Shown here: positions 1 to 39,120 of the stretch, piece after piece
Layout: each line of letters opens with the position of its first letter
Numbering within the stretch: position 1 is the stretch's first letter
Assembly: GCA_013388735.1 (NCBI GenBank)
Contig: JACAES010000016.1
Coordinates: 1-39,120 of the forward strand
Reading direction: 5' to 3'
DNA length: 39,120 bases
Origin: Chloroflexota bacterium
GTDB lineage: Bacteria > Chloroflexota > Anaerolineae > Aggregatilineales > Phototrophicaceae
Notes under the pieces: generated by a model
The model's input: only the letters and a program-made list of their open reading frames with translations
The model's database searches: none
Told to the model about the DNA's origin: nothing
Position numbers and translations under genes: made by a program

Positions 1-72
1 AACCGTTGCTCCCGTGAGGGAGTGTCTTCACCCAAGACCATTATGCCACGAAAGGAGCAAGAGCGCATTCAT

Positions 73-92
73 CCACCCGCTAAAGCTGGTGG
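73..92 (+). repeat. Short imperfect hairpin upstream of glycerate kinase
   Basis: CCACC at 73-77 pairs with GGTGG at 88-92, and a further GC/GC pair lies inside. It ends 18 bases before the glycerate kinase start. Bases 1-114 also form an open frame that ends in the TGA overlapping the kinase start, so an upstream coding tail or an IS200/IS605-type end is possible. Neither is recognisable, and the element is described only. Confidence 0.35.
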
Positions 93-110
93 TTTCCTGC
101 GCCAAATCTT

Positions 111-1238
111 ATGAAAATTCTGATCGCCCCTGGCGCGTTTAAACACAGCCTGAGCGCGACCGCCGCCGCCGAAGCCATCGGTCGCGGTCTGCGGCGCTCC
201 GGCCTGGACGCCGAGCTGATTTTTCTGCCGATTGCCGATGGGGGCAACGGCACGCTGGACGCTTTTCTGGTCGGCGGCGGGCAGCGCGTGAATGTCCCCG
301 TCCTCGACCCGCTGCGGCGCCCGGCGGTGGCGGCCTTCGGGCTGCTGCCGGATGGTGAGACGGCGGTGATCGAAATGGCGCTGGCGTCGGGGCTGGAACT
401 GCTGCGCCCCGGTGAACTCAGCCCGCTGGTGACGACCACCTACGGCACGGGCCAGTTGATGCAGGCGGCGCTGGACGCGGGCGCGCGGCGCGTGATCGTC
501 GGCATGGGCGGCAGCGCCACCGTAGATGGCGGCGCGGGCTGTTTGCAGGCGTTGGGCGTGCGGCTGCTGGATGCCTACGGCCAGGACGTGCCGCCGGGCG
601 GGGCCGGCCTCAGCAGCGTGTATACGATTGACGTTTCCGGCCTGGACGCCCGCTGGCGTACAGTCGAGGTCATCATCGCTTCGGATGTCGAAAACCCGAC
701 CACCGGCGAAACCGGGGCGGCGGCGGTATTCGGCCCGCAGAAAGGCGCAGGGATGCACGAAGTTCGTATGCTGGAAGCCGGGCTGCGCCACTTTTTTACG
801 AAGGTGCGCGACCAACTGGGCGTGGATGTGCTGGACGCGCCCGGCGGCGGCGCAGCGGGGGCGCTCAGCGCCGGGCTGATGGCCGTCCTGGGCGGACGTA
901 TCCAGTCCGGCATAGACCTCATCCTTGACCGGCGCGGGTTTGACGAACACCTGCGCGGCGCGCGGTTGGTCATCACTGGCGAAGGGCGCATGGACGAACA
1001 GACGGTATACGGCAAGGGGCCGATTGGCGTGGCGCGGCGGGCGCGGGCGGCGGGCGTGCCAACGGTGGCGCTGGTGGGCGGGCTGGACGCTGCCGACGCC
1101 CTGCTGCACGAGGCCGGACTCCAGGCCGTGCTGCCCATCGTCACCGGGCCGATGGCGCTGGACGATGCCCTGCGCCGCGCGCCGGAACTGGTCGAGCGGG
1201 CGGCGCTGCGCCTGGGCTATCTGCTGAACATCACGTGA
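111..1238 (+). CDS. Glycerate kinase (GckA/GarK-type, 375 aa)
   Basis: This protein should phosphorylate D-glycerate with ATP, giving 2- or 3-phosphoglycerate, in the cytoplasm. The N-terminus (MKILIAPGAFKHSLSA) is the family's opening signature. It is followed by IADGGNGTLDAF near residue 43, a GMGGSATVDGGAG glycine-rich stretch near residue 133, a PQKGA motif near 210 and GEGRMDEQT near 290. The length of 375 residues is normal for the family. No strong Shine-Dalgarno precedes the ATG, but the conserved N-terminus fixes the start. The gene stands alone on this strand. A hydroxyacid dehydrogenase and a class V aminotransferase lie 3-5 kb away. Together the three could make a serine/hydroxypyruvate/glycerate route, but they do not form one operon. 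The family call is firm; the 2- or 3-kinase specificity is not decided. Confidence 0.93.
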   Translation: MKILIAPGAFKHSLSATAAAEAIGRGLRRSGLDAELIFLPIADGGNGTLDAFLVGGGQRVNVPVLDPLRRPAVAAFGLLPDGETAVIEMALASGLELLRPGELSPLVTTTYGTGQLMQAALDAGARRVIVGMGGSATVDGGAGCLQALGVRLLDAYGQDVPPGGAGLSSVYTIDVSGLDARWRTVEVIIASDVENPTTGETGAAAVFGPQKGAGMHEVRMLEAGLRHFFTKVRDQLGVDVLDAPGGGAAGALSAGLMAVLGGRIQSGIDLILDRRGFDEHLRGARLVITGEGRMDEQTVYGKGPIGVARRARAAGVPTVALVGGLDAADALLHEAGLQAVLPIVTGPMALDDALRRAPELVERAALRLGYLLNIT

Positions 1239-1427
1239 TGATGAATAATTCCAGGATGCGAGCAGGCCTCTGGCCCTTCTGGAAATCCCGGCCTGTCACA
1301 TGGCGCGCAATAACGGTTTGATGCGACCGCCCTGAATGGCCGGCGGCTAACCCTTGCTCGCGTCCAGGCCGGGGAATTACACTAAAAGGTTTTTTAGCCG
1401 TTTCGAAGGCAGCTGCGCGGGTTTTGG

Positions 1428-1457
1428 TTAGGCAGCATTTAGGCGGTTTGTTATACT
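1428..1457 (+). promoter_or_regulatory. Candidate promoter TTAGGC-N18-TATACT
   Basis: TTAGGC at 1428-1433 is followed after 18 bases by TATACT at 1452-1457, about 36 bases before the GTG start of the cytochrome-fused dehydrogenase. The same arrangement (TTAGGC-N18-TATAAT) occurs at 11657-11686 before the E1 alpha gene. Confidence 0.45.
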
Positions 1458-1493
1458 ATTCACAAAATGGAGGCTTAAAAACAGGAAAACATC

Positions 1494-3080
1494 GTGAAAC
1501 GCACGCAACTGGCATTGATGTTGACTCCACTGGCGCTGGCGCTGCTGGGGCTGTTAGGGTTGGCGGGCATCGGCGGGGTATCGGTCGTCCGGCGTTTGCA
1601 GCAGTGGGTGGCCGACCGTCAGCCGCCCGCTGATTTCCGCGTACTCGTCCTGCCGGGCTTCGTGGCGGAAGTGGCCGCCAAAGCCACCGGCACAAACATC
1701 CCCTCTGCCATCACTTTCGGGCCGGACGAACGGCTGTACCTGCTGGACGCCGGCGGCAGACTCTACCGTTTTGACGATGCCGACGGTGACGGTCTGGCCG
1801 AAACGCAGACCGTCCTGTACGACAATCCCGGCGGGCGCGTCGCGCACAGCGTCGGCCTGGCGTTCCGCGACGACGGCCTGCTGTATCTGTCGTATGGCGG
1901 CCACATCGCCACCCTGGAAGACAGCGACGGCGACGGCAGGCTGGATAAACTGACCGACATCGTGGAAGGGCTGCCGACGCTGCAATTCCCCGACCATTCC
2001 AATAACGGCATCGCCTTCGGGCCGGACGGCAAGCTGTACGTCGGCGTCGGCGCAGTCACCGATCACGGGCCGCTCAGCGACGACCCTTACGAGGCGCGTA
2101 TCCTGCGGATGAACCCCGACGGCAGCGAGTTGGAAACCTTCGCCACCGGCTTCCGCAACCCTTACGATCTGGTATTTTCGCCAGAGGGCGACCTGTTCAC
2201 ATCGGACAATAATCCGAGCGAGTTCAGCCGGATGATGCCCTATATCCCACCGGAGGAAATCAACCATGTGCGGCAGGGGTTGGATTACGGCTTCCCGACC
2301 TATTATGGCCGTCCGCCGGGGGACGTGACCTGGCCGAACGTCGAGCCGCCCATCACCGACCTGTACGCGGCGGTTGGCAGCGCCGGCATCACCTACTACG
2401 ACGAAGGCCCGTTCCCGAAGAAATATCACAACGGCCTGTTCCTGGCGCAGTGGGGGACGGGCGCCAACGTGGCGCTTGACCGGGGGATTTCCAACGGCCA
2501 GAACATCATCTACGTTTCGCTGACGCCGACCGAGGATGGCACCTTCACGGCGGAATGGGAAGTGTTCGCGGACTTCAACCTGGGGCTGGGGGATTACCGC
2601 CCGGTGGATGTCACCGTCGGGCCGGACGGTGCGCTGTACGTGCTGGAATGGAGTACCGGGACGGTCTACCGCATTCGCTACGACGAGGCAATCGCCGCGC
2701 GGCTGGCTGCCGCCACGCCTACGCCGCTGCTGTCCGTGACCATGCCGGAATACCCGCCGGAGCTGGTCGCCGCCGGCGAGTTGATCTACAACAGCGGCGC
2801 GGAAAACACGCCTGCCTGCGTCACCTGCCATCTGCTTGACCCGAACATGAACGGCCTGGGGCCGTCGCTGTTGGGGCTGTACCAGATCGCCGGGTCGCGC
2901 GTGCCGGGCCTCAGTGCTGAGGTTTATGTGCGCCAGTCCATCATCGCGCCGAACGCCTTCATCGTGCCGAACTACAGTGCCAACTATATGTACCAGCTTT
3001 ACGGCACGGCGCTGCGGCCTGACCAGATTGACGCCCTGGTGGCCTATGTGCTGACGCTGCCGGAACCGGAGCAGCCCTGA
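1494..3080 (+). CDS. Membrane-anchored PQQ sugar dehydrogenase-like beta-propeller fused to cytochrome c
   Basis: A GTG start is preceded by an AGGAAA ribosome site. Residues 1-35 form a hydrophobic N-terminal anchor or signal. Residues about 60-410 are a glucose/sorbosone-dehydrogenase-type six-bladed propeller with repeated FGPDG-x-LY blades and a long RNPYDL...HVRQGLDYGFP segment. This family oxidises sugars or aldoses outside the membrane, often with PQQ. The C-terminus carries a class I cytochrome c domain with one haem motif, CVTCH at 442-446, followed by a GLGPSLLG segment. The most likely role is oxidation of an extracytoplasmic sugar with internal electron transfer to haem. The substrate cannot be read from sequence. 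A strong terminator follows. Family membership is clear; PQQ dependence is inferred. Confidence 0.82.
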   Translation: MKRTQLALMLTPLALALLGLLGLAGIGGVSVVRRLQQWVADRQPPADFRVLVLPGFVAEVAAKATGTNIPSAITFGPDERLYLLDAGGRLYRFDDADGDGLAETQTVLYDNPGGRVAHSVGLAFRDDGLLYLSYGGHIATLEDSDGDGRLDKLTDIVEGLPTLQFPDHSNNGIAFGPDGKLYVGVGAVTDHGPLSDDPYEARILRMNPDGSELETFATGFRNPYDLVFSPEGDLFTSDNNPSEFSRMMPYIPPEEINHVRQGLDYGFPTYYGRPPGDVTWPNVEPPITDLYAAVGSAGITYYDEGPFPKKYHNGLFLAQWGTGANVALDRGISNGQNIIYVSLTPTEDGTFTAEWEVFADFNLGLGDYRPVDVTVGPDGALYVLEWSTGTVYRIRYDEAIAARLAAATPTPLLSVTMPEYPPELVAAGELIYNSGAENTPACVTCHLLDPNMNGLGPSLLGLYQIAGSRVPGLSAEVYVRQSIIAPNAFIVPNYSANYMYQLYGTALRPDQIDALVAYVLTLPEPEQP

Positions 3081-3096
3081 TACCTGCTGTCGGGGC

Positions 3097-3102
3097 TATA
3101 AT
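3097..3102 (+). promoter_or_regulatory. Candidate -10 box TATAAT upstream of the alpha/beta hydrolase
   Basis: A perfect TATAAT lies 72 bases before the hydrolase ATG and just upstream of the 3116-3156 hairpin. No convincing -35 box is seen. Confidence 0.35.
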
Positions 3103-3115
3103 CACGTTAGAATAG

Positions 3116-3156
3116 GGGGAGGCGCGGGATTTTTCCGCTGCCTCCCCGCATTTTTT
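3116..3156 (+). terminator. Rho-independent terminator or attenuator
   Basis: GGGGAGGC at 3116-3123 pairs perfectly with GCCTCCCC at 3140-3147. An inner GCGG/CCGC stem extends it with one bulged base, and the stem is followed by GCATTTTTT. It ends the cytochrome-fused dehydrogenase transcript. It also lies between a TATAAT box and the next gene, so it could act as a leader attenuator. Confidence 0.8.
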
Positions 3157-3173
3157 AAAGCAGGAGCGTTTTT

Positions 3174-3953
3174 ATGCATCTGGAAGTCATCACCCGCCGC
3201 CCGACCAGCGCGCCGCGCCCGACCCCGCTGCTGTTTGTGCATGGCGCGTGGCACGGCGCATGGTGCTGGGACGAATATTTTCTGCCTTACTTCGCCGAAC
3301 ACGGCTACGAAGCCCACGCCCTCAGCCTGCGTGGACACGGCAAAAGCGCCGGCGCGCTGCGCTGGTCAAGCTGGATAGATTACGTCAACGATGTGGAGCA
3401 GGTGGCGCGCAGCCTGGCGACCCTGCCGGTACTGATCGGCCATTCGTTGGGCGGTTACGTCGTCCAGAAGTACCTGGAAAGCCGCCGCGCGCCTGCCGGG
3501 GTGCTGCTGGCGTCGCTGCCGGTGAACGGCGTGCTGCCCTTCCTGCTGCGTTATACCGGACGCCACCCGCTGCCAATGCTCAAAACGGTGCTGACGCTGA
3601 ACGGCTATCACATGATCGCCGCCCCCAAAACCAGCCGCGCCGCCTTTTTTTCTGCCGATATACCGGACGAGCAGGCGCATCGCTACCATGAACGCCTGGG
3701 CTCGGAATCATTCCGCATGATACTGGACTCCGGTCTGCTGGCGCTGCCCAACCCGGCGCGTGTCACCGTCCCGGTGCTGGTGCTGGCGGCGGAGCGCGAC
3801 GCCATCTTCACCCGCCGCGAGCAGGAACGCACCGCGCAGGCCTATCTGACGCAGGCGGAATTTTTCCCGGTGGCGCACGATATGATGCTGGAAGCCGGCT
3901 GGCAGGCCGTCGCCGACCGGATACTGTCCTGGCTGGCCGCGCGCGGGTTGTAG
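3174..3953 (+). CDS. Alpha/beta hydrolase (259 aa)
   Basis: This is a soluble alpha/beta-hydrolase-fold protein. HGAWHGAW at 23-30 supplies the oxyanion-hole region and SLRGHGKS at 51-58 the strand-4 loop. GHSLGG at 89-94 contains the nucleophile Ser91. The AERDAIFT segment near 205 carries the acidic residue, and the VAHDMMLEAGW segment near 236 carries the catalytic histidine. The full triad is therefore visible. An AGGAG site precedes the ATG. The HGAWHGAWCW pattern is common in esterase/lipase-like and hydroxynitrile-lyase-like subfamilies, but the substrate cannot be assigned. It is convergent with the reverse-strand dehydrogenase, five bases away. Confidence 0.88.
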   Translation: MHLEVITRRPTSAPRPTPLLFVHGAWHGAWCWDEYFLPYFAEHGYEAHALSLRGHGKSAGALRWSSWIDYVNDVEQVARSLATLPVLIGHSLGGYVVQKYLESRRAPAGVLLASLPVNGVLPFLLRYTGRHPLPMLKTVLTLNGYHMIAAPKTSRAAFFSADIPDEQAHRYHERLGSESFRMILDSGLLALPNPARVTVPVLVLAAERDAIFTRREQERTAQAYLTQAEFFPVAHDMMLEAGWQAVADRILSWLAARGL

Positions 3954-3958
3954 ACGCG

Positions 3959-4921
3959 CTACTGTTTCAGCACTTCAACATTCACAACGTTTTTGAACTC
4001 GCCGCGCGTGAGGGCAGCGACGATCAACTGCGCCGCCTCCACCGCCACCGCCACCTGCGCTTCCTCGGTGCTGGCGGCCAGATGCGGCGTGTCTATCACG
4101 TTCGGCAGCCCCACCAGCGGATGATCGGGGGGCGGCGGTTCTTCGCCGTACACGTCCAGCGCCGCGCCCGCCACCTGGCCGCTTATGATTGCTTCGGCCA
4201 GATCGGCCTCGTTGATGAGCGCGCCGCGCGCCGCGTTGATGATGCGCACGCCGCGTTTCATGCGGGCCAGGCTGTCTTTGTTAATCATGTGGCGCGTTTC
4301 GTCGGTAATCAGGCTGTGCAGGCTGATGAAGTCGGCGCGGGCGAACAGCGCGTCCAGGCTGACCAGTTCGACGCCAAAATCTTCGGCGATGTCCAGCGGA
4401 ATATACGGGTCGTGGGCGACGACGGTCATCTCGAAAGCCAGCGCGCGCCGAGCAATCGCCCGCCCGATACGCCCGAAGCCGACGATGCCGAGCGTCTTGC
4501 CGCGCAGTTCCGTTCCCATGTAGGACTTACGATCCCACTTGCCGGCCTGCATCGAACTGTGCGCCTGGGGGATATGCCGCGCCAGCGCCAGCATCAGGCC
4601 GAAGGTGTGTTCGGCCGTGGCGACGGTGTTGCCGTCCGGCGTGTTCATGACGGCGATGCCTTTCTGCGTCGCCACCTCCAGGTCTACATTGTCCACGCCC
4701 ACCCCGGCGCGGGCAATCGCCTTCAGCCGGGCGGCGGCGTTCAGCAGTTCGGCGTCGGCTTTGGTGGCGCTGCGGATGATGAGCGCGTCGGCCTCGGCGA
4801 CGGCGGCCAGCGTTTCCGGGCGTTTCATCTGCCCCGGCGCGGTAACGCTTAAACCGGCGCTCTGGAGAATTTCGACGGCGGACGGATGCACGCTGTCCGG
4901 TACGAGTACATGGTAATTCAT
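3959..4921 (-). CDS. serA: D-3-phosphoglycerate dehydrogenase-like 2-hydroxyacid dehydrogenase (320 aa, no ACT domain)
   Basis: This is an NAD-dependent D-isomer-specific 2-hydroxyacid dehydrogenase. The Rossmann motif GFGRIG lies at 148-153, and ARAGVGVDNVDL at 70-81 is typical of SerA. The catalytic Arg232 (in NAARGALINE), a Glu near 260 and His280 (TPHLAAST) are all present. At 320 residues it lacks the C-terminal ACT regulatory domain, as in short SerA enzymes. The class V aminotransferase lies just upstream on the same strand, a pairing known for serine biosynthesis in other bacteria. Together they would turn 3-phosphoglycerate into phosphoserine. Hydroxypyruvate or glyoxylate reduction is the main alternative. 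The ribosome site GGAGC precedes the ATG. Confidence 0.82.
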   Translation of the reverse strand: MNYHVLVPDSVHPSAVEILQSAGLSVTAPGQMKRPETLAAVAEADALIIRSATKADAELLNAAARLKAIARAGVGVDNVDLEVATQKGIAVMNTPDGNTVATAEHTFGLMLALARHIPQAHSSMQAGKWDRKSYMGTELRGKTLGIVGFGRIGRAIARRALAFEMTVVAHDPYIPLDIAEDFGVELVSLDALFARADFISLHSLITDETRHMINKDSLARMKRGVRIINAARGALINEADLAEAIISGQVAGAALDVYGEEPPPPDHPLVGLPNVIDTPHLAASTEEAQVAVAVEAAQLIVAALTRGEFKNVVNVEVLKQ

Positions 4922-4945
4922 TGCGAGCAGCTCCTATCGCTTACA

Positions 4946-5036
4946 GTTGGTAGTCGGTAGTCTTTAGTCGCCAGTCAATAGTCTTCGGGCAGGACTGATG
5001 ACTGGCAACCAGCAACCGGTAACCGGCAACCCCAAA
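4946..5036. repeat. Low-complexity AGTC / GGCAACC repeat in the aminotransferase-dehydrogenase spacer
   Basis: The spacer contains tandem GTAGTC-type words (about 4950-4983) followed by GGCAACCAGCAACC-type words (about 5006-5034). The first block shares its TAGTC words with the larger array at 12836-12972, so this looks like a dispersed repeat family. Confidence 0.7.
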
Positions 5037-5042
5037 TGCCGC

Positions 5043-6131
5043 CTACACCCCCAGAAATTCGTCCAGGCCGGCCAGCACTTCTTCCAGCGTCGAAACGGTC
5101 ATGTCGCCCATGTGCGCGATGCGGAAGGTCTGGCCTTTGATCTTGCCGTAGCCTTTATCCATGCTGAAGCCTTTGCCGCTCATGAACTTCGCCATGTCGT
5201 CCACGCTGATGCCGCGCCCGTTGGCGACCGCCGTCACGGTCGGCGAGCGGTAGCCGTCCTGCGCGAACAGCCCCATCGCGCGCGAGTCCGCCCACTGGAT
5301 GGTCAGGTCGCGCATGTTCAGGTGGCGCGCCCAGCGGTTGTCCAGCCCTTCGGCCAGGATGTCGTCCAACTGTTTGTCGGCGGCAAACATCAGGGCGATG
5401 GGCGGCGTGGACGGCGTGTTGTTCTTTTGCAGCAGTTTGTCCAGTTCCAGAAAGTCGAAGTAGTAACCCCGGTTTTTGACCTGTCTGGCGCGTTCCAGCA
5501 CGCGGTCGCTGACGGCGGCGAAGGCGATGCCCGGCGGCAGCGCGAAAGCCTTCTGCGACGAGGTGAGCGCAACATCCACGCCCCATTCGTCGGTGCGGAA
5601 CTCCGCGCCCAAAAAGCCGCTGACGGTATCCACCAGCACCAGCGCGTCCGGGTCGAGTTCGTGGACGACGGCGCTGATGGCCTTGACCGGGTTGGTGACG
5701 CCGGTGCTGGTTTCGTTGTGGACGAAACACACGGCGTCGTAGTGGCCGCCTTTTTTCAGCGCGTCCGCCACCATCTCCGGCGTATGGGCTTTGCCCCATT
5801 CCACCGCGATCACGTCCACTTCTTTGCCGTTAAGCTGGCTGATCTCCGCCCAGCGTTCGCTGAACGCGCCGCCCACCAGATGCAGTGCGCGCTGGCCGTC
5901 GCGGATGCAGTTGCGCGACGCGCCTTCCCACAGCCCGGTGCCGGACGAGCCGCTGACGATCACCCGATGCTGTGTCAGAAAAGCCTGTTGGAGTTTGCCT
6001 TGCAGACGGCCAAACAGCTCGGCAAAAGCCGTCGAACGGTGGCCGATCATCCACTCGGTTTGCGCTTCCAGAATTTCGCGGCGGACTTCCACCGGGCCAG
6101 GAATGACCAGACGTTTATGATTACTGCTCAT
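5043..6131 (-). CDS. Class V aminotransferase (phosphoserine / serine-glyoxylate type, 362 aa)
   Basis: This is a PLP-dependent fold-type I aminotransferase of the alanine-glyoxylate/serine-pyruvate group. PGPVEV at 11-16 is the family's start motif, and GSSGTGLWEG at 61-70 binds the cofactor phosphate. The VDTVSGFLG segment near 167-175 holds the PLP-ring aspartate. The Schiff-base lysine is Lys194 in TSSQKAFALPPG. An AAGGGGG ribosome site precedes the ATG. The SerA-like gene follows 121 bases downstream across a repeat-filled spacer. The pair suggests phosphohydroxypyruvate transamination for serine synthesis. Serine-glyoxylate transamination is equally possible because a glycerate kinase is nearby. 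The exact amino donor cannot be decided from sequence. Confidence 0.85.
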   Translation of the reverse strand: MSSNHKRLVIPGPVEVRREILEAQTEWMIGHRSTAFAELFGRLQGKLQQAFLTQHRVIVSGSSGTGLWEGASRNCIRDGQRALHLVGGAFSERWAEISQLNGKEVDVIAVEWGKAHTPEMVADALKKGGHYDAVCFVHNETSTGVTNPVKAISAVVHELDPDALVLVDTVSGFLGAEFRTDEWGVDVALTSSQKAFALPPGIAFAAVSDRVLERARQVKNRGYYFDFLELDKLLQKNNTPSTPPIALMFAADKQLDDILAEGLDNRWARHLNMRDLTIQWADSRAMGLFAQDGYRSPTVTAVANGRGISVDDMAKFMSGKGFSMDKGYGKIKGQTFRIAHMGDMTVSTLEEVLAGLDEFLGV

Positions 6132-6261
6132 GCTGCCCCCTTATGGGTTCGGTTTGCGACAGACGCCGGAATTGTAGCGCAAAGCCGGGGATAAACATAG
6201 TTCAGAACAGATGAGGAAGTATCTTCGTGGATAGCCCTGATTAAACCTGTTGCAGCCGTGT

Positions 6262-6267
6262 TATAAT
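6262..6267 (+). promoter_or_regulatory. Candidate -10 box TATAAT for the membrane protein gene
   Basis: TATAAT lies 38 bases before the chosen ATG in the divergent spacer with the aminotransferase gene. No clear -35 box is visible. Confidence 0.35.
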
Positions 6268-6299
6268 AAAAATGATTTTGATGATTGAGGGCTGGGCTG

Positions 6300-7916
6300 A
6301 TGCCGATGAATTTTGACGCGGCAGGCGTGGAAATTGGCCGGGCGCGCGGGCGTCCGCTGGCGCGCGGGTTCGACCATTTTATGACGCGCATCAAACGGGC
6401 CGTCGAGCAGCACCATCTGGATTCGCGCCGCCGCCTGACCATCCTGGCCTATCTGCTGTTTTTCTGGGTTCTGGGCTGGACGGTGTGGGTGGCGCTGTTC
6501 ACGCTGCTGCCGTCCCGGCTGCACCCGGCGCTGCTGGCGCTCACCGGCCTGCTGCTGATCGTCGCCTGCATCGGCATCTGGCTTACCCTGGGCGGCAGCA
6601 GTGGCAGCGGCAAAACCGCCCGGTGGGGCGCGCTCGTCGGCGCTGCGCTGTTCGCCGCCTTCGGGCTGCTGGTGGCGGTGGCACTGCCGCCCTGGTTTGC
6701 CCAGCCCGGCCTGCTGTGGGCCGGCGGCACGCTGATGATTTACATCCTGGTGTTCATCAGCCTGTTCATCCCGTTCTGGCATGTGGAAATCAAGCCGGGG
6801 CAGATTTACCTGCTGCAAAAAGGGTCGGATGTCCAGTACCTTAAATGCCCGCGTCCAAAGGTGGAAAAAGAACTCATCAAACAGGTGGTGGAGGCCGGGA
6901 TGCGGCGCGACCTGCTGGACAATTTCCTCGATTTTGGCGGGCCGGACTTCATGCGCGAAGAGCTGCTGGACAAAGTGGCACAGGCCGAACGCGACAAGGT
7001 GCGCGAGTTGTTCCGCCAGGTAGACGCCCTTGAAAACCGCCCGCCTGGCCCCCGCCGCGTATCGGCGCTGCAGGATGTGTGGCTGCTGTGGGACAAATCG
7101 CACGTGGTCAATGTCTCGATGAAGCTGGAACAGATCATCACCCGCGAAGGCAGCCCGGTCAATATGCTGCTGGAATTTGCTTTTGTCTTCGACCCGGAGG
7201 CGATTCGCCTTAACCCGGAGTTCCGGCTGAGCCTGCCGAAGTGGCGCTCGGTCGAGGCGCTGGAAGCGGTTTTGCAGAAGGCGCTGGAAAACGCGATACG
7301 CCGGATCGCCCGCCAGTTTTTCGTGACCGTCCCCCTGCAATCGGCGCTCACCATCGGCAGCATAGACGAGTTCCGGCGTTTTCTGCCCGGCGAACTGAAC
7401 TGGACGCGCCCGGCGCTGGGCATCACCGTCAAGGCCGAGACGGTGCAGTGTACGCCCATCATCCACGAAACGGTGCAGGAAGCCGAAACCAGCATGATCG
7501 CGTCCCGCGCCAAAGCCCAGGCGGATATGGCGCGGCTTCAGGCACTGCTCGATCAGGTCATGCTGGCGGGCGTGCCGCCCAAACTGCTGGCCGGTCTGCT
7601 GCTGCTTGAGCAGGGCAGCGAAGCCTTCCTCAACGTGCCGCAGCAGGCCGACGTCCTCGACCTGCCGGAAGCCAACGAGGCGCAGCTCCGGCGCTTCCTG
7701 CAAAGCCGCTATGGCTACGTGCCGCAGATACCGGCGCGCGGCGTGGCAGGCAGCACGCCGCCGCTCCAACCGCCCGCGCCGGGCAAAAAGAACCGGCGCG
7801 GCGTGTTCGACATCGGCGAGCAGCTTACACGGCTGACGGCTAACCGCGCCGAGGACGGCGTATTCCGCGTCAAAAACGACAGCGATCCGGCGAACAAGGG
7901 CGGCGGCCAGCCCTGA
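6300..7916 (+). CDS. Uncharacterised four-helix membrane protein with large cytoplasmic SPFH-like domain (538 aa)
   Basis: I do not recognise this gene with certainty. The ATG at 6300 is preferred over a TTG at 6285 because GAGG lies nine bases upstream. Four hydrophobic helices sit near residues 46-70, 74-96, 109-129 and 136-160. Directly after the last helix, HVEIKPGQIYLLQKG resembles the way SPFH/band-7 proteins leave the membrane. The roughly 375-residue soluble part has alternating beta-rich and amphipathic charged helical stretches. It ends in an A-rich helix (SMIASRAKAQADMARLQALL) like the SPFH tail, then a basic Pro-rich linker. A stomatin/flotillin-like membrane-organising role is a guess from this architecture only. 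The gene stands alone. Confidence 0.6.
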   Translation: MPMNFDAAGVEIGRARGRPLARGFDHFMTRIKRAVEQHHLDSRRRLTILAYLLFFWVLGWTVWVALFTLLPSRLHPALLALTGLLLIVACIGIWLTLGGSSGSGKTARWGALVGAALFAAFGLLVAVALPPWFAQPGLLWAGGTLMIYILVFISLFIPFWHVEIKPGQIYLLQKGSDVQYLKCPRPKVEKELIKQVVEAGMRRDLLDNFLDFGGPDFMREELLDKVAQAERDKVRELFRQVDALENRPPGPRRVSALQDVWLLWDKSHVVNVSMKLEQIITREGSPVNMLLEFAFVFDPEAIRLNPEFRLSLPKWRSVEALEAVLQKALENAIRRIARQFFVTVPLQSALTIGSIDEFRRFLPGELNWTRPALGITVKAETVQCTPIIHETVQEAETSMIASRAKAQADMARLQALLDQVMLAGVPPKLLAGLLLLEQGSEAFLNVPQQADVLDLPEANEAQLRRFLQSRYGYVPQIPARGVAGSTPPLQPPAPGKKNRRGVFDIGEQLTRLTANRAEDGVFRVKNDSDPANKGGGQP

Positions 7917-8018
7917 CGGTTTCGGCTGGTACATCAGCCGGCTAACCTGTTCGTGATGGCCGCCAGACCCCCTCTGAATCTCGCCCGAATTCCGGGTAGA
8001 CTTTGCTGCCGCCGGGGT

Positions 8019-8567
8019 TTAACCGGCGGCCTGAGCTTCCTGCACCAGAATCGCCTCAACGTCCAGGTTGATCGTCACGTCCTTGCCGACCAGCCAGCCG
8101 CCCGCTTCCAGCGCCATGTTCCACGTCAGGCCGAAGTCCTCGCGGTTGATGCGGGTCGTGCCGTGAAAGCCCACCCGTTCATCCCCGAACGGGCTGGTCA
8201 CTTGGCCGAGCAGTTCCACGTCCAGCGTCACCGGGCGCGTCACACCGCGAATGGTCAGGTCGCCGGTGATTTTCGCCTGCTGGCCGTCGGCGGCGGGTTC
8301 GACCTTCGTGCTTTTGAAGGTGATGGTCGGGTAGTTCGCCACGTCCAGAAAATCGGGGCTTTTGAGATGGTTATCCCGGTCGGCCAGGCCGGTCGAAGTC
8401 ATCGAAGCGGTATCAATCACGGCTTCGACATAAGCCGCCGCCGGGTTGGCCGGGTCGTAAACCAGCCTGCCGGTCACGTTTTTGAAACCGCCGCGAACGG
8501 TGGTAATCATCATATGGCGCGCCGAAAATTCGGCTGCGGTGTGGACGGGGTCGAGCTTCCATTCCAT
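8019..8567 (-). CDS. YceI family lipocalin-like protein (182 aa)
   Basis: YceI proteins are small beta-barrels that bind polyisoprenoid or amphiphilic ligands. The opening WKLDPVHTAAEFSARHMM matches the family's start. The central FLDVANYPTITFKST, GDLTIRGVTRPVTLDVE and FGDERVGFHGTTRINREDFGLTWN blocks are all family signatures in the right order. There is no signal peptide, so this copy is cytoplasmic unless the annotated start is wrong. The gene ends inside a GCCGCCGG-N7-CCGGCGGC hairpin (8008-8030). Two copies of an AAACGGAC palindrome lie upstream, at 8606-8625 and 8679-8698, and could be operators. It may share a transcript with the small exported protein gene. Confidence 0.92.
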   Translation of the reverse strand: MEWKLDPVHTAAEFSARHMMITTVRGGFKNVTGRLVYDPANPAAAYVEAVIDTASMTSTGLADRDNHLKSPDFLDVANYPTITFKSTKVEPAADGQQAKITGDLTIRGVTRPVTLDVELLGQVTSPFGDERVGFHGTTRINREDFGLTWNMALEAGGWLVGKDVTINLDVEAILVQEAQAAG

Positions 8568-8605
8568 TGTGCAAACGCTCCTGTCTGGTATTCGCCTGGG
8601 TATCT

Positions 8606-8625
8606 AAACGGACTGTAGTCCGCTT
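8606..8625. promoter_or_regulatory. Palindrome AAACGGAC-N4-GTCCGCTT (copy 1)
   Basis: The arms are 8 bases around TGTA with one mismatch. It is centred 48 bases upstream of the yceI start and matches the copy at 8679-8698. Confidence 0.6.
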
Positions 8626-8678
8626 GCGATCATCAGCATAACCGTTTTCGCGGCGAATTTCCATGAGAAGCCGGTGAG

Positions 8679-8698
8679 AAACGGACGATAGTCCGTTT
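8679..8698. promoter_or_regulatory. Palindrome AAACGGAC-N4-GTCCGTTT (copy 2)
   Basis: The 8-base arms are perfect around GATA. It begins exactly 73 bases from copy 1, about seven helical turns, and overlaps the stop codon of the small exported protein gene. It is either a paired operator or a dispersed repeat. Confidence 0.6.
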
Positions 8699-9026
8699 AC
8701 GGCGTGGTGTAGGTGATGCCCACCACGTTGCTGAAGGGCGTGCAGTACATGCGCAGGGTGTCGTTCCAGGGCTGGCTGAAGCACAGATAATCTTCACCGA
8801 TGTCTGCCAGCCGCCGCGACTCGTCCGGCAGTGCCAGCAGGGTCTCGCCGGCGGCTACCGGCGCGGCGAACTGCACCGTGAAGGCCGTCCCGCCGGCGTT
8901 CAGCCGTTCCAGCAGCGCCCGCAGGTTAGCCGGGCTGCCCTGCGCCGTCGCCGGTCGGAAAGCCGCCAGGCCGGCCAGCGCCAGCGCCGCCGCGAACACC
9001 ACGCCGATCATCCATTTTTTCGCCAT
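8697..9026 (-). CDS. Small exported hypothetical protein (109 aa)
   Basis: The family is not recognised. The ATG at 9026 is chosen because it begins a clean signal sequence: MAKKW, a hydrophobic stretch of about 15 residues, and an ATAQG cleavage-type site near residue 28. Longer in-frame starts upstream would bury it behind about 33 charged residues. The mature part is about 80 residues with two cysteines (YLCFSQ and RMYCTP) that could form a disulfide. It lies upstream of yceI on the same strand with a 129-base gap that holds the paired palindromes. Confidence 0.6.
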   Translation of the reverse strand: MAKKWMIGVVFAAALALAGLAAFRPATAQGSPANLRALLERLNAGGTAFTVQFAAPVAAGETLLALPDESRRLADIGEDYLCFSQPWNDTLRMYCTPFSNVVGITYTTP

Positions 9027-9246
9027 CGTCTGCCTCGCTTTGTGAGCTGTACCGTCGTCAGCCCCGGATTGTAACCGCCCGGCGGCGCGTTTATCCATAT
9101 GAGTTTGCATGAGTTTGCCGCACACCGGCGCGCCCCACCGGGCTGCACGCGGTCATGAAGATGAAGAACGGGTATGCGGTGATATGATATGAATGGGCGG
9201 GGTGTGTCCGGGCGCGGGCGACGGCGCAGGGTCGCCCCGACGACAC

Positions 9247-9294
9247 CTTCGTGTCTGTGACGCTCTGCGCCCTTGCGTTGAGTCTTTTTTTTCT
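9247..9294. repeat. Dispersed CGCAGAG / CACAGACAC-type repeat copy
   Basis: Read on the minus strand this stretch contains GGGCGCAGAG and CACAGACAC words like the arms of the 13997-14076 element, followed by the T/A-rich run at 9284-9291. The 278-base spacer 9027-9304 shows nothing else recognisable apart from a duplicated GAGTTTGC word at about 9101-9118. Confidence 0.45.
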
Positions 9295-9304
9295 GTGGGG
9301 AAAA

Positions 9305-9895
9305 TCAGGCGGCGGAGACGTACAGCGCCGCCGTCACCAGCGCGCCCAGCAGCGTGCCGGCCACCACCTGCGCCGGCGTGTGCCGGTGCAGCTTCAAACG
9401 CGCCGCGCCCACCAGCGGCACCAGCGGGAAAACCACCAGCGCCGGGCCGACGCCGAACAGCAGGCCGGTCGCTACCACCGCGCTGGTGATGCTCATGGCA
9501 TGGATGCTGATCTGCCAGACCAGCGTGATGGCCGCCATCGCCGCCAGCTGCGCCAGCGTCACCACCGCCACCAGCGGCACAACCGACGGCGCGCCCATCA
9601 GCCGCAGCGACCCCCAGGCCAGCCCGGTGCAGAAGATCGAAACCAGGAATGGACGCAGGCGTTCCTGCCGCAGCCGCATGTGAATGTCGCCGATGCTGCC
9701 GCGCTGCACCATCCAGACGATGTACAGCACCGGCAGCAGGCAGACCAGCACACCGTAGGTCAGCGCCCACAAGAGGGCGGTTTCGCGCGAGTTGGCCTCC
9801 CGAAACGCAATCGGGAACATCATCACACCCCAGACCACCGGCGGGCTGACCAGATTGCTAATCAGGCGCGCCCAATAAAAACGCGAGTGTTCCAA
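9305..9895 (-). CDS. PAP2-like integral membrane phosphatase (196 aa)
   Basis: A TTG start at 9895 is supported by GGAGG eight bases upstream. The protein is mostly membrane-spanning, with about five or six helices. The PAP2 acid phosphatase signature appears in modified form. R-x6-RP (MRLRQERLRP, near 73-82) stands for K-x6-RP. SIHAMS supplies the middle histidine. ARLKLHRHTPAQVVAG stands for SR-x5-H-x3-D, with Q in place of D. The HTPAQ variant is common in a bacterial PAP2 subgroup. The substrate would be a lipid pyrophosphate or phosphatidate-like molecule, but activity is uncertain because of these substitutions. Confidence 0.72.
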   Translation of the reverse strand: MEHSRFYWARLISNLVSPPVVWGVMMFPIAFREANSRETALLWALTYGVLVCLLPVLYIVWMVQRGSIGDIHMRLRQERLRPFLVSIFCTGLAWGSLRLMGAPSVVPLVAVVTLAQLAAMAAITLVWQISIHAMSITSAVVATGLLFGVGPALVVFPLVPLVGAARLKLHRHTPAQVVAGTLLGALVTAALYVSAA

Positions 9896-9965
9896 CCGGC
9901 AAGCCTCCGAATTAAGACGTTTTTAGACTGTAGCATACAAATTGTGAAGATCAGGCCAAAAAGCT

Positions 9966-10724
9966 TTAAGTTTGGATTAGACTTTGCTCCAGCCAACTGA
10001 TTACATCCGGCAGTTCGCCCAGCGAAACGATGATCGCGTCGGCATGGGCGCGCTGTTCCGGGGCATACGCATAAACACGCGCGCGGGCGAAGGGGTCGAG
10101 CGCGCGGTGGGCGTCCGGCAGATCGGCCAGCTTCCAGACGGTTTTGAAGCCGTAACCGGCGGGCGCTTCCACGTCGTCGTCGTAGCGGTCGCCCACCATG
10201 ATGCACAGCCGCGCCCGCTCCGGCCAGTCGCCAAAAAAGGCGCGCTGCTTTTTGAGCGCGTTGTGAACATCTGGCGTCAGCACCGCGTCGAACAGCGGCG
10301 TTAAACCGAGCGCGTCCAGCGTCGGGCGCTGGTACTTCGCCAGCCCTTTGGTCGCCACCACCAGCGCCCGCTCCGGCGCGGCCAGTTGGCGCAGAATGCG
10401 CGCGCCGTCATCCAGCACCCGCGCCTGCCCGGCATGGGCGGCGGCCAGTTCGCACACGCCGGCGGCCAGCCGGACGCCAAGCTGCCCGGCGACGGCGGCG
10501 GTGATGTCGTCCCAGTCCATCGCCGCCAATGCCGAAAACGACTCGTCGTTCTGGCGGCGTTCGTTTTCCGCGATGATATGTTCGTACAGGGCGCGGCGTT
10601 CCAGGCCGGTTTTGCGCGCCAGGTCGTCCAGCACGTTCGGCCACACGCCCACACCGAACGGCCCTTCGATGAGGGTGCCGTCCAGGTCGAAAAAGATGGC
10701 GGAATGATAAACGGCGGCGGTCAT
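9966..10724 (-). CDS. HAD-superfamily phosphatase (252 aa)
   Basis: Motif I is FFDLDGTLIEG at 11-21, giving the nucleophile Asp13 and the acid/base Asp15. Motif II is the VVATKGL segment, and motif III/IV is the MVGDRYDDDVEAPAGYG segment near 190-206. A helical cap lies between them (residues about 25-100), as in subclass I phosphoglycolate-phosphatase-like enzymes. The ATG at 10724 is chosen because it overlaps the stop of the upstream DUF692-like gene (ATGA) and opens the conserved strand. A longer in-frame extension exists but lies over the neighbour's coding sequence. The two genes are therefore translationally coupled. The substrate is unknown; a phosphosugar or phosphoglycolate is typical for the class. 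Confidence 0.85.
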   Translation of the reverse strand: MTAAVYHSAIFFDLDGTLIEGPFGVGVWPNVLDDLARKTGLERRALYEHIIAENERRQNDESFSALAAMDWDDITAAVAGQLGVRLAAGVCELAAAHAGQARVLDDGARILRQLAAPERALVVATKGLAKYQRPTLDALGLTPLFDAVLTPDVHNALKKQRAFFGDWPERARLCIMVGDRYDDDVEAPAGYGFKTVWKLADLPDAHRALDPFARARVYAYAPEQRAHADAIIVSLGELPDVISWLEQSLIQT

Positions 10725-11542
10725 GGGTGATCTGCCTGACCGTTCACCAGCGCGGCCAGGCGCGGCACATCGGCGGCCAGCACCTCGGCTTTGCTGCGCC
10801 AGGCGAAACCCGGCCCCGTCCCGCCGTATTCCAGCGCCACCAGATGCGGGCGCTTCCACTCGCCCTGGTAGATGCGCTCGAACGCCCATTCGGTGAGCGC
10901 CCAGTCGGTTTCGCTCATCGGGTAATGGTCAACCAGCCGTGCCTCGGTTTCGTTGTACAGCGTCCCGGCAACGTGCAGTTCGTCCAGCCGGTCAACCGGA
11001 AGCTGCGCGATGTAGGCGCGCGGCTCGACGCCCAGGTAAGCCGCCGCCATGCGGGCATGGGCGATGTCCAGCAGCAGGCCGCAGCCGCTGTCGTAGACCA
11101 CCTGCCGGATGATGTCCGCTTCCAGCACCGGACGCGGGATTTCGTAGTTCGGGTCCCAGTTGGCGTTTTCCAGGATCACCCGCTCGCGCCCGAAGCGCCG
11201 CGTCATCCGCCGGATGTCCAGCAGCATGGCGCTGACCAGAGCGCGGGTGTGCGCCGGGTCGGTGGTGTCCAGCGGCATATCAAAGTCCGACGCGCGTGGC
11301 GCAAGGTGCGTATTCACAAACGGCGTCGGCGTGGCGGCCAGCAGCCGCGTGATCTGCTGCCAGCCCACTTTTTCGATGTTCGCCCGCCCGGCCATCAGCG
11401 GGAAATGCACGTAAGCCGGGCGTAACGCCTGGGCGGTTTCGATCATGTCCGGCCAGTCCGGGCATTTAAACAGGTCAAACCGGACGGCGCCCGCTTCCAG
11501 CAGTTCCGCCGCTTGTGGCGAATAATTCACGGCCAGCTGCAT
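10721..11542 (-). CDS. DUF692-like TIM-barrel protein (273 aa)
   Basis: The AAGGGGGAAAAT ribosome site fixes the ATG at 11542. The sequence resembles the DUF692/UPF0276 group (multinuclear iron TIM barrels such as MbnB and TglH). FVNTHLAPR, RVILENANWD, GCGLLLDIAHARMAA, YIAQLPVDRLDELHVAGT and DHYPMSETDWALTEWAFE occur in the family order and could supply the metal-binding His, Glu, Asp and His residues. Members with known function modify short peptides with help from a partner protein. No precursor peptide or partner was found here. The only partner is the coupled HAD phosphatase, so a small-molecule role is possible. A xylose-isomerase-like enzyme is the alternative. Confidence 0.7.
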   Translation of the reverse strand: MQLAVNYSPQAAELLEAGAVRFDLFKCPDWPDMIETAQALRPAYVHFPLMAGRANIEKVGWQQITRLLAATPTPFVNTHLAPRASDFDMPLDTTDPAHTRALVSAMLLDIRRMTRRFGRERVILENANWDPNYEIPRPVLEADIIRQVVYDSGCGLLLDIAHARMAAAYLGVEPRAYIAQLPVDRLDELHVAGTLYNETEARLVDHYPMSETDWALTEWAFERIYQGEWKRPHLVALEYGGTGPGFAWRSKAEVLAADVPRLAALVNGQADHP

Positions 11543-11656
11543 ATTTTCCCCCTTATCATGGACGTTCACGCCCAGTGTACCACAGGCGCGCCGGATGGCA
11601 GTAAAACGTTTACGCGGCTTTTTCGGCGCGATTTTAGGCAGAATGACGGGTTTTTG

Positions 11657-11686
11657 TTAGGCAAATTACAGCAGAAGGTCTATAAT
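11657..11686 (+). promoter_or_regulatory. Candidate promoter TTAGGC-N18-TATAAT for the 2-oxoacid dehydrogenase genes
   Basis: TTAGGC at 11657-11662 is followed after 18 bases by a perfect TATAAT at 11681-11686. It would give a leader of roughly 108 bases before the E1 alpha ATG. No riboswitch is recognised in that leader. Confidence 0.55.
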
Positions 11687-11800
11687 AAAAAATGTTAGCC
11701 CATCGTAAATGATCCCGATGGTGATGCGCTAGTTCCGATTTTCACAATACTAAAATCAGAACCTTTGCTTATGTTTGGAACATGATTTAAAGGAGTTGGA

Positions 11801-12832
11801 ATGGCAACCAAGATATTCGCACGCCCCTCGGCGCGGTTGAAGGCGGAACATCTGCTGGAGATGTTCTGGCTGATGCTGCTCAGTCGCCGCGTGGACGAAC
11901 GCGCCTGGGCGCTGCACCGGCAGGGCAAAATCGCCTTTCACATCAGCGGCATGGGCCACGAAGGCGCTCAGGTCGGCGCGGCATTCGCCATCAATCGCGG
12001 CGTGGATTACGTGCATCCGTACTACCGCGATCTGGCGCTGGTGCTGGCGCTGGGGATTACGCCGACCGATTTTATGATGAGCCTGTTCGGGAAAAAAGAC
12101 GAATACAGCAGCAAAGCCCGCCAGATGCCCAGCCATTTCGGCAGCAAAAAGTTGAACATCGTCAGCGGCTCGTCACCGGTCGCCACGCAGGTGCCGCAGG
12201 CCGCCGGGCTGGCCTTCGCCATCAAATACAAACAGCAGGCCGGTCTGGTCAACCCGGACGATAGCACACAGCCGCGCCTGGCGCTGACCTGCCTGGGCGA
12301 AGGTTCGACCAGCCAGGGCGAATGGCACGAGGGCATGAACTGGGCCGGCGTTCACCAACTGCCCTTCATCTGCCTGGTGGAAAATAACCTGTACGCGATT
12401 TCCGTCCCACAGGAAGGCCAGATGGCCGTCTCGAACGTGGCCGACCGGGCCGCCGCTTACGGCGTGAAGGGGATCTGGGTGGATGGCAACGACGTGCTGG
12501 CGGTTTACGACGCGGTCTACGAAGCAGCGCAGCGCGCCTACCGGGGCGAAGGCCCGACGCTGGTGGAGGCCAAAACCTACCGCGTCGTGCCGCATTCGTC
12601 CGACGACGACGACCGCAGCTACCGCAGCCGCGAGGAAGTTGAAGAATGGAAGAAAAAAGACCCCATCCTGCGTTTTGAAAAATACCTGATGGACGAGGGC
12701 ATTCTGACCCCGGAGCGGCTGGACGAATACGAAACCCGCGCCCGCGCCGAAGTTGACCGCGCCCAGCACGCCGCCGAAGCCGCGCCCTATCCCGCCGAAA
12801 CCGACGCGCTTGATGAGGTGTATGCGGACTGA
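11801..12832 (+). CDS. pdhA: 2-oxoacid dehydrogenase E1 component, alpha subunit (343 aa)
   Basis: This thiamine-diphosphate E1 alpha subunit decarboxylates a 2-oxoacid as part of a pyruvate or branched-chain 2-oxoacid dehydrogenase complex. The thiamine motif runs from GEGSTSQGEWHEGMNWA near 166 to ENN near 194. The usual GDG is GEG here (Glu167). Other family blocks are HISGMGHEGAQVG, YYRDLALVLALG, GSSPVATQVPQAAG and the regulatory-loop-like YRSREEVEEWKKKDP. AGGAG lies five bases before the ATG. E1 beta follows after a 166-base spacer filled by a repeat array, and E2 comes next. The substrate (pyruvate, branched-chain acids or acetoin) cannot be settled from sequence. The overall pattern is closest to the branched-chain/pyruvate type. 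Confidence 0.9.
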   Translation: MATKIFARPSARLKAEHLLEMFWLMLLSRRVDERAWALHRQGKIAFHISGMGHEGAQVGAAFAINRGVDYVHPYYRDLALVLALGITPTDFMMSLFGKKDEYSSKARQMPSHFGSKKLNIVSGSSPVATQVPQAAGLAFAIKYKQQAGLVNPDDSTQPRLALTCLGEGSTSQGEWHEGMNWAGVHQLPFICLVENNLYAISVPQEGQMAVSNVADRAAAYGVKGIWVDGNDVLAVYDAVYEAAQRAYRGEGPTLVEAKTYRVVPHSSDDDDRSYRSREEVEEWKKKDPILRFEKYLMDEGILTPERLDEYETRARAEVDRAQHAAEAAPYPAETDALDEVYAD

Positions 12833-12835
12833 AGG

Positions 12836-12972
12836 TTCTAGTCGTTAGTCTCTAGTCTCTAGTCGTTAGTCTATAGTTCATAGTCGGAAAAAGATGAATA
12901 GTCGTTCATGACTACCGACTACCGACTAATGACTACCGACTACCGACTAATGACTACCGACTACCGACTAAT
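12836..12972. repeat. AGTC/GACT inverted array with three perfect 21-bp tandem units
   Basis: The left part (12836-12890) is built of TAGTC words. The right part consists of three identical 21-base units at 12910-12930, 12931-12951 and 12952-12972, each made of GACTACC and GACTAAT words. The two parts are inverted relative to each other and could form a long imperfect hairpin between E1 alpha and E1 beta. Confidence 0.9.
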
Positions 12973-12998
12973 GACTTTTAGACAAGGACTCAGCGTTT

Positions 12999-13985
12999 AT
13001 GACTGTTTTGACCCTGATTGACGCCATCAAACAGGCGATGGATGAAGAACTGGAGCGCGACCCGCGCGTCTTCATCACCGGCGAGGACGTGGGCAAACGC
13101 GGCGGCGTCTTCCGCGCCACGCAGGGCCTGTACGACAAATACGGCGGCACACGCATCGTGGACTCGCCCCTGGCGGAACTTTCGATTGTCGCCACCGGCA
13201 TCGGCGCGGCGCTGGCCGACCTGCGCCCGATCTGTGAAATTCAGTTCGCGGACTTCATCCACCCGGCTTTTAACCAGATCGTCAACGAAGCCGCCAAGAT
13301 GCACTACCGCTCCGGCGGGCAGTGGCGCGTGCCGCTGGTCATCCGCGCGCCCTACGGCGGCGGCATCAGCGGGGCGCTCTACCACAGCCAGAGCGTGGAA
13401 GCCTTTTTCACCCACGTGCCGGGGCTGAAGGTGGTCATCCCCTCCACGCCCTACGACGCCAAAGGGCTGCTCAAAAGCGCGGTGCGTGACCCGAACCCGG
13501 TGCTGTATTTCGAGCCGAAAAAAGGCTACCGGGCGATCAAAGGGGAAGTGCCGCCCGGCGACTACACCGTACCCATCGGCCCGGCGCGGGTAGCGCGCGA
13601 AGGGCGCGACCTGACGGCCTTCGCCTACGGCATGATGGCGCATTATACGGTGCTGGCCGCCGAACAGGTCGCCCGCGAGGACGGCCTGGATGTAGAGGTG
13701 ATTGATCTGCGTACCCTGCTGCCGGTGGATAAAACGGCCATCCTGACCAGCGTCCAGAAAACCGGCAAGGCGCTGATCGTCCACGAGGACAACCTGACGA
13801 TGGGTTACGGCGCGGAAGTAGCCGCCGTGCTGGCCGACGATGGTTTTGCCTATCTGGACGCGCCGGTGCGCCGCCTGGCCGGGCCGGATGTGCCGGCGGT
13901 GCCGTTCGCCCATACCATGCAGGAATTTTTTATGCCCAACCCGGACAAAATCGCCGCCGCCATGCGCGACCTGGCGGAGTATTAA
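12999..13985 (+). CDS. pdhB: 2-oxoacid dehydrogenase E1 component, beta subunit (328 aa)
   Basis: This transketolase-like beta subunit completes the E1 heterotetramer. Family blocks are visible in order: ITGEDVGKRGGVFRAT near 25-40, the active-site region DSPLAELSIVATGIGAALADLRPICEIQFADF near 57-88, YRSGGQWRVPLVIRAPYGGGISGALYHSQS near 108-137 and PSTPYDAKGLLKSAVRDPNPVLYFEPK near 149-175. The C-terminal domain contains EVIDLRTLLPVDKTAI. The length is normal for the family. AAGGA precedes the ATG. It belongs with the flanking E1 alpha and E2 genes despite repeat-filled spacers on both sides. Confidence 0.93.
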   Translation: MTVLTLIDAIKQAMDEELERDPRVFITGEDVGKRGGVFRATQGLYDKYGGTRIVDSPLAELSIVATGIGAALADLRPICEIQFADFIHPAFNQIVNEAAKMHYRSGGQWRVPLVIRAPYGGGISGALYHSQSVEAFFTHVPGLKVVIPSTPYDAKGLLKSAVRDPNPVLYFEPKKGYRAIKGEVPPGDYTVPIGPARVAREGRDLTAFAYGMMAHYTVLAAEQVAREDGLDVEVIDLRTLLPVDKTAILTSVQKTGKALIVHEDNLTMGYGAEVAAVLADDGFAYLDAPVRRLAGPDVPAVPFAHTMQEFFMPNPDKIAAAMRDLAEY

Positions 13986-13996
13986 TTTAAAAGCAT

Positions 13997-14076
13997 AACA
14001 CAGAGGCACGGAGACGCAGAGACACGCAGAAAAGGCTCTCCTGCTCTGTGTCTCTGAACCTTTGAGCCTATGTGTT
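13997..14076. repeat. Imperfect 33-bp inverted repeat of the CACAGAG family
   Basis: The left arm 13997-14029 and right arm 14044-14076 match at 24 of 33 positions in inverted orientation, with a 14-base loop. The words CACAGAGGC, CAGAGACAC and CTCTGTGTCTCTG are typical of a dispersed repeat. It fills the E1 beta / E2 spacer. Confidence 0.85.
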
Positions 14077-14096
14077 GAATCTTTTCAGGAGTTTGT

Positions 14097-15476
14097 ATGG
14101 CTACGAAAGTGATTATGCCCCAGTTGGGCGAGAGTGTGGTCGAAGGCACGGTGAGCCGCTGGCTGAAGCGCGAGGGCGATACGGTCGGCGAATACGAGCC
14201 GCTGCTGGAAGTCAGCACCGACAAGGTGGATACCGAAGTGCCGGCCCCCGCCGCCGGGGTGCTGCTTAAAATTTACGTGCAGGAAGGTCAAACGGTCGAG
14301 CGCGGTGTACTGCTGGCGGAAATCGGCCAGCCGGGCGAACAACCCGCCGGCGACGGCGAATCCGAACCGGCAGCGGCCCGGCACGCGGCGTCTGCCCCGG
14401 CGCGCGCGGCGGCCCCGGCCAACGGCGGCTACGACGGCCCGATCACGCCGGTGGTGGCGCGCATGGCCGCCGAACACGGGCTTGATCTGTCGAAAATTCC
14501 GGGGACGGGGCGCAGTGGCCGTGTGACCAAAAAGGACGTGGAGGCCTATCTCGAAGCCCGCAAAGATGCCCCCGTCGGGGCGCAGCCTTCACCTCTTACG
14601 CCGCAGGACGACCTGCCGCCCTGGGAACGTCCCGGCAGCGGCGATCTGTTCAAGCCGACGGTTGAGTATGGCGCAGATGCACAGCCCTCACCCCCTGCCC
14701 CTCTCCCTGAGGGCGAGGGGAAAATAGGGCGGCGGCTCGAAGCTGAAGCGATGCCGCCGGCCCGCCCGCGTCCCGCCGAAGCCATCCCTCAGGGCGCGCT
14801 GGGCGAACTGGTGGCGCTTTCGACCATGCGCCGCGCCATCGCCGAACACATGGTGCGGAGCAAACTGCACACCGCGCCGCACGTGACGACCGTTTTTGAG
14901 GTAGATATGTCGGCGGCGCTGGCACACCGGGAAGCGCACAAACCGGCCCTCGCCCGCCAGGGCGTCAACCTGACGCTGACGGCCTATTTCGCGGCGGCGG
15001 CGGTGGCGGCGCTGCAAGCCGTCCCTTACCTCAACGCGCAGTGGACGGACGAGGGCATCTTCCTGCACCATGCCGTTCACCTGGGCATAGCCGTCGCGCT
15101 GGATGAAGGGCTGGTCGTGCCGGTCATCAAAAACGCCCAGGATTTGAACCTGGCCGGGCTGGCGCGGGCGATCAACGACCTGTCCAACCGCGCCCGCAGC
15201 CGTCAGCTTAAACCGGACGAGGCGCAGGGCGGCACGTTCACCATCACCAATCACGGCGTCAGCGGCAGCCTGCTGGCGGCGCCGATCATCAACCAGCCGC
15301 AGGTCGGCATTATGGGCGTGGGCGTGGTGGAAAAGCGCGTCAAAGTCATCAACGATGCTATCGCCATCCGCCCCTGCTGCTATGTGACGCTGACGTTCGA
15401 TCACCGCGTGGCCGACGGCGCGACCGGCGACGCCTTTTTGCAGACCGTCAAACACACGCTGGAAACGTGGGGCTGA
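14097..15476 (+). CDS. pdhC: Dihydrolipoamide acyltransferase (E2) of the 2-oxoacid dehydrogenase complex (459 aa)
   Basis: E2 transfers the acyl group from E1 to CoA through a lipoyl arm. Residues 1-78 are one lipoyl domain with the modified Lys43 in STDKVDTEVPA. A Pro/Ala linker follows. The peripheral subunit-binding domain lies at 116-154 (ITPVVARMAAEHGLDL to DVEAYLE). A second, longer linker spans about 157-225. The catalytic acetyltransferase domain ends in FDHRVADGATG, with catalytic His436, Asp440 and Gly441. The second linker contains a G/C-rich hairpin repeat (14685-14720) translated as about residues 197-208. E3 is not encoded in this window and must be supplied elsewhere. The ribosome site CAGGAG lies just before the ATG. 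Confidence 0.93.
   Translation: MATKVIMPQLGESVVEGTVSRWLKREGDTVGEYEPLLEVSTDKVDTEVPAPAAGVLLKIYVQEGQTVERGVLLAEIGQPGEQPAGDGESEPAAARHAASAPARAAAPANGGYDGPITPVVARMAAEHGLDLSKIPGTGRSGRVTKKDVEAYLEARKDAPVGAQPSPLTPQDDLPPWERPGSGDLFKPTVEYGADAQPSPPAPLPEGEGKIGRRLEAEAMPPARPRPAEAIPQGALGELVALSTMRRAIAEHMVRSKLHTAPHVTTVFEVDMSAALAHREAHKPALARQGVNLTLTAYFAAAAVAALQAVPYLNAQWTDEGIFLHHAVHLGIAVALDEGLVVPVIKNAQDLNLAGLARAINDLSNRARSRQLKPDEAQGGTFTITNHGVSGSLLAAPIINQPQVGIMGVGVVEKRVKVINDAIAIRPCCYVTLTFDHRVADGATGDAFLQTVKHTLETWG
14685..14720. repeat. Intragenic CCCTCACCC-type hairpin repeat in the E2 linker
   Basis: CCCCTC-T-CCCT at 14698-14708 pairs with AGGG-C-GAGGGG at 14710-14720 and is preceded by CCCTCACCC. The same words occur in spacers at 22778-22923 and 32228-32344, so a dispersed repeat seems to have entered coding sequence in frame. 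Confidence 0.7.
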
Positions 15477-15550
15477 CCGCGTCGGGTTGCGGCGTGAATT
15501 GAATCATTCGCCCGGCTGGGCTTGCGCGCAGTTTTCCCCGTAACGAATGT

Positions 15551-15584
15551 CACGGCCAGGGCATGATAGTCGGCACTGGCCGTG
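15551..15584. terminator. Hairpin after the E2 gene, possible terminator
   Basis: CACGGCCAG at 15551-15559 pairs perfectly with CTGGCCGTG at 15576-15584 around a 16-base loop. No T run follows, so intrinsic termination is uncertain. Confidence 0.45.
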
Positions 15585-15604
15585 AGGGTCTGTATCGCCT
15601 AATC

Positions 15605-15626
15605 TATATTCAGGATATTGAATATA
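15605..15626. promoter_or_regulatory. ArsR operator, copy 1 (TATATTCA-N6-TGAATATA)
   Basis: A perfect 8-base inverted repeat with a 6-base spacer lies 10 bases before the arsR ATG. The same design occurs at 16283-16304 before the permease gene. This matches the dyad expected for an ArsR-family dimer. Confidence 0.8.
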
Positions 15627-15636
15627 AGGGGACGCC

Positions 15637-15993
15637 ATGAGCCGCACTTACGATGATCTGGCGCTCGTCTTTCGGGCGCTGGCGCACCCGGTTCGCCTGC
15701 ACATCCTCGACCTGCTGCGGGGCGGCGAAATCTGCGTCTGCCAGATCGAAGCCGCGCTGGGCAAACGGCAGGCCTACATCTCGCAGCAGTTGATGGTGCT
15801 GCGCGAAGCCGGTCTGGTCGAAACGCGCAAAGAAGGCTTGCAGGTGTTTTACCGGCTGGTCAGCCCGCTGGCGGAAACGCTGCTGGCGAGCGCGCTGGGC
15901 GAAAGGCCTGTCCCCGTACCGTTGTTTTGTTCGGATTCGCGTTTGCCGGCGGCAGTGGCTGAGGCGAACGTATCAGGAGGAAAACGATTATGA
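15637..15993 (+). CDS. arsR: ArsR-family metalloid-responsive repressor (118 aa)
   Basis: This is a winged-helix repressor that leaves DNA when it binds As(III) or Sb(III). The helix-turn-helix region runs from residue about 10 to 80, with ALAHPVRLHILDLL as helix 2/3 and GKRQAYISQQLMVLREAGLVETRKEG as the recognition helix and wing. The metalloid-sensing pair is Cys33-Val-Cys35 in GGEICVCQIE. A perfect operator dyad lies immediately upstream and a second copy lies before the permease gene. The gene overlaps the thioredoxin-like gene by four bases (ATGA). GGGG before the ATG is the ribosome site. Confidence 0.92.
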   Translation: MSRTYDDLALVFRALAHPVRLHILDLLRGGEICVCQIEAALGKRQAYISQQLMVLREAGLVETRKEGLQVFYRLVSPLAETLLASALGERPVPVPLFCSDSRLPAAVAEANVSGGKRL

Positions 15994-16238
15994 TTCACGT
16001 CAAAGTCCTGGGGTCAGGCTGCGCCAACTGCAAACGCCTGGAAGCCGAGGCGCGCGCCGCGCTGGATGCAGCCGGCATCGCTTACGAGATGACCAAAGTC
16101 ACCGAGATGGACGACATCATGGCTTACAGCATCCTCAGCACGCCGGGGCTGGTCATCAATGAGAAGGTGGTTTCCGCCGGGCGCATCCCCAAACGCGAGC
16201 AGATCGTGGACTGGGCGCGGGAAGCCGAAACGCTTTAG
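15990..16238 (+). CDS. Small thioredoxin-like (redox-active disulfide) protein (82 aa)
   Basis: This is a minimal thioredoxin/glutaredoxin fold of 82 residues. The redox motif is Cys11-Ala-Asn-Cys14 in GSGCANCKRLEAEARAA, and the cis-proline region is STPGLVINEKVVSAGRIP. Small proteins of this type are often found with arsR and a PF03773 permease, presumably handling thiols or metalloid reduction. It overlaps arsR by four bases, so the two are translationally coupled. AGGAGG lies before the ATG. A strong terminator follows, so the permease and downstream genes probably start from their own operator-controlled promoter. Confidence 0.88.
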   Translation: MIHVKVLGSGCANCKRLEAEARAALDAAGIAYEMTKVTEMDDIMAYSILSTPGLVINEKVVSAGRIPKREQIVDWAREAETL

Positions 16239-16246
16239 GCCAAACG

Positions 16247-16271
16247 ACCCTGGCCGTTCGCCAGGGTTTTT
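16247..16271 (+). terminator. Rho-independent terminator after the thioredoxin-like gene
   Basis: ACCCTGGC at 16247-16254 pairs with GCCAGGGT at 16260-16267 around a five-base loop and runs into a T tract ending at 16271. Confidence 0.88.
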
Positions 16272-16282
16272 CTGTGGTCAGG

Positions 16283-16304
16283 TATATTCACGAAACTGAA
16301 TGTG
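16283..16304. promoter_or_regulatory. ArsR operator, copy 2 (TATATTCA-N6-TGAATGTG)
   Basis: This has the same arms and 6-base spacing as the dyad before arsR, with two changes in the right arm. It lies 13 bases before the permease ATG and just after the terminator, so the permease operon has its own ArsR-controlled promoter. Confidence 0.78.
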
Positions 16305-16317
16305 AAGGGGAAACATC

Positions 16318-17628
16318 ATGTCGGTTGGCGATTACATCCTGCAGCTGCTTCAGGCCGGGTGGATGGGGCTGCTCGATTATCTGGCGGCTCATGTCCTGCT
16401 GTGCCTGGTGCCGGCCTTTTTCATCGCCGGTTATCTCAGCGGGCTGATGCCAAAAGGCGTCATCACCCGCTATCTCGGCCCGCGCACGCCCAAATACATC
16501 AGCTATCCGGCGGCGGCGGCGGGCGGCTTTTTGCTGGCGGTCTGTTCCTGCACCATCCTGCCGTTGTTCGCCGGCATCTGGAAGCGCGGCGCGGGGCTTG
16601 GGCCGGCCATCACCTTCCTGTTCGTCGGCCCGGCGGTGAACATCCTGGCGATCAGCTACACGGGCGCGGCCATCGGCATGGACATCGCCCTGGCGCGTAT
16701 CGTCCTGTCCATCGCCTTCGGCATCACGATTGGCCTCATCATGGCGGCGCTGTTTAAACAGCCGCAGGCCGCGCCAGTGTCGTCGGATTTGTTCCAGGAT
16801 GATTCCGCCATGCGCCCGGCGCTGTGGGTTTTCTTCGGCCTGCTGCTGGCCGTCCTGGTGGCCGGGACGCTGCAAATAGACCTGCTGACCGGGACGCTGT
16901 TCACCGTGCGGCTGCCGGTAGACGTGCCGATCCAGCCGGCGCTGGACGCGCTGAACCTGACGCTCCAGGGCGCGCTGCTGATCGTGCTGCTGGTTATCAT
17001 CGCGCCGGTGGCCTGGAAAGGGCTGAACGACGTGCTGAACGGCTTCAACCGCTGGACGTGGGCTTCGCTGGCGCTGGTAGCGCTGACGCTGCTGCTGGCC
17101 GCCCCGTCCACCGAAAGCGGCAGCATCGTCATTCATTTCACCGGGCGTTTTGTGGCCGAAGCCCTGCTGCTGGCGGCCATCGTCTATGTGGCGGCGCGCC
17201 ACCTGGAACGCGACGAACTGGCCGGCTGGCTGGCGGAAACCTGGCGTTTCGTCAAACAGATTTTCCCGCTGCTGATCGTGGGCGTTTTTGCGGCGGGGGT
17301 GGTGCGCGCGCTCATCCCGGAAGACTGGATTCGGACGCTGGCCGGGCAGAACACCATCGGGGCGAATCTGCTGGCGGTGACGTTCGGCGTGTTCATGTAC
17401 TTCCCCACCCTGGTCGAAGTGCCGATTGCGCGCATGTTCCTTGACCTGGGTATGAATCGCGGCCCGCTGCTGGCCTACCTGCTGTCCGACCCAGAACTGA
17501 GCCTGCAAAGCATCCTGGTGACGGGCAAAATCCTGGGGCGGCGCAAAACGGCGACTTACGTCGGCCTGGTGGCGGTCTTCAGCACGCTGGCCGGGTATCT
17601 GTTCGGGCTGTTTTTAGCCCAGGTGTGA
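16318..17628 (+). CDS. arsP: PF03773-type permease (ArsP-like, 436 aa)
   Basis: This is an inner-membrane permease of the YraQ/ArsP family, about 10-12 predicted helices. Its signature Cys76-Ser-Cys78 lies in LLAVCSCTILPLFAGIWKRGAGLGPAITFLFVGPAVNILAI. The second half repeats the theme with FGVFMYFPTLVEVPIARMFLDLGMNRGPLLAYLLSDPELSLQS. Characterised ArsP proteins export trivalent organoarsenicals. Other family members are uncharacterised. The position in an ArsR-controlled cluster with ACR3 supports a metalloid role, but the exact substrate is not shown. AAGGGG precedes the ATG. The ferredoxin gene follows 22 bases later. Confidence 0.85.
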   Translation: MSVGDYILQLLQAGWMGLLDYLAAHVLLCLVPAFFIAGYLSGLMPKGVITRYLGPRTPKYISYPAAAAGGFLLAVCSCTILPLFAGIWKRGAGLGPAITFLFVGPAVNILAISYTGAAIGMDIALARIVLSIAFGITIGLIMAALFKQPQAAPVSSDLFQDDSAMRPALWVFFGLLLAVLVAGTLQIDLLTGTLFTVRLPVDVPIQPALDALNLTLQGALLIVLLVIIAPVAWKGLNDVLNGFNRWTWASLALVALTLLLAAPSTESGSIVIHFTGRFVAEALLLAAIVYVAARHLERDELAGWLAETWRFVKQIFPLLIVGVFAAGVVRALIPEDWIRTLAGQNTIGANLLAVTFGVFMYFPTLVEVPIARMFLDLGMNRGPLLAYLLSDPELSLQSILVTGKILGRRKTATYVGLVAVFSTLAGYLFGLFLAQV

Positions 17629-17650
17629 GCTTAAAGAAAGGCAAATCGGC

Positions 17651-17998
17651 GTGAGCGACTCGCAAACATTGGTCAAACCCTGGCACGGGATACCCCGCGA
17701 AGAAATTCACTGGAATCCAACGATTGTGGCTGAACGCTGTATCGGCTGCGGGCTGTGCGTGACTTCCTGCGGGCGTCAGGTCTACGGGTTCGATTATGAA
17801 CACAATGCAGCGGTGGTTGCAAACCCGCTTAACTGTATGGTGGGCTGCTCAACCTGCGCCACAATCTGTCCGCGTGAGGCAATCGAGTTTCCGTCGCGTG
17901 GTTACATTCAACAAATCATCCGCGACAGAAAAATCCTGCGCGAGAGCAAGGACAAACTGCGCGAAAATCAGGCTATTTACCGCATAGACCAATCATAG
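17651..17998 (+). CDS. Dicluster [4Fe-4S] ferredoxin (115 aa)
   Basis: The GTG start is chosen by its position after the permease gene and an AAAGAAAGG site. Two cluster motifs are visible. The first is C-x2-C-x2-C-x3-C in RCIGCGLCVTSCGR. The second is C-x3-C-x2-C-x3-CP in NCMVGCSTCATICPREAI. The second has an extra residue between the first two cysteines, which hints at a variant cluster. A basic helical tail follows (QQIIRDRKILRESKDKLREN). The gene sits between the arsenic permease and ACR3 in one run of same-strand genes, so it probably supplies electrons to a metalloid redox step. No arsenate reductase is encoded here. Confidence 0.88.
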   Translation: MSDSQTLVKPWHGIPREEIHWNPTIVAERCIGCGLCVTSCGRQVYGFDYEHNAAVVANPLNCMVGCSTCATICPREAIEFPSRGYIQQIIRDRKILRESKDKLRENQAIYRIDQS

Positions 17999-18017
17999 AG
18001 CAAAGAGGTTATCAACT

Positions 18018-19142
18018 ATGGTCAGTCAATCCCAGTCCCTTACGGCGCAGCCCGGCGGCGTTTTCCGCCAGCTCTCTGTTCTTGACCGTTTCCTGCCGGT
18101 GTGGATTTTTGCCGCGATGGCGGTCGGCATCATCCTGGGAAAAGTGTTTCCCGACCTGGCCCCGGCGCTGGATTCGGTCAAATTGGATACCGTCTCGCTG
18201 CCTATCGCCATCGGGCTGCTGTGGATGATGTACCCGGTGCTGGCGAAGGTCAAGTACGGCAAAATTCCCGGCATCGTCAGCAACTGGAAGATGTCCGGTA
18301 CATCGCTTGTGCTGAACTGGATTATCGGCCCGGCGCTGATGTTCGTCCTGGCCTGGCTGATGCTGCCCGATCACCCGGAATACCGCACCGGTTTGATTAT
18401 CGTCGGTCTGGCGCGGTGTATCGCTATGGTGTTGATCTGGAATATGCTGGCCTGCGGGGATAACGAGTATGCCGCCGTGCTGGTGGCGATCAATTCTCTT
18501 TTCCAGATCGTCATGTATACGGTGCTTGGTTACTTCTACCTCACCATCGTCCCCGGCTGGTTGGGCGCGCAGGGGGTGGCGCTTAACGTCTCGATGGGGG
18601 ACATCGCCAAAAGCGTCCTGATCTTCCTGGGCGTTCCGCTGGCAGCGGGTTTTCTCACACGGCTGATTCTGGGGCGGCTCAAAGGTGAAGAATGGTACGA
18701 AACCCGCTTTATACCGCGTCTTGGCCCGACGGCTATCATCGGGCTGCTGTTCACCATCGTCATCATGTTTTCGCTCAAGGGCGAGGTGATTCTGGAAAGA
18801 CCGCTGGATGTGGTGCGGATCGCGCTGCCGCTGGTGTTTTATTTCGTCATCATGTTTGTCGTCTCGTTCGGCCTTTCCTATCTACTCAAATTCCCCTACC
18901 CGGATACGGCCACCATTTCGTTTACGGCGGCCAGCAACAATTTTGAGCTGGCTATCGCCGTAGCGATTGCCGTTTTTGGTCTGGCATCCGGCGAGGCGCT
19001 GGCGACTGTCGTCGGCCCGCTGGTTGAAGTGCCGGTGCTGGTGGGGCTGGTGTATGTATCGCTGTGGCTGGGGCGCAGGCTGTACCCCGATAACCCGCTC
19101 TGGTTGGCCCAACCGCAGCCGGAAAAGAGCGCCAGCGATTAA
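18018..19142 (+). CDS. acr3: ACR3-family arsenite efflux carrier (374 aa)
   Basis: This is an integral membrane As(OH)3/H+ antiporter of the bile/arsenite/riboflavin transporter superfamily. About ten helices are visible. The essential cysteine of the fourth helix is Cys134 in GLARCIAMVLIWNMLACGDNEY, and the acidic residue of the ninth helix is in FTAASNNFELAIAVAIAVFG near 300. The length is normal. It is the last gene of the arsenic run, 19 bases after the ferredoxin gene, with AGAGG before the ATG. A GGGGCGC-N6-GCGCCCC hairpin (19162-19181) follows its stop. Confidence 0.95.
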   Translation: MVSQSQSLTAQPGGVFRQLSVLDRFLPVWIFAAMAVGIILGKVFPDLAPALDSVKLDTVSLPIAIGLLWMMYPVLAKVKYGKIPGIVSNWKMSGTSLVLNWIIGPALMFVLAWLMLPDHPEYRTGLIIVGLARCIAMVLIWNMLACGDNEYAAVLVAINSLFQIVMYTVLGYFYLTIVPGWLGAQGVALNVSMGDIAKSVLIFLGVPLAAGFLTRLILGRLKGEEWYETRFIPRLGPTAIIGLLFTIVIMFSLKGEVILERPLDVVRIALPLVFYFVIMFVVSFGLSYLLKFPYPDTATISFTAASNNFELAIAVAIAVFGLASGEALATVVGPLVEVPVLVGLVYVSLWLGRRLYPDNPLWLAQPQPEKSASD

Positions 19143-19161
19143 CGCCGATTTCGATCTGGTC

Positions 19162-19181
19162 GGGGCGCGGTCGTGCGCCCC
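19162..19181. repeat. GGGGCGC-N6-GCGCCCC hairpin, copy 1
   Basis: The 7-base arms are perfect. It lies 19 bases after acr3 and touches the RuBisCO-like protein fragment. A second copy with a different loop is at 21340-21359. Confidence 0.7.
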
Positions 19182-19260
19182 GGCGGACATATCGGCTGCC
19201 ATAAACGCGGCGGCTTTTTCCGGCTCAAACGGCGACTCCATCCGGTAGGCGCAGCGAACG
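19181..19260 (-). pseudogene. Fragment of a second RuBisCO-like protein gene (codons about 7-32)
   Basis: These 80 bases match 24121-24200, the 5' end of the RuBisCO-like gene, at 72 positions by direct comparison. Read on the minus strand they encode VRCAYRMESPFEPEKAAAF and onward. This agrees with the intact protein at 21 of 26 residues, and four or more changes are conservative. No start codon precedes it in frame, and the frame leaves the family after residue 32. Silent and conservative changes suggest it comes from a related gene or an old duplication, not a recent copy. Confidence 0.85.
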
Positions 19261-19261
19261 A

Positions 19262-19302
19262 CGCCAGATGCCGGAAGGCTGAGATGGCCGGGGCAGAACC
19301 GG
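19262..19302. repeat. 41-bp exact direct repeat, copy 1
   Basis: It is identical to 21301-21341, which encodes the last residues and stop of the PadR gene. It begins one base after the RuBisCO-like fragment. Confidence 0.9.
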
Positions 19303-19364
19303 CGACGTCTGTTTGCAGCCCGTCAAATACACGCCGGAAAGCCGGAGCTGATCGCGGAGGGCGG

Positions 19365-19802
19365 TCAGGCCGCGCCGGTATCCAGCGTGATGGTGATGGC
19401 GATTTTGCCCGGCACGAACTTCGCGCGCCGTTCCGCGCTCAGGCCGGGATAGATTTTGGCGGCCAGTGCGCCGACGCACTGCGGATCATCGGAGACCTCG
19501 GCGCGGCCCTGATAGCTCTGGCCGCGCAAACGAATCCAGACATCGGCGCCGCCGCGCAGGTTCTTCCACCAGGTATAACCCGCGCTGGTGATGATATAGA
19601 GCGCGCCGCCGTCTTGGGCATACTGCACCGGCGTGGTGTAGACCGCGCCGCTTTTACGCCCTTTGAAGGTGATGAGCAGATACGAGCGGCTGACCAGGCC
19701 GTGAAACGGCGACCACAGCAGCCGCTTCATGAACGGATTCTGTGCCTTAACTAACAGGCGGAAAACGAGCGGGGGTTTGTTCTGGATGCCGGTGGCTGTC
19801 AT
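19365..19802 (-). CDS. Deazaflavin (F420)-dependent nitroreductase-family protein (145 aa)
   Basis: The ATG at 19802 opens the family-length protein; longer in-frame starts run into the CPBP gene and are rejected. The split-barrel motifs of the F420H2-dependent quinone/nitro reductase family (Ddn-like, PF04075) are visible: FKGRKSGAVYTTPVQYAQDGGALYIITSAGYTWWKNL at 46-82, then GADVWIRLRGQSYQGRAEV. The GR-KSG block and the WWKNL block normally contact the deazaflavin. A few members bind F420 without redox chemistry, or use haem or FMN instead. The CPBP gene starts upstream on the same strand, 44 bases away. Confidence 0.85.
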   Translation of the reverse strand: MTATGIQNKPPLVFRLLVKAQNPFMKRLLWSPFHGLVSRSYLLITFKGRKSGAVYTTPVQYAQDGGALYIITSAGYTWWKNLRGGADVWIRLRGQSYQGRAEVSDDPQCVGALAAKIYPGLSAERRAKFVPGKIAITITLDTGAA

Positions 19803-19846
19803 GGATACACCTCGTGATTTCTGATTAAGCGGAAAAACACCGGCGG

Positions 19847-20671
19847 TCAGCGTTGGGCGGCGGGTTCGCGCCGGGCGACGGGCGAGGATGCGGCGCGCAG
19901 TCTGCCGATCACGATCAACGCCGCCCAGACCATCACCCCCATGCTGACCACCATCGAGACGGTGCCGCCGTCTACTGCCGAAGCGGTGGCGAAGTCGAAC
20001 AGCCCGTGCCACAGCCCGACCGCCAGCAGGCTGTGCGTCCGGCTGTACAGCCAGCCCAATACAATCGCGCCGGGCAGGATGGTGACGACGAATAACGGGA
20101 AACCAACCAGCCCCATCGCCATGAAGGTATCCTTGTAGAAGAAGAACGGGATGTGCCAGAATGCCCAGATCACACCGATTAACAGTGTCGTGAGCAGGAA
20201 GCCGCGTTCCGGCTCCAGGTGGTGCTGGGCGAAACCGCGCCAGCCGATTTCTTCGCCCAAGCCGAACGAAAAAATCCATACCAGCAGCGCGGCCAGGATG
20301 CCGGGTTGGCCCAGGTAATCCACCACGCCAAGCTGGGTGAGGTCAGGCATCTGGCCGCCGACGGCCCAACTGACCAGCACCGCCAGAGCCAGCAGCAGCA
20401 GCGGCGACCCGACCGCCAGCAGCGCGTTCGTCCAGCCGATCTGCCAGCGTGTCAGCCGCCGCGCCAGGTCGCCCAGGCCGGCGCGCCCGCCCGACAGCCC
20501 TGTGACCACCACCGCAGCCGCCGCCGGCCCCCAGGCGACCAGATAATGCAGCCAGGCCGGCAGGTCAAGCTGGCCGTTGTAGCGCGCCAGCATCAGGAAG
20601 GCGAGCAGCCACGAAAACAGAAAGGCCAGGGCGAAATAGGCGGTCGTCGGGCGGCGTTTGATGAGGTTCAT
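19847..20671 (-). CDS. CPBP-family (CAAX/bacteriocin-processing) intramembrane metalloprotease (274 aa)
   Basis: About seven or eight membrane helices are visible. The glutamic protease motifs are Glu140-Glu141 with Arg145 (GEEIGWRGF), His173 in WAFWHIPFF and a third motif WHGLFDF near 218. The family includes Rce1 and Abi proteins; bacterial members are mostly of unknown substrate. The gene is divergent from a PadR regulator with an intervening ATAC-N8-GTAT dyad, so PadR may control it. The deazaflavin-type reductase gene lies downstream on the same strand. Confidence 0.9.
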   Translation of the reverse strand: MNLIKRRPTTAYFALAFLFSWLLAFLMLARYNGQLDLPAWLHYLVAWGPAAAAVVVTGLSGGRAGLGDLARRLTRWQIGWTNALLAVGSPLLLLALAVLVSWAVGGQMPDLTQLGVVDYLGQPGILAALLVWIFSFGLGEEIGWRGFAQHHLEPERGFLLTTLLIGVIWAFWHIPFFFYKDTFMAMGLVGFPLFVVTILPGAIVLGWLYSRTHSLLAVGLWHGLFDFATASAVDGGTVSMVVSMGVMVWAALIVIGRLRAASSPVARREPAAQR

Positions 20672-20700
20672 GCGGCTTCAGTCCATTTCTACTTGTTTTA

Positions 20701-20718
20701 TATACAACTAATTGTATA
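20701..20718. promoter_or_regulatory. Candidate PadR operator TATACAA-N4-TTGTATA
   Basis: A perfect 7-base dyad sits in the divergent spacer between the CPBP protease and padR genes. Read as ATAC-N8-GTAT, it has the arm length and spacing typical of PadR operators (ATGT-N8-ACAT). Confidence 0.7.
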
Positions 20719-20775
20719 ATAAATTGAGTGTATATTAAACCTCTAGTGGGGTTCGTCAGGTTCAAAAGGTGCTTT

Positions 20776-21321
20776 ATGTCACTTCCTCATGCGATACTCG
20801 GCTTTTTACAAGCCATGCCGATGACCGGCTACGATCTGAAAACGCAGGCGTTTGACCGCACGGTCGCGCACTTCTGGAGCGCGGCGCAGCAGCAGATTTA
20901 TCGAGAACTGGACAAAATGGACGGGTTCGGCTGGGTTCGCTGCGAAGTCGAATTGCAGACCGACCGCCCGCCGCGCAAGGTCTACCACATCACGGACGCC
21001 GGAAAAGCGGAACTGGCGTCCTGGCTGCGGCAGCCTCAACCGCTGATGCAGCACCGCGAGGCGTTCCTCATCCAGTTGTTTTTTGCGGCGCAGCTTACGA
21101 ACGCGGAAATCATCGAACTGCTGAACGATCAGCTTGCGGGACACCGGGCGCGGCTGGCCGACCTGGAACGTATCGCCATCCCGCCGACCGACGACCCGGC
21201 ATATCTGCGGCGGCAGACGCTCACCCGCCTGACGCTCGATTTAGGGCTGCGTCTGGAGCAGATGTATATAGACTGGCTGACGGCGGCGCTGCACACCGTC
21301 CGCCAGATGCCGGAAGGCTGA
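20776..21321 (+). CDS. PadR-family transcriptional regulator (181 aa)
   Basis: The ATG at 20776 is preferred over an upstream in-frame ATG because AAAGGTG lies just before it and the family N-terminus starts there. The PadR winged helix covers residues about 1-85: LPHAILGFLQAMPMTGYDLKTQAFDRTVAHFWSAAQQQIYRELDKMDGFGWV and the wing DRPPRKVYHITDAGKAEL. A C-terminal helical domain (vir-type, about 95-178) mediates dimer contacts. The last codons and stop lie inside a 41-bp repeat shared with 19262-19302, so the present C-terminus may have been altered by that repeat. It probably controls itself and the divergent protease/reductase genes. Confidence 0.9.
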   Translation: MSLPHAILGFLQAMPMTGYDLKTQAFDRTVAHFWSAAQQQIYRELDKMDGFGWVRCEVELQTDRPPRKVYHITDAGKAELASWLRQPQPLMQHREAFLIQLFFAAQLTNAEIIELLNDQLAGHRARLADLERIAIPPTDDPAYLRRQTLTRLTLDLGLRLEQMYIDWLTAALHTVRQMPEG

Positions 21322-21341
21322 GATGGCCGGGGCAGAACCGG
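21301..21341. repeat. 41-bp exact direct repeat, copy 2 (includes padR stop)
   Basis: It is identical to 19262-19302. It encodes the last residues RQMPEG of PadR and then runs into the hairpin at 21340-21359. Confidence 0.9.
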
Positions 21342-21359
21342 GGCGCACAATCGCGCCCC
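21340..21359. terminator. GGGGCGC-N6-GCGCCCC hairpin, copy 2
   Basis: The 7-base arms are perfect. It lies between the convergent padR and sugar-acid kinase genes. There is no T run, so it is a possible bidirectional terminator or a repeat unit. Confidence 0.5.
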
Positions 21360-21379
21360 GGCTGCGGGTATACCCCGCC

Positions 21380-22738
21380 CTAGCCCCCTTCGCGGATTTT
21401 GACGAAATAATCGGCCACGCCGTTCTGCCCGCCCTTGAGCGAAATTTCCAGGCCGTCAAAACGCGGCTGGCCGGAACTGGCGCGGCACAGCGGCGCGCCG
21501 GGCGCAATCGGCACGATCACTTCCAGCGCGTAAATGCCAAGCTGCCTGGAAGTGTAACCGCAGGTATCGCCGCCGGCCACGCAGGCGCGTTTGAGGTCGG
21601 TGCGTTCCAGGATGTCGCGCAGGATCAAACCCTGCTGCGTCCCCAGGCTGTTGCCGACCGTTTTCGGGTCGAGGCCGATGGACGCCATATGCGCTTTAGT
21701 CTGTTCGATGGCCGGGTCGTCCGGGCCGTGTGCCGAATACAGCAGGGCGCTGTGACCATCGCTCAGCACTTCCAGCGCTGCCTGAACGGCCTGTTCGCGG
21801 GCGGCGTCGGCGGTGGCCGGGTCTACCAGACAGGGCGAATCCAGCCGGATGCCCACAAAACCGTGTTCCAGCGCGTAATCAATCTGCTCGGCGGTGGGCG
21901 GCGCGGCGCTGCCGGATACCACCACCAACTGATCTACCCGCCCCGGCGACTTGAGCGACTCCGGTTTTTCCACCACGCCGGCCTGCTGCCAGTGAGACGT
22001 GAGCGCGTATTCCAACCCGGACGAGCCGACCATAAACACCGGTTTGTCGCCGCGCCGGCTCCAGACGATGCGCCCGATATGCGCCAGGTGGCGCTGGTCG
22101 AAGGTGTCGAAGAAGATGATTTCCGTGCCGTCATCCACGAGCGTCTGGAAGCGGGCGTCAATGGCGGCGTCGGAGTCTTCCATGTGCCAGATGTCAATCA
22201 GGCCCATCGAGCGCCGGCTCTGTTTGCTCAGGTGCAGGCGCAGGTCGCTTTCGTTCATGGGCGTGATCGGATGTTTGCTCATGGTCGGGTGGCGATCCAG
22301 CCGGTAGGTGATGTCGCCCACGCGGGCGAACAGGTTGCCGAACAGCACGTAGCGCCGCAGCACTGGCGCGCCGACCACCAGCGGCACGAAGGGCGGGTCG
22401 AACACCTGGAAGCCGATTTCGATGGCATGGCCGATGCTGCCCACCGTCGGCGACGAGTCAAACGTCGAGCAGATTTTGTAATGGAAGAAGGGCGCGTCCA
22501 GCGCCTTCAGGGCGCCAAACTTCGGGAACAGTTCCTCGTCCATCTGCGCCGGGGACATCGAACGGCTGACGCCCGCCACGCCGACGGCGCGCACGCCGGC
22601 AAACCGCCCGCCAAGCTGTTCCGGCGTTGGTGGCTCTAAAAACAGCACCGTCGGCACGCCGTTGATTTGCAGCGCTTCCATCACGTCGGTCGAGCCGGTG
22701 AAGTCGTCGCCGTAAAAAGTGAGTAATAGTTGGGTCAT
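21380..22738 (-). CDS. oiaK: DUF1537 four-carbon-acid-sugar kinase family, probable 3-oxo-isoapionate kinase (452 aa)
   Basis: This family phosphorylates sugar acids with ATP. The N-terminal substrate domain opens with FYGDDFTGSTDVMEAL (Asp11-Asp12) and continues with YKICSTFDSSPTVGSIG near 87-103 and HPITPMNESDL at 156-166. The C-terminal nucleotide domain includes LVVVSGSAAPPTAEQ near 271 and GGDT at 389-392. The length of 452 residues is usual. It lies downstream of a RuBisCO-like protein and a D-apionate lactonase on the same strand, opposite an apionate oxidoisomerase arm. Known D-apiose loci use such a kinase (OiaK) to make 3-oxo-isoapionate 4-phosphate. That assignment rests on context; erythronate/threonate-type kinases are the alternative. 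Confidence 0.8.
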   Translation of the reverse strand: MTQLLLTFYGDDFTGSTDVMEALQINGVPTVLFLEPPTPEQLGGRFAGVRAVGVAGVSRSMSPAQMDEELFPKFGALKALDAPFFHYKICSTFDSSPTVGSIGHAIEIGFQVFDPPFVPLVVGAPVLRRYVLFGNLFARVGDITYRLDRHPTMSKHPITPMNESDLRLHLSKQSRRSMGLIDIWHMEDSDAAIDARFQTLVDDGTEIIFFDTFDQRHLAHIGRIVWSRRGDKPVFMVGSSGLEYALTSHWQQAGVVEKPESLKSPGRVDQLVVVSGSAAPPTAEQIDYALEHGFVGIRLDSPCLVDPATADAAREQAVQAALEVLSDGHSALLYSAHGPDDPAIEQTKAHMASIGLDPKTVGNSLGTQQGLILRDILERTDLKRACVAGGDTCGYTSRQLGIYALEVIVPIAPGAPLCRASSGQPRFDGLEISLKGGQNGVADYFVKIREGG

Positions 22739-22777
22739 GATGTTTTCCTTTTTGAGTTGATGAGTCCAGACTCATTT

Positions 22778-22923
22778 GCCCTCACCCCTTCGTTCCCCCT
22801 CGCTCAACCGCTACTTCGCAGCCAGGCGAGGGGGATGCAAGGCGGTCAACCAATCGTAGGGGCGGCCCAACGTGGCCGCCCTTACACCCCTCTGCCGGCG
22901 CAGCGCGCGGCGAGGGTGAGGGC
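22778..22923. repeat. Composite inverted repeat between the kinase and RuBisCO-like genes
   Basis: GCCCTCACCC at 22778-22787 and GGGTGAGGGC at 22914-22923 bound a 146-base element. Inside it, 22856-22867 and 22874-22885 form a 12-base stem with one mismatch (GTAGGGGCGGCC type). It is MITE-like but has no transposase. It stretches the spacer inside the leftward operon. Confidence 0.75.
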
Positions 22924-22936
22924 AGAAACGCCGCGG

Positions 22937-24217
22937 CTACCCGCCCGGCGATTGCGTGCCGAACCTGTCGAGCGCCTGGCGCAGTTCGGGATGGTCGGCG
23001 GCGTAATCGTTCAGCGGAACGCCCATCACCGCCGCTTCCCAGGCCTGCATCAGCGAGCGCACCCCGGCAGCCGGCCCGCCCGGATGCCCTTGGATGCCGC
23101 CCCCGGCGATGTACATAAAGTCGGTGGTCTGCGTCAGGCGATACGTGTCCGGCACTTGGCCGGCCCACATGCCGGAGCCGACCACCGGCAGCAGCCGGTC
23201 GGCGGGCCGAAACAGCGGCGTCAAACACTGACGGATGGCGTTCACCACCGACTCGTCGGCTTCCCAGTATTTGTTGCGCAGGCCGTTGACGTGCAGTTGG
23301 TCTACCCCCACCAGCCGCCAGATTTTGTTGTAGGCGTTAAATTCCATGCCCAGCAGCGGGCAGCGCGTCAGAATCCCCCAGCCGTTGCGGTGGGCATGGA
23401 TGGGAAGCTGCGCGCGCTGGCGCAGGTAGCGCACCCCGGCATAGCCAATGTGGTTGATGTTGACCATCACGCAGGTCGCGCCGGCTTTCAGCACCGTATC
23501 GTGGCGGCGCACCATCTCGTCGGGGTCGTCGCTGCTGATGTTGAAGGCGTACATGGTCTTTTTGCCGGCGCGCTGCGCCGCTTCGTTGATGACGGCCATC
23601 ACCGCCGCCGCGCGTTTTTCGATAGTCGAATAAGGCGGGTTGGTCATCTTCTCGTCGTCTTTGACGAAATCCACCCCGGCATCAACCAGGGCGCGCACGA
23701 TGTCGGCGGTCTGTTCCGGCGTCAGGCCAACGTTGGGTTTGATGATCGAAGCGATAATCGGGCGGTCGTAGACCCCGATCAGGCGGCGCGTGCCTTCGAT
23801 GCCGAAGCCCGGCCCCGGATGCGCGTCCGCGAAGGCCGGCGGCAGTTCAAAGTCCAGCAGGCGCACGCCGGAAAGCTCCTTCAGTTCGGTGACGCCGCCG
23901 GCGATGACGGCCAGCACGGTTGCCAGTTCCGTCCCGGTGATGTCCAGCGGGACGGCCAGAGTCACATCGGCGCGGTAAAAGGTGCCATCGGTTGGCGAGC
24001 GGCTGCCGAACGGCAGGGCAGGCGCGCCGGTCACGGTTTCCAGCGGGCGCACGTTTTCGACGCGGACGGAAAACCGCTGTTTGAGGGCCGCTGTCTCGCC
24101 GGGGACTTTGGTGAACGTCCCGGCGGACATATTGGCGGCCATCAGCGCGGCGGCTTTTTCCGGCTCAAACGGCGACTCAATCCGGTAGGTGCAGCGAATA
24201 ATGTCAGCGGCGGTCAT
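22937..24217 (-). CDS. RuBisCO-like protein, probable 3-oxo-isoapionate-4-phosphate decarboxylase or transcarboxylase/hydrolase (426 aa)
   Basis: This form IV RuBisCO-superfamily enzyme keeps most active-site residues. Lys160 (IIKPN) matches the catalytic Lys175 of plant RuBisCO. Lys186, Asp188 and Glu189 (DFVKDDE) match the carbamylated lysine and metal ligands. His276-Arg277, His309, Lys316 (HVNGLRNK) and the phosphate loops GSGM and AGGGIQGHPGG are also present. Lys177 is replaced by Asn. It should therefore bind Mg2+ and a phosphorylated keto-acid. Between the lactonase and kinase genes, it best fits the D-apiose pathway. There it would either release CO2 to give L-erythrulose 1-phosphate (OiaC) or cleave to 3-phosphoglycerate and glycolate (OiaX). 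Sequence alone does not decide between them. Confidence 0.9.
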   Translation of the reverse strand: MTAADIIRCTYRIESPFEPEKAAALMAANMSAGTFTKVPGETAALKQRFSVRVENVRPLETVTGAPALPFGSRSPTDGTFYRADVTLAVPLDITGTELATVLAVIAGGVTELKELSGVRLLDFELPPAFADAHPGPGFGIEGTRRLIGVYDRPIIASIIKPNVGLTPEQTADIVRALVDAGVDFVKDDEKMTNPPYSTIEKRAAAVMAVINEAAQRAGKKTMYAFNISSDDPDEMVRRHDTVLKAGATCVMVNINHIGYAGVRYLRQRAQLPIHAHRNGWGILTRCPLLGMEFNAYNKIWRLVGVDQLHVNGLRNKYWEADESVVNAIRQCLTPLFRPADRLLPVVGSGMWAGQVPDTYRLTQTTDFMYIAGGGIQGHPGGPAAGVRSLMQAWEAAVMGVPLNDYAADHPELRQALDRFGTQSPGG

Positions 24218-24271
24218 GATAGTGTCCTTACAATCGGGTTATGCAGGCATATCCGCAAACGCTATTGACCC

Positions 24272-24305
24272 CACCCCTGGCCCCTCCGAATTCAGGCAAG
24301 GGGTG
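24272..24305. repeat. Short G/C-rich inverted repeat between lactonase and RuBisCO-like genes
   Basis: CACCCCT at 24272-24278 pairs with AGGGGTG at 24299-24305. The words resemble the other CCCTCACCC-type spacer repeats. Confidence 0.45.
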
Positions 24306-24329
24306 AAAGACGGTGAAGGCAAACGTTTG

Positions 24330-26261
24330 TTAAACGCTGTCCAGCCGCGCCAGACCGAAAGGCGGCAGCCGCACGCCCAGGCCGTCCGCGCCCGCTTCGA
24401 CCGGCTGCCCGCTCATGGCGCGCCAGCCTTCAGGGTCGCGCATGGCGTTTTCGGCGCTGGTTTCGTCCAACAGCTGTAAGCGCCACATCCCGGCCAGCCC
24501 CGGCAGCCGGGCCGCCTGTTCATGCCTGGTGAAGTTGACCAGCAGCAGCCGCGTTCGCCCGTCTTTGCGCAGCGCCAGGCCGTCCACTATCAGCAGATCG
24601 CTGGACGTTCCGGCGATCACCTGGCCGCCCCGTAACTCGCCCACATCAGCAAAAACGTGATACATCGGGAAGACGCCGCCGGGAATGGAGCGGAATTTGT
24701 CCGGCGCGGGCGAGCCGGCAGCGGTTTCCATCACGCCGCGCCAGCCGGTCGTTTCGTAGTAGGTCAGCGAAGCCGCGCCGCTTTCGGCCAGATATTTGAT
24801 GCTGCCGACCGTCCAGCCTGCGCCGTACAGCGACATCTGGCGCGCGTCCACCTGGGGCGGCAGTTCGCCGGGCGGCGTGGCCGGTTCCGGGGCGGTCGCA
24901 TTGGGATTCCAGCGCATCTTAAACGTCACCGGACTAATGACCACCGGCAGGCCGTTAGCGAACGCGCGCGCGCTGCGCACGGTTTCCGCCTGGGTCGCCA
25001 GCGTCTCCGTCACCGAGGCGTTATCTACGGCGTGAACCGTGCCGTTGAGCGAATACGTCACGAAGTCGGCTTCGTCCACCGGCGGGCGTTCGCGGTTGAG
25101 TTCGGTGAAAAAGGCGTCCGTCCCCGCGCCGACCGGGGCGCGTTTCGCCCACTCGTCCAACTTCTGACGGACGAGGTTCACCCAGCCCGCCCGCGTAGAT
25201 TTTTCGCCTCGGCGGAAGACCAGGATTCGGGCGATGGCCGGTTGCAGTTCGTCCAGCAGGGCGCGGAAGGTCGTTAACTCGGCTTCGGCGTTGTCGGTCA
25301 GGTGCAGCGCGATCTCCAGCGCCGCGCTAATCGCCGCCGCTTCCGCCGCCGCCTGCCGGAACGAGTCCACCCAGTCCGGCAGCCAGGGGCGAACGTCGGC
25401 GCGCAGGTGCGCCAGGTTAAGCGCCTTCAGCCGCGCGGTCTCTTTATCCGTCAGCGGTTGGCCGTGACCGGCGATTCCCAGCCCCAGCGGCGGCAGCGGA
25501 GCGGCCTCGTCCGACAGGGTGAAGGTTAAGTCGGCGGCATCGGCGGACAGCGCCGGCGGGCTGCCGATCAGGCGCAGGGTGACGGCCTGCCGGATGACCG
25601 TCCCGGCCTCGACCGTGACCGGGAAGGGCAGCTCCAGCGGCGTGCAGTAAGTCTTAAAGGAAGCGTCCGTCCAGTTGCGCTGGTCTTCCATCTCGAAGGT
25701 GTCGCCTTCCATCCGCACTTCGGCGCGCACGCCCGGCGCGACCTCGTGGGTGATGGCGCGCAGGTCGAAAAACGGCTGGTGCGGCGCGATGTGCAGCGGA
25801 AAGGCGCTCTCGCTGATGTGGCCGTTCACGTCCTCAATCGTGCAGGGCTGGCCGGCGCAGGTCATCGGGTGCAGCACGCAGAAGCCGATGCGGTTGCGCC
25901 TGAAGGTCGAAAGCGCCTGGCCGTCAAATTCAAACGTGATCGTGCCGTCCGGCGCGCCGGTGAGCGCGCCTGTCCAGACGAAGTGAAGGTCGCCGCGCCG
26001 GTGTTCCGAGCGGTAGCGGATGGCGAACGAGTCCCGCCGGACATCCATCTGCACGTCGGACAGGCTGCCGGGAACCGTCCCCCAGTTATGGTCACGGACG
26101 GCGGCGTAAATCTGGCGCAGCACTTCGCGGCTGCCCAGCCGGATATAACGCAGGCTGCCGTCCTCGTAGGTCAGCGTCAGCGGCCCGGCCTGGAGCGTGA
26201 CCGGTTCGGGCAGGGGGTCGGGGCTGCCATAGTACAGTATCGTCTGGGAAAAAGGGTTCAT
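24330..26261 (-). CDS. apnL: Probable D-apionate lactonase (643 aa)
   Basis: D-apionate lactonase opens D-apionolactone to D-apionate in oxidative apiose catabolism. The ATG at 26261 gives 643 residues, the size expected for this family. The N-terminus (QAGPLTLTYEDGSLRYIRLGSREVLRQIY, then VRDHNWGTVPGSLSDVQ near 55-70) resembles the ApnL sequences I recall. A beta-rich N-terminal half is followed by a TIM-barrel-like helical part (about 265-480) and a beta C-terminal domain, like a glycoside-hydrolase fold. GGAAAGG lies upstream of the start. It is the first gene of the leftward arm, divergent from gntR. No active-site motif is known to me, so the call rests on overall similarity plus context. 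Confidence 0.78.
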   Translation of the reverse strand: MNPFSQTILYYGSPDPLPEPVTLQAGPLTLTYEDGSLRYIRLGSREVLRQIYAAVRDHNWGTVPGSLSDVQMDVRRDSFAIRYRSEHRRGDLHFVWTGALTGAPDGTITFEFDGQALSTFRRNRIGFCVLHPMTCAGQPCTIEDVNGHISESAFPLHIAPHQPFFDLRAITHEVAPGVRAEVRMEGDTFEMEDQRNWTDASFKTYCTPLELPFPVTVEAGTVIRQAVTLRLIGSPPALSADAADLTFTLSDEAAPLPPLGLGIAGHGQPLTDKETARLKALNLAHLRADVRPWLPDWVDSFRQAAAEAAAISAALEIALHLTDNAEAELTTFRALLDELQPAIARILVFRRGEKSTRAGWVNLVRQKLDEWAKRAPVGAGTDAFFTELNRERPPVDEADFVTYSLNGTVHAVDNASVTETLATQAETVRSARAFANGLPVVISPVTFKMRWNPNATAPEPATPPGELPPQVDARQMSLYGAGWTVGSIKYLAESGAASLTYYETTGWRGVMETAAGSPAPDKFRSIPGGVFPMYHVFADVGELRGGQVIAGTSSDLLIVDGLALRKDGRTRLLLVNFTRHEQAARLPGLAGMWRLQLLDETSAENAMRDPEGWRAMSGQPVEAGADGLGVRLPPFGLARLDSV

Positions 26262-26338
26262 CAAAAAAACAACCTTTCCAACAAAATGCACAAAACAGTT
26301 TGCGCGCCAGGGGTGAAGCCGGTACAATCACCGACCAC

Positions 26339-26367
26339 TTGACAATATACAGCATATTGTATACAAT
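26339..26367 (+). promoter_or_regulatory. Promoter TTGACA-N17-TACAAT with embedded operator (gntR / apnL divergent region)
   Basis: TTGACA at 26339-26344 and TACAAT at 26362-26367 are 17 bases apart, a near-consensus promoter reading toward gntR. The 12-base palindrome ATTGTATACAAT (26356-26367) covers the -10 box. An additional dyad ACAATAT-N5-ATATTGT lies at 26342-26360. A bound regulator would block this promoter and probably the divergent apnL promoter. Confidence 0.8.
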
Positions 26368-26421
26368 CTCATTATACACTAATTCTGGCGCGCCGCAACT
26401 AATGGCTTTAAGGTTTTTTTG

Positions 26422-27117
26422 ATGAAAGTTTTTTCTCAAATCCGCCCGGTCAGCCTGCGCGAGCAGGTGGCCGAACAAATCCGCACAGCCATCATCGAAG
26501 GGCGACTGAAGCCGAACGATCATGTTGTGGAAGCCGCGCTCACCGAGCAGCTTGGCGTCAGCCGCACCCCCGTCCGCGAGGCGCTCATCATCCTGGAACG
26601 CGAAGCTCTGATCGTCACCGTCCCGCATCGCGGCGCGTTTGTGCGCGCCTTTAACGAAGAGGACGTGGAAGCCCTGTTCTCGATGCGTACCACGCTGGAA
26701 AACTTCGCCGCCGAGCTGGTCATTGATCGCCTGGGCGACCAGGATTACACCTATCTGGAAGACCTGGTGGACAGGCAGCGCCATTACATCGAACAGAATG
26801 ACTTCAAGCAGGTGCGCAGCACCGACATGGCCTTCCACCAGTATCTGATTAGCTACAGCGGCCATCCTCTGCTGATGCGCAGTTGGGAAGAAATCGTCGC
26901 CCAGGTGGCGGCGGTGCTGTACCTGCGCGCCGAAGCCCAGCCGGACTACGACGAATACCTGGCGATCAGCGATCACTGCGCCATCCTGGATGCGTACCGC
27001 GCGCGCGACCTGGAAAAAGTCAAAGCCGAAAACCGGCGCATCAACAACCGCGTGGCGGCGGAGTGCCTGTCGGCAGTGCGCGTGTTAAAGGGACGCGCGG
27101 ACGGCAGCGCGCCCTGA
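26422..27117 (+). CDS. GntR/FadR-type regulator with FCD domain (231 aa)
   Basis: This is the probable local regulator of apiose catabolism. The ATG at 26422 is preferred over a TTG one codon upstream, with AAGG eight bases before it. The winged helix spans about 8-75: LREQVAEQIRTAIIEGRLKPNDHVVEAALTEQLGVSRTPVREALIILEREALI. The FCD effector domain follows (about 85-215), where STDMAFHQYLI, GHPLLM and SDHCAILDAY carry the usual metal- or ligand-binding Asp and His positions. Its target is suggested by the identical palindrome ATTGTATACAAT upstream of itself and of the ABC importer. The inducer is likely apiose, apionate or a pathway intermediate. Confidence 0.92.
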   Translation: MKVFSQIRPVSLREQVAEQIRTAIIEGRLKPNDHVVEAALTEQLGVSRTPVREALIILEREALIVTVPHRGAFVRAFNEEDVEALFSMRTTLENFAAELVIDRLGDQDYTYLEDLVDRQRHYIEQNDFKQVRSTDMAFHQYLISYSGHPLLMRSWEEIVAQVAAVLYLRAEAQPDYDEYLAISDHCAILDAYRARDLEKVKAENRRINNRVAAECLSAVRVLKGRADGSAP

Positions 27118-27176
27118 CCGGCACGGAACAAGAGAGGGGCATCGGCGCCGGGTTGTGTTTTTTAACGGCGGCGGTG

Positions 27177-27188
27177 ATTGTATACAAT
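27177..27188. promoter_or_regulatory. GntR operator copy 2 (ATTGTATACAAT) before the ABC importer
   Basis: It is identical to 26356-26367, including one flanking G/C on one side. It contains a TACAAT that could be a -10 box with TTTAAC 16 bases upstream. It lies 164 bases before the binding-protein ATG. Confidence 0.82.
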
Positions 27189-27205
27189 ATACACTTTGTG
27201 TCTTC

Positions 27206-27222
27206 GCATCCGATCCGGATGC
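27206..27222. promoter_or_regulatory. Second dyad GCATCCG-N3-CGGATGC in the importer leader
   Basis: The 7-base arms are perfect and lie 18 bases downstream of the GntR palindrome. It could be a second operator or an RNA hairpin near the 5' end of the transcript. Confidence 0.5.
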
Positions 27223-27351
27223 ATGATGACAGCCCGACGACATAAACAGAACCGTTGAGGCAGCAAAAGGAGGCGCCAGACAACCACACAATCTGAATGG
27301 TCACGAATATACGGTGTTCGTCAGCTTAGAGAAATTTTGAAAGGAAACATC

Positions 27352-28389
27352 ATGCTGAACAGATTCCCGAAAATTGGCATCAGCCTGGTCGTCGCAGCCA
27401 TGCTCGCCACCATGATCTTCGGCGCTGCTGCTGCCCAGGACCCCCTCAAAATTTGCTTCGGTTTCCAGGACCTAGAGACGGAATTCTGGGTGGCCGGTCA
27501 CAAGGCCATCACCGAAACCCTGCGCGCGGCCGGCCACGAAGTGCTGGAATACAACGCCAACGAAAACCCCGACCGCCAGCTTGAGCAGGTGCGCGAGTGC
27601 ATCGCTCAGGGCGTGGACGGCATCATCATCATCCCGCAGGATGGCGACAGCGCCGTGACCATCATCGGCGAAGCCCAGGATGCCGACATCCCGATTGCGG
27701 TCTTCAACCGTCCGCCCAATGATCGCAGCAAGGGCATCACCGTCGTGGCCGACAACGTGAGCGCCACCGAACAGGCCGTCGAGTTCATCGCTCAGAAGGC
27801 GCTGGCGAAGTGGGAAGCCACCGGCGTGCAGATCAAGCCCCTGATTGTGGTGGGCGCGCTGCAGGACACCAACGCCATTGGCCGTCGTGAAGGTTTCTTC
27901 AACGTCATCAACCGCTACAACGAGAAGTACCCCGGCATGTTCGCCGACCCCATCGAAGTCGCTTCGGAATGGGACGCCGCGACCGCGCTGGCGAACCTGG
28001 AAGCCGCCATCACCGCTAACCCGGATGTGGACTTCCTGTACACCTCGTCGGACTTCCTGTTCCCGACCATTCGCTCGGTGCTGGAACCGCGCGGCAAGTG
28101 GGTGCCGATGGGCCAGCCTGGGCATGTGCTGATGGCCGGCCTCGACGGTGACGCCACCGCCTGTATGCTGATCGAACAGGGTTACGTGGACGCCACCGGC
28201 GTGCAGAACCTGTTCTATGAAGCCGAACTGACCATGAACCGGCTGCTCCAGGCCGTCGCCAACGGCGAAACCCAGCCCAACGAAGTGCTGCTCGACCCCG
28301 GCTTCGCGCTGACGGCCGGCAACTTCAGGTGGCAGGACGTGGACATGTGGGGCTGCAAGCTGTACTACGAAGGCTTCCTCGACCAATAA
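27352..28389 (+). CDS. Sugar ABC transporter periplasmic binding protein (345 aa)
   Basis: This is a type I (RbsB-like) solute-binding protein of the CUT2 sugar importer class. Residues 1-28 form a Sec signal peptide ending in GAAAAQ. Mature-domain blocks follow: FGFQDLETEFWVAGHKAITETLRAAGHEV, NPDRQLEQVRECIAQGVDGIIIIPQDGDSAV and NRPPNDRSKGITVVADNVSATEQAVEF. A Cys pair (ACMLIEQ and WGCKLYYE) is present in the C-terminal lobe. AAAGGAAA precedes the ATG at 27352, and a weaker upstream TTG is rejected. It is the first gene of the importer operon under the GntR operator. Apiose is the expected ligand from the neighbours; other sugars cannot be excluded. Confidence 0.9.
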   Translation: MLNRFPKIGISLVVAAMLATMIFGAAAAQDPLKICFGFQDLETEFWVAGHKAITETLRAAGHEVLEYNANENPDRQLEQVRECIAQGVDGIIIIPQDGDSAVTIIGEAQDADIPIAVFNRPPNDRSKGITVVADNVSATEQAVEFIAQKALAKWEATGVQIKPLIVVGALQDTNAIGRREGFFNVINRYNEKYPGMFADPIEVASEWDAATALANLEAAITANPDVDFLYTSSDFLFPTIRSVLEPRGKWVPMGQPGHVLMAGLDGDATACMLIEQGYVDATGVQNLFYEAELTMNRLLQAVANGETQPNEVLLDPGFALTAGNFRWQDVDMWGCKLYYEGFLDQ

Positions 28390-28410
28390 AAAGAGGCGAG
28401 CTTTGTTTTT

Positions 28411-28438
28411 CAGGGGGCGCCGCCGTTGGCGCTCCCTG
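28411..28438 (+). promoter_or_regulatory. Intercistronic stem-loop after the binding-protein gene
   Basis: Bases 28411-28421 pair with 28428-28438 in an 11-base stem with one G-T pair. No T run follows. Such hairpins after binding-protein genes often stabilise the upstream mRNA segment so that more binding protein than permease is made. Confidence 0.7.
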
Positions 28439-28475
28439 CCGACCGTATTAAACACGGAAGTTGAGGCAAAGGGCC

Positions 28476-29666
28476 GTGTCTACGCTTGATGATCGTCTGA
28501 ATCCCGCCGCAGTCCGTATCATGCCGGTGGCGAAAGCCGAAGCGGCGTCCCGGCGCGCCGAGCGCCCCCTGCTGGCCTTTCTTCGCCGGGTGCTGCTTTC
28601 GGATTATTTTATCCTGTATCTGACCATCTTCTTTTTTGTGGTCGCTTCGATTTTTTTCCCTACCCTGTCCGCCCCTGGGAACATCGCCAACCAGCTTTCC
28701 AATATGTGGCCGCTGCTGGCGGTTGCCGTCGGCCAGACCTTCGTGCTGATCCTGGGCGGCATTGACCTGTCGGTTGGCTCGATCATGGCCGTGACCAGCG
28801 TCGTGGGCGCGCTGTTCATCACGCAAACGCTGGACGCCCCCACCTTCGACAAAAGCCCCCTGTGGGGGACGCTCATTTCTGACCAGGGCGGCATCCTGGC
28901 CGGCAGTCCCAACGCTACCCTCATCGGTGTGATCGTTATGCTGCTGTTGGGGACGCTCATCGGCCTGTGGAACGGTTTCGCCATCACCCGTTTTAGGATG
29001 GCGCCGTTCATGGTGACGCTCGTTTCGATGATTTTTTTCAGCGCGCTGGCGCTGTGGCTGACCGCTTCTCGTAACATATCCGGCCTGCCGGAAGATTTTC
29101 TGGTGTTGGGCAAGGGCGATATCATCTCGGTTTATCTGGGGCCAAAACTGACGCCGGACATCGCCCGGCGCGACATCCTGCCGATGGTCACATATCCGTT
29201 TGTCATTGCCGTTGGCCTGGCAGTGGTGGCGCAGTTCATCCTCAGCCGCACCGTTTTTGGTCGCCAGATGTTTTCCATCGGCACCAACCGGCGCGCGTCC
29301 GAGGTTTCCGGCGTCCCCAGCCGCCGGGTGATGACGCTGGTCTACGGCTTCAGCGGTTTTTGCGCGGCGGTTTCGGCAGTGCTGTATTCCGCCCGCCTGG
29401 AAATTGGCCGCCCGTCCCTGGGCGACGGCCTGCTGATGGACATCATCGGCGCGGCGGTCATCGGCGGCACCAGCCTGTTCGGCGGCAAGGGTTCGATTCG
29501 CGGCACGTTTTTCGGCGTGGCCTTTTTCGTCCTGCTGCTGAACATCCTCAACGCCATGCGGCTGTCGCCGTTCGTGATTGACGCCATCAAGGGGCTGGTG
29601 ATCCTTGTCGCGGCGCTGCTGGACATCACCCGCACCCGTTTGATTAATCGGGAGCAGCGATCATGA
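28476..29666 (+). CDS. Sugar ABC transporter permease 1 (396 aa)
   Basis: This is an RbsC-type permease of the BPD_transp_2 family with about ten helices. The family block VAVGQTFVLILGGIDLSVGSIMAVTSVVGALF near 90-120 is present, and the coupling region includes GTNRRASEVSGVPSRRVMTLVYGFSGFCAAVSAVL. The GTG at 28476 is preferred; a TTG five codons earlier has no better site. It is longer than usual because of an N-terminal cytoplasmic stretch and an insert near 125-150. The stop overlaps the ATPase start (ATGA). The two permeases of this operon probably form a heterodimer. Confidence 0.88.
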   Translation: MSTLDDRLNPAAVRIMPVAKAEAASRRAERPLLAFLRRVLLSDYFILYLTIFFFVVASIFFPTLSAPGNIANQLSNMWPLLAVAVGQTFVLILGGIDLSVGSIMAVTSVVGALFITQTLDAPTFDKSPLWGTLISDQGGILAGSPNATLIGVIVMLLLGTLIGLWNGFAITRFRMAPFMVTLVSMIFFSALALWLTASRNISGLPEDFLVLGKGDIISVYLGPKLTPDIARRDILPMVTYPFVIAVGLAVVAQFILSRTVFGRQMFSIGTNRRASEVSGVPSRRVMTLVYGFSGFCAAVSAVLYSARLEIGRPSLGDGLLMDIIGAAVIGGTSLFGGKGSIRGTFFGVAFFVLLLNILNAMRLSPFVIDAIKGLVILVAALLDITRTRLINREQRS

Positions 29667-31201
29667 CCCCCATCCTGGAAACGCAAAATCTGAGCAAAGC
29701 CTTTTTCGGCATCGCCGCCGTTCAGGACGTGAGCATCCAGGTCGGCCAGGGGCAAATCCTGGGTTTGATCGGGCAGAACGGCGCGGGCAAAAGCACGCTG
29801 ATGAACCTGGTCGGCGGTGTGGTGCAGCCGGACAGCGGGACGATGCTGTACCAGGGCAAACCCTATGCCCCGCGCAGCCCCGCCGACGCGACCCACGCGC
29901 GCATCGCCTTCATCCACCAGGAACTTAACCTGTTCACCAACCTGACGATTGCCGAGAACATCTTCATCGAAGGTTTCCCCACGCGCGGGCGCGGGCCGTT
30001 CCGCCTGATTGACCGCGCCGCCGTCCGCAGCCAGTCCCGCGCGGTGCTGGAAGAAGTCGGCCTCGACCTGTCGCCGGATATGGTGGTAGACCGCCTGTCG
30101 CCCGGCGAGCGCCAGTTGGTGGAAATCGCCAAGGCGCTGTATCTGGACGCCTCGCTCATCATCCTGGATGAGCCGACTACCTCGCTGACCACCCGTGAAA
30201 CCGATAAACTGTTCGGCATCATGCGCCGCCTGCGCCAACAGGGCAAGGCGCTGGTGTACATCTCGCACATCCTGACCGACGTGCTGGCGATTGCCGACCA
30301 GATCGCCATCATGCGCGACGGCCTGCTGGTGACGCAGGAACCCGCCGAAAACTTCGACGTGAACCGCATGATCGCCCTGATGGTTGGGCGCAGCATCGAG
30401 CAGTTGTATCCGCCGCGCACGTCCAAGCCGTCCAGAGAAAAACTGCTGGAACTGAGCGGAATCAGCGCGCGCGGCATCGTGCAGGACATCCATCTCACCA
30501 TTCATCAGGGCGAAGTCGTTGGGCTGTTCGGCCTGATGGGATCGGGGCGCACCGAGCTGGCGCGTATGATGTTCGGCCTGGACACTTTCGAGCAGGGGCA
30601 GATCGCCGTCAACGGCAGCAGCCTGACGCGCACGTCCGCCCGGCAGAGCATCCGCAACAACGTCGCCTTCGTCACCGAAAATCGGCGCGAAGAAGGTCTG
30701 CTGATGAACATCAACATCGCGGACAATATCGCCCTGGTATCGCTGCCGTCCTTCGCCGCCGCGCTGACGCAGATCATCAAACAGCGCGACATGGTGGACG
30801 CGGTGCAGCAGGTCGCCGGCGCGCTCCAGCTTAAAAGCGGCAACATCGTGGTGCAGCCGGCCAAAAGCCTGAGCGGCGGCAACCAGCAGAAGGTCGTCGT
30901 CGCCAAGTGGCTGCTGTCGCAGCCGACCGTCTTCATCATGGACGAACCGACGCGCGGTATTGATGTGGGCGCCAAGTACGAAATTTACAGCATCATTGAC
31001 CAACTGGCCGCCGGCGGCAGCGGCGTGCTGTTCATCTCCTCGGAACTGGAAGAACTGATGGGCATGTGCGACCGCATCCTGGTGATGAGTCGCGGCGAAA
31101 TTTTTGGGGCGTTCACGCGGGAGGAATTCGACCAGGAAGCCATCCTGCGGGCGGCCTTCCGCGAGACGAGTAACGGCAGTAACGGGAGCAACGGCGCATG
31201 A
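29663..31201 (+). CDS. Sugar ABC transporter ATPase with two nucleotide-binding domains (512 aa)
   Basis: This is an RbsA/XylG-type tandem ATPase. Domain 1 has Walker A GQNGAGKST at 37-45, signature LSPGERQ near 145 and Walker B LIILDEPTTS near 165. Domain 2 has GLMGSGRTELA, where Arg replaces the Walker A lysine as is usual in this class. It also has signature LSGGNQQKV and Walker B VFIMDEPTRGIDVG. Start and stop overlap both neighbouring permeases by four bases (ATGA). A short Asn/Gly/Ser repeat tail ends the protein. Confidence 0.95.
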   Translation: MTPILETQNLSKAFFGIAAVQDVSIQVGQGQILGLIGQNGAGKSTLMNLVGGVVQPDSGTMLYQGKPYAPRSPADATHARIAFIHQELNLFTNLTIAENIFIEGFPTRGRGPFRLIDRAAVRSQSRAVLEEVGLDLSPDMVVDRLSPGERQLVEIAKALYLDASLIILDEPTTSLTTRETDKLFGIMRRLRQQGKALVYISHILTDVLAIADQIAIMRDGLLVTQEPAENFDVNRMIALMVGRSIEQLYPPRTSKPSREKLLELSGISARGIVQDIHLTIHQGEVVGLFGLMGSGRTELARMMFGLDTFEQGQIAVNGSSLTRTSARQSIRNNVAFVTENRREEGLLMNINIADNIALVSLPSFAAALTQIIKQRDMVDAVQQVAGALQLKSGNIVVQPAKSLSGGNQQKVVVAKWLLSQPTVFIMDEPTRGIDVGAKYEIYSIIDQLAAGGSGVLFISSELEELMGMCDRILVMSRGEIFGAFTREEFDQEAILRAAFRETSNGSNGSNGA

Positions 31202-32220
31202 GCATGAATATCCTCAAGGCGAATCGCGGCGCAAACGGGCGAACCAACATCGCTCAACTGCTGCTTAACTATTCCACCATCATCCTGTTCATCGCCGTAT
31301 TCCTGGTGTTTGGCCTGTCGTCGGACAAGTTCATCACGGTCGAAAGCCTCATCAACATCACCAAACAGGCATCCTTCACCGGCATCATCGCCGTCGGCAT
31401 GACCTTCGTGCTGCTGACGGCGGGCATTGACCTGTCGGTCGGCTCGAATATGTATCTGTCGTCGGTGGTGGCCGGGCTGCTGATGCGCCACGCCGGTTTC
31501 GAGGTGATTCCGGCGCTGCTGGCAGCCCTGATCGTCGGCACACTGTTTGGCGCGTTTAACGCCTTCTGCATCGTCAAGCTGAAGATCGTGCCGTTTATGG
31601 TCACGCTCGGCACACTGGTGGTCGGGCGCGGCATCGGCACGGCGCTGACCGAATCGAAGCAGATTGACTTCCCGCGCCCCATGCTGGACTTCGGCCTGAT
31701 TTCGGTGGCCGGCATCCCCATGCCGATCATCGCCTTCATCCTCATCATCGCGCTAGGTTACATCATCCTCACCCGGACGCCGATCGGGCGGCAGGTTTAC
31801 GCCGTCGGCAACGACATCGAGGTGGCGAAGAAGGCCGGCATCAACACCGACCGCATCATTACGCTGGTGTACATCGTGTCGGGCTTCTGCGCGGCGCTGG
31901 CGGGTTTCATCCTTATCGCGCAGATAGGCCGTCTCGACCGCAGCTTTGGCGAGGGCAAGGAGTTCGACGCCATCGCGGCGGCGGTGCTGGGCGGCACCAG
32001 CCTGTTCGGCGGCGTGGGCAACGTGATGGGGACGGTCATCGGCGCGCTGCTCATCCAGCTTGTACAGTACGGCCTGCAATTCCATAACGTCAACCTGTAC
32101 ATTCAGCCGATGGTGCGCGGCGGCATCATCTTCATCGCCGTGTTTTTCGACAGCCTGCGCGAGGCCAACCTCGCCAAGCTCAAACGGCGCTTCATCCGTC
32201 CGCTGGATGCGTCGGGCTAA
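31198..32220 (+). CDS. Sugar ABC transporter permease 2 (340 aa)
   Basis: This is a second RbsC-type permease with about ten helices. The block GIIAVGMTFVLLTAGIDLSVGSNMYLSSVVAGL is near 61-94 and GNDIEVAKKAGINTDRIITLVYIVSGFCAALAGF near 203-236. A GGTSLFGGVGNVMGTVIGALL segment lies near the end. The ATG overlaps the ATPase stop. It completes the operon binding protein-permease-ATPase-permease. A repeat-filled spacer separates it from the apionate oxidoisomerase gene. Confidence 0.92.
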   Translation: MSMNILKANRGANGRTNIAQLLLNYSTIILFIAVFLVFGLSSDKFITVESLINITKQASFTGIIAVGMTFVLLTAGIDLSVGSNMYLSSVVAGLLMRHAGFEVIPALLAALIVGTLFGAFNAFCIVKLKIVPFMVTLGTLVVGRGIGTALTESKQIDFPRPMLDFGLISVAGIPMPIIAFILIIALGYIILTRTPIGRQVYAVGNDIEVAKKAGINTDRIITLVYIVSGFCAALAGFILIAQIGRLDRSFGEGKEFDAIAAAVLGGTSLFGGVGNVMGTVIGALLIQLVQYGLQFHNVNLYIQPMVRGGIIFIAVFFDSLREANLAKLKRRFIRPLDASG

Positions 32221-32227
32221 CAGCAAG

Positions 32228-32344
32228 CCCTCACCCTAAATCCCTCTCCCGACCGTCCCTTCGGGACTGGGAGAAGGACTTCAGAAAGCGTGTTTCTCCC
32301 CTTCTCCCAGCGCAGCGTTCGGGAGAAGGGGCTGGGGGATGAGG
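32228..32344. repeat. CCCTCACCC / GGGAGAAGGGG hairpin repeat after permease 2
   Basis: CCCCTTCTCCC at 32298-32308 pairs perfectly with GGGAGAAGGGG at 32321-32331. An upstream hairpin, GTCCC/GGGAC within CTCCC/GGGAG, sits at about 32246-32272. It shares words with 14685-14720 and 22778-22923. It may end or weaken transcription between importer and enzyme genes. Confidence 0.75.
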
Positions 32345-32460
32345 GCGGAATGGCGAGCAGCGCGATTGGCCGACTGAATCGCTAACGGCAATACCAAAGC
32401 CGATCATGGACGACCGACTTTGCAGACATCGCAACTTTAAATATTCAGGGAGTAAATGCC

Positions 32461-33318
32461 ATGCTTAAGGTAGCGTTGATGGGTGCGGGCGGTAAAATGG
32501 GCTGCCGCGTCACCGACAATCTGAAAAAAATGAGCGATAAATACGAGATGCGTTACGTCGAAATTAGCGAACAGGGTATCGCCAACCTCGCCAAACGCGG
32601 CCTCAAAACCACGCCGCAGAGCGAGGCGCTGCCGGACGCCGACGCGGTGATCCTGGCGCTGCCCGATAAACTGATCGGCAAAATCACGCACGAGATCATC
32701 CCGCTGCTCAAACCCGGCGCGATGGTCATCGGCCTCGACCCGGCAGCCGCCTATGCCGAAGTGATGCCCGTCCGCGACGACCTGACCTACTTCGTCAGCC
32801 ATCCCTGCCACCCGCCCATGTTCAACGACGAAGTGACCGAAGAAGCGCGCACCGACTGGTTCGGCGGTGTTCATGCCAAACATCACATCGTCAATGCGCT
32901 GTATCACGGCCCGGACGCCGACTACGAAAAAGGCAACGCCATCGCCCGCGACATGTACGCGCCGGTCTTAAACTCGTTCCGCATCACCGTCGAACAGATG
33001 GCGATTCTGGAGCCGGCGCTGGTAGAAACCTTCGCCGCCACCTGCATCAGCGCCATCAAGGAAGCTTACGACGAGGCGGTCAAAATGGGCGTCCCGGCGG
33101 ATGCCGCCTGGGAATTCCTGTCCGGCCATGCCCGCATTGAATTCGCCATCATCTTCGGTTTCTCCGGCTTCCCGTTCTCCGACGGCGCCAAACTGGCGAT
33201 TGCCAGAGCCTACGAGAAAATTTTTAAGCCGGACTGGAAAGAGAAAATCATGAACCTGGACGCGCTCAAGCAGAGCGTGGCCGAAATCACCGACAGCCTG
33301 AAGACGCCGGTGAACTAA
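32461..33318 (+). CDS. apnO: Probable D-apionate oxidoisomerase (285 aa)
   Basis: ApnO converts D-apionate to 3-oxo-isoapionate with NAD+. The Rossmann motif GAGGKMGCRVTDN spans 8-20. The family-specific HPCHPPMFNDE is at 114-124, and FGGVHAKHHIVNAL follows. A C-terminal 6-phosphogluconate-dehydrogenase-like helical domain includes RITVEQMAILEPALVETFAATCISAIKEA and FSGFPFSDGAKLAIA. Length and motif order match the ApnO proteins I recall. CAGGGAG lies before the ATG. It starts the run of four enzyme genes that ends with the apiose dehydrogenase, with tight spacing to the next gene (3 bases). Confidence 0.85.
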   Translation: MLKVALMGAGGKMGCRVTDNLKKMSDKYEMRYVEISEQGIANLAKRGLKTTPQSEALPDADAVILALPDKLIGKITHEIIPLLKPGAMVIGLDPAAAYAEVMPVRDDLTYFVSHPCHPPMFNDEVTEEARTDWFGGVHAKHHIVNALYHGPDADYEKGNAIARDMYAPVLNSFRITVEQMAILEPALVETFAATCISAIKEAYDEAVKMGVPADAAWEFLSGHARIEFAIIFGFSGFPFSDGAKLAIARAYEKIFKPDWKEKIMNLDALKQSVAEITDSLKTPVN

Positions 33319-33321
33319 CCC

Positions 33322-34380
33322 ATGACAACCCTGTCCCAACTCCGGCGAACGTTCGACGGCGTGGGCGAGTTGTACCATGCCCTGCCGCTGCAAAATGGCG
33401 CTGCTGCACTGCTCACGCAGCGGGGGGCGCGCGTCCTGGGGCTGTTCCTGGCCCCGGACGCGGATAACCTGTTCTGGACGAATGGTTCGCTGAATACCGC
33501 CGACACATTCCGCCGTTTCATCGCCGACGGCGAGTGGAACCTGGGCGGGGAACGCTGTTGGATCGCGCCCGAAATCCAGTATAACGTCCACGACCGGGCG
33601 GATTTTTTCGGCACGCTCCACGTTCCACCCGCGATTGATCCCGGCCACTACCTCATGGACACATCGGGGGGACTGGTGACGTTTCACCAGCAGATCACAC
33701 TGACGGCTTACAACACGGCCTCCGGTACAAAGCAGCTTGACATCACGCGAACCATTCGTCCGGTTCCTGACCCCCTGCGCGGGTTGAACGATCTGGCCGG
33801 CGTCCAGTATGCCGGTTACGAGCAGACCGTCGCGCTGGCGGAAAACGACGCGCAGCCGATCCTCAGCGAAATCTGGAATCTGGTGCAGGTGAAGGCCGGC
33901 GGCCATCTGATAATCCCCTGCGCGCCGGACGTGCAGGCGTCCGACTACTTCGGCAGCGTGCCGGAAGAAGCCCGCGCCGTACAGGGCGACCATCTGCGGC
34001 TGCACCTCACCGGCCAGCGCCAGTACAAAATCGGCTATCAGGCGGTTTATCTGACCGGGCGCATGGCCTACCATCACCACCTGCCGGATGGCCGCGATGT
34101 GCTGATCGTGCGTCAGTTTTTCAACAATCCATCGTCCATTTATGCCGAAGAACCGCCCGACCAACCGGGCAAAACCGGCCACTCCGTACACGTCTATAAC
34201 GACGGCGGGCAGTTCGGCGGTGATGGCGAGGGTTTTGGGGAAATGGAATGCAGCGGGCAGACCATCGGCCCGGCGGCAGGCCGGTCTGCCAGCACCGACA
34301 GCTTCCTGCTGTGGGTTTATGCCGGCCCCTCACAAGCGATCCGGCGGATCGCCGCGCTTTTGCTGGGCGTTCGACTATAA
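33322..34380 (+). CDS. Uncharacterised protein, possibly galactose-mutarotase-fold (352 aa)
   Basis: I do not recognise a characterised family. The protein is soluble, has no signal peptide and is rich in short beta-strand-like segments. Blocks such as FWTNGSLNTADTFRRF, LGGERCWIAPEIQYNV and HVYNDGGQFGG near the C-terminus recall mutarotase-like beta-sandwich proteins of the DUF6786/aldose-epimerase type. That resemblance is weak. It follows apnO by three bases and precedes a TIM-barrel gene, so co-expression with the apiose enzymes is likely. An aldose or lactone epimerase acting on apiose is a reasonable guess, not an assignment. Confidence 0.55.
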   Translation: MTTLSQLRRTFDGVGELYHALPLQNGAAALLTQRGARVLGLFLAPDADNLFWTNGSLNTADTFRRFIADGEWNLGGERCWIAPEIQYNVHDRADFFGTLHVPPAIDPGHYLMDTSGGLVTFHQQITLTAYNTASGTKQLDITRTIRPVPDPLRGLNDLAGVQYAGYEQTVALAENDAQPILSEIWNLVQVKAGGHLIIPCAPDVQASDYFGSVPEEARAVQGDHLRLHLTGQRQYKIGYQAVYLTGRMAYHHHLPDGRDVLIVRQFFNNPSSIYAEEPPDQPGKTGHSVHVYNDGGQFGGDGEGFGEMECSGQTIGPAAGRSASTDSFLLWVYAGPSQAIRRIAALLLGVRL

Positions 34381-34428
34381 CGGGGCGGGCTTGCGAACCG
34401 TCCCCGACAACCAGGGATAAAAAAGACC

Positions 34429-35247
34429 ATGACTATTTTAGGACTGGGCAGCTACGGCGTTGCCTGGGCAATTGGCGTGCCGGGTTACGAACAGCCTGCC
34501 GCGCCGATGGATGCATTCGCCTTCCTGAAGTTTGCCGACGAGCTGGGGCTGCGGCTGGTGCAGATCGCCGACAACCTGCCGCTGCACACCTTTTCCGACG
34601 ACCAGCTGCGCGCCGTCCGCGACGAGGCCGCCCGGCGTAATATCGCCGTCGAGGTGGGCGCGCGCGGCATCCAGACCGAATTTCTGCGCCGCTATATCCA
34701 GATCGCGCAGCTTTTTAATTCGCCTATTCTGCGCGTGGTGGTGGATACCAAAGAGCATCACCCCTCGCCGGAAGAAGTCGTCAGCCTGATTCGCGCCGTG
34801 CTGCCGGAACTGGAAGCGGCGGGCATCACCCTGGCGATTGAGAACCACGACCGCTTCAAGGCCAGAACGCTGGCGGACATCATCGAGGCGCTCGACAGCC
34901 CGCACGCCGGCATCTGCCTGGATACGGTCAATTCGTTCGGCGCGCTGGAAGGCTCGGAAGTAGTGGTGGATACACTGGGGCCTTACGTCGTCAACCTGCA
35001 CCTGAAGGAATTCGTCGTCAAACGCGCCGGTCACGCCATGGGCTTCGAGATCACCGGGCGTCCGACCGGGCAGGGCATGATGAACGTCCCCTGGCTGCTG
35101 GACAAACTGTACGGCTTCGGGCGGACGTTTAACGCCATCATCGAAGCCTGGCTGCCCATGCAGATCACCATCGAAGAAACGGTCGCCATCGAAGCCCGCT
35201 GGGCGCGCGAGGGCGTCGCTTATTTAAGACAGTTCATTAAGGATTAA
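34429..35247 (+). CDS. AP-endonuclease-2/xylose-isomerase-like TIM-barrel enzyme (272 aa)
   Basis: This is a metal-dependent TIM-barrel protein of the sugar-isomerase/epimerase superfamily (PF01261). Likely metal ligands are the Glu in LAIENHDRF, the Asp in ICLDTVNS, the His in VNLHLKEF and the Glu near the end in AIIEAWLP. EVGARGIQ lies near 75. It is three bases from the apiose dehydrogenase gene and in line with apnO. As far as I recall, one branch of apiose catabolism has a non-phosphorylated 3-oxo-isoapionate decarboxylase (OiaT), and I am not sure of its family. This protein could be that enzyme, or an epimerase. The superfamily call is solid; the function is open. Confidence 0.78.
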   Translation: MTILGLGSYGVAWAIGVPGYEQPAAPMDAFAFLKFADELGLRLVQIADNLPLHTFSDDQLRAVRDEAARRNIAVEVGARGIQTEFLRRYIQIAQLFNSPILRVVVDTKEHHPSPEEVVSLIRAVLPELEAAGITLAIENHDRFKARTLADIIEALDSPHAGICLDTVNSFGALEGSEVVVDTLGPYVVNLHLKEFVVKRAGHAMGFEITGRPTGQGMMNVPWLLDKLYGFGRTFNAIIEAWLPMQITIEETVAIEARWAREGVAYLRQFIKD

Positions 35248-35249
35248 CC

Positions 35250-36296
35250 ATGTCATCTGATAAACTCCGTTTTGCCATGTTCGGCACGGGTTTCTGGTCG
35301 TACTTCCAGCTTGCCGGCTGGCTGGAAACCGGCGAAGTCGAATGTGTGGCGCTGTACAACCGGACGAAATCGAAAGCCGAAAAGCTGGCCGCCCAGTTCG
35401 GCATCCCGCAGAGCGCCGTCTACGACAGCGCCGAAGCCCTGCTAGACAACCAAAAGCTGGATTTCGTGGACATCTGCACCGCCGTCGAACTGCACTACCC
35501 GCAGACGAAACTGGCGGCAGAACGCGGCCTGCCGGTGGTCTGCCAGAAGCCGATGGCAACCACGCTGGAAGAAGCCGAGGCGCTGGTGGGCATCTGCAAG
35601 CAGCACAACGTCCCGCTGTACATCAACGAAAACTGGCGCTGGCAGCACGCTATCCGCGCCTTCAAGGCGCAGCTGGATAAGGGGCATCTGGGCCGGCTGT
35701 TCCGCGCCCACATTGACTACCGCAACAGTTTCCCGGTCTTCGACAACCAGCCCTTTCTGAAGGAACTGGAGCAGTTCATCCTCACCGACATCGGCAGCCA
35801 CATCCTGGATACGGCGCGTTTCCTGTTCGGTGACGCCACCACGCTGTACGCCCACACGCACCGCGTCACGCCCGGCATCAAGGGCGAAGATTCGGCGACG
35901 GCCATGATGACGATGGGCGGCGGCATGACGGTGGTGGCCGATATGAGCTACGCCACCCGCCGCGAACATGACCGCTTCCCGGAAACCTATCTCCAGGTGG
36001 AAGGCGAATATGGCTTTTTGGAACTCGCGCCCGACTTCTGGATTCGGGAAACCACCGCCGCCGGCGTGTTCGCCGCGCGGCACAAACCGCCGCGTTATGC
36101 CTGGGCCGACCCGGCCTACGACGTGGCGCATTCCAGCATCGTGCCGGCGCAGTGGAACATCGCCCGCGCGTTGAAGGGGCTGGAACACGGCGAAACCAAC
36201 GGCGACGATAACCTGAAAACCGTCCGCCTCGTGTTCGGCTCATACGAGTCGGCGCGGACGGGGCGCGTGCTGGGCGCGGACGTGCTGCTGCCGTAA
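35250..36296 (+). CDS. apsD: Probable D-apiose dehydrogenase (Gfo/Idh/MocA family, 348 aa)
   Basis: ApsD oxidises D-apiose to D-apionolactone with NAD+. The Rossmann motif FGTGFWSYFQ is at 11-20, and CQKPMATTLEEAE at 98-110 holds the family's EKP-type lysine (QKP here). NENWRWQHAIRAFKAQLDKGHLGRLFRAHIDYRNSFPVFDNQP and ILTDIGSHILDTARFLFG follow. Together these closely resemble the apiose dehydrogenase sequences I recall. AAGGATTAACC precedes the ATG. It is the last gene of the rightward run and is followed by a GGGCGAGG hairpin (36325-36346). Confidence 0.82.
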   Translation: MSSDKLRFAMFGTGFWSYFQLAGWLETGEVECVALYNRTKSKAEKLAAQFGIPQSAVYDSAEALLDNQKLDFVDICTAVELHYPQTKLAAERGLPVVCQKPMATTLEEAEALVGICKQHNVPLYINENWRWQHAIRAFKAQLDKGHLGRLFRAHIDYRNSFPVFDNQPFLKELEQFILTDIGSHILDTARFLFGDATTLYAHTHRVTPGIKGEDSATAMMTMGGGMTVVADMSYATRREHDRFPETYLQVEGEYGFLELAPDFWIRETTAAGVFAARHKPPRYAWADPAYDVAHSSIVPAQWNIARALKGLEHGETNGDDNLKTVRLVFGSYESARTGRVLGADVLLP

Positions 36297-36324
36297 CGCG
36301 CCGCATCGTTAATAATTATGCAGA

Positions 36325-36346
36325 GGGCGAGGACGCAGCCTCGCCC
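36325..36346. terminator. Hairpin after the apiose dehydrogenase gene
   Basis: GGGCGAGG at 36325-36332 pairs perfectly with CCTCGCCC at 36339-36346. Flanking CAG/CTG may extend it. No T run follows, so it is a possible terminator or repeat. Confidence 0.5.
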
Positions 36347-36484
36347 CTGCCTCCCCTCAATACGCCCCGAACGCATTAAGGCCGAATGAGAAAATGCAAA
36401 AATCCGCCGGTCGTTTGAGTACACTTAACACATAAAAAATCATCACCAGACCCAACAATCGGCTGTGTGTGGAAATGTGTTGAG

Positions 36485-38734
36485 ATGAGAACGACATCCG
36501 CCCGATGGGCTTATGTGTTTGCGCTGGTTCTGGTGGCCGGGCTGCTGGCCGCGCCGGCCCGCGCTCAGGACGAGTCCGTCCGCGACCCGCTGACGCTGGC
36601 GCAGCAGCTTCTCGGTTTCAGCGGTGATGTGCCGGTTCCGCCGCCGCTGCCGCTTTACCGCCCCGGCGATACCGAAACCTTCTGGGTGAGCAAGGCCGGC
36701 CAGGATTATCCGACGCAGATCAGCGCCGGACTGGCCGCCGCGGCGCCGGGCATCTACCTATGGGTGGAGCAGGGTTTGGCCTACGACGCCGACGCCATGC
36801 AGGAATTGGCCGCCAACCTCAATGGGCTGCTGGCGCTGCTGCAAATCCGGGATAATTACGGGCAGATTCGCGTTGTGCCGGACACGCTGGCCGCTTTTAA
36901 CGCGCGTTCCCGCTTCATGCTGCCGGACGTGGATAACGACCCACACCTTTCAATCCTCTACGCCGCCGGCCTGCGCGACCCCCGAAATGCCTACTTCAAC
37001 CCCAACGACAGCCTGGTGGCCGAACTCGCGCCGGGGGGGTACAGCAACCAGCGCGAACTGATCGTCGTCAACACATCCGCTGCGCCCGGCGTGCCGCTGC
37101 ACGCCGACGTTTATGCCGGCATCCTGGCGCGCCAGTTTTATCACATGCTGGCGCACTACAACCGCCCCACGCTGGCCGCCTGGCTGGACAACGCCCTGGG
37201 CTGGTACATGCTGCGGCAGCTTCAGGGGGCGGCGCTCACGTCGTCGGACATCGCCGCGTTTCTGAACGCGCCGGATACCGGCCTGACGCAGAATGCGAAT
37301 ACCGGGACGGTCTTCGGCGCGCAGCAGTTGTTTCTGCAATACGCGGCGCAGCGGTTGGGCCAGGGCGCGCTGGACGCTCTGTTTGATGAACCGGGCGAAG
37401 GGCTGTCGGCGCTGGACGCCGTTTTGTCCCGGCGCGGCTTTACAGACATGGTGACGGGCGAAGCCTTGACCGCCGAAGCGGTATTCGCGGATTTTGCGAT
37501 GGCGAATATCCTCAACGGCTTCGTGGGTGATGGCCGGTTTATGTACCCGAACCTGAACTTTGGCGAAGCGCAGGCCGCCGCCAGCCTGTTACAGGATACG
37601 CCGGAAGCCGACCTCAGCGGTTCGAGCGTCGGCCAGCTTGGCACGCGCTACCTGATTGTGGCTTATTCCAACCCGGCTGCCGTCGAAGTCACGTTTGACG
37701 GCCAGCCTGCCGTCAGCCGTCTGCCCATGCCGGGCGCCGAAGACAACCAGTTTTACTGGTCGGGCGCGGGCTTAAACCGGGCCGCCTGGCTGACGCGCGC
37801 TTTCGACCTGCGCGAGACGCGGCAGGCCACGCTGGCCTTCGACGCCTGGTATATGCTGGCCGATGGCTGGAACTACGGCTACGTGCAGGTATCAGCGGAC
37901 GGCGGCCAGACCTGGGAATCGCTGGCGACCACCGGCACGCAGACGGCCAACCCCTACGGCGCGGCCTACGGGCCGGGTTATACCGGCATCAGCAGCCCCC
38001 AGCTGCCGCGCCCGTTCCCCTATCTGGGCATCGGCCTGGACGCGGATGGCCTCACCATCACCGAGATTTTACCGGGCGGCCCGGCGACGACCAGCGACCT
38101 TCAGCCGGGCGATACCATCGCCGGTTACGACGGCCAGCCCTGGCCGGGGCGGCCTGACCTGCTCGGCTGGCTGGCGACGCACGAGGCCGGCGATACCGTC
38201 AGCCTGTACATCCGGCGCGGGCAAACCTTCCTCGACGCGCCGGTGACGCTGGGCGAACACCCGACCCGCGTTTTGCTGCCAGACGCGGTCTGGATGCGGG
38301 AGCAGGCCGATCTTTCCGCCTATGCCGGGCAGGAAATCCTGCTGCGTTTCGGCTGCATCAGCCTGCCGGGGCGCGACAACCCCGGCTTCGCAGTGGATAA
38401 TATCGCCGTCCCGGAAGTGGGCTTTTACGATGACGCCGAACGCGGTGTGCCGGGCTGGACGCTGGACGGCTGGCGCCAGACCGGCAGCCAGACGCGCCAG
38501 AAATTTCTGCTTCAGGTGGCGATCATCGGCGACAGTGCCGAAACCAGCCGCGTGCGCCGACTGATCGGCCCCGGCGATACGGCCACCGGCGGCGTGTGGT
38601 CGTTCCCGCTGGCTGCCGGGGAGTTTATGGTCATCGCCGTATCCGGGCTGAACGATGACACCGCCCAGCCGGCGCGCTTCGATCTGCGCGTCCGCAGCGA
38701 CACTGCCGGCGCGCCTGCCGCCGCGTCGAACTGA
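36485..38734 (+). CDS. Secreted pseudo-metallopeptidase with PDZ domain inside an immune-inhibitor-A-like domain (749 aa)
   Basis: The ATG at 36485 begins a Sec signal (MRTTSARWAYVFALVLVAGL, then ARA before QDE); an upstream GTG start is weaker. Residues about 30-370 resemble the zinc-metallopeptidase part of immune-inhibitor-A-like proteins. Where an HEFQH motif is expected, Arg216-Gln217-Phe-Tyr-His220 is found. The first His and the Glu are therefore missing and catalysis is unlikely. The beta domain starts near 410 (FYWSGAGLNRAAWLTRAFDLRETRQATLAFDAWY). It is interrupted by a PDZ domain at about 508-595 (YLGIGLDADGLTITEILPGGPATTSDLQPGDTIAGYDG). It then resumes with DLSAYAGQEILLRFGCISLPGRDNPGFAVDNIAVPEVGFYDDAE. 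The protein is probably extracellular; its partner is unknown. Confidence 0.85.
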   Translation: MRTTSARWAYVFALVLVAGLLAAPARAQDESVRDPLTLAQQLLGFSGDVPVPPPLPLYRPGDTETFWVSKAGQDYPTQISAGLAAAAPGIYLWVEQGLAYDADAMQELAANLNGLLALLQIRDNYGQIRVVPDTLAAFNARSRFMLPDVDNDPHLSILYAAGLRDPRNAYFNPNDSLVAELAPGGYSNQRELIVVNTSAAPGVPLHADVYAGILARQFYHMLAHYNRPTLAAWLDNALGWYMLRQLQGAALTSSDIAAFLNAPDTGLTQNANTGTVFGAQQLFLQYAAQRLGQGALDALFDEPGEGLSALDAVLSRRGFTDMVTGEALTAEAVFADFAMANILNGFVGDGRFMYPNLNFGEAQAAASLLQDTPEADLSGSSVGQLGTRYLIVAYSNPAAVEVTFDGQPAVSRLPMPGAEDNQFYWSGAGLNRAAWLTRAFDLRETRQATLAFDAWYMLADGWNYGYVQVSADGGQTWESLATTGTQTANPYGAAYGPGYTGISSPQLPRPFPYLGIGLDADGLTITEILPGGPATTSDLQPGDTIAGYDGQPWPGRPDLLGWLATHEAGDTVSLYIRRGQTFLDAPVTLGEHPTRVLLPDAVWMREQADLSAYAGQEILLRFGCISLPGRDNPGFAVDNIAVPEVGFYDDAERGVPGWTLDGWRQTGSQTRQKFLLQVAIIGDSAETSRVRRLIGPGDTATGGVWSFPLAAGEFMVIAVSGLNDDTAQPARFDLRVRSDTAGAPAAASN

Positions 38735-39120
38735 CGCGCGTTCTGTGGTTCAGCCCCAACTCAACAAGGTATTGCGGCAAGCTTTGATTTAGGCGATGTA
38801 GCCCGCGCTATCGAACGCTATTTACAGCCTCTTTTCTATTGCGGAAAGTGCCCGTCACCGTCACAGGTGTCACAGATCCAAAACTCACATTTCCTGTAGA
38901 AATGCAAAAAATCATGGGTGTGATCGCATACTGCTCAGAAGCGCATATTGTGGGCTGTGACGGCTGCGACGCTGTTTCGGACTGAACCGGCTATGTGGCA
39001 GCATTAGGGCAAATACTGGCGTTGTGTGGATTGAAGCCATGAGTTGGGTGTATAAGGCGACGGATCCATCATGAGGAATGATTTACCATGTTCAGGTGTT
39101 GCTGTCTCGTCTGGATGCTC
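38735..39120. other. 386-base stretch without a recognisable gene
   Basis: This is more AT-rich than the rest of the window by eye. The longest open stretch I found by hand is a 45-codon frame (38848-38985, GTG start) with no ribosome site and no family resemblance. A short frame open to the window end starts at 39071 or 39088 and cannot be judged. No hairpin, tRNA or transposon end is evident. Confidence 0.6.

Follow-up and report, generated by a model that had tools for sequence, protein, structure and literature searches.

A candidate oxidative D-apiose catabolic locus in an Anaerolineae genome, with a last step proposed to differ from the known pathway

Gene content and regulatory sites

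The window, the whole 39,120-nucleotide stretch of DNA analysed here, belongs to a 4.27 Mb assembly that is 94% complete. Its Chloroflexota origin, proposed in a sequence-only reading of the stretch, is supported by one marker protein and by the nearest loci, and the host looks like a member of the Anaerolineae. Three genes on the minus strand encode an OiaK-like 3-oxo-isoapionate kinase of the four-carbon acid sugar kinase type (21380..22738), a RuBisCO-like protein (RLP, 22937..24217) and an ApnL-like D-apionolactonase (24330..26327). Oriented divergently on the plus strand are genes for a GntR/FCD transcriptional regulator (26419..27117), a ribose/apiose-type ABC substrate-binding protein (27337..28389; PF13407), a first permease (28461..29666), a duplicated ABC ATPase of the monosaccharide type (29663..31201; PF00005 twice, AraG/XylG/RbsA-type models) and a second permease (31198..32220; PF02653, as for the first). 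These are followed by an ApnO-like D-apionate oxidoisomerase (32461..33318; PF16896, 7.8e-54), a DUF6786 protein (33322..34380; PF20583), a xylose-isomerase-like AP_endonuc_2 (AP2) protein (34429..35247; PF01261) and an ApsD-like Gfo/Idh/MocA dehydrogenase, a putative D-apiose 1-dehydrogenase (35250..36296; PF01408). The sequence-only reading had named four apiose-pathway matches (ApsD, ApnL, ApnO and OiaK-like), all present at these positions, and had placed beside them the RLP, a ribose-type importer and the GntR regulator, all confirmed in the run by profile matches; its gene list omitted two conserved genes, those for the DUF6786 and AP2 proteins.

The regulator carries a GntR helix-turn-helix (PF00392) and an FCD domain (PF07729), with homologues in the related loci L014 (70%) and L202 (64%). 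An exact palindrome, ATTGTATACAAT, is found in both regulatory gaps, as putative operator 1 in the divergent apnL/gntR gap (26356..26367) and putative operator 2 between gntR and the importer genes (27177..27188), neither assigned a strand, and a third copy is absent from the assembly. A sigma-70-like promoter on the plus strand (26339..26367; TTGACA-17-TACAAT, 11/12 consensus positions) points to gntR, and its -10 box overlaps operator 1; promoter-like sites number 3 in the stretch against 0.7 expected in shuffles. Locus L014 shares the palindrome and L202 has it with a single mismatch; ATTGNATACAAT was found in one of 184 loci, again L014. Searches for ATTG-N4-CAAT in L013, L016, L030, L060, L069 and L007 gave no match, and an instance at 12981 in L024 was discounted as an operator, lying inside an ATPase match. 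The regulator is probably a repressor of the two transcription units, with ATTGTATACAAT as its binding site.

Upstream enzymes and related loci

Plant cell walls contain the rare branched sugar D-apiose. Its oxidative pathway, with OiaK and OiaX, was reportedly described by Carter et al. in 2018; to our knowledge it is known mainly from proteobacteria. The OiaK-like, ApnL-like and RuBisCO-like proteins have OiaK, ApnL and OiaX as their best NCBIfam models, yet none reaches its curated cut-off: 526 bits (6e-158) against 700 for OiaK (NF042436; runner-up family 180 bits), 346 against 750 for ApnL (NF049900, the sole family matched) and 576 against 700 for OiaX (NF042437). NCBIfam matches of the ApnO-like and ApsD-like proteins are weak and general; their best solved structures are 5t57 (252 bits, next 216) and 5uhw (242 bits, next 79), respectively. 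The dehydrogenase, ApsD-like as proposed, falls in a non-proteobacterial clade separate from alphaproteobacterial ApsD with a support of 100 in a tree built without 5uhw. The ApnL predicted structure (pLDDT 84, pTM 0.85) resembles glycosidase barrels in a Foldseek search of the PDB, and its true start is perhaps 22 codons inside the annotated open reading frame.

Two alphaproteobacterial loci, L004 and L005, encode the same set as the window, five enzymes with importer and regulator, and the five enzymes are 32-54% identical to theirs, ApnL over partial length only. Identities to L004 and L005 are 44 and 42% for OiaK and 48 and 47% for ApnO, the latter being 78% identical to its L202 homologue. 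The gene products of the run are distant homologues that fall below curated cut-offs. All five enzymes are also co-located, in other orders, in alphaproteobacteria, Verrucomicrobiota, Bacteroidota, Armatimonadota and one phylum-mate, with such reordered sets in L016, L024, L069, L091 and L007; the Anaerolineae genome G406 carries the five over two contigs, L202 and L034. The recurrence of these enzymes together across phyla lends good support to an oxidative D-apiose pathway. The binding protein of the importer is just 24-25% identical to its L004/L005 counterparts, and its PDB matches are headed by 2ioy, followed by 4ry0 and 5ibq, which we take to be apiose-binding proteins.

The window shares with the Carter pathway the co-location of ApsD, ApnL, ApnO, OiaK, an RLP, a sugar ABC importer and a GntR-type regulator. 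It differs in its separate ApsD clade, in its pair of permeases, in lacking a DUF2291 gene within the run, in the additional AP2 and DUF6786 genes, in an RLP that lacks both the curated score and the D281/Q309 (DQ) pair discussed below, and in that a second triose-phosphate-isomerase (TIM) gene was not found in the window genome. An excerpt of PMC11747546 reports growth on D-apiose for strain LCG007 and lists the same five enzyme functions; there the host is a member of the Rhodobacteraceae and the RLP is named as a decarboxylase. In a limited full-text literature search, no paper describing the window locus and none treating apiose together with Anaerolineae was found.

Among the two additional proteins, AP2 has homologues in L202 (59%), L030 (52%), L069 (44%) and, over partial length, L060 (52%). 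Residues E138, D165, H191 and E239, presumably a metal site, are invariant across seven aligned rows. Clear homologues occur in five of the 15 RLP genomes searched, the window genome included, and weak ones (24-53 bits) in another five. Its gene context suggests that AP2 is a protein linked to ApnO and ApsD. A DUF6786 homologue (41%) adjoins the RLP in the Trueperaceae locus L060; the predicted structure is poor (pLDDT 39, pTM 0.46), and our guess is that this protein may be a sugar mutarotase.

The RuBisCO-like protein

RLP scoring covered 79 of 80 genome-contig RLPs, that of L030 being left out for one in-frame stop. In Hyphomicrobiales, 26 RLPs exceed the OiaX cut-off, at 758-791 bits, and all 26 of these curated members (>=700 bits) carry D281 and Q309, a criterion for OiaX that was defined from them in the present analysis. 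The sub-700 Hyphomicrobiales RLPs carry G281/H309 (GH) in 20 of 20 cases, read in 20 of 41 genomes at one RLP locus each, and the window RLP does likewise. Positions 281 and 309 presumably correspond to A299 and H327 of spinach RuBisCO. The KDDE and HR residues and H309 of the window RLP align with RuBisCO 3a13, as does the K316 loop with gaps; relative to OiaX, H309 alone distinguishes it, the remaining RuBisCO-type active-site residues being common to both. The window protein and the L013 RLP are together sister to the DQ/OiaX clade and lie outside it (support 99/97), so that by descent these two are nearer the decarboxylase than other GH RLPs are.

Genome content was compared using TIM-family matches per genome as a proxy for LerI. 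All 26 curated-OiaX Hyphomicrobiales genomes have at least two matches, as expected if LerI must act after OiaX. Exactly one was found in 39 of the 41 genomes with a sub-700 RLP (the exceptions being G619, with two matches, and G540, with two overlapping pieces at one place), as well as in 13 of 13 genomes without an RLP, a non-random set comprising the first listed minus G417 and G421. In the window genome, 94% complete, one match was found and no LerI-type paralogue; 12 of 14 non-proteobacterial RLP genomes also have one, and the other two have none, which makes absence in such assemblies weak evidence. Among loci longer than 9 kb, 18 of 59 DQ loci and 0 of 46 GH loci contain a homologue of LerI at E <= 1e-15 over half of the query. 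All DQ rows fall in one clade, and the LerI correlation thus represents a single evolutionary event.

Product-side neighbours give thin hints of an OiaT type. In Haloterrigena (L101), both pyk and eno are found no more than 6 kb from the genes for a GH RLP and its kinase; in Bradyrhizobium (L103), pyk is; and in L043 the apiose genes are followed by LutA/LutB-like genes. Across the 46 GH loci, pyk was found in three, eno in one and LutA/LutB in one, with queries drawn from three of these same loci; neither L103 nor L157 has apiose genes, and in L101 the ApnO-like gene is the only one. A GlcD homologue is nearby in none of the 46 GH loci and one of the 59 DQ loci, and LerK- and DerI-like genes occur in one GH locus, L164.

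Identification of the RLP as OiaX from its top NCBIfam match was rejected on the sub-cut-off score, the G281/H309 pair and the single TIM gene. By curated score, the two residues and genome content, it does not appear to be a canonical OiaX decarboxylase, and it is a probable 3-oxo-isoapionate-4-phosphate transcarboxylase/hydrolase or decarboxylase. A transcarboxylase/hydrolase of Xanthobacter autotrophicus, which we take to be OiaT, presumably yields 3-phosphoglycerate and glycolate. An excerpt of PMC6302742 names this enzyme as acting on 3-oxo-isoapionate-4-phosphate, and an excerpt of PMC10103415 comments in general terms on form IV RuBisCO. The window RLP is like the X. autotrophicus OiaT in its proposed reaction and its retained RuBisCO-type active-site residues; in the tree, the window protein adjoins OiaX.

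Proposed pathway and alternative readings

With ApsD-, ApnL-, ApnO- and OiaK-type enzymes, an RLP and a sugar importer encoded together, the run is very probably an oxidative D-apiose catabolic locus, and homology and gene context support the earlier proposal of apiose catabolism with import and GntR control. D-apiose taken up by the ABC importer would be oxidized by ApsD to apionolactone, which ApnL would open to apionate; ApnO would oxidize and rearrange this to 3-oxo-isoapionate, the substrate for phosphorylation by OiaK. The RLP would then catalyze an OiaT-type carboxyl transfer followed by hydrolysis to 3-phosphoglycerate and glycolate, in preference to an OiaX-type decarboxylation to L-erythrulose 1-phosphate. 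If the locus serves oxidative apiose degradation, the OiaT type is the favoured assignment, and the reading as a whole, with this last step and control by the locus's own GntR regulator, is given a probability of about 0.55. The sequence-only reading had left the RuBisCO-like C-C chemistry unspecified; the sequence data argue against plain OiaX and for a putative OiaT-type cleavage.

The nearest competitor, a rather unlikely one, is an apiose locus with a true OiaX, whose L-erythrulose 1-phosphate would be isomerized towards erythrose 4-phosphate not by LerI but by another enzyme, perhaps the AP2 protein. OiaX being the best NCBIfam match and the sister clade of the window RLP favours this, as do the isomerase-type family of AP2, its four conserved acidic and histidine positions and its proximity to ApnO and ApsD; however, the score falls short, the D281/Q309 pair is missing, the genome has a single TIM gene, and AP2 was rejected as a general LerI replacement on its clear homologues in just 5/15 RLP genomes. 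AP2 could instead be a D-apiose isomerase or an OiaC-like decarboxylase, presumably the enzymes of parallel apiose branches, and open a second branch here, which we consider improbable. AP2 homologues (31-36%) do lie beside ApnO, DHA-kinase-family and TPI-family genes on a plasmid of Pantoea sp. At-9b (L093); in L094 and L097 their neighbours are a DHA-kinase gene and a split transketolase. The Pantoea locus resembles the window in its adjacent ApnO-like and AP_endonuc_2-like genes, the latter encoding a TIM-barrel protein, but that stretch has LerI/LerK-type genes and no annotated RLP or OiaK. A small tree with a long branch gives AP2 no firm place relative to the Pantoea protein, and no Dak1-family kinase match was found in the window genome, so that the known kinase would be missing for the product of either branch.

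Still more doubtful is a substrate other than apiose, a similar branched sugar or its acid, such as D-hamamelose, processed by homologous enzymes. An excerpt of PMC8914248 has the RLP of a hamamelose pathway acting last and names 3-phosphoglycerate and glycolate; GH RLPs paired with a kinase lack an ApnO match in 8 of 26 loci, indicating that an RLP of the GH type need not belong to apiose degradation, and the low identity of the binding protein points the same way. Against this, ApnO, ApnL and ApsD are all there with apiose-locus enzymes as their best matches, and 4ry0 and 5ibq rank second and third for the binding protein.

The window locus is best described, from sequence comparison, as a variant of the known oxidative D-apiose pathway with a last step proposed to differ, which extends the pathway to Anaerolineae, with all five enzymes together also in Verrucomicrobiota, Bacteroidota and Armatimonadota. 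The uncharacterized DUF6786 protein and AP_endonuc_2 clade become tied to a pathway. The two residues and LerI content suggest a simple rule separating two RLP reactions, and one database name, OiaX, may now cover both. The Anaerolineae RLPs may lie near the point where the decarboxylase function arose. We tentatively suggest, at somewhat less than even odds, that they are of the ancestral type and that OiaX arose once from this lineage through changes at 281 and 309 and recruitment of LerI. The ancestral enzyme would have taken the carboxyl group off 3-oxo-isoapionate 4-phosphate, placed it back onto the neighbouring carbon and hydrolyzed the product to 3-phosphoglycerate and glycolate; OiaX would have lost the second half of this reaction, and the window enzyme would count as one of its closest relatives on the other side of the switch. 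Such natural neighbouring enzymes make the evolution from carboxylation and hydrolysis to a decarboxylase directly testable. Whereas the database name of the window RLP implies no more than a release of carbon dioxide, the protein may split its sugar acid in the fashion of RuBisCO.

Gene content and homology of the apiose-type locus

The assembly behind the window is 4.27 Mb long and 94% complete, and its contig C126 corresponds to the entire window (39,120 bases). Gene calls and profile searches bear out the sequence-only reading of a D-apiose catabolic run with a RuBisCO-like protein (RLP), a ribose-type importer and a GntR regulator at 21380-36296; the genes it named are present, and the run holds two more, encoding DUF6786 and AP_endonuc_2 (AP2) proteins. 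The minus strand carries genes for an OiaK-like kinase (21380-22738), the RLP (22937-24217) and an ApnL-like protein (24330-26327), for which the NCBIfam families OiaK (526 bits, cut-off 700), OiaX (576 bits, cut-off 700) and ApnL (346 bits, cut-off 750) rank first by wide margins, yet all three scores fall under the curated limits. On the plus strand, the GntR/FCD regulator gene (26419-27117) is followed by genes for a binding protein, a permease, an ATPase, a second permease, and ApnO-like, DUF6786, AP2 and ApsD-like proteins, ending at 36296. Clustered inverted repeats of the CCCTTCTCCC type in the permease 2/ApnO gap (32215-32470) may be a small repeat element. The same contig encodes an ArsP-type permease and ACR3-type arsenite efflux near one another at 16318-19142.

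The plasmid loci L004 (Martelella) and L005 (Salipiger) encode a PGDH_C protein, a four-carbon acid sugar kinase, a NanR-type regulator, a Gfo/Idh/MocA dehydrogenase, an ABC importer, an annotated OiaX and a hypothetical protein of 577-594 aa that is ApnL by homology; of the pathway names only OiaX comes from the annotation, and the names ApnO (PGDH_C), OiaK (kinase), ApnL and ApsD (dehydrogenase) are given here by homology. BLASTP identity of the window proteins to these is 53-54% for OiaX, 42-44% for OiaK, 47-48% for ApnO and 37% for ApsD, while ApnL aligns at 32% over 487 positions (L005) and 37% over 144 positions (L004). Among solved structures, ApsD matches 5uhw at 242 bits (next 79) and 5t57 ranks first for ApnO, both of which we take to be structures from apiose work. 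Judged from sequence, the locus is probably functional for apiose. Growth on D-apiose is reported for a Rhodobacteraceae strain whose single cluster encodes all five functions (PMC11747546).

No Pfam family matches ApnL, and sequence searches found no relative among solved structures. In a fold search its predicted model (pLDDT 84) matched xylanase XynC, heparanase and barrels of the GH51 type (10-14% identity), the top ten having TM-scores of 0.39-0.44 by query and 0.48-0.65 by target. E409 is invariant in all 12 aligned sequences, and E525 occurs in 8/8 non-alphaproteobacterial versus 0/4 alphaproteobacterial sequences. Because of this resemblance and residue pattern, ApnL may be a lactonase descended from a clan-A glycosidase.

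Related loci in other genomes

A scan of genome_contigs with an RLP alignment gave at least 559 relatives, and the window proteins were mapped onto the loci of the best 80. Within these best 80, all five enzymes are found in Armatimonadota (L016, ApnL-ApsD-RLP-OiaK-ApnO), Verrucomicrobiota (L024 and L091) and Bacteroidota (L069, ApsD-AP2-RLP-OiaK-ApnO-ApnL-importer). All five also occur in L007, from a phylum-mate (ApnL-ApsD-RLP-OiaK-ApnO). Mapping of the window proteins found four of the five in L043 and L030, with no ApnL match, and Deinococcota L060 has three (ApsD, ApnL and RLP). In the ApsD tree, the window protein shares a clade (support 100) with sequences from Verrucomicrobiota, Bacteroidota, Deinococcota and Armatimonadota, separate from an alphaproteobacterial clade that also contains L007. 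AP2, which retains E138, D165, H191 and E239, adjoins ApsD in the window, L060 and L069, ApnO in L030 and both in L202; DUF6786 was seen among the loci compared in L060 only. Apiose-type loci in unrelated bacteria repeatedly contain or adjoin nucleoside-hydrolase-like genes (L007:5207-6103, L043:13596-15005 and L102:14721-15620), whose products might free apiose from glycosides.

The nearest of the mapped loci, Anaerolineae as labelled in the records, are L013 (RLP 77%, OiaK 80%, partial ApnL) and L014 (GntR 70%, binding protein 78%, RLP 58%), both of which end early at contig edges. Anaerolineae genome G406 carries ApnL, ApnO, AP2 and ApsD on L202 (ApnO 78%, ApsD 63%, AP2 59%, GntR 64%, partial ApnL 43%), and RLP and OiaK on a separate contig (L034), where a GH127-cluster gene precedes them by about 4 kb. 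For triose-phosphate isomerase, taken as a single marker, the proteins of the window and L014 genomes cluster together (75% identity, support 100/99). Few genomes of the phylum encode an RLP that hits the OiaX model at E <= 1e-80: 3 of 400, counting that of the window.

A second class of RLP loci (L019, L027, L034, L046, L050, L055, L062 and L080) has a GH127-cluster gene in each, checked against Pfam in L019 only, with OiaK in 7/8, an Asp/Glu racemase-family gene in 6/8 and no ApnO or ApnL match in their available DNA. Since GH127-type enzymes include the aceric acid hydrolase BT1003 (PMC10850190), these loci could, by analogy, represent an aceric acid route or apiose release from pectin. On an archaeal Haloterrigena plasmid (L101:9992-17807), genes for pyruvate kinase and enolase lie close to those for an RLP, a PGDH_C protein and an OiaK-like kinase.

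Putative GntR operators

The palindrome ATTGTATACAAT occurs exactly at 26356-26367, within the 91-base apnL/gntR gap, where it shares bases with the -10 box of a good sigma-70-like promoter, and at 27177-27188, within the 219-base gntR/binding-protein gap. With two mismatches allowed, 6 of 100 window shuffles also gave two matches; the window pair are both exact and both in regulatory gaps. These are the only copies in the whole assembly (reversed control pattern, 0), and since the pattern was derived from these gaps and about 0.25 copies are expected elsewhere, this count speaks to exclusiveness, not enrichment. In L014 the same palindrome stands, perfect, between gntR and the binding-protein gene, and ATTGTATGCAAT lies in the RLP/gntR gap; in L202, ATTGTGTACAAT precedes the aligned start of gntR by 53 bases (five matches at up to 3 mismatches in L202 versus 2.9 expected). 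The L014 and L202 sites lend independent support to ATTGTATACAAT as a putative operator, through which GntR would repress the locus.

Reaction class of the RuBisCO-like protein

The decarboxylase OiaX yields L-erythrulose 1-phosphate, which requires the TIM-family isomerase LerI, and transcarboxylation/hydrolysis of 3-oxo-isoapionate 4-phosphate (OiaT type) yields 3-phosphoglycerate and glycolate. Decarboxylation and transcarboxylation/hydrolysis of this substrate are described for the A. radiobacter K84 and X. autotrophicus RLPs (PMC6302742). Among 397 Hyphomicrobiales genomes, the order of Shinella genome G414, 67 carry an RLP (E <= 1e-80), 26 of them exceeding the curated cut-off for OiaX, at 758-791 bits, and 41 having best scores of 488 bits or less, with no match between 488 and 757 bits. 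Residues 281/309 (window numbering) are D/Q in 26/26 of the former and G/H in 20/20 of the sub-cut-off RLPs read. The window RLP is G/H, its H309 aligning with a histidine in an authentic RuBisCO (3a13) and presumably equivalent to H327 of the spinach enzyme. The 79 genome_contigs RLPs scored (the best 80 among 559 or more relatives, less L030:10001-11242, a Verrucomicrobia RLP with one in-frame stop in the record and otherwise G/H-looking) comprise 57 D/Q, 21 G/H and one A/H; the D/Q proteins are alphaproteobacterial as labelled in the records, L044 alone being unassigned. By its residues and score, the window RLP does not qualify as a standard OiaX.

At least two TIM-family matches are present in 26/26 curated-OiaX Hyphomicrobiales genomes, exactly one in 39 of the 41 sub-700 genomes (exceptions G540, one place in two pieces, and G619, two) and one in 13/13 genomes of the order without an RLP; in 13 of the 26, OiaX has such a match no more than 10 kb away, one of these a fragment. 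In the 17 genomes behind the loci, three D/Q carriers have four, two and five matches, and the 14 non-proteobacterial genomes have one (12 genomes) or none (two). The window genome has one TIM and no Dak1 match. A LerI homologue lies near the RLP in 18/59 D/Q loci versus 0/46 G/H loci (loci >9 kb). The D/Q-LerI correlation (Fisher p 1e-16) rests on a single origin, since D/Q RLPs form one clade. In the window genome, one protein is GlcD-like, scoring 357 bits with TIGR00387 (cut-off 568), and the CCG domain is matched seven times, in four places; glycolate use is therefore possible. Product hints come from few loci: pyk and eno near the G/H RLP, kinase and PGDH_C protein of the Haloterrigena plasmid, pyk at G/H loci L103 (Bradyrhizobium) and L157, where no apiose genes were seen, and, in L043, LutA/LutB-like genes that follow the apiose ones.

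Against an OiaT-type reading, GlcD homologues lie near the RLP in 0/46 G/H and 1/59 D/Q loci, and LerK- and DerI-like genes are present at the G/H locus L164. In a careful tree of 37 rows, with which a quick 59-row tree agrees, the window and L013 RLPs are sister to the D/Q clade (99/97), with L014 next (96/95), and this placement makes the window RLP, in terms of ancestry, one of the G/H proteins nearest to OiaX. Because of this sister placement, the single D/Q origin, the GlcD counts and L164, we hold the probability that the window RLP is of OiaT type, given an apiose locus, at about 0.6. The RLP is the interesting part of the window locus: by its tree position it lies near the branch point between two RuBisCO-like chemistries, and the database name OiaX is unsafe for it.
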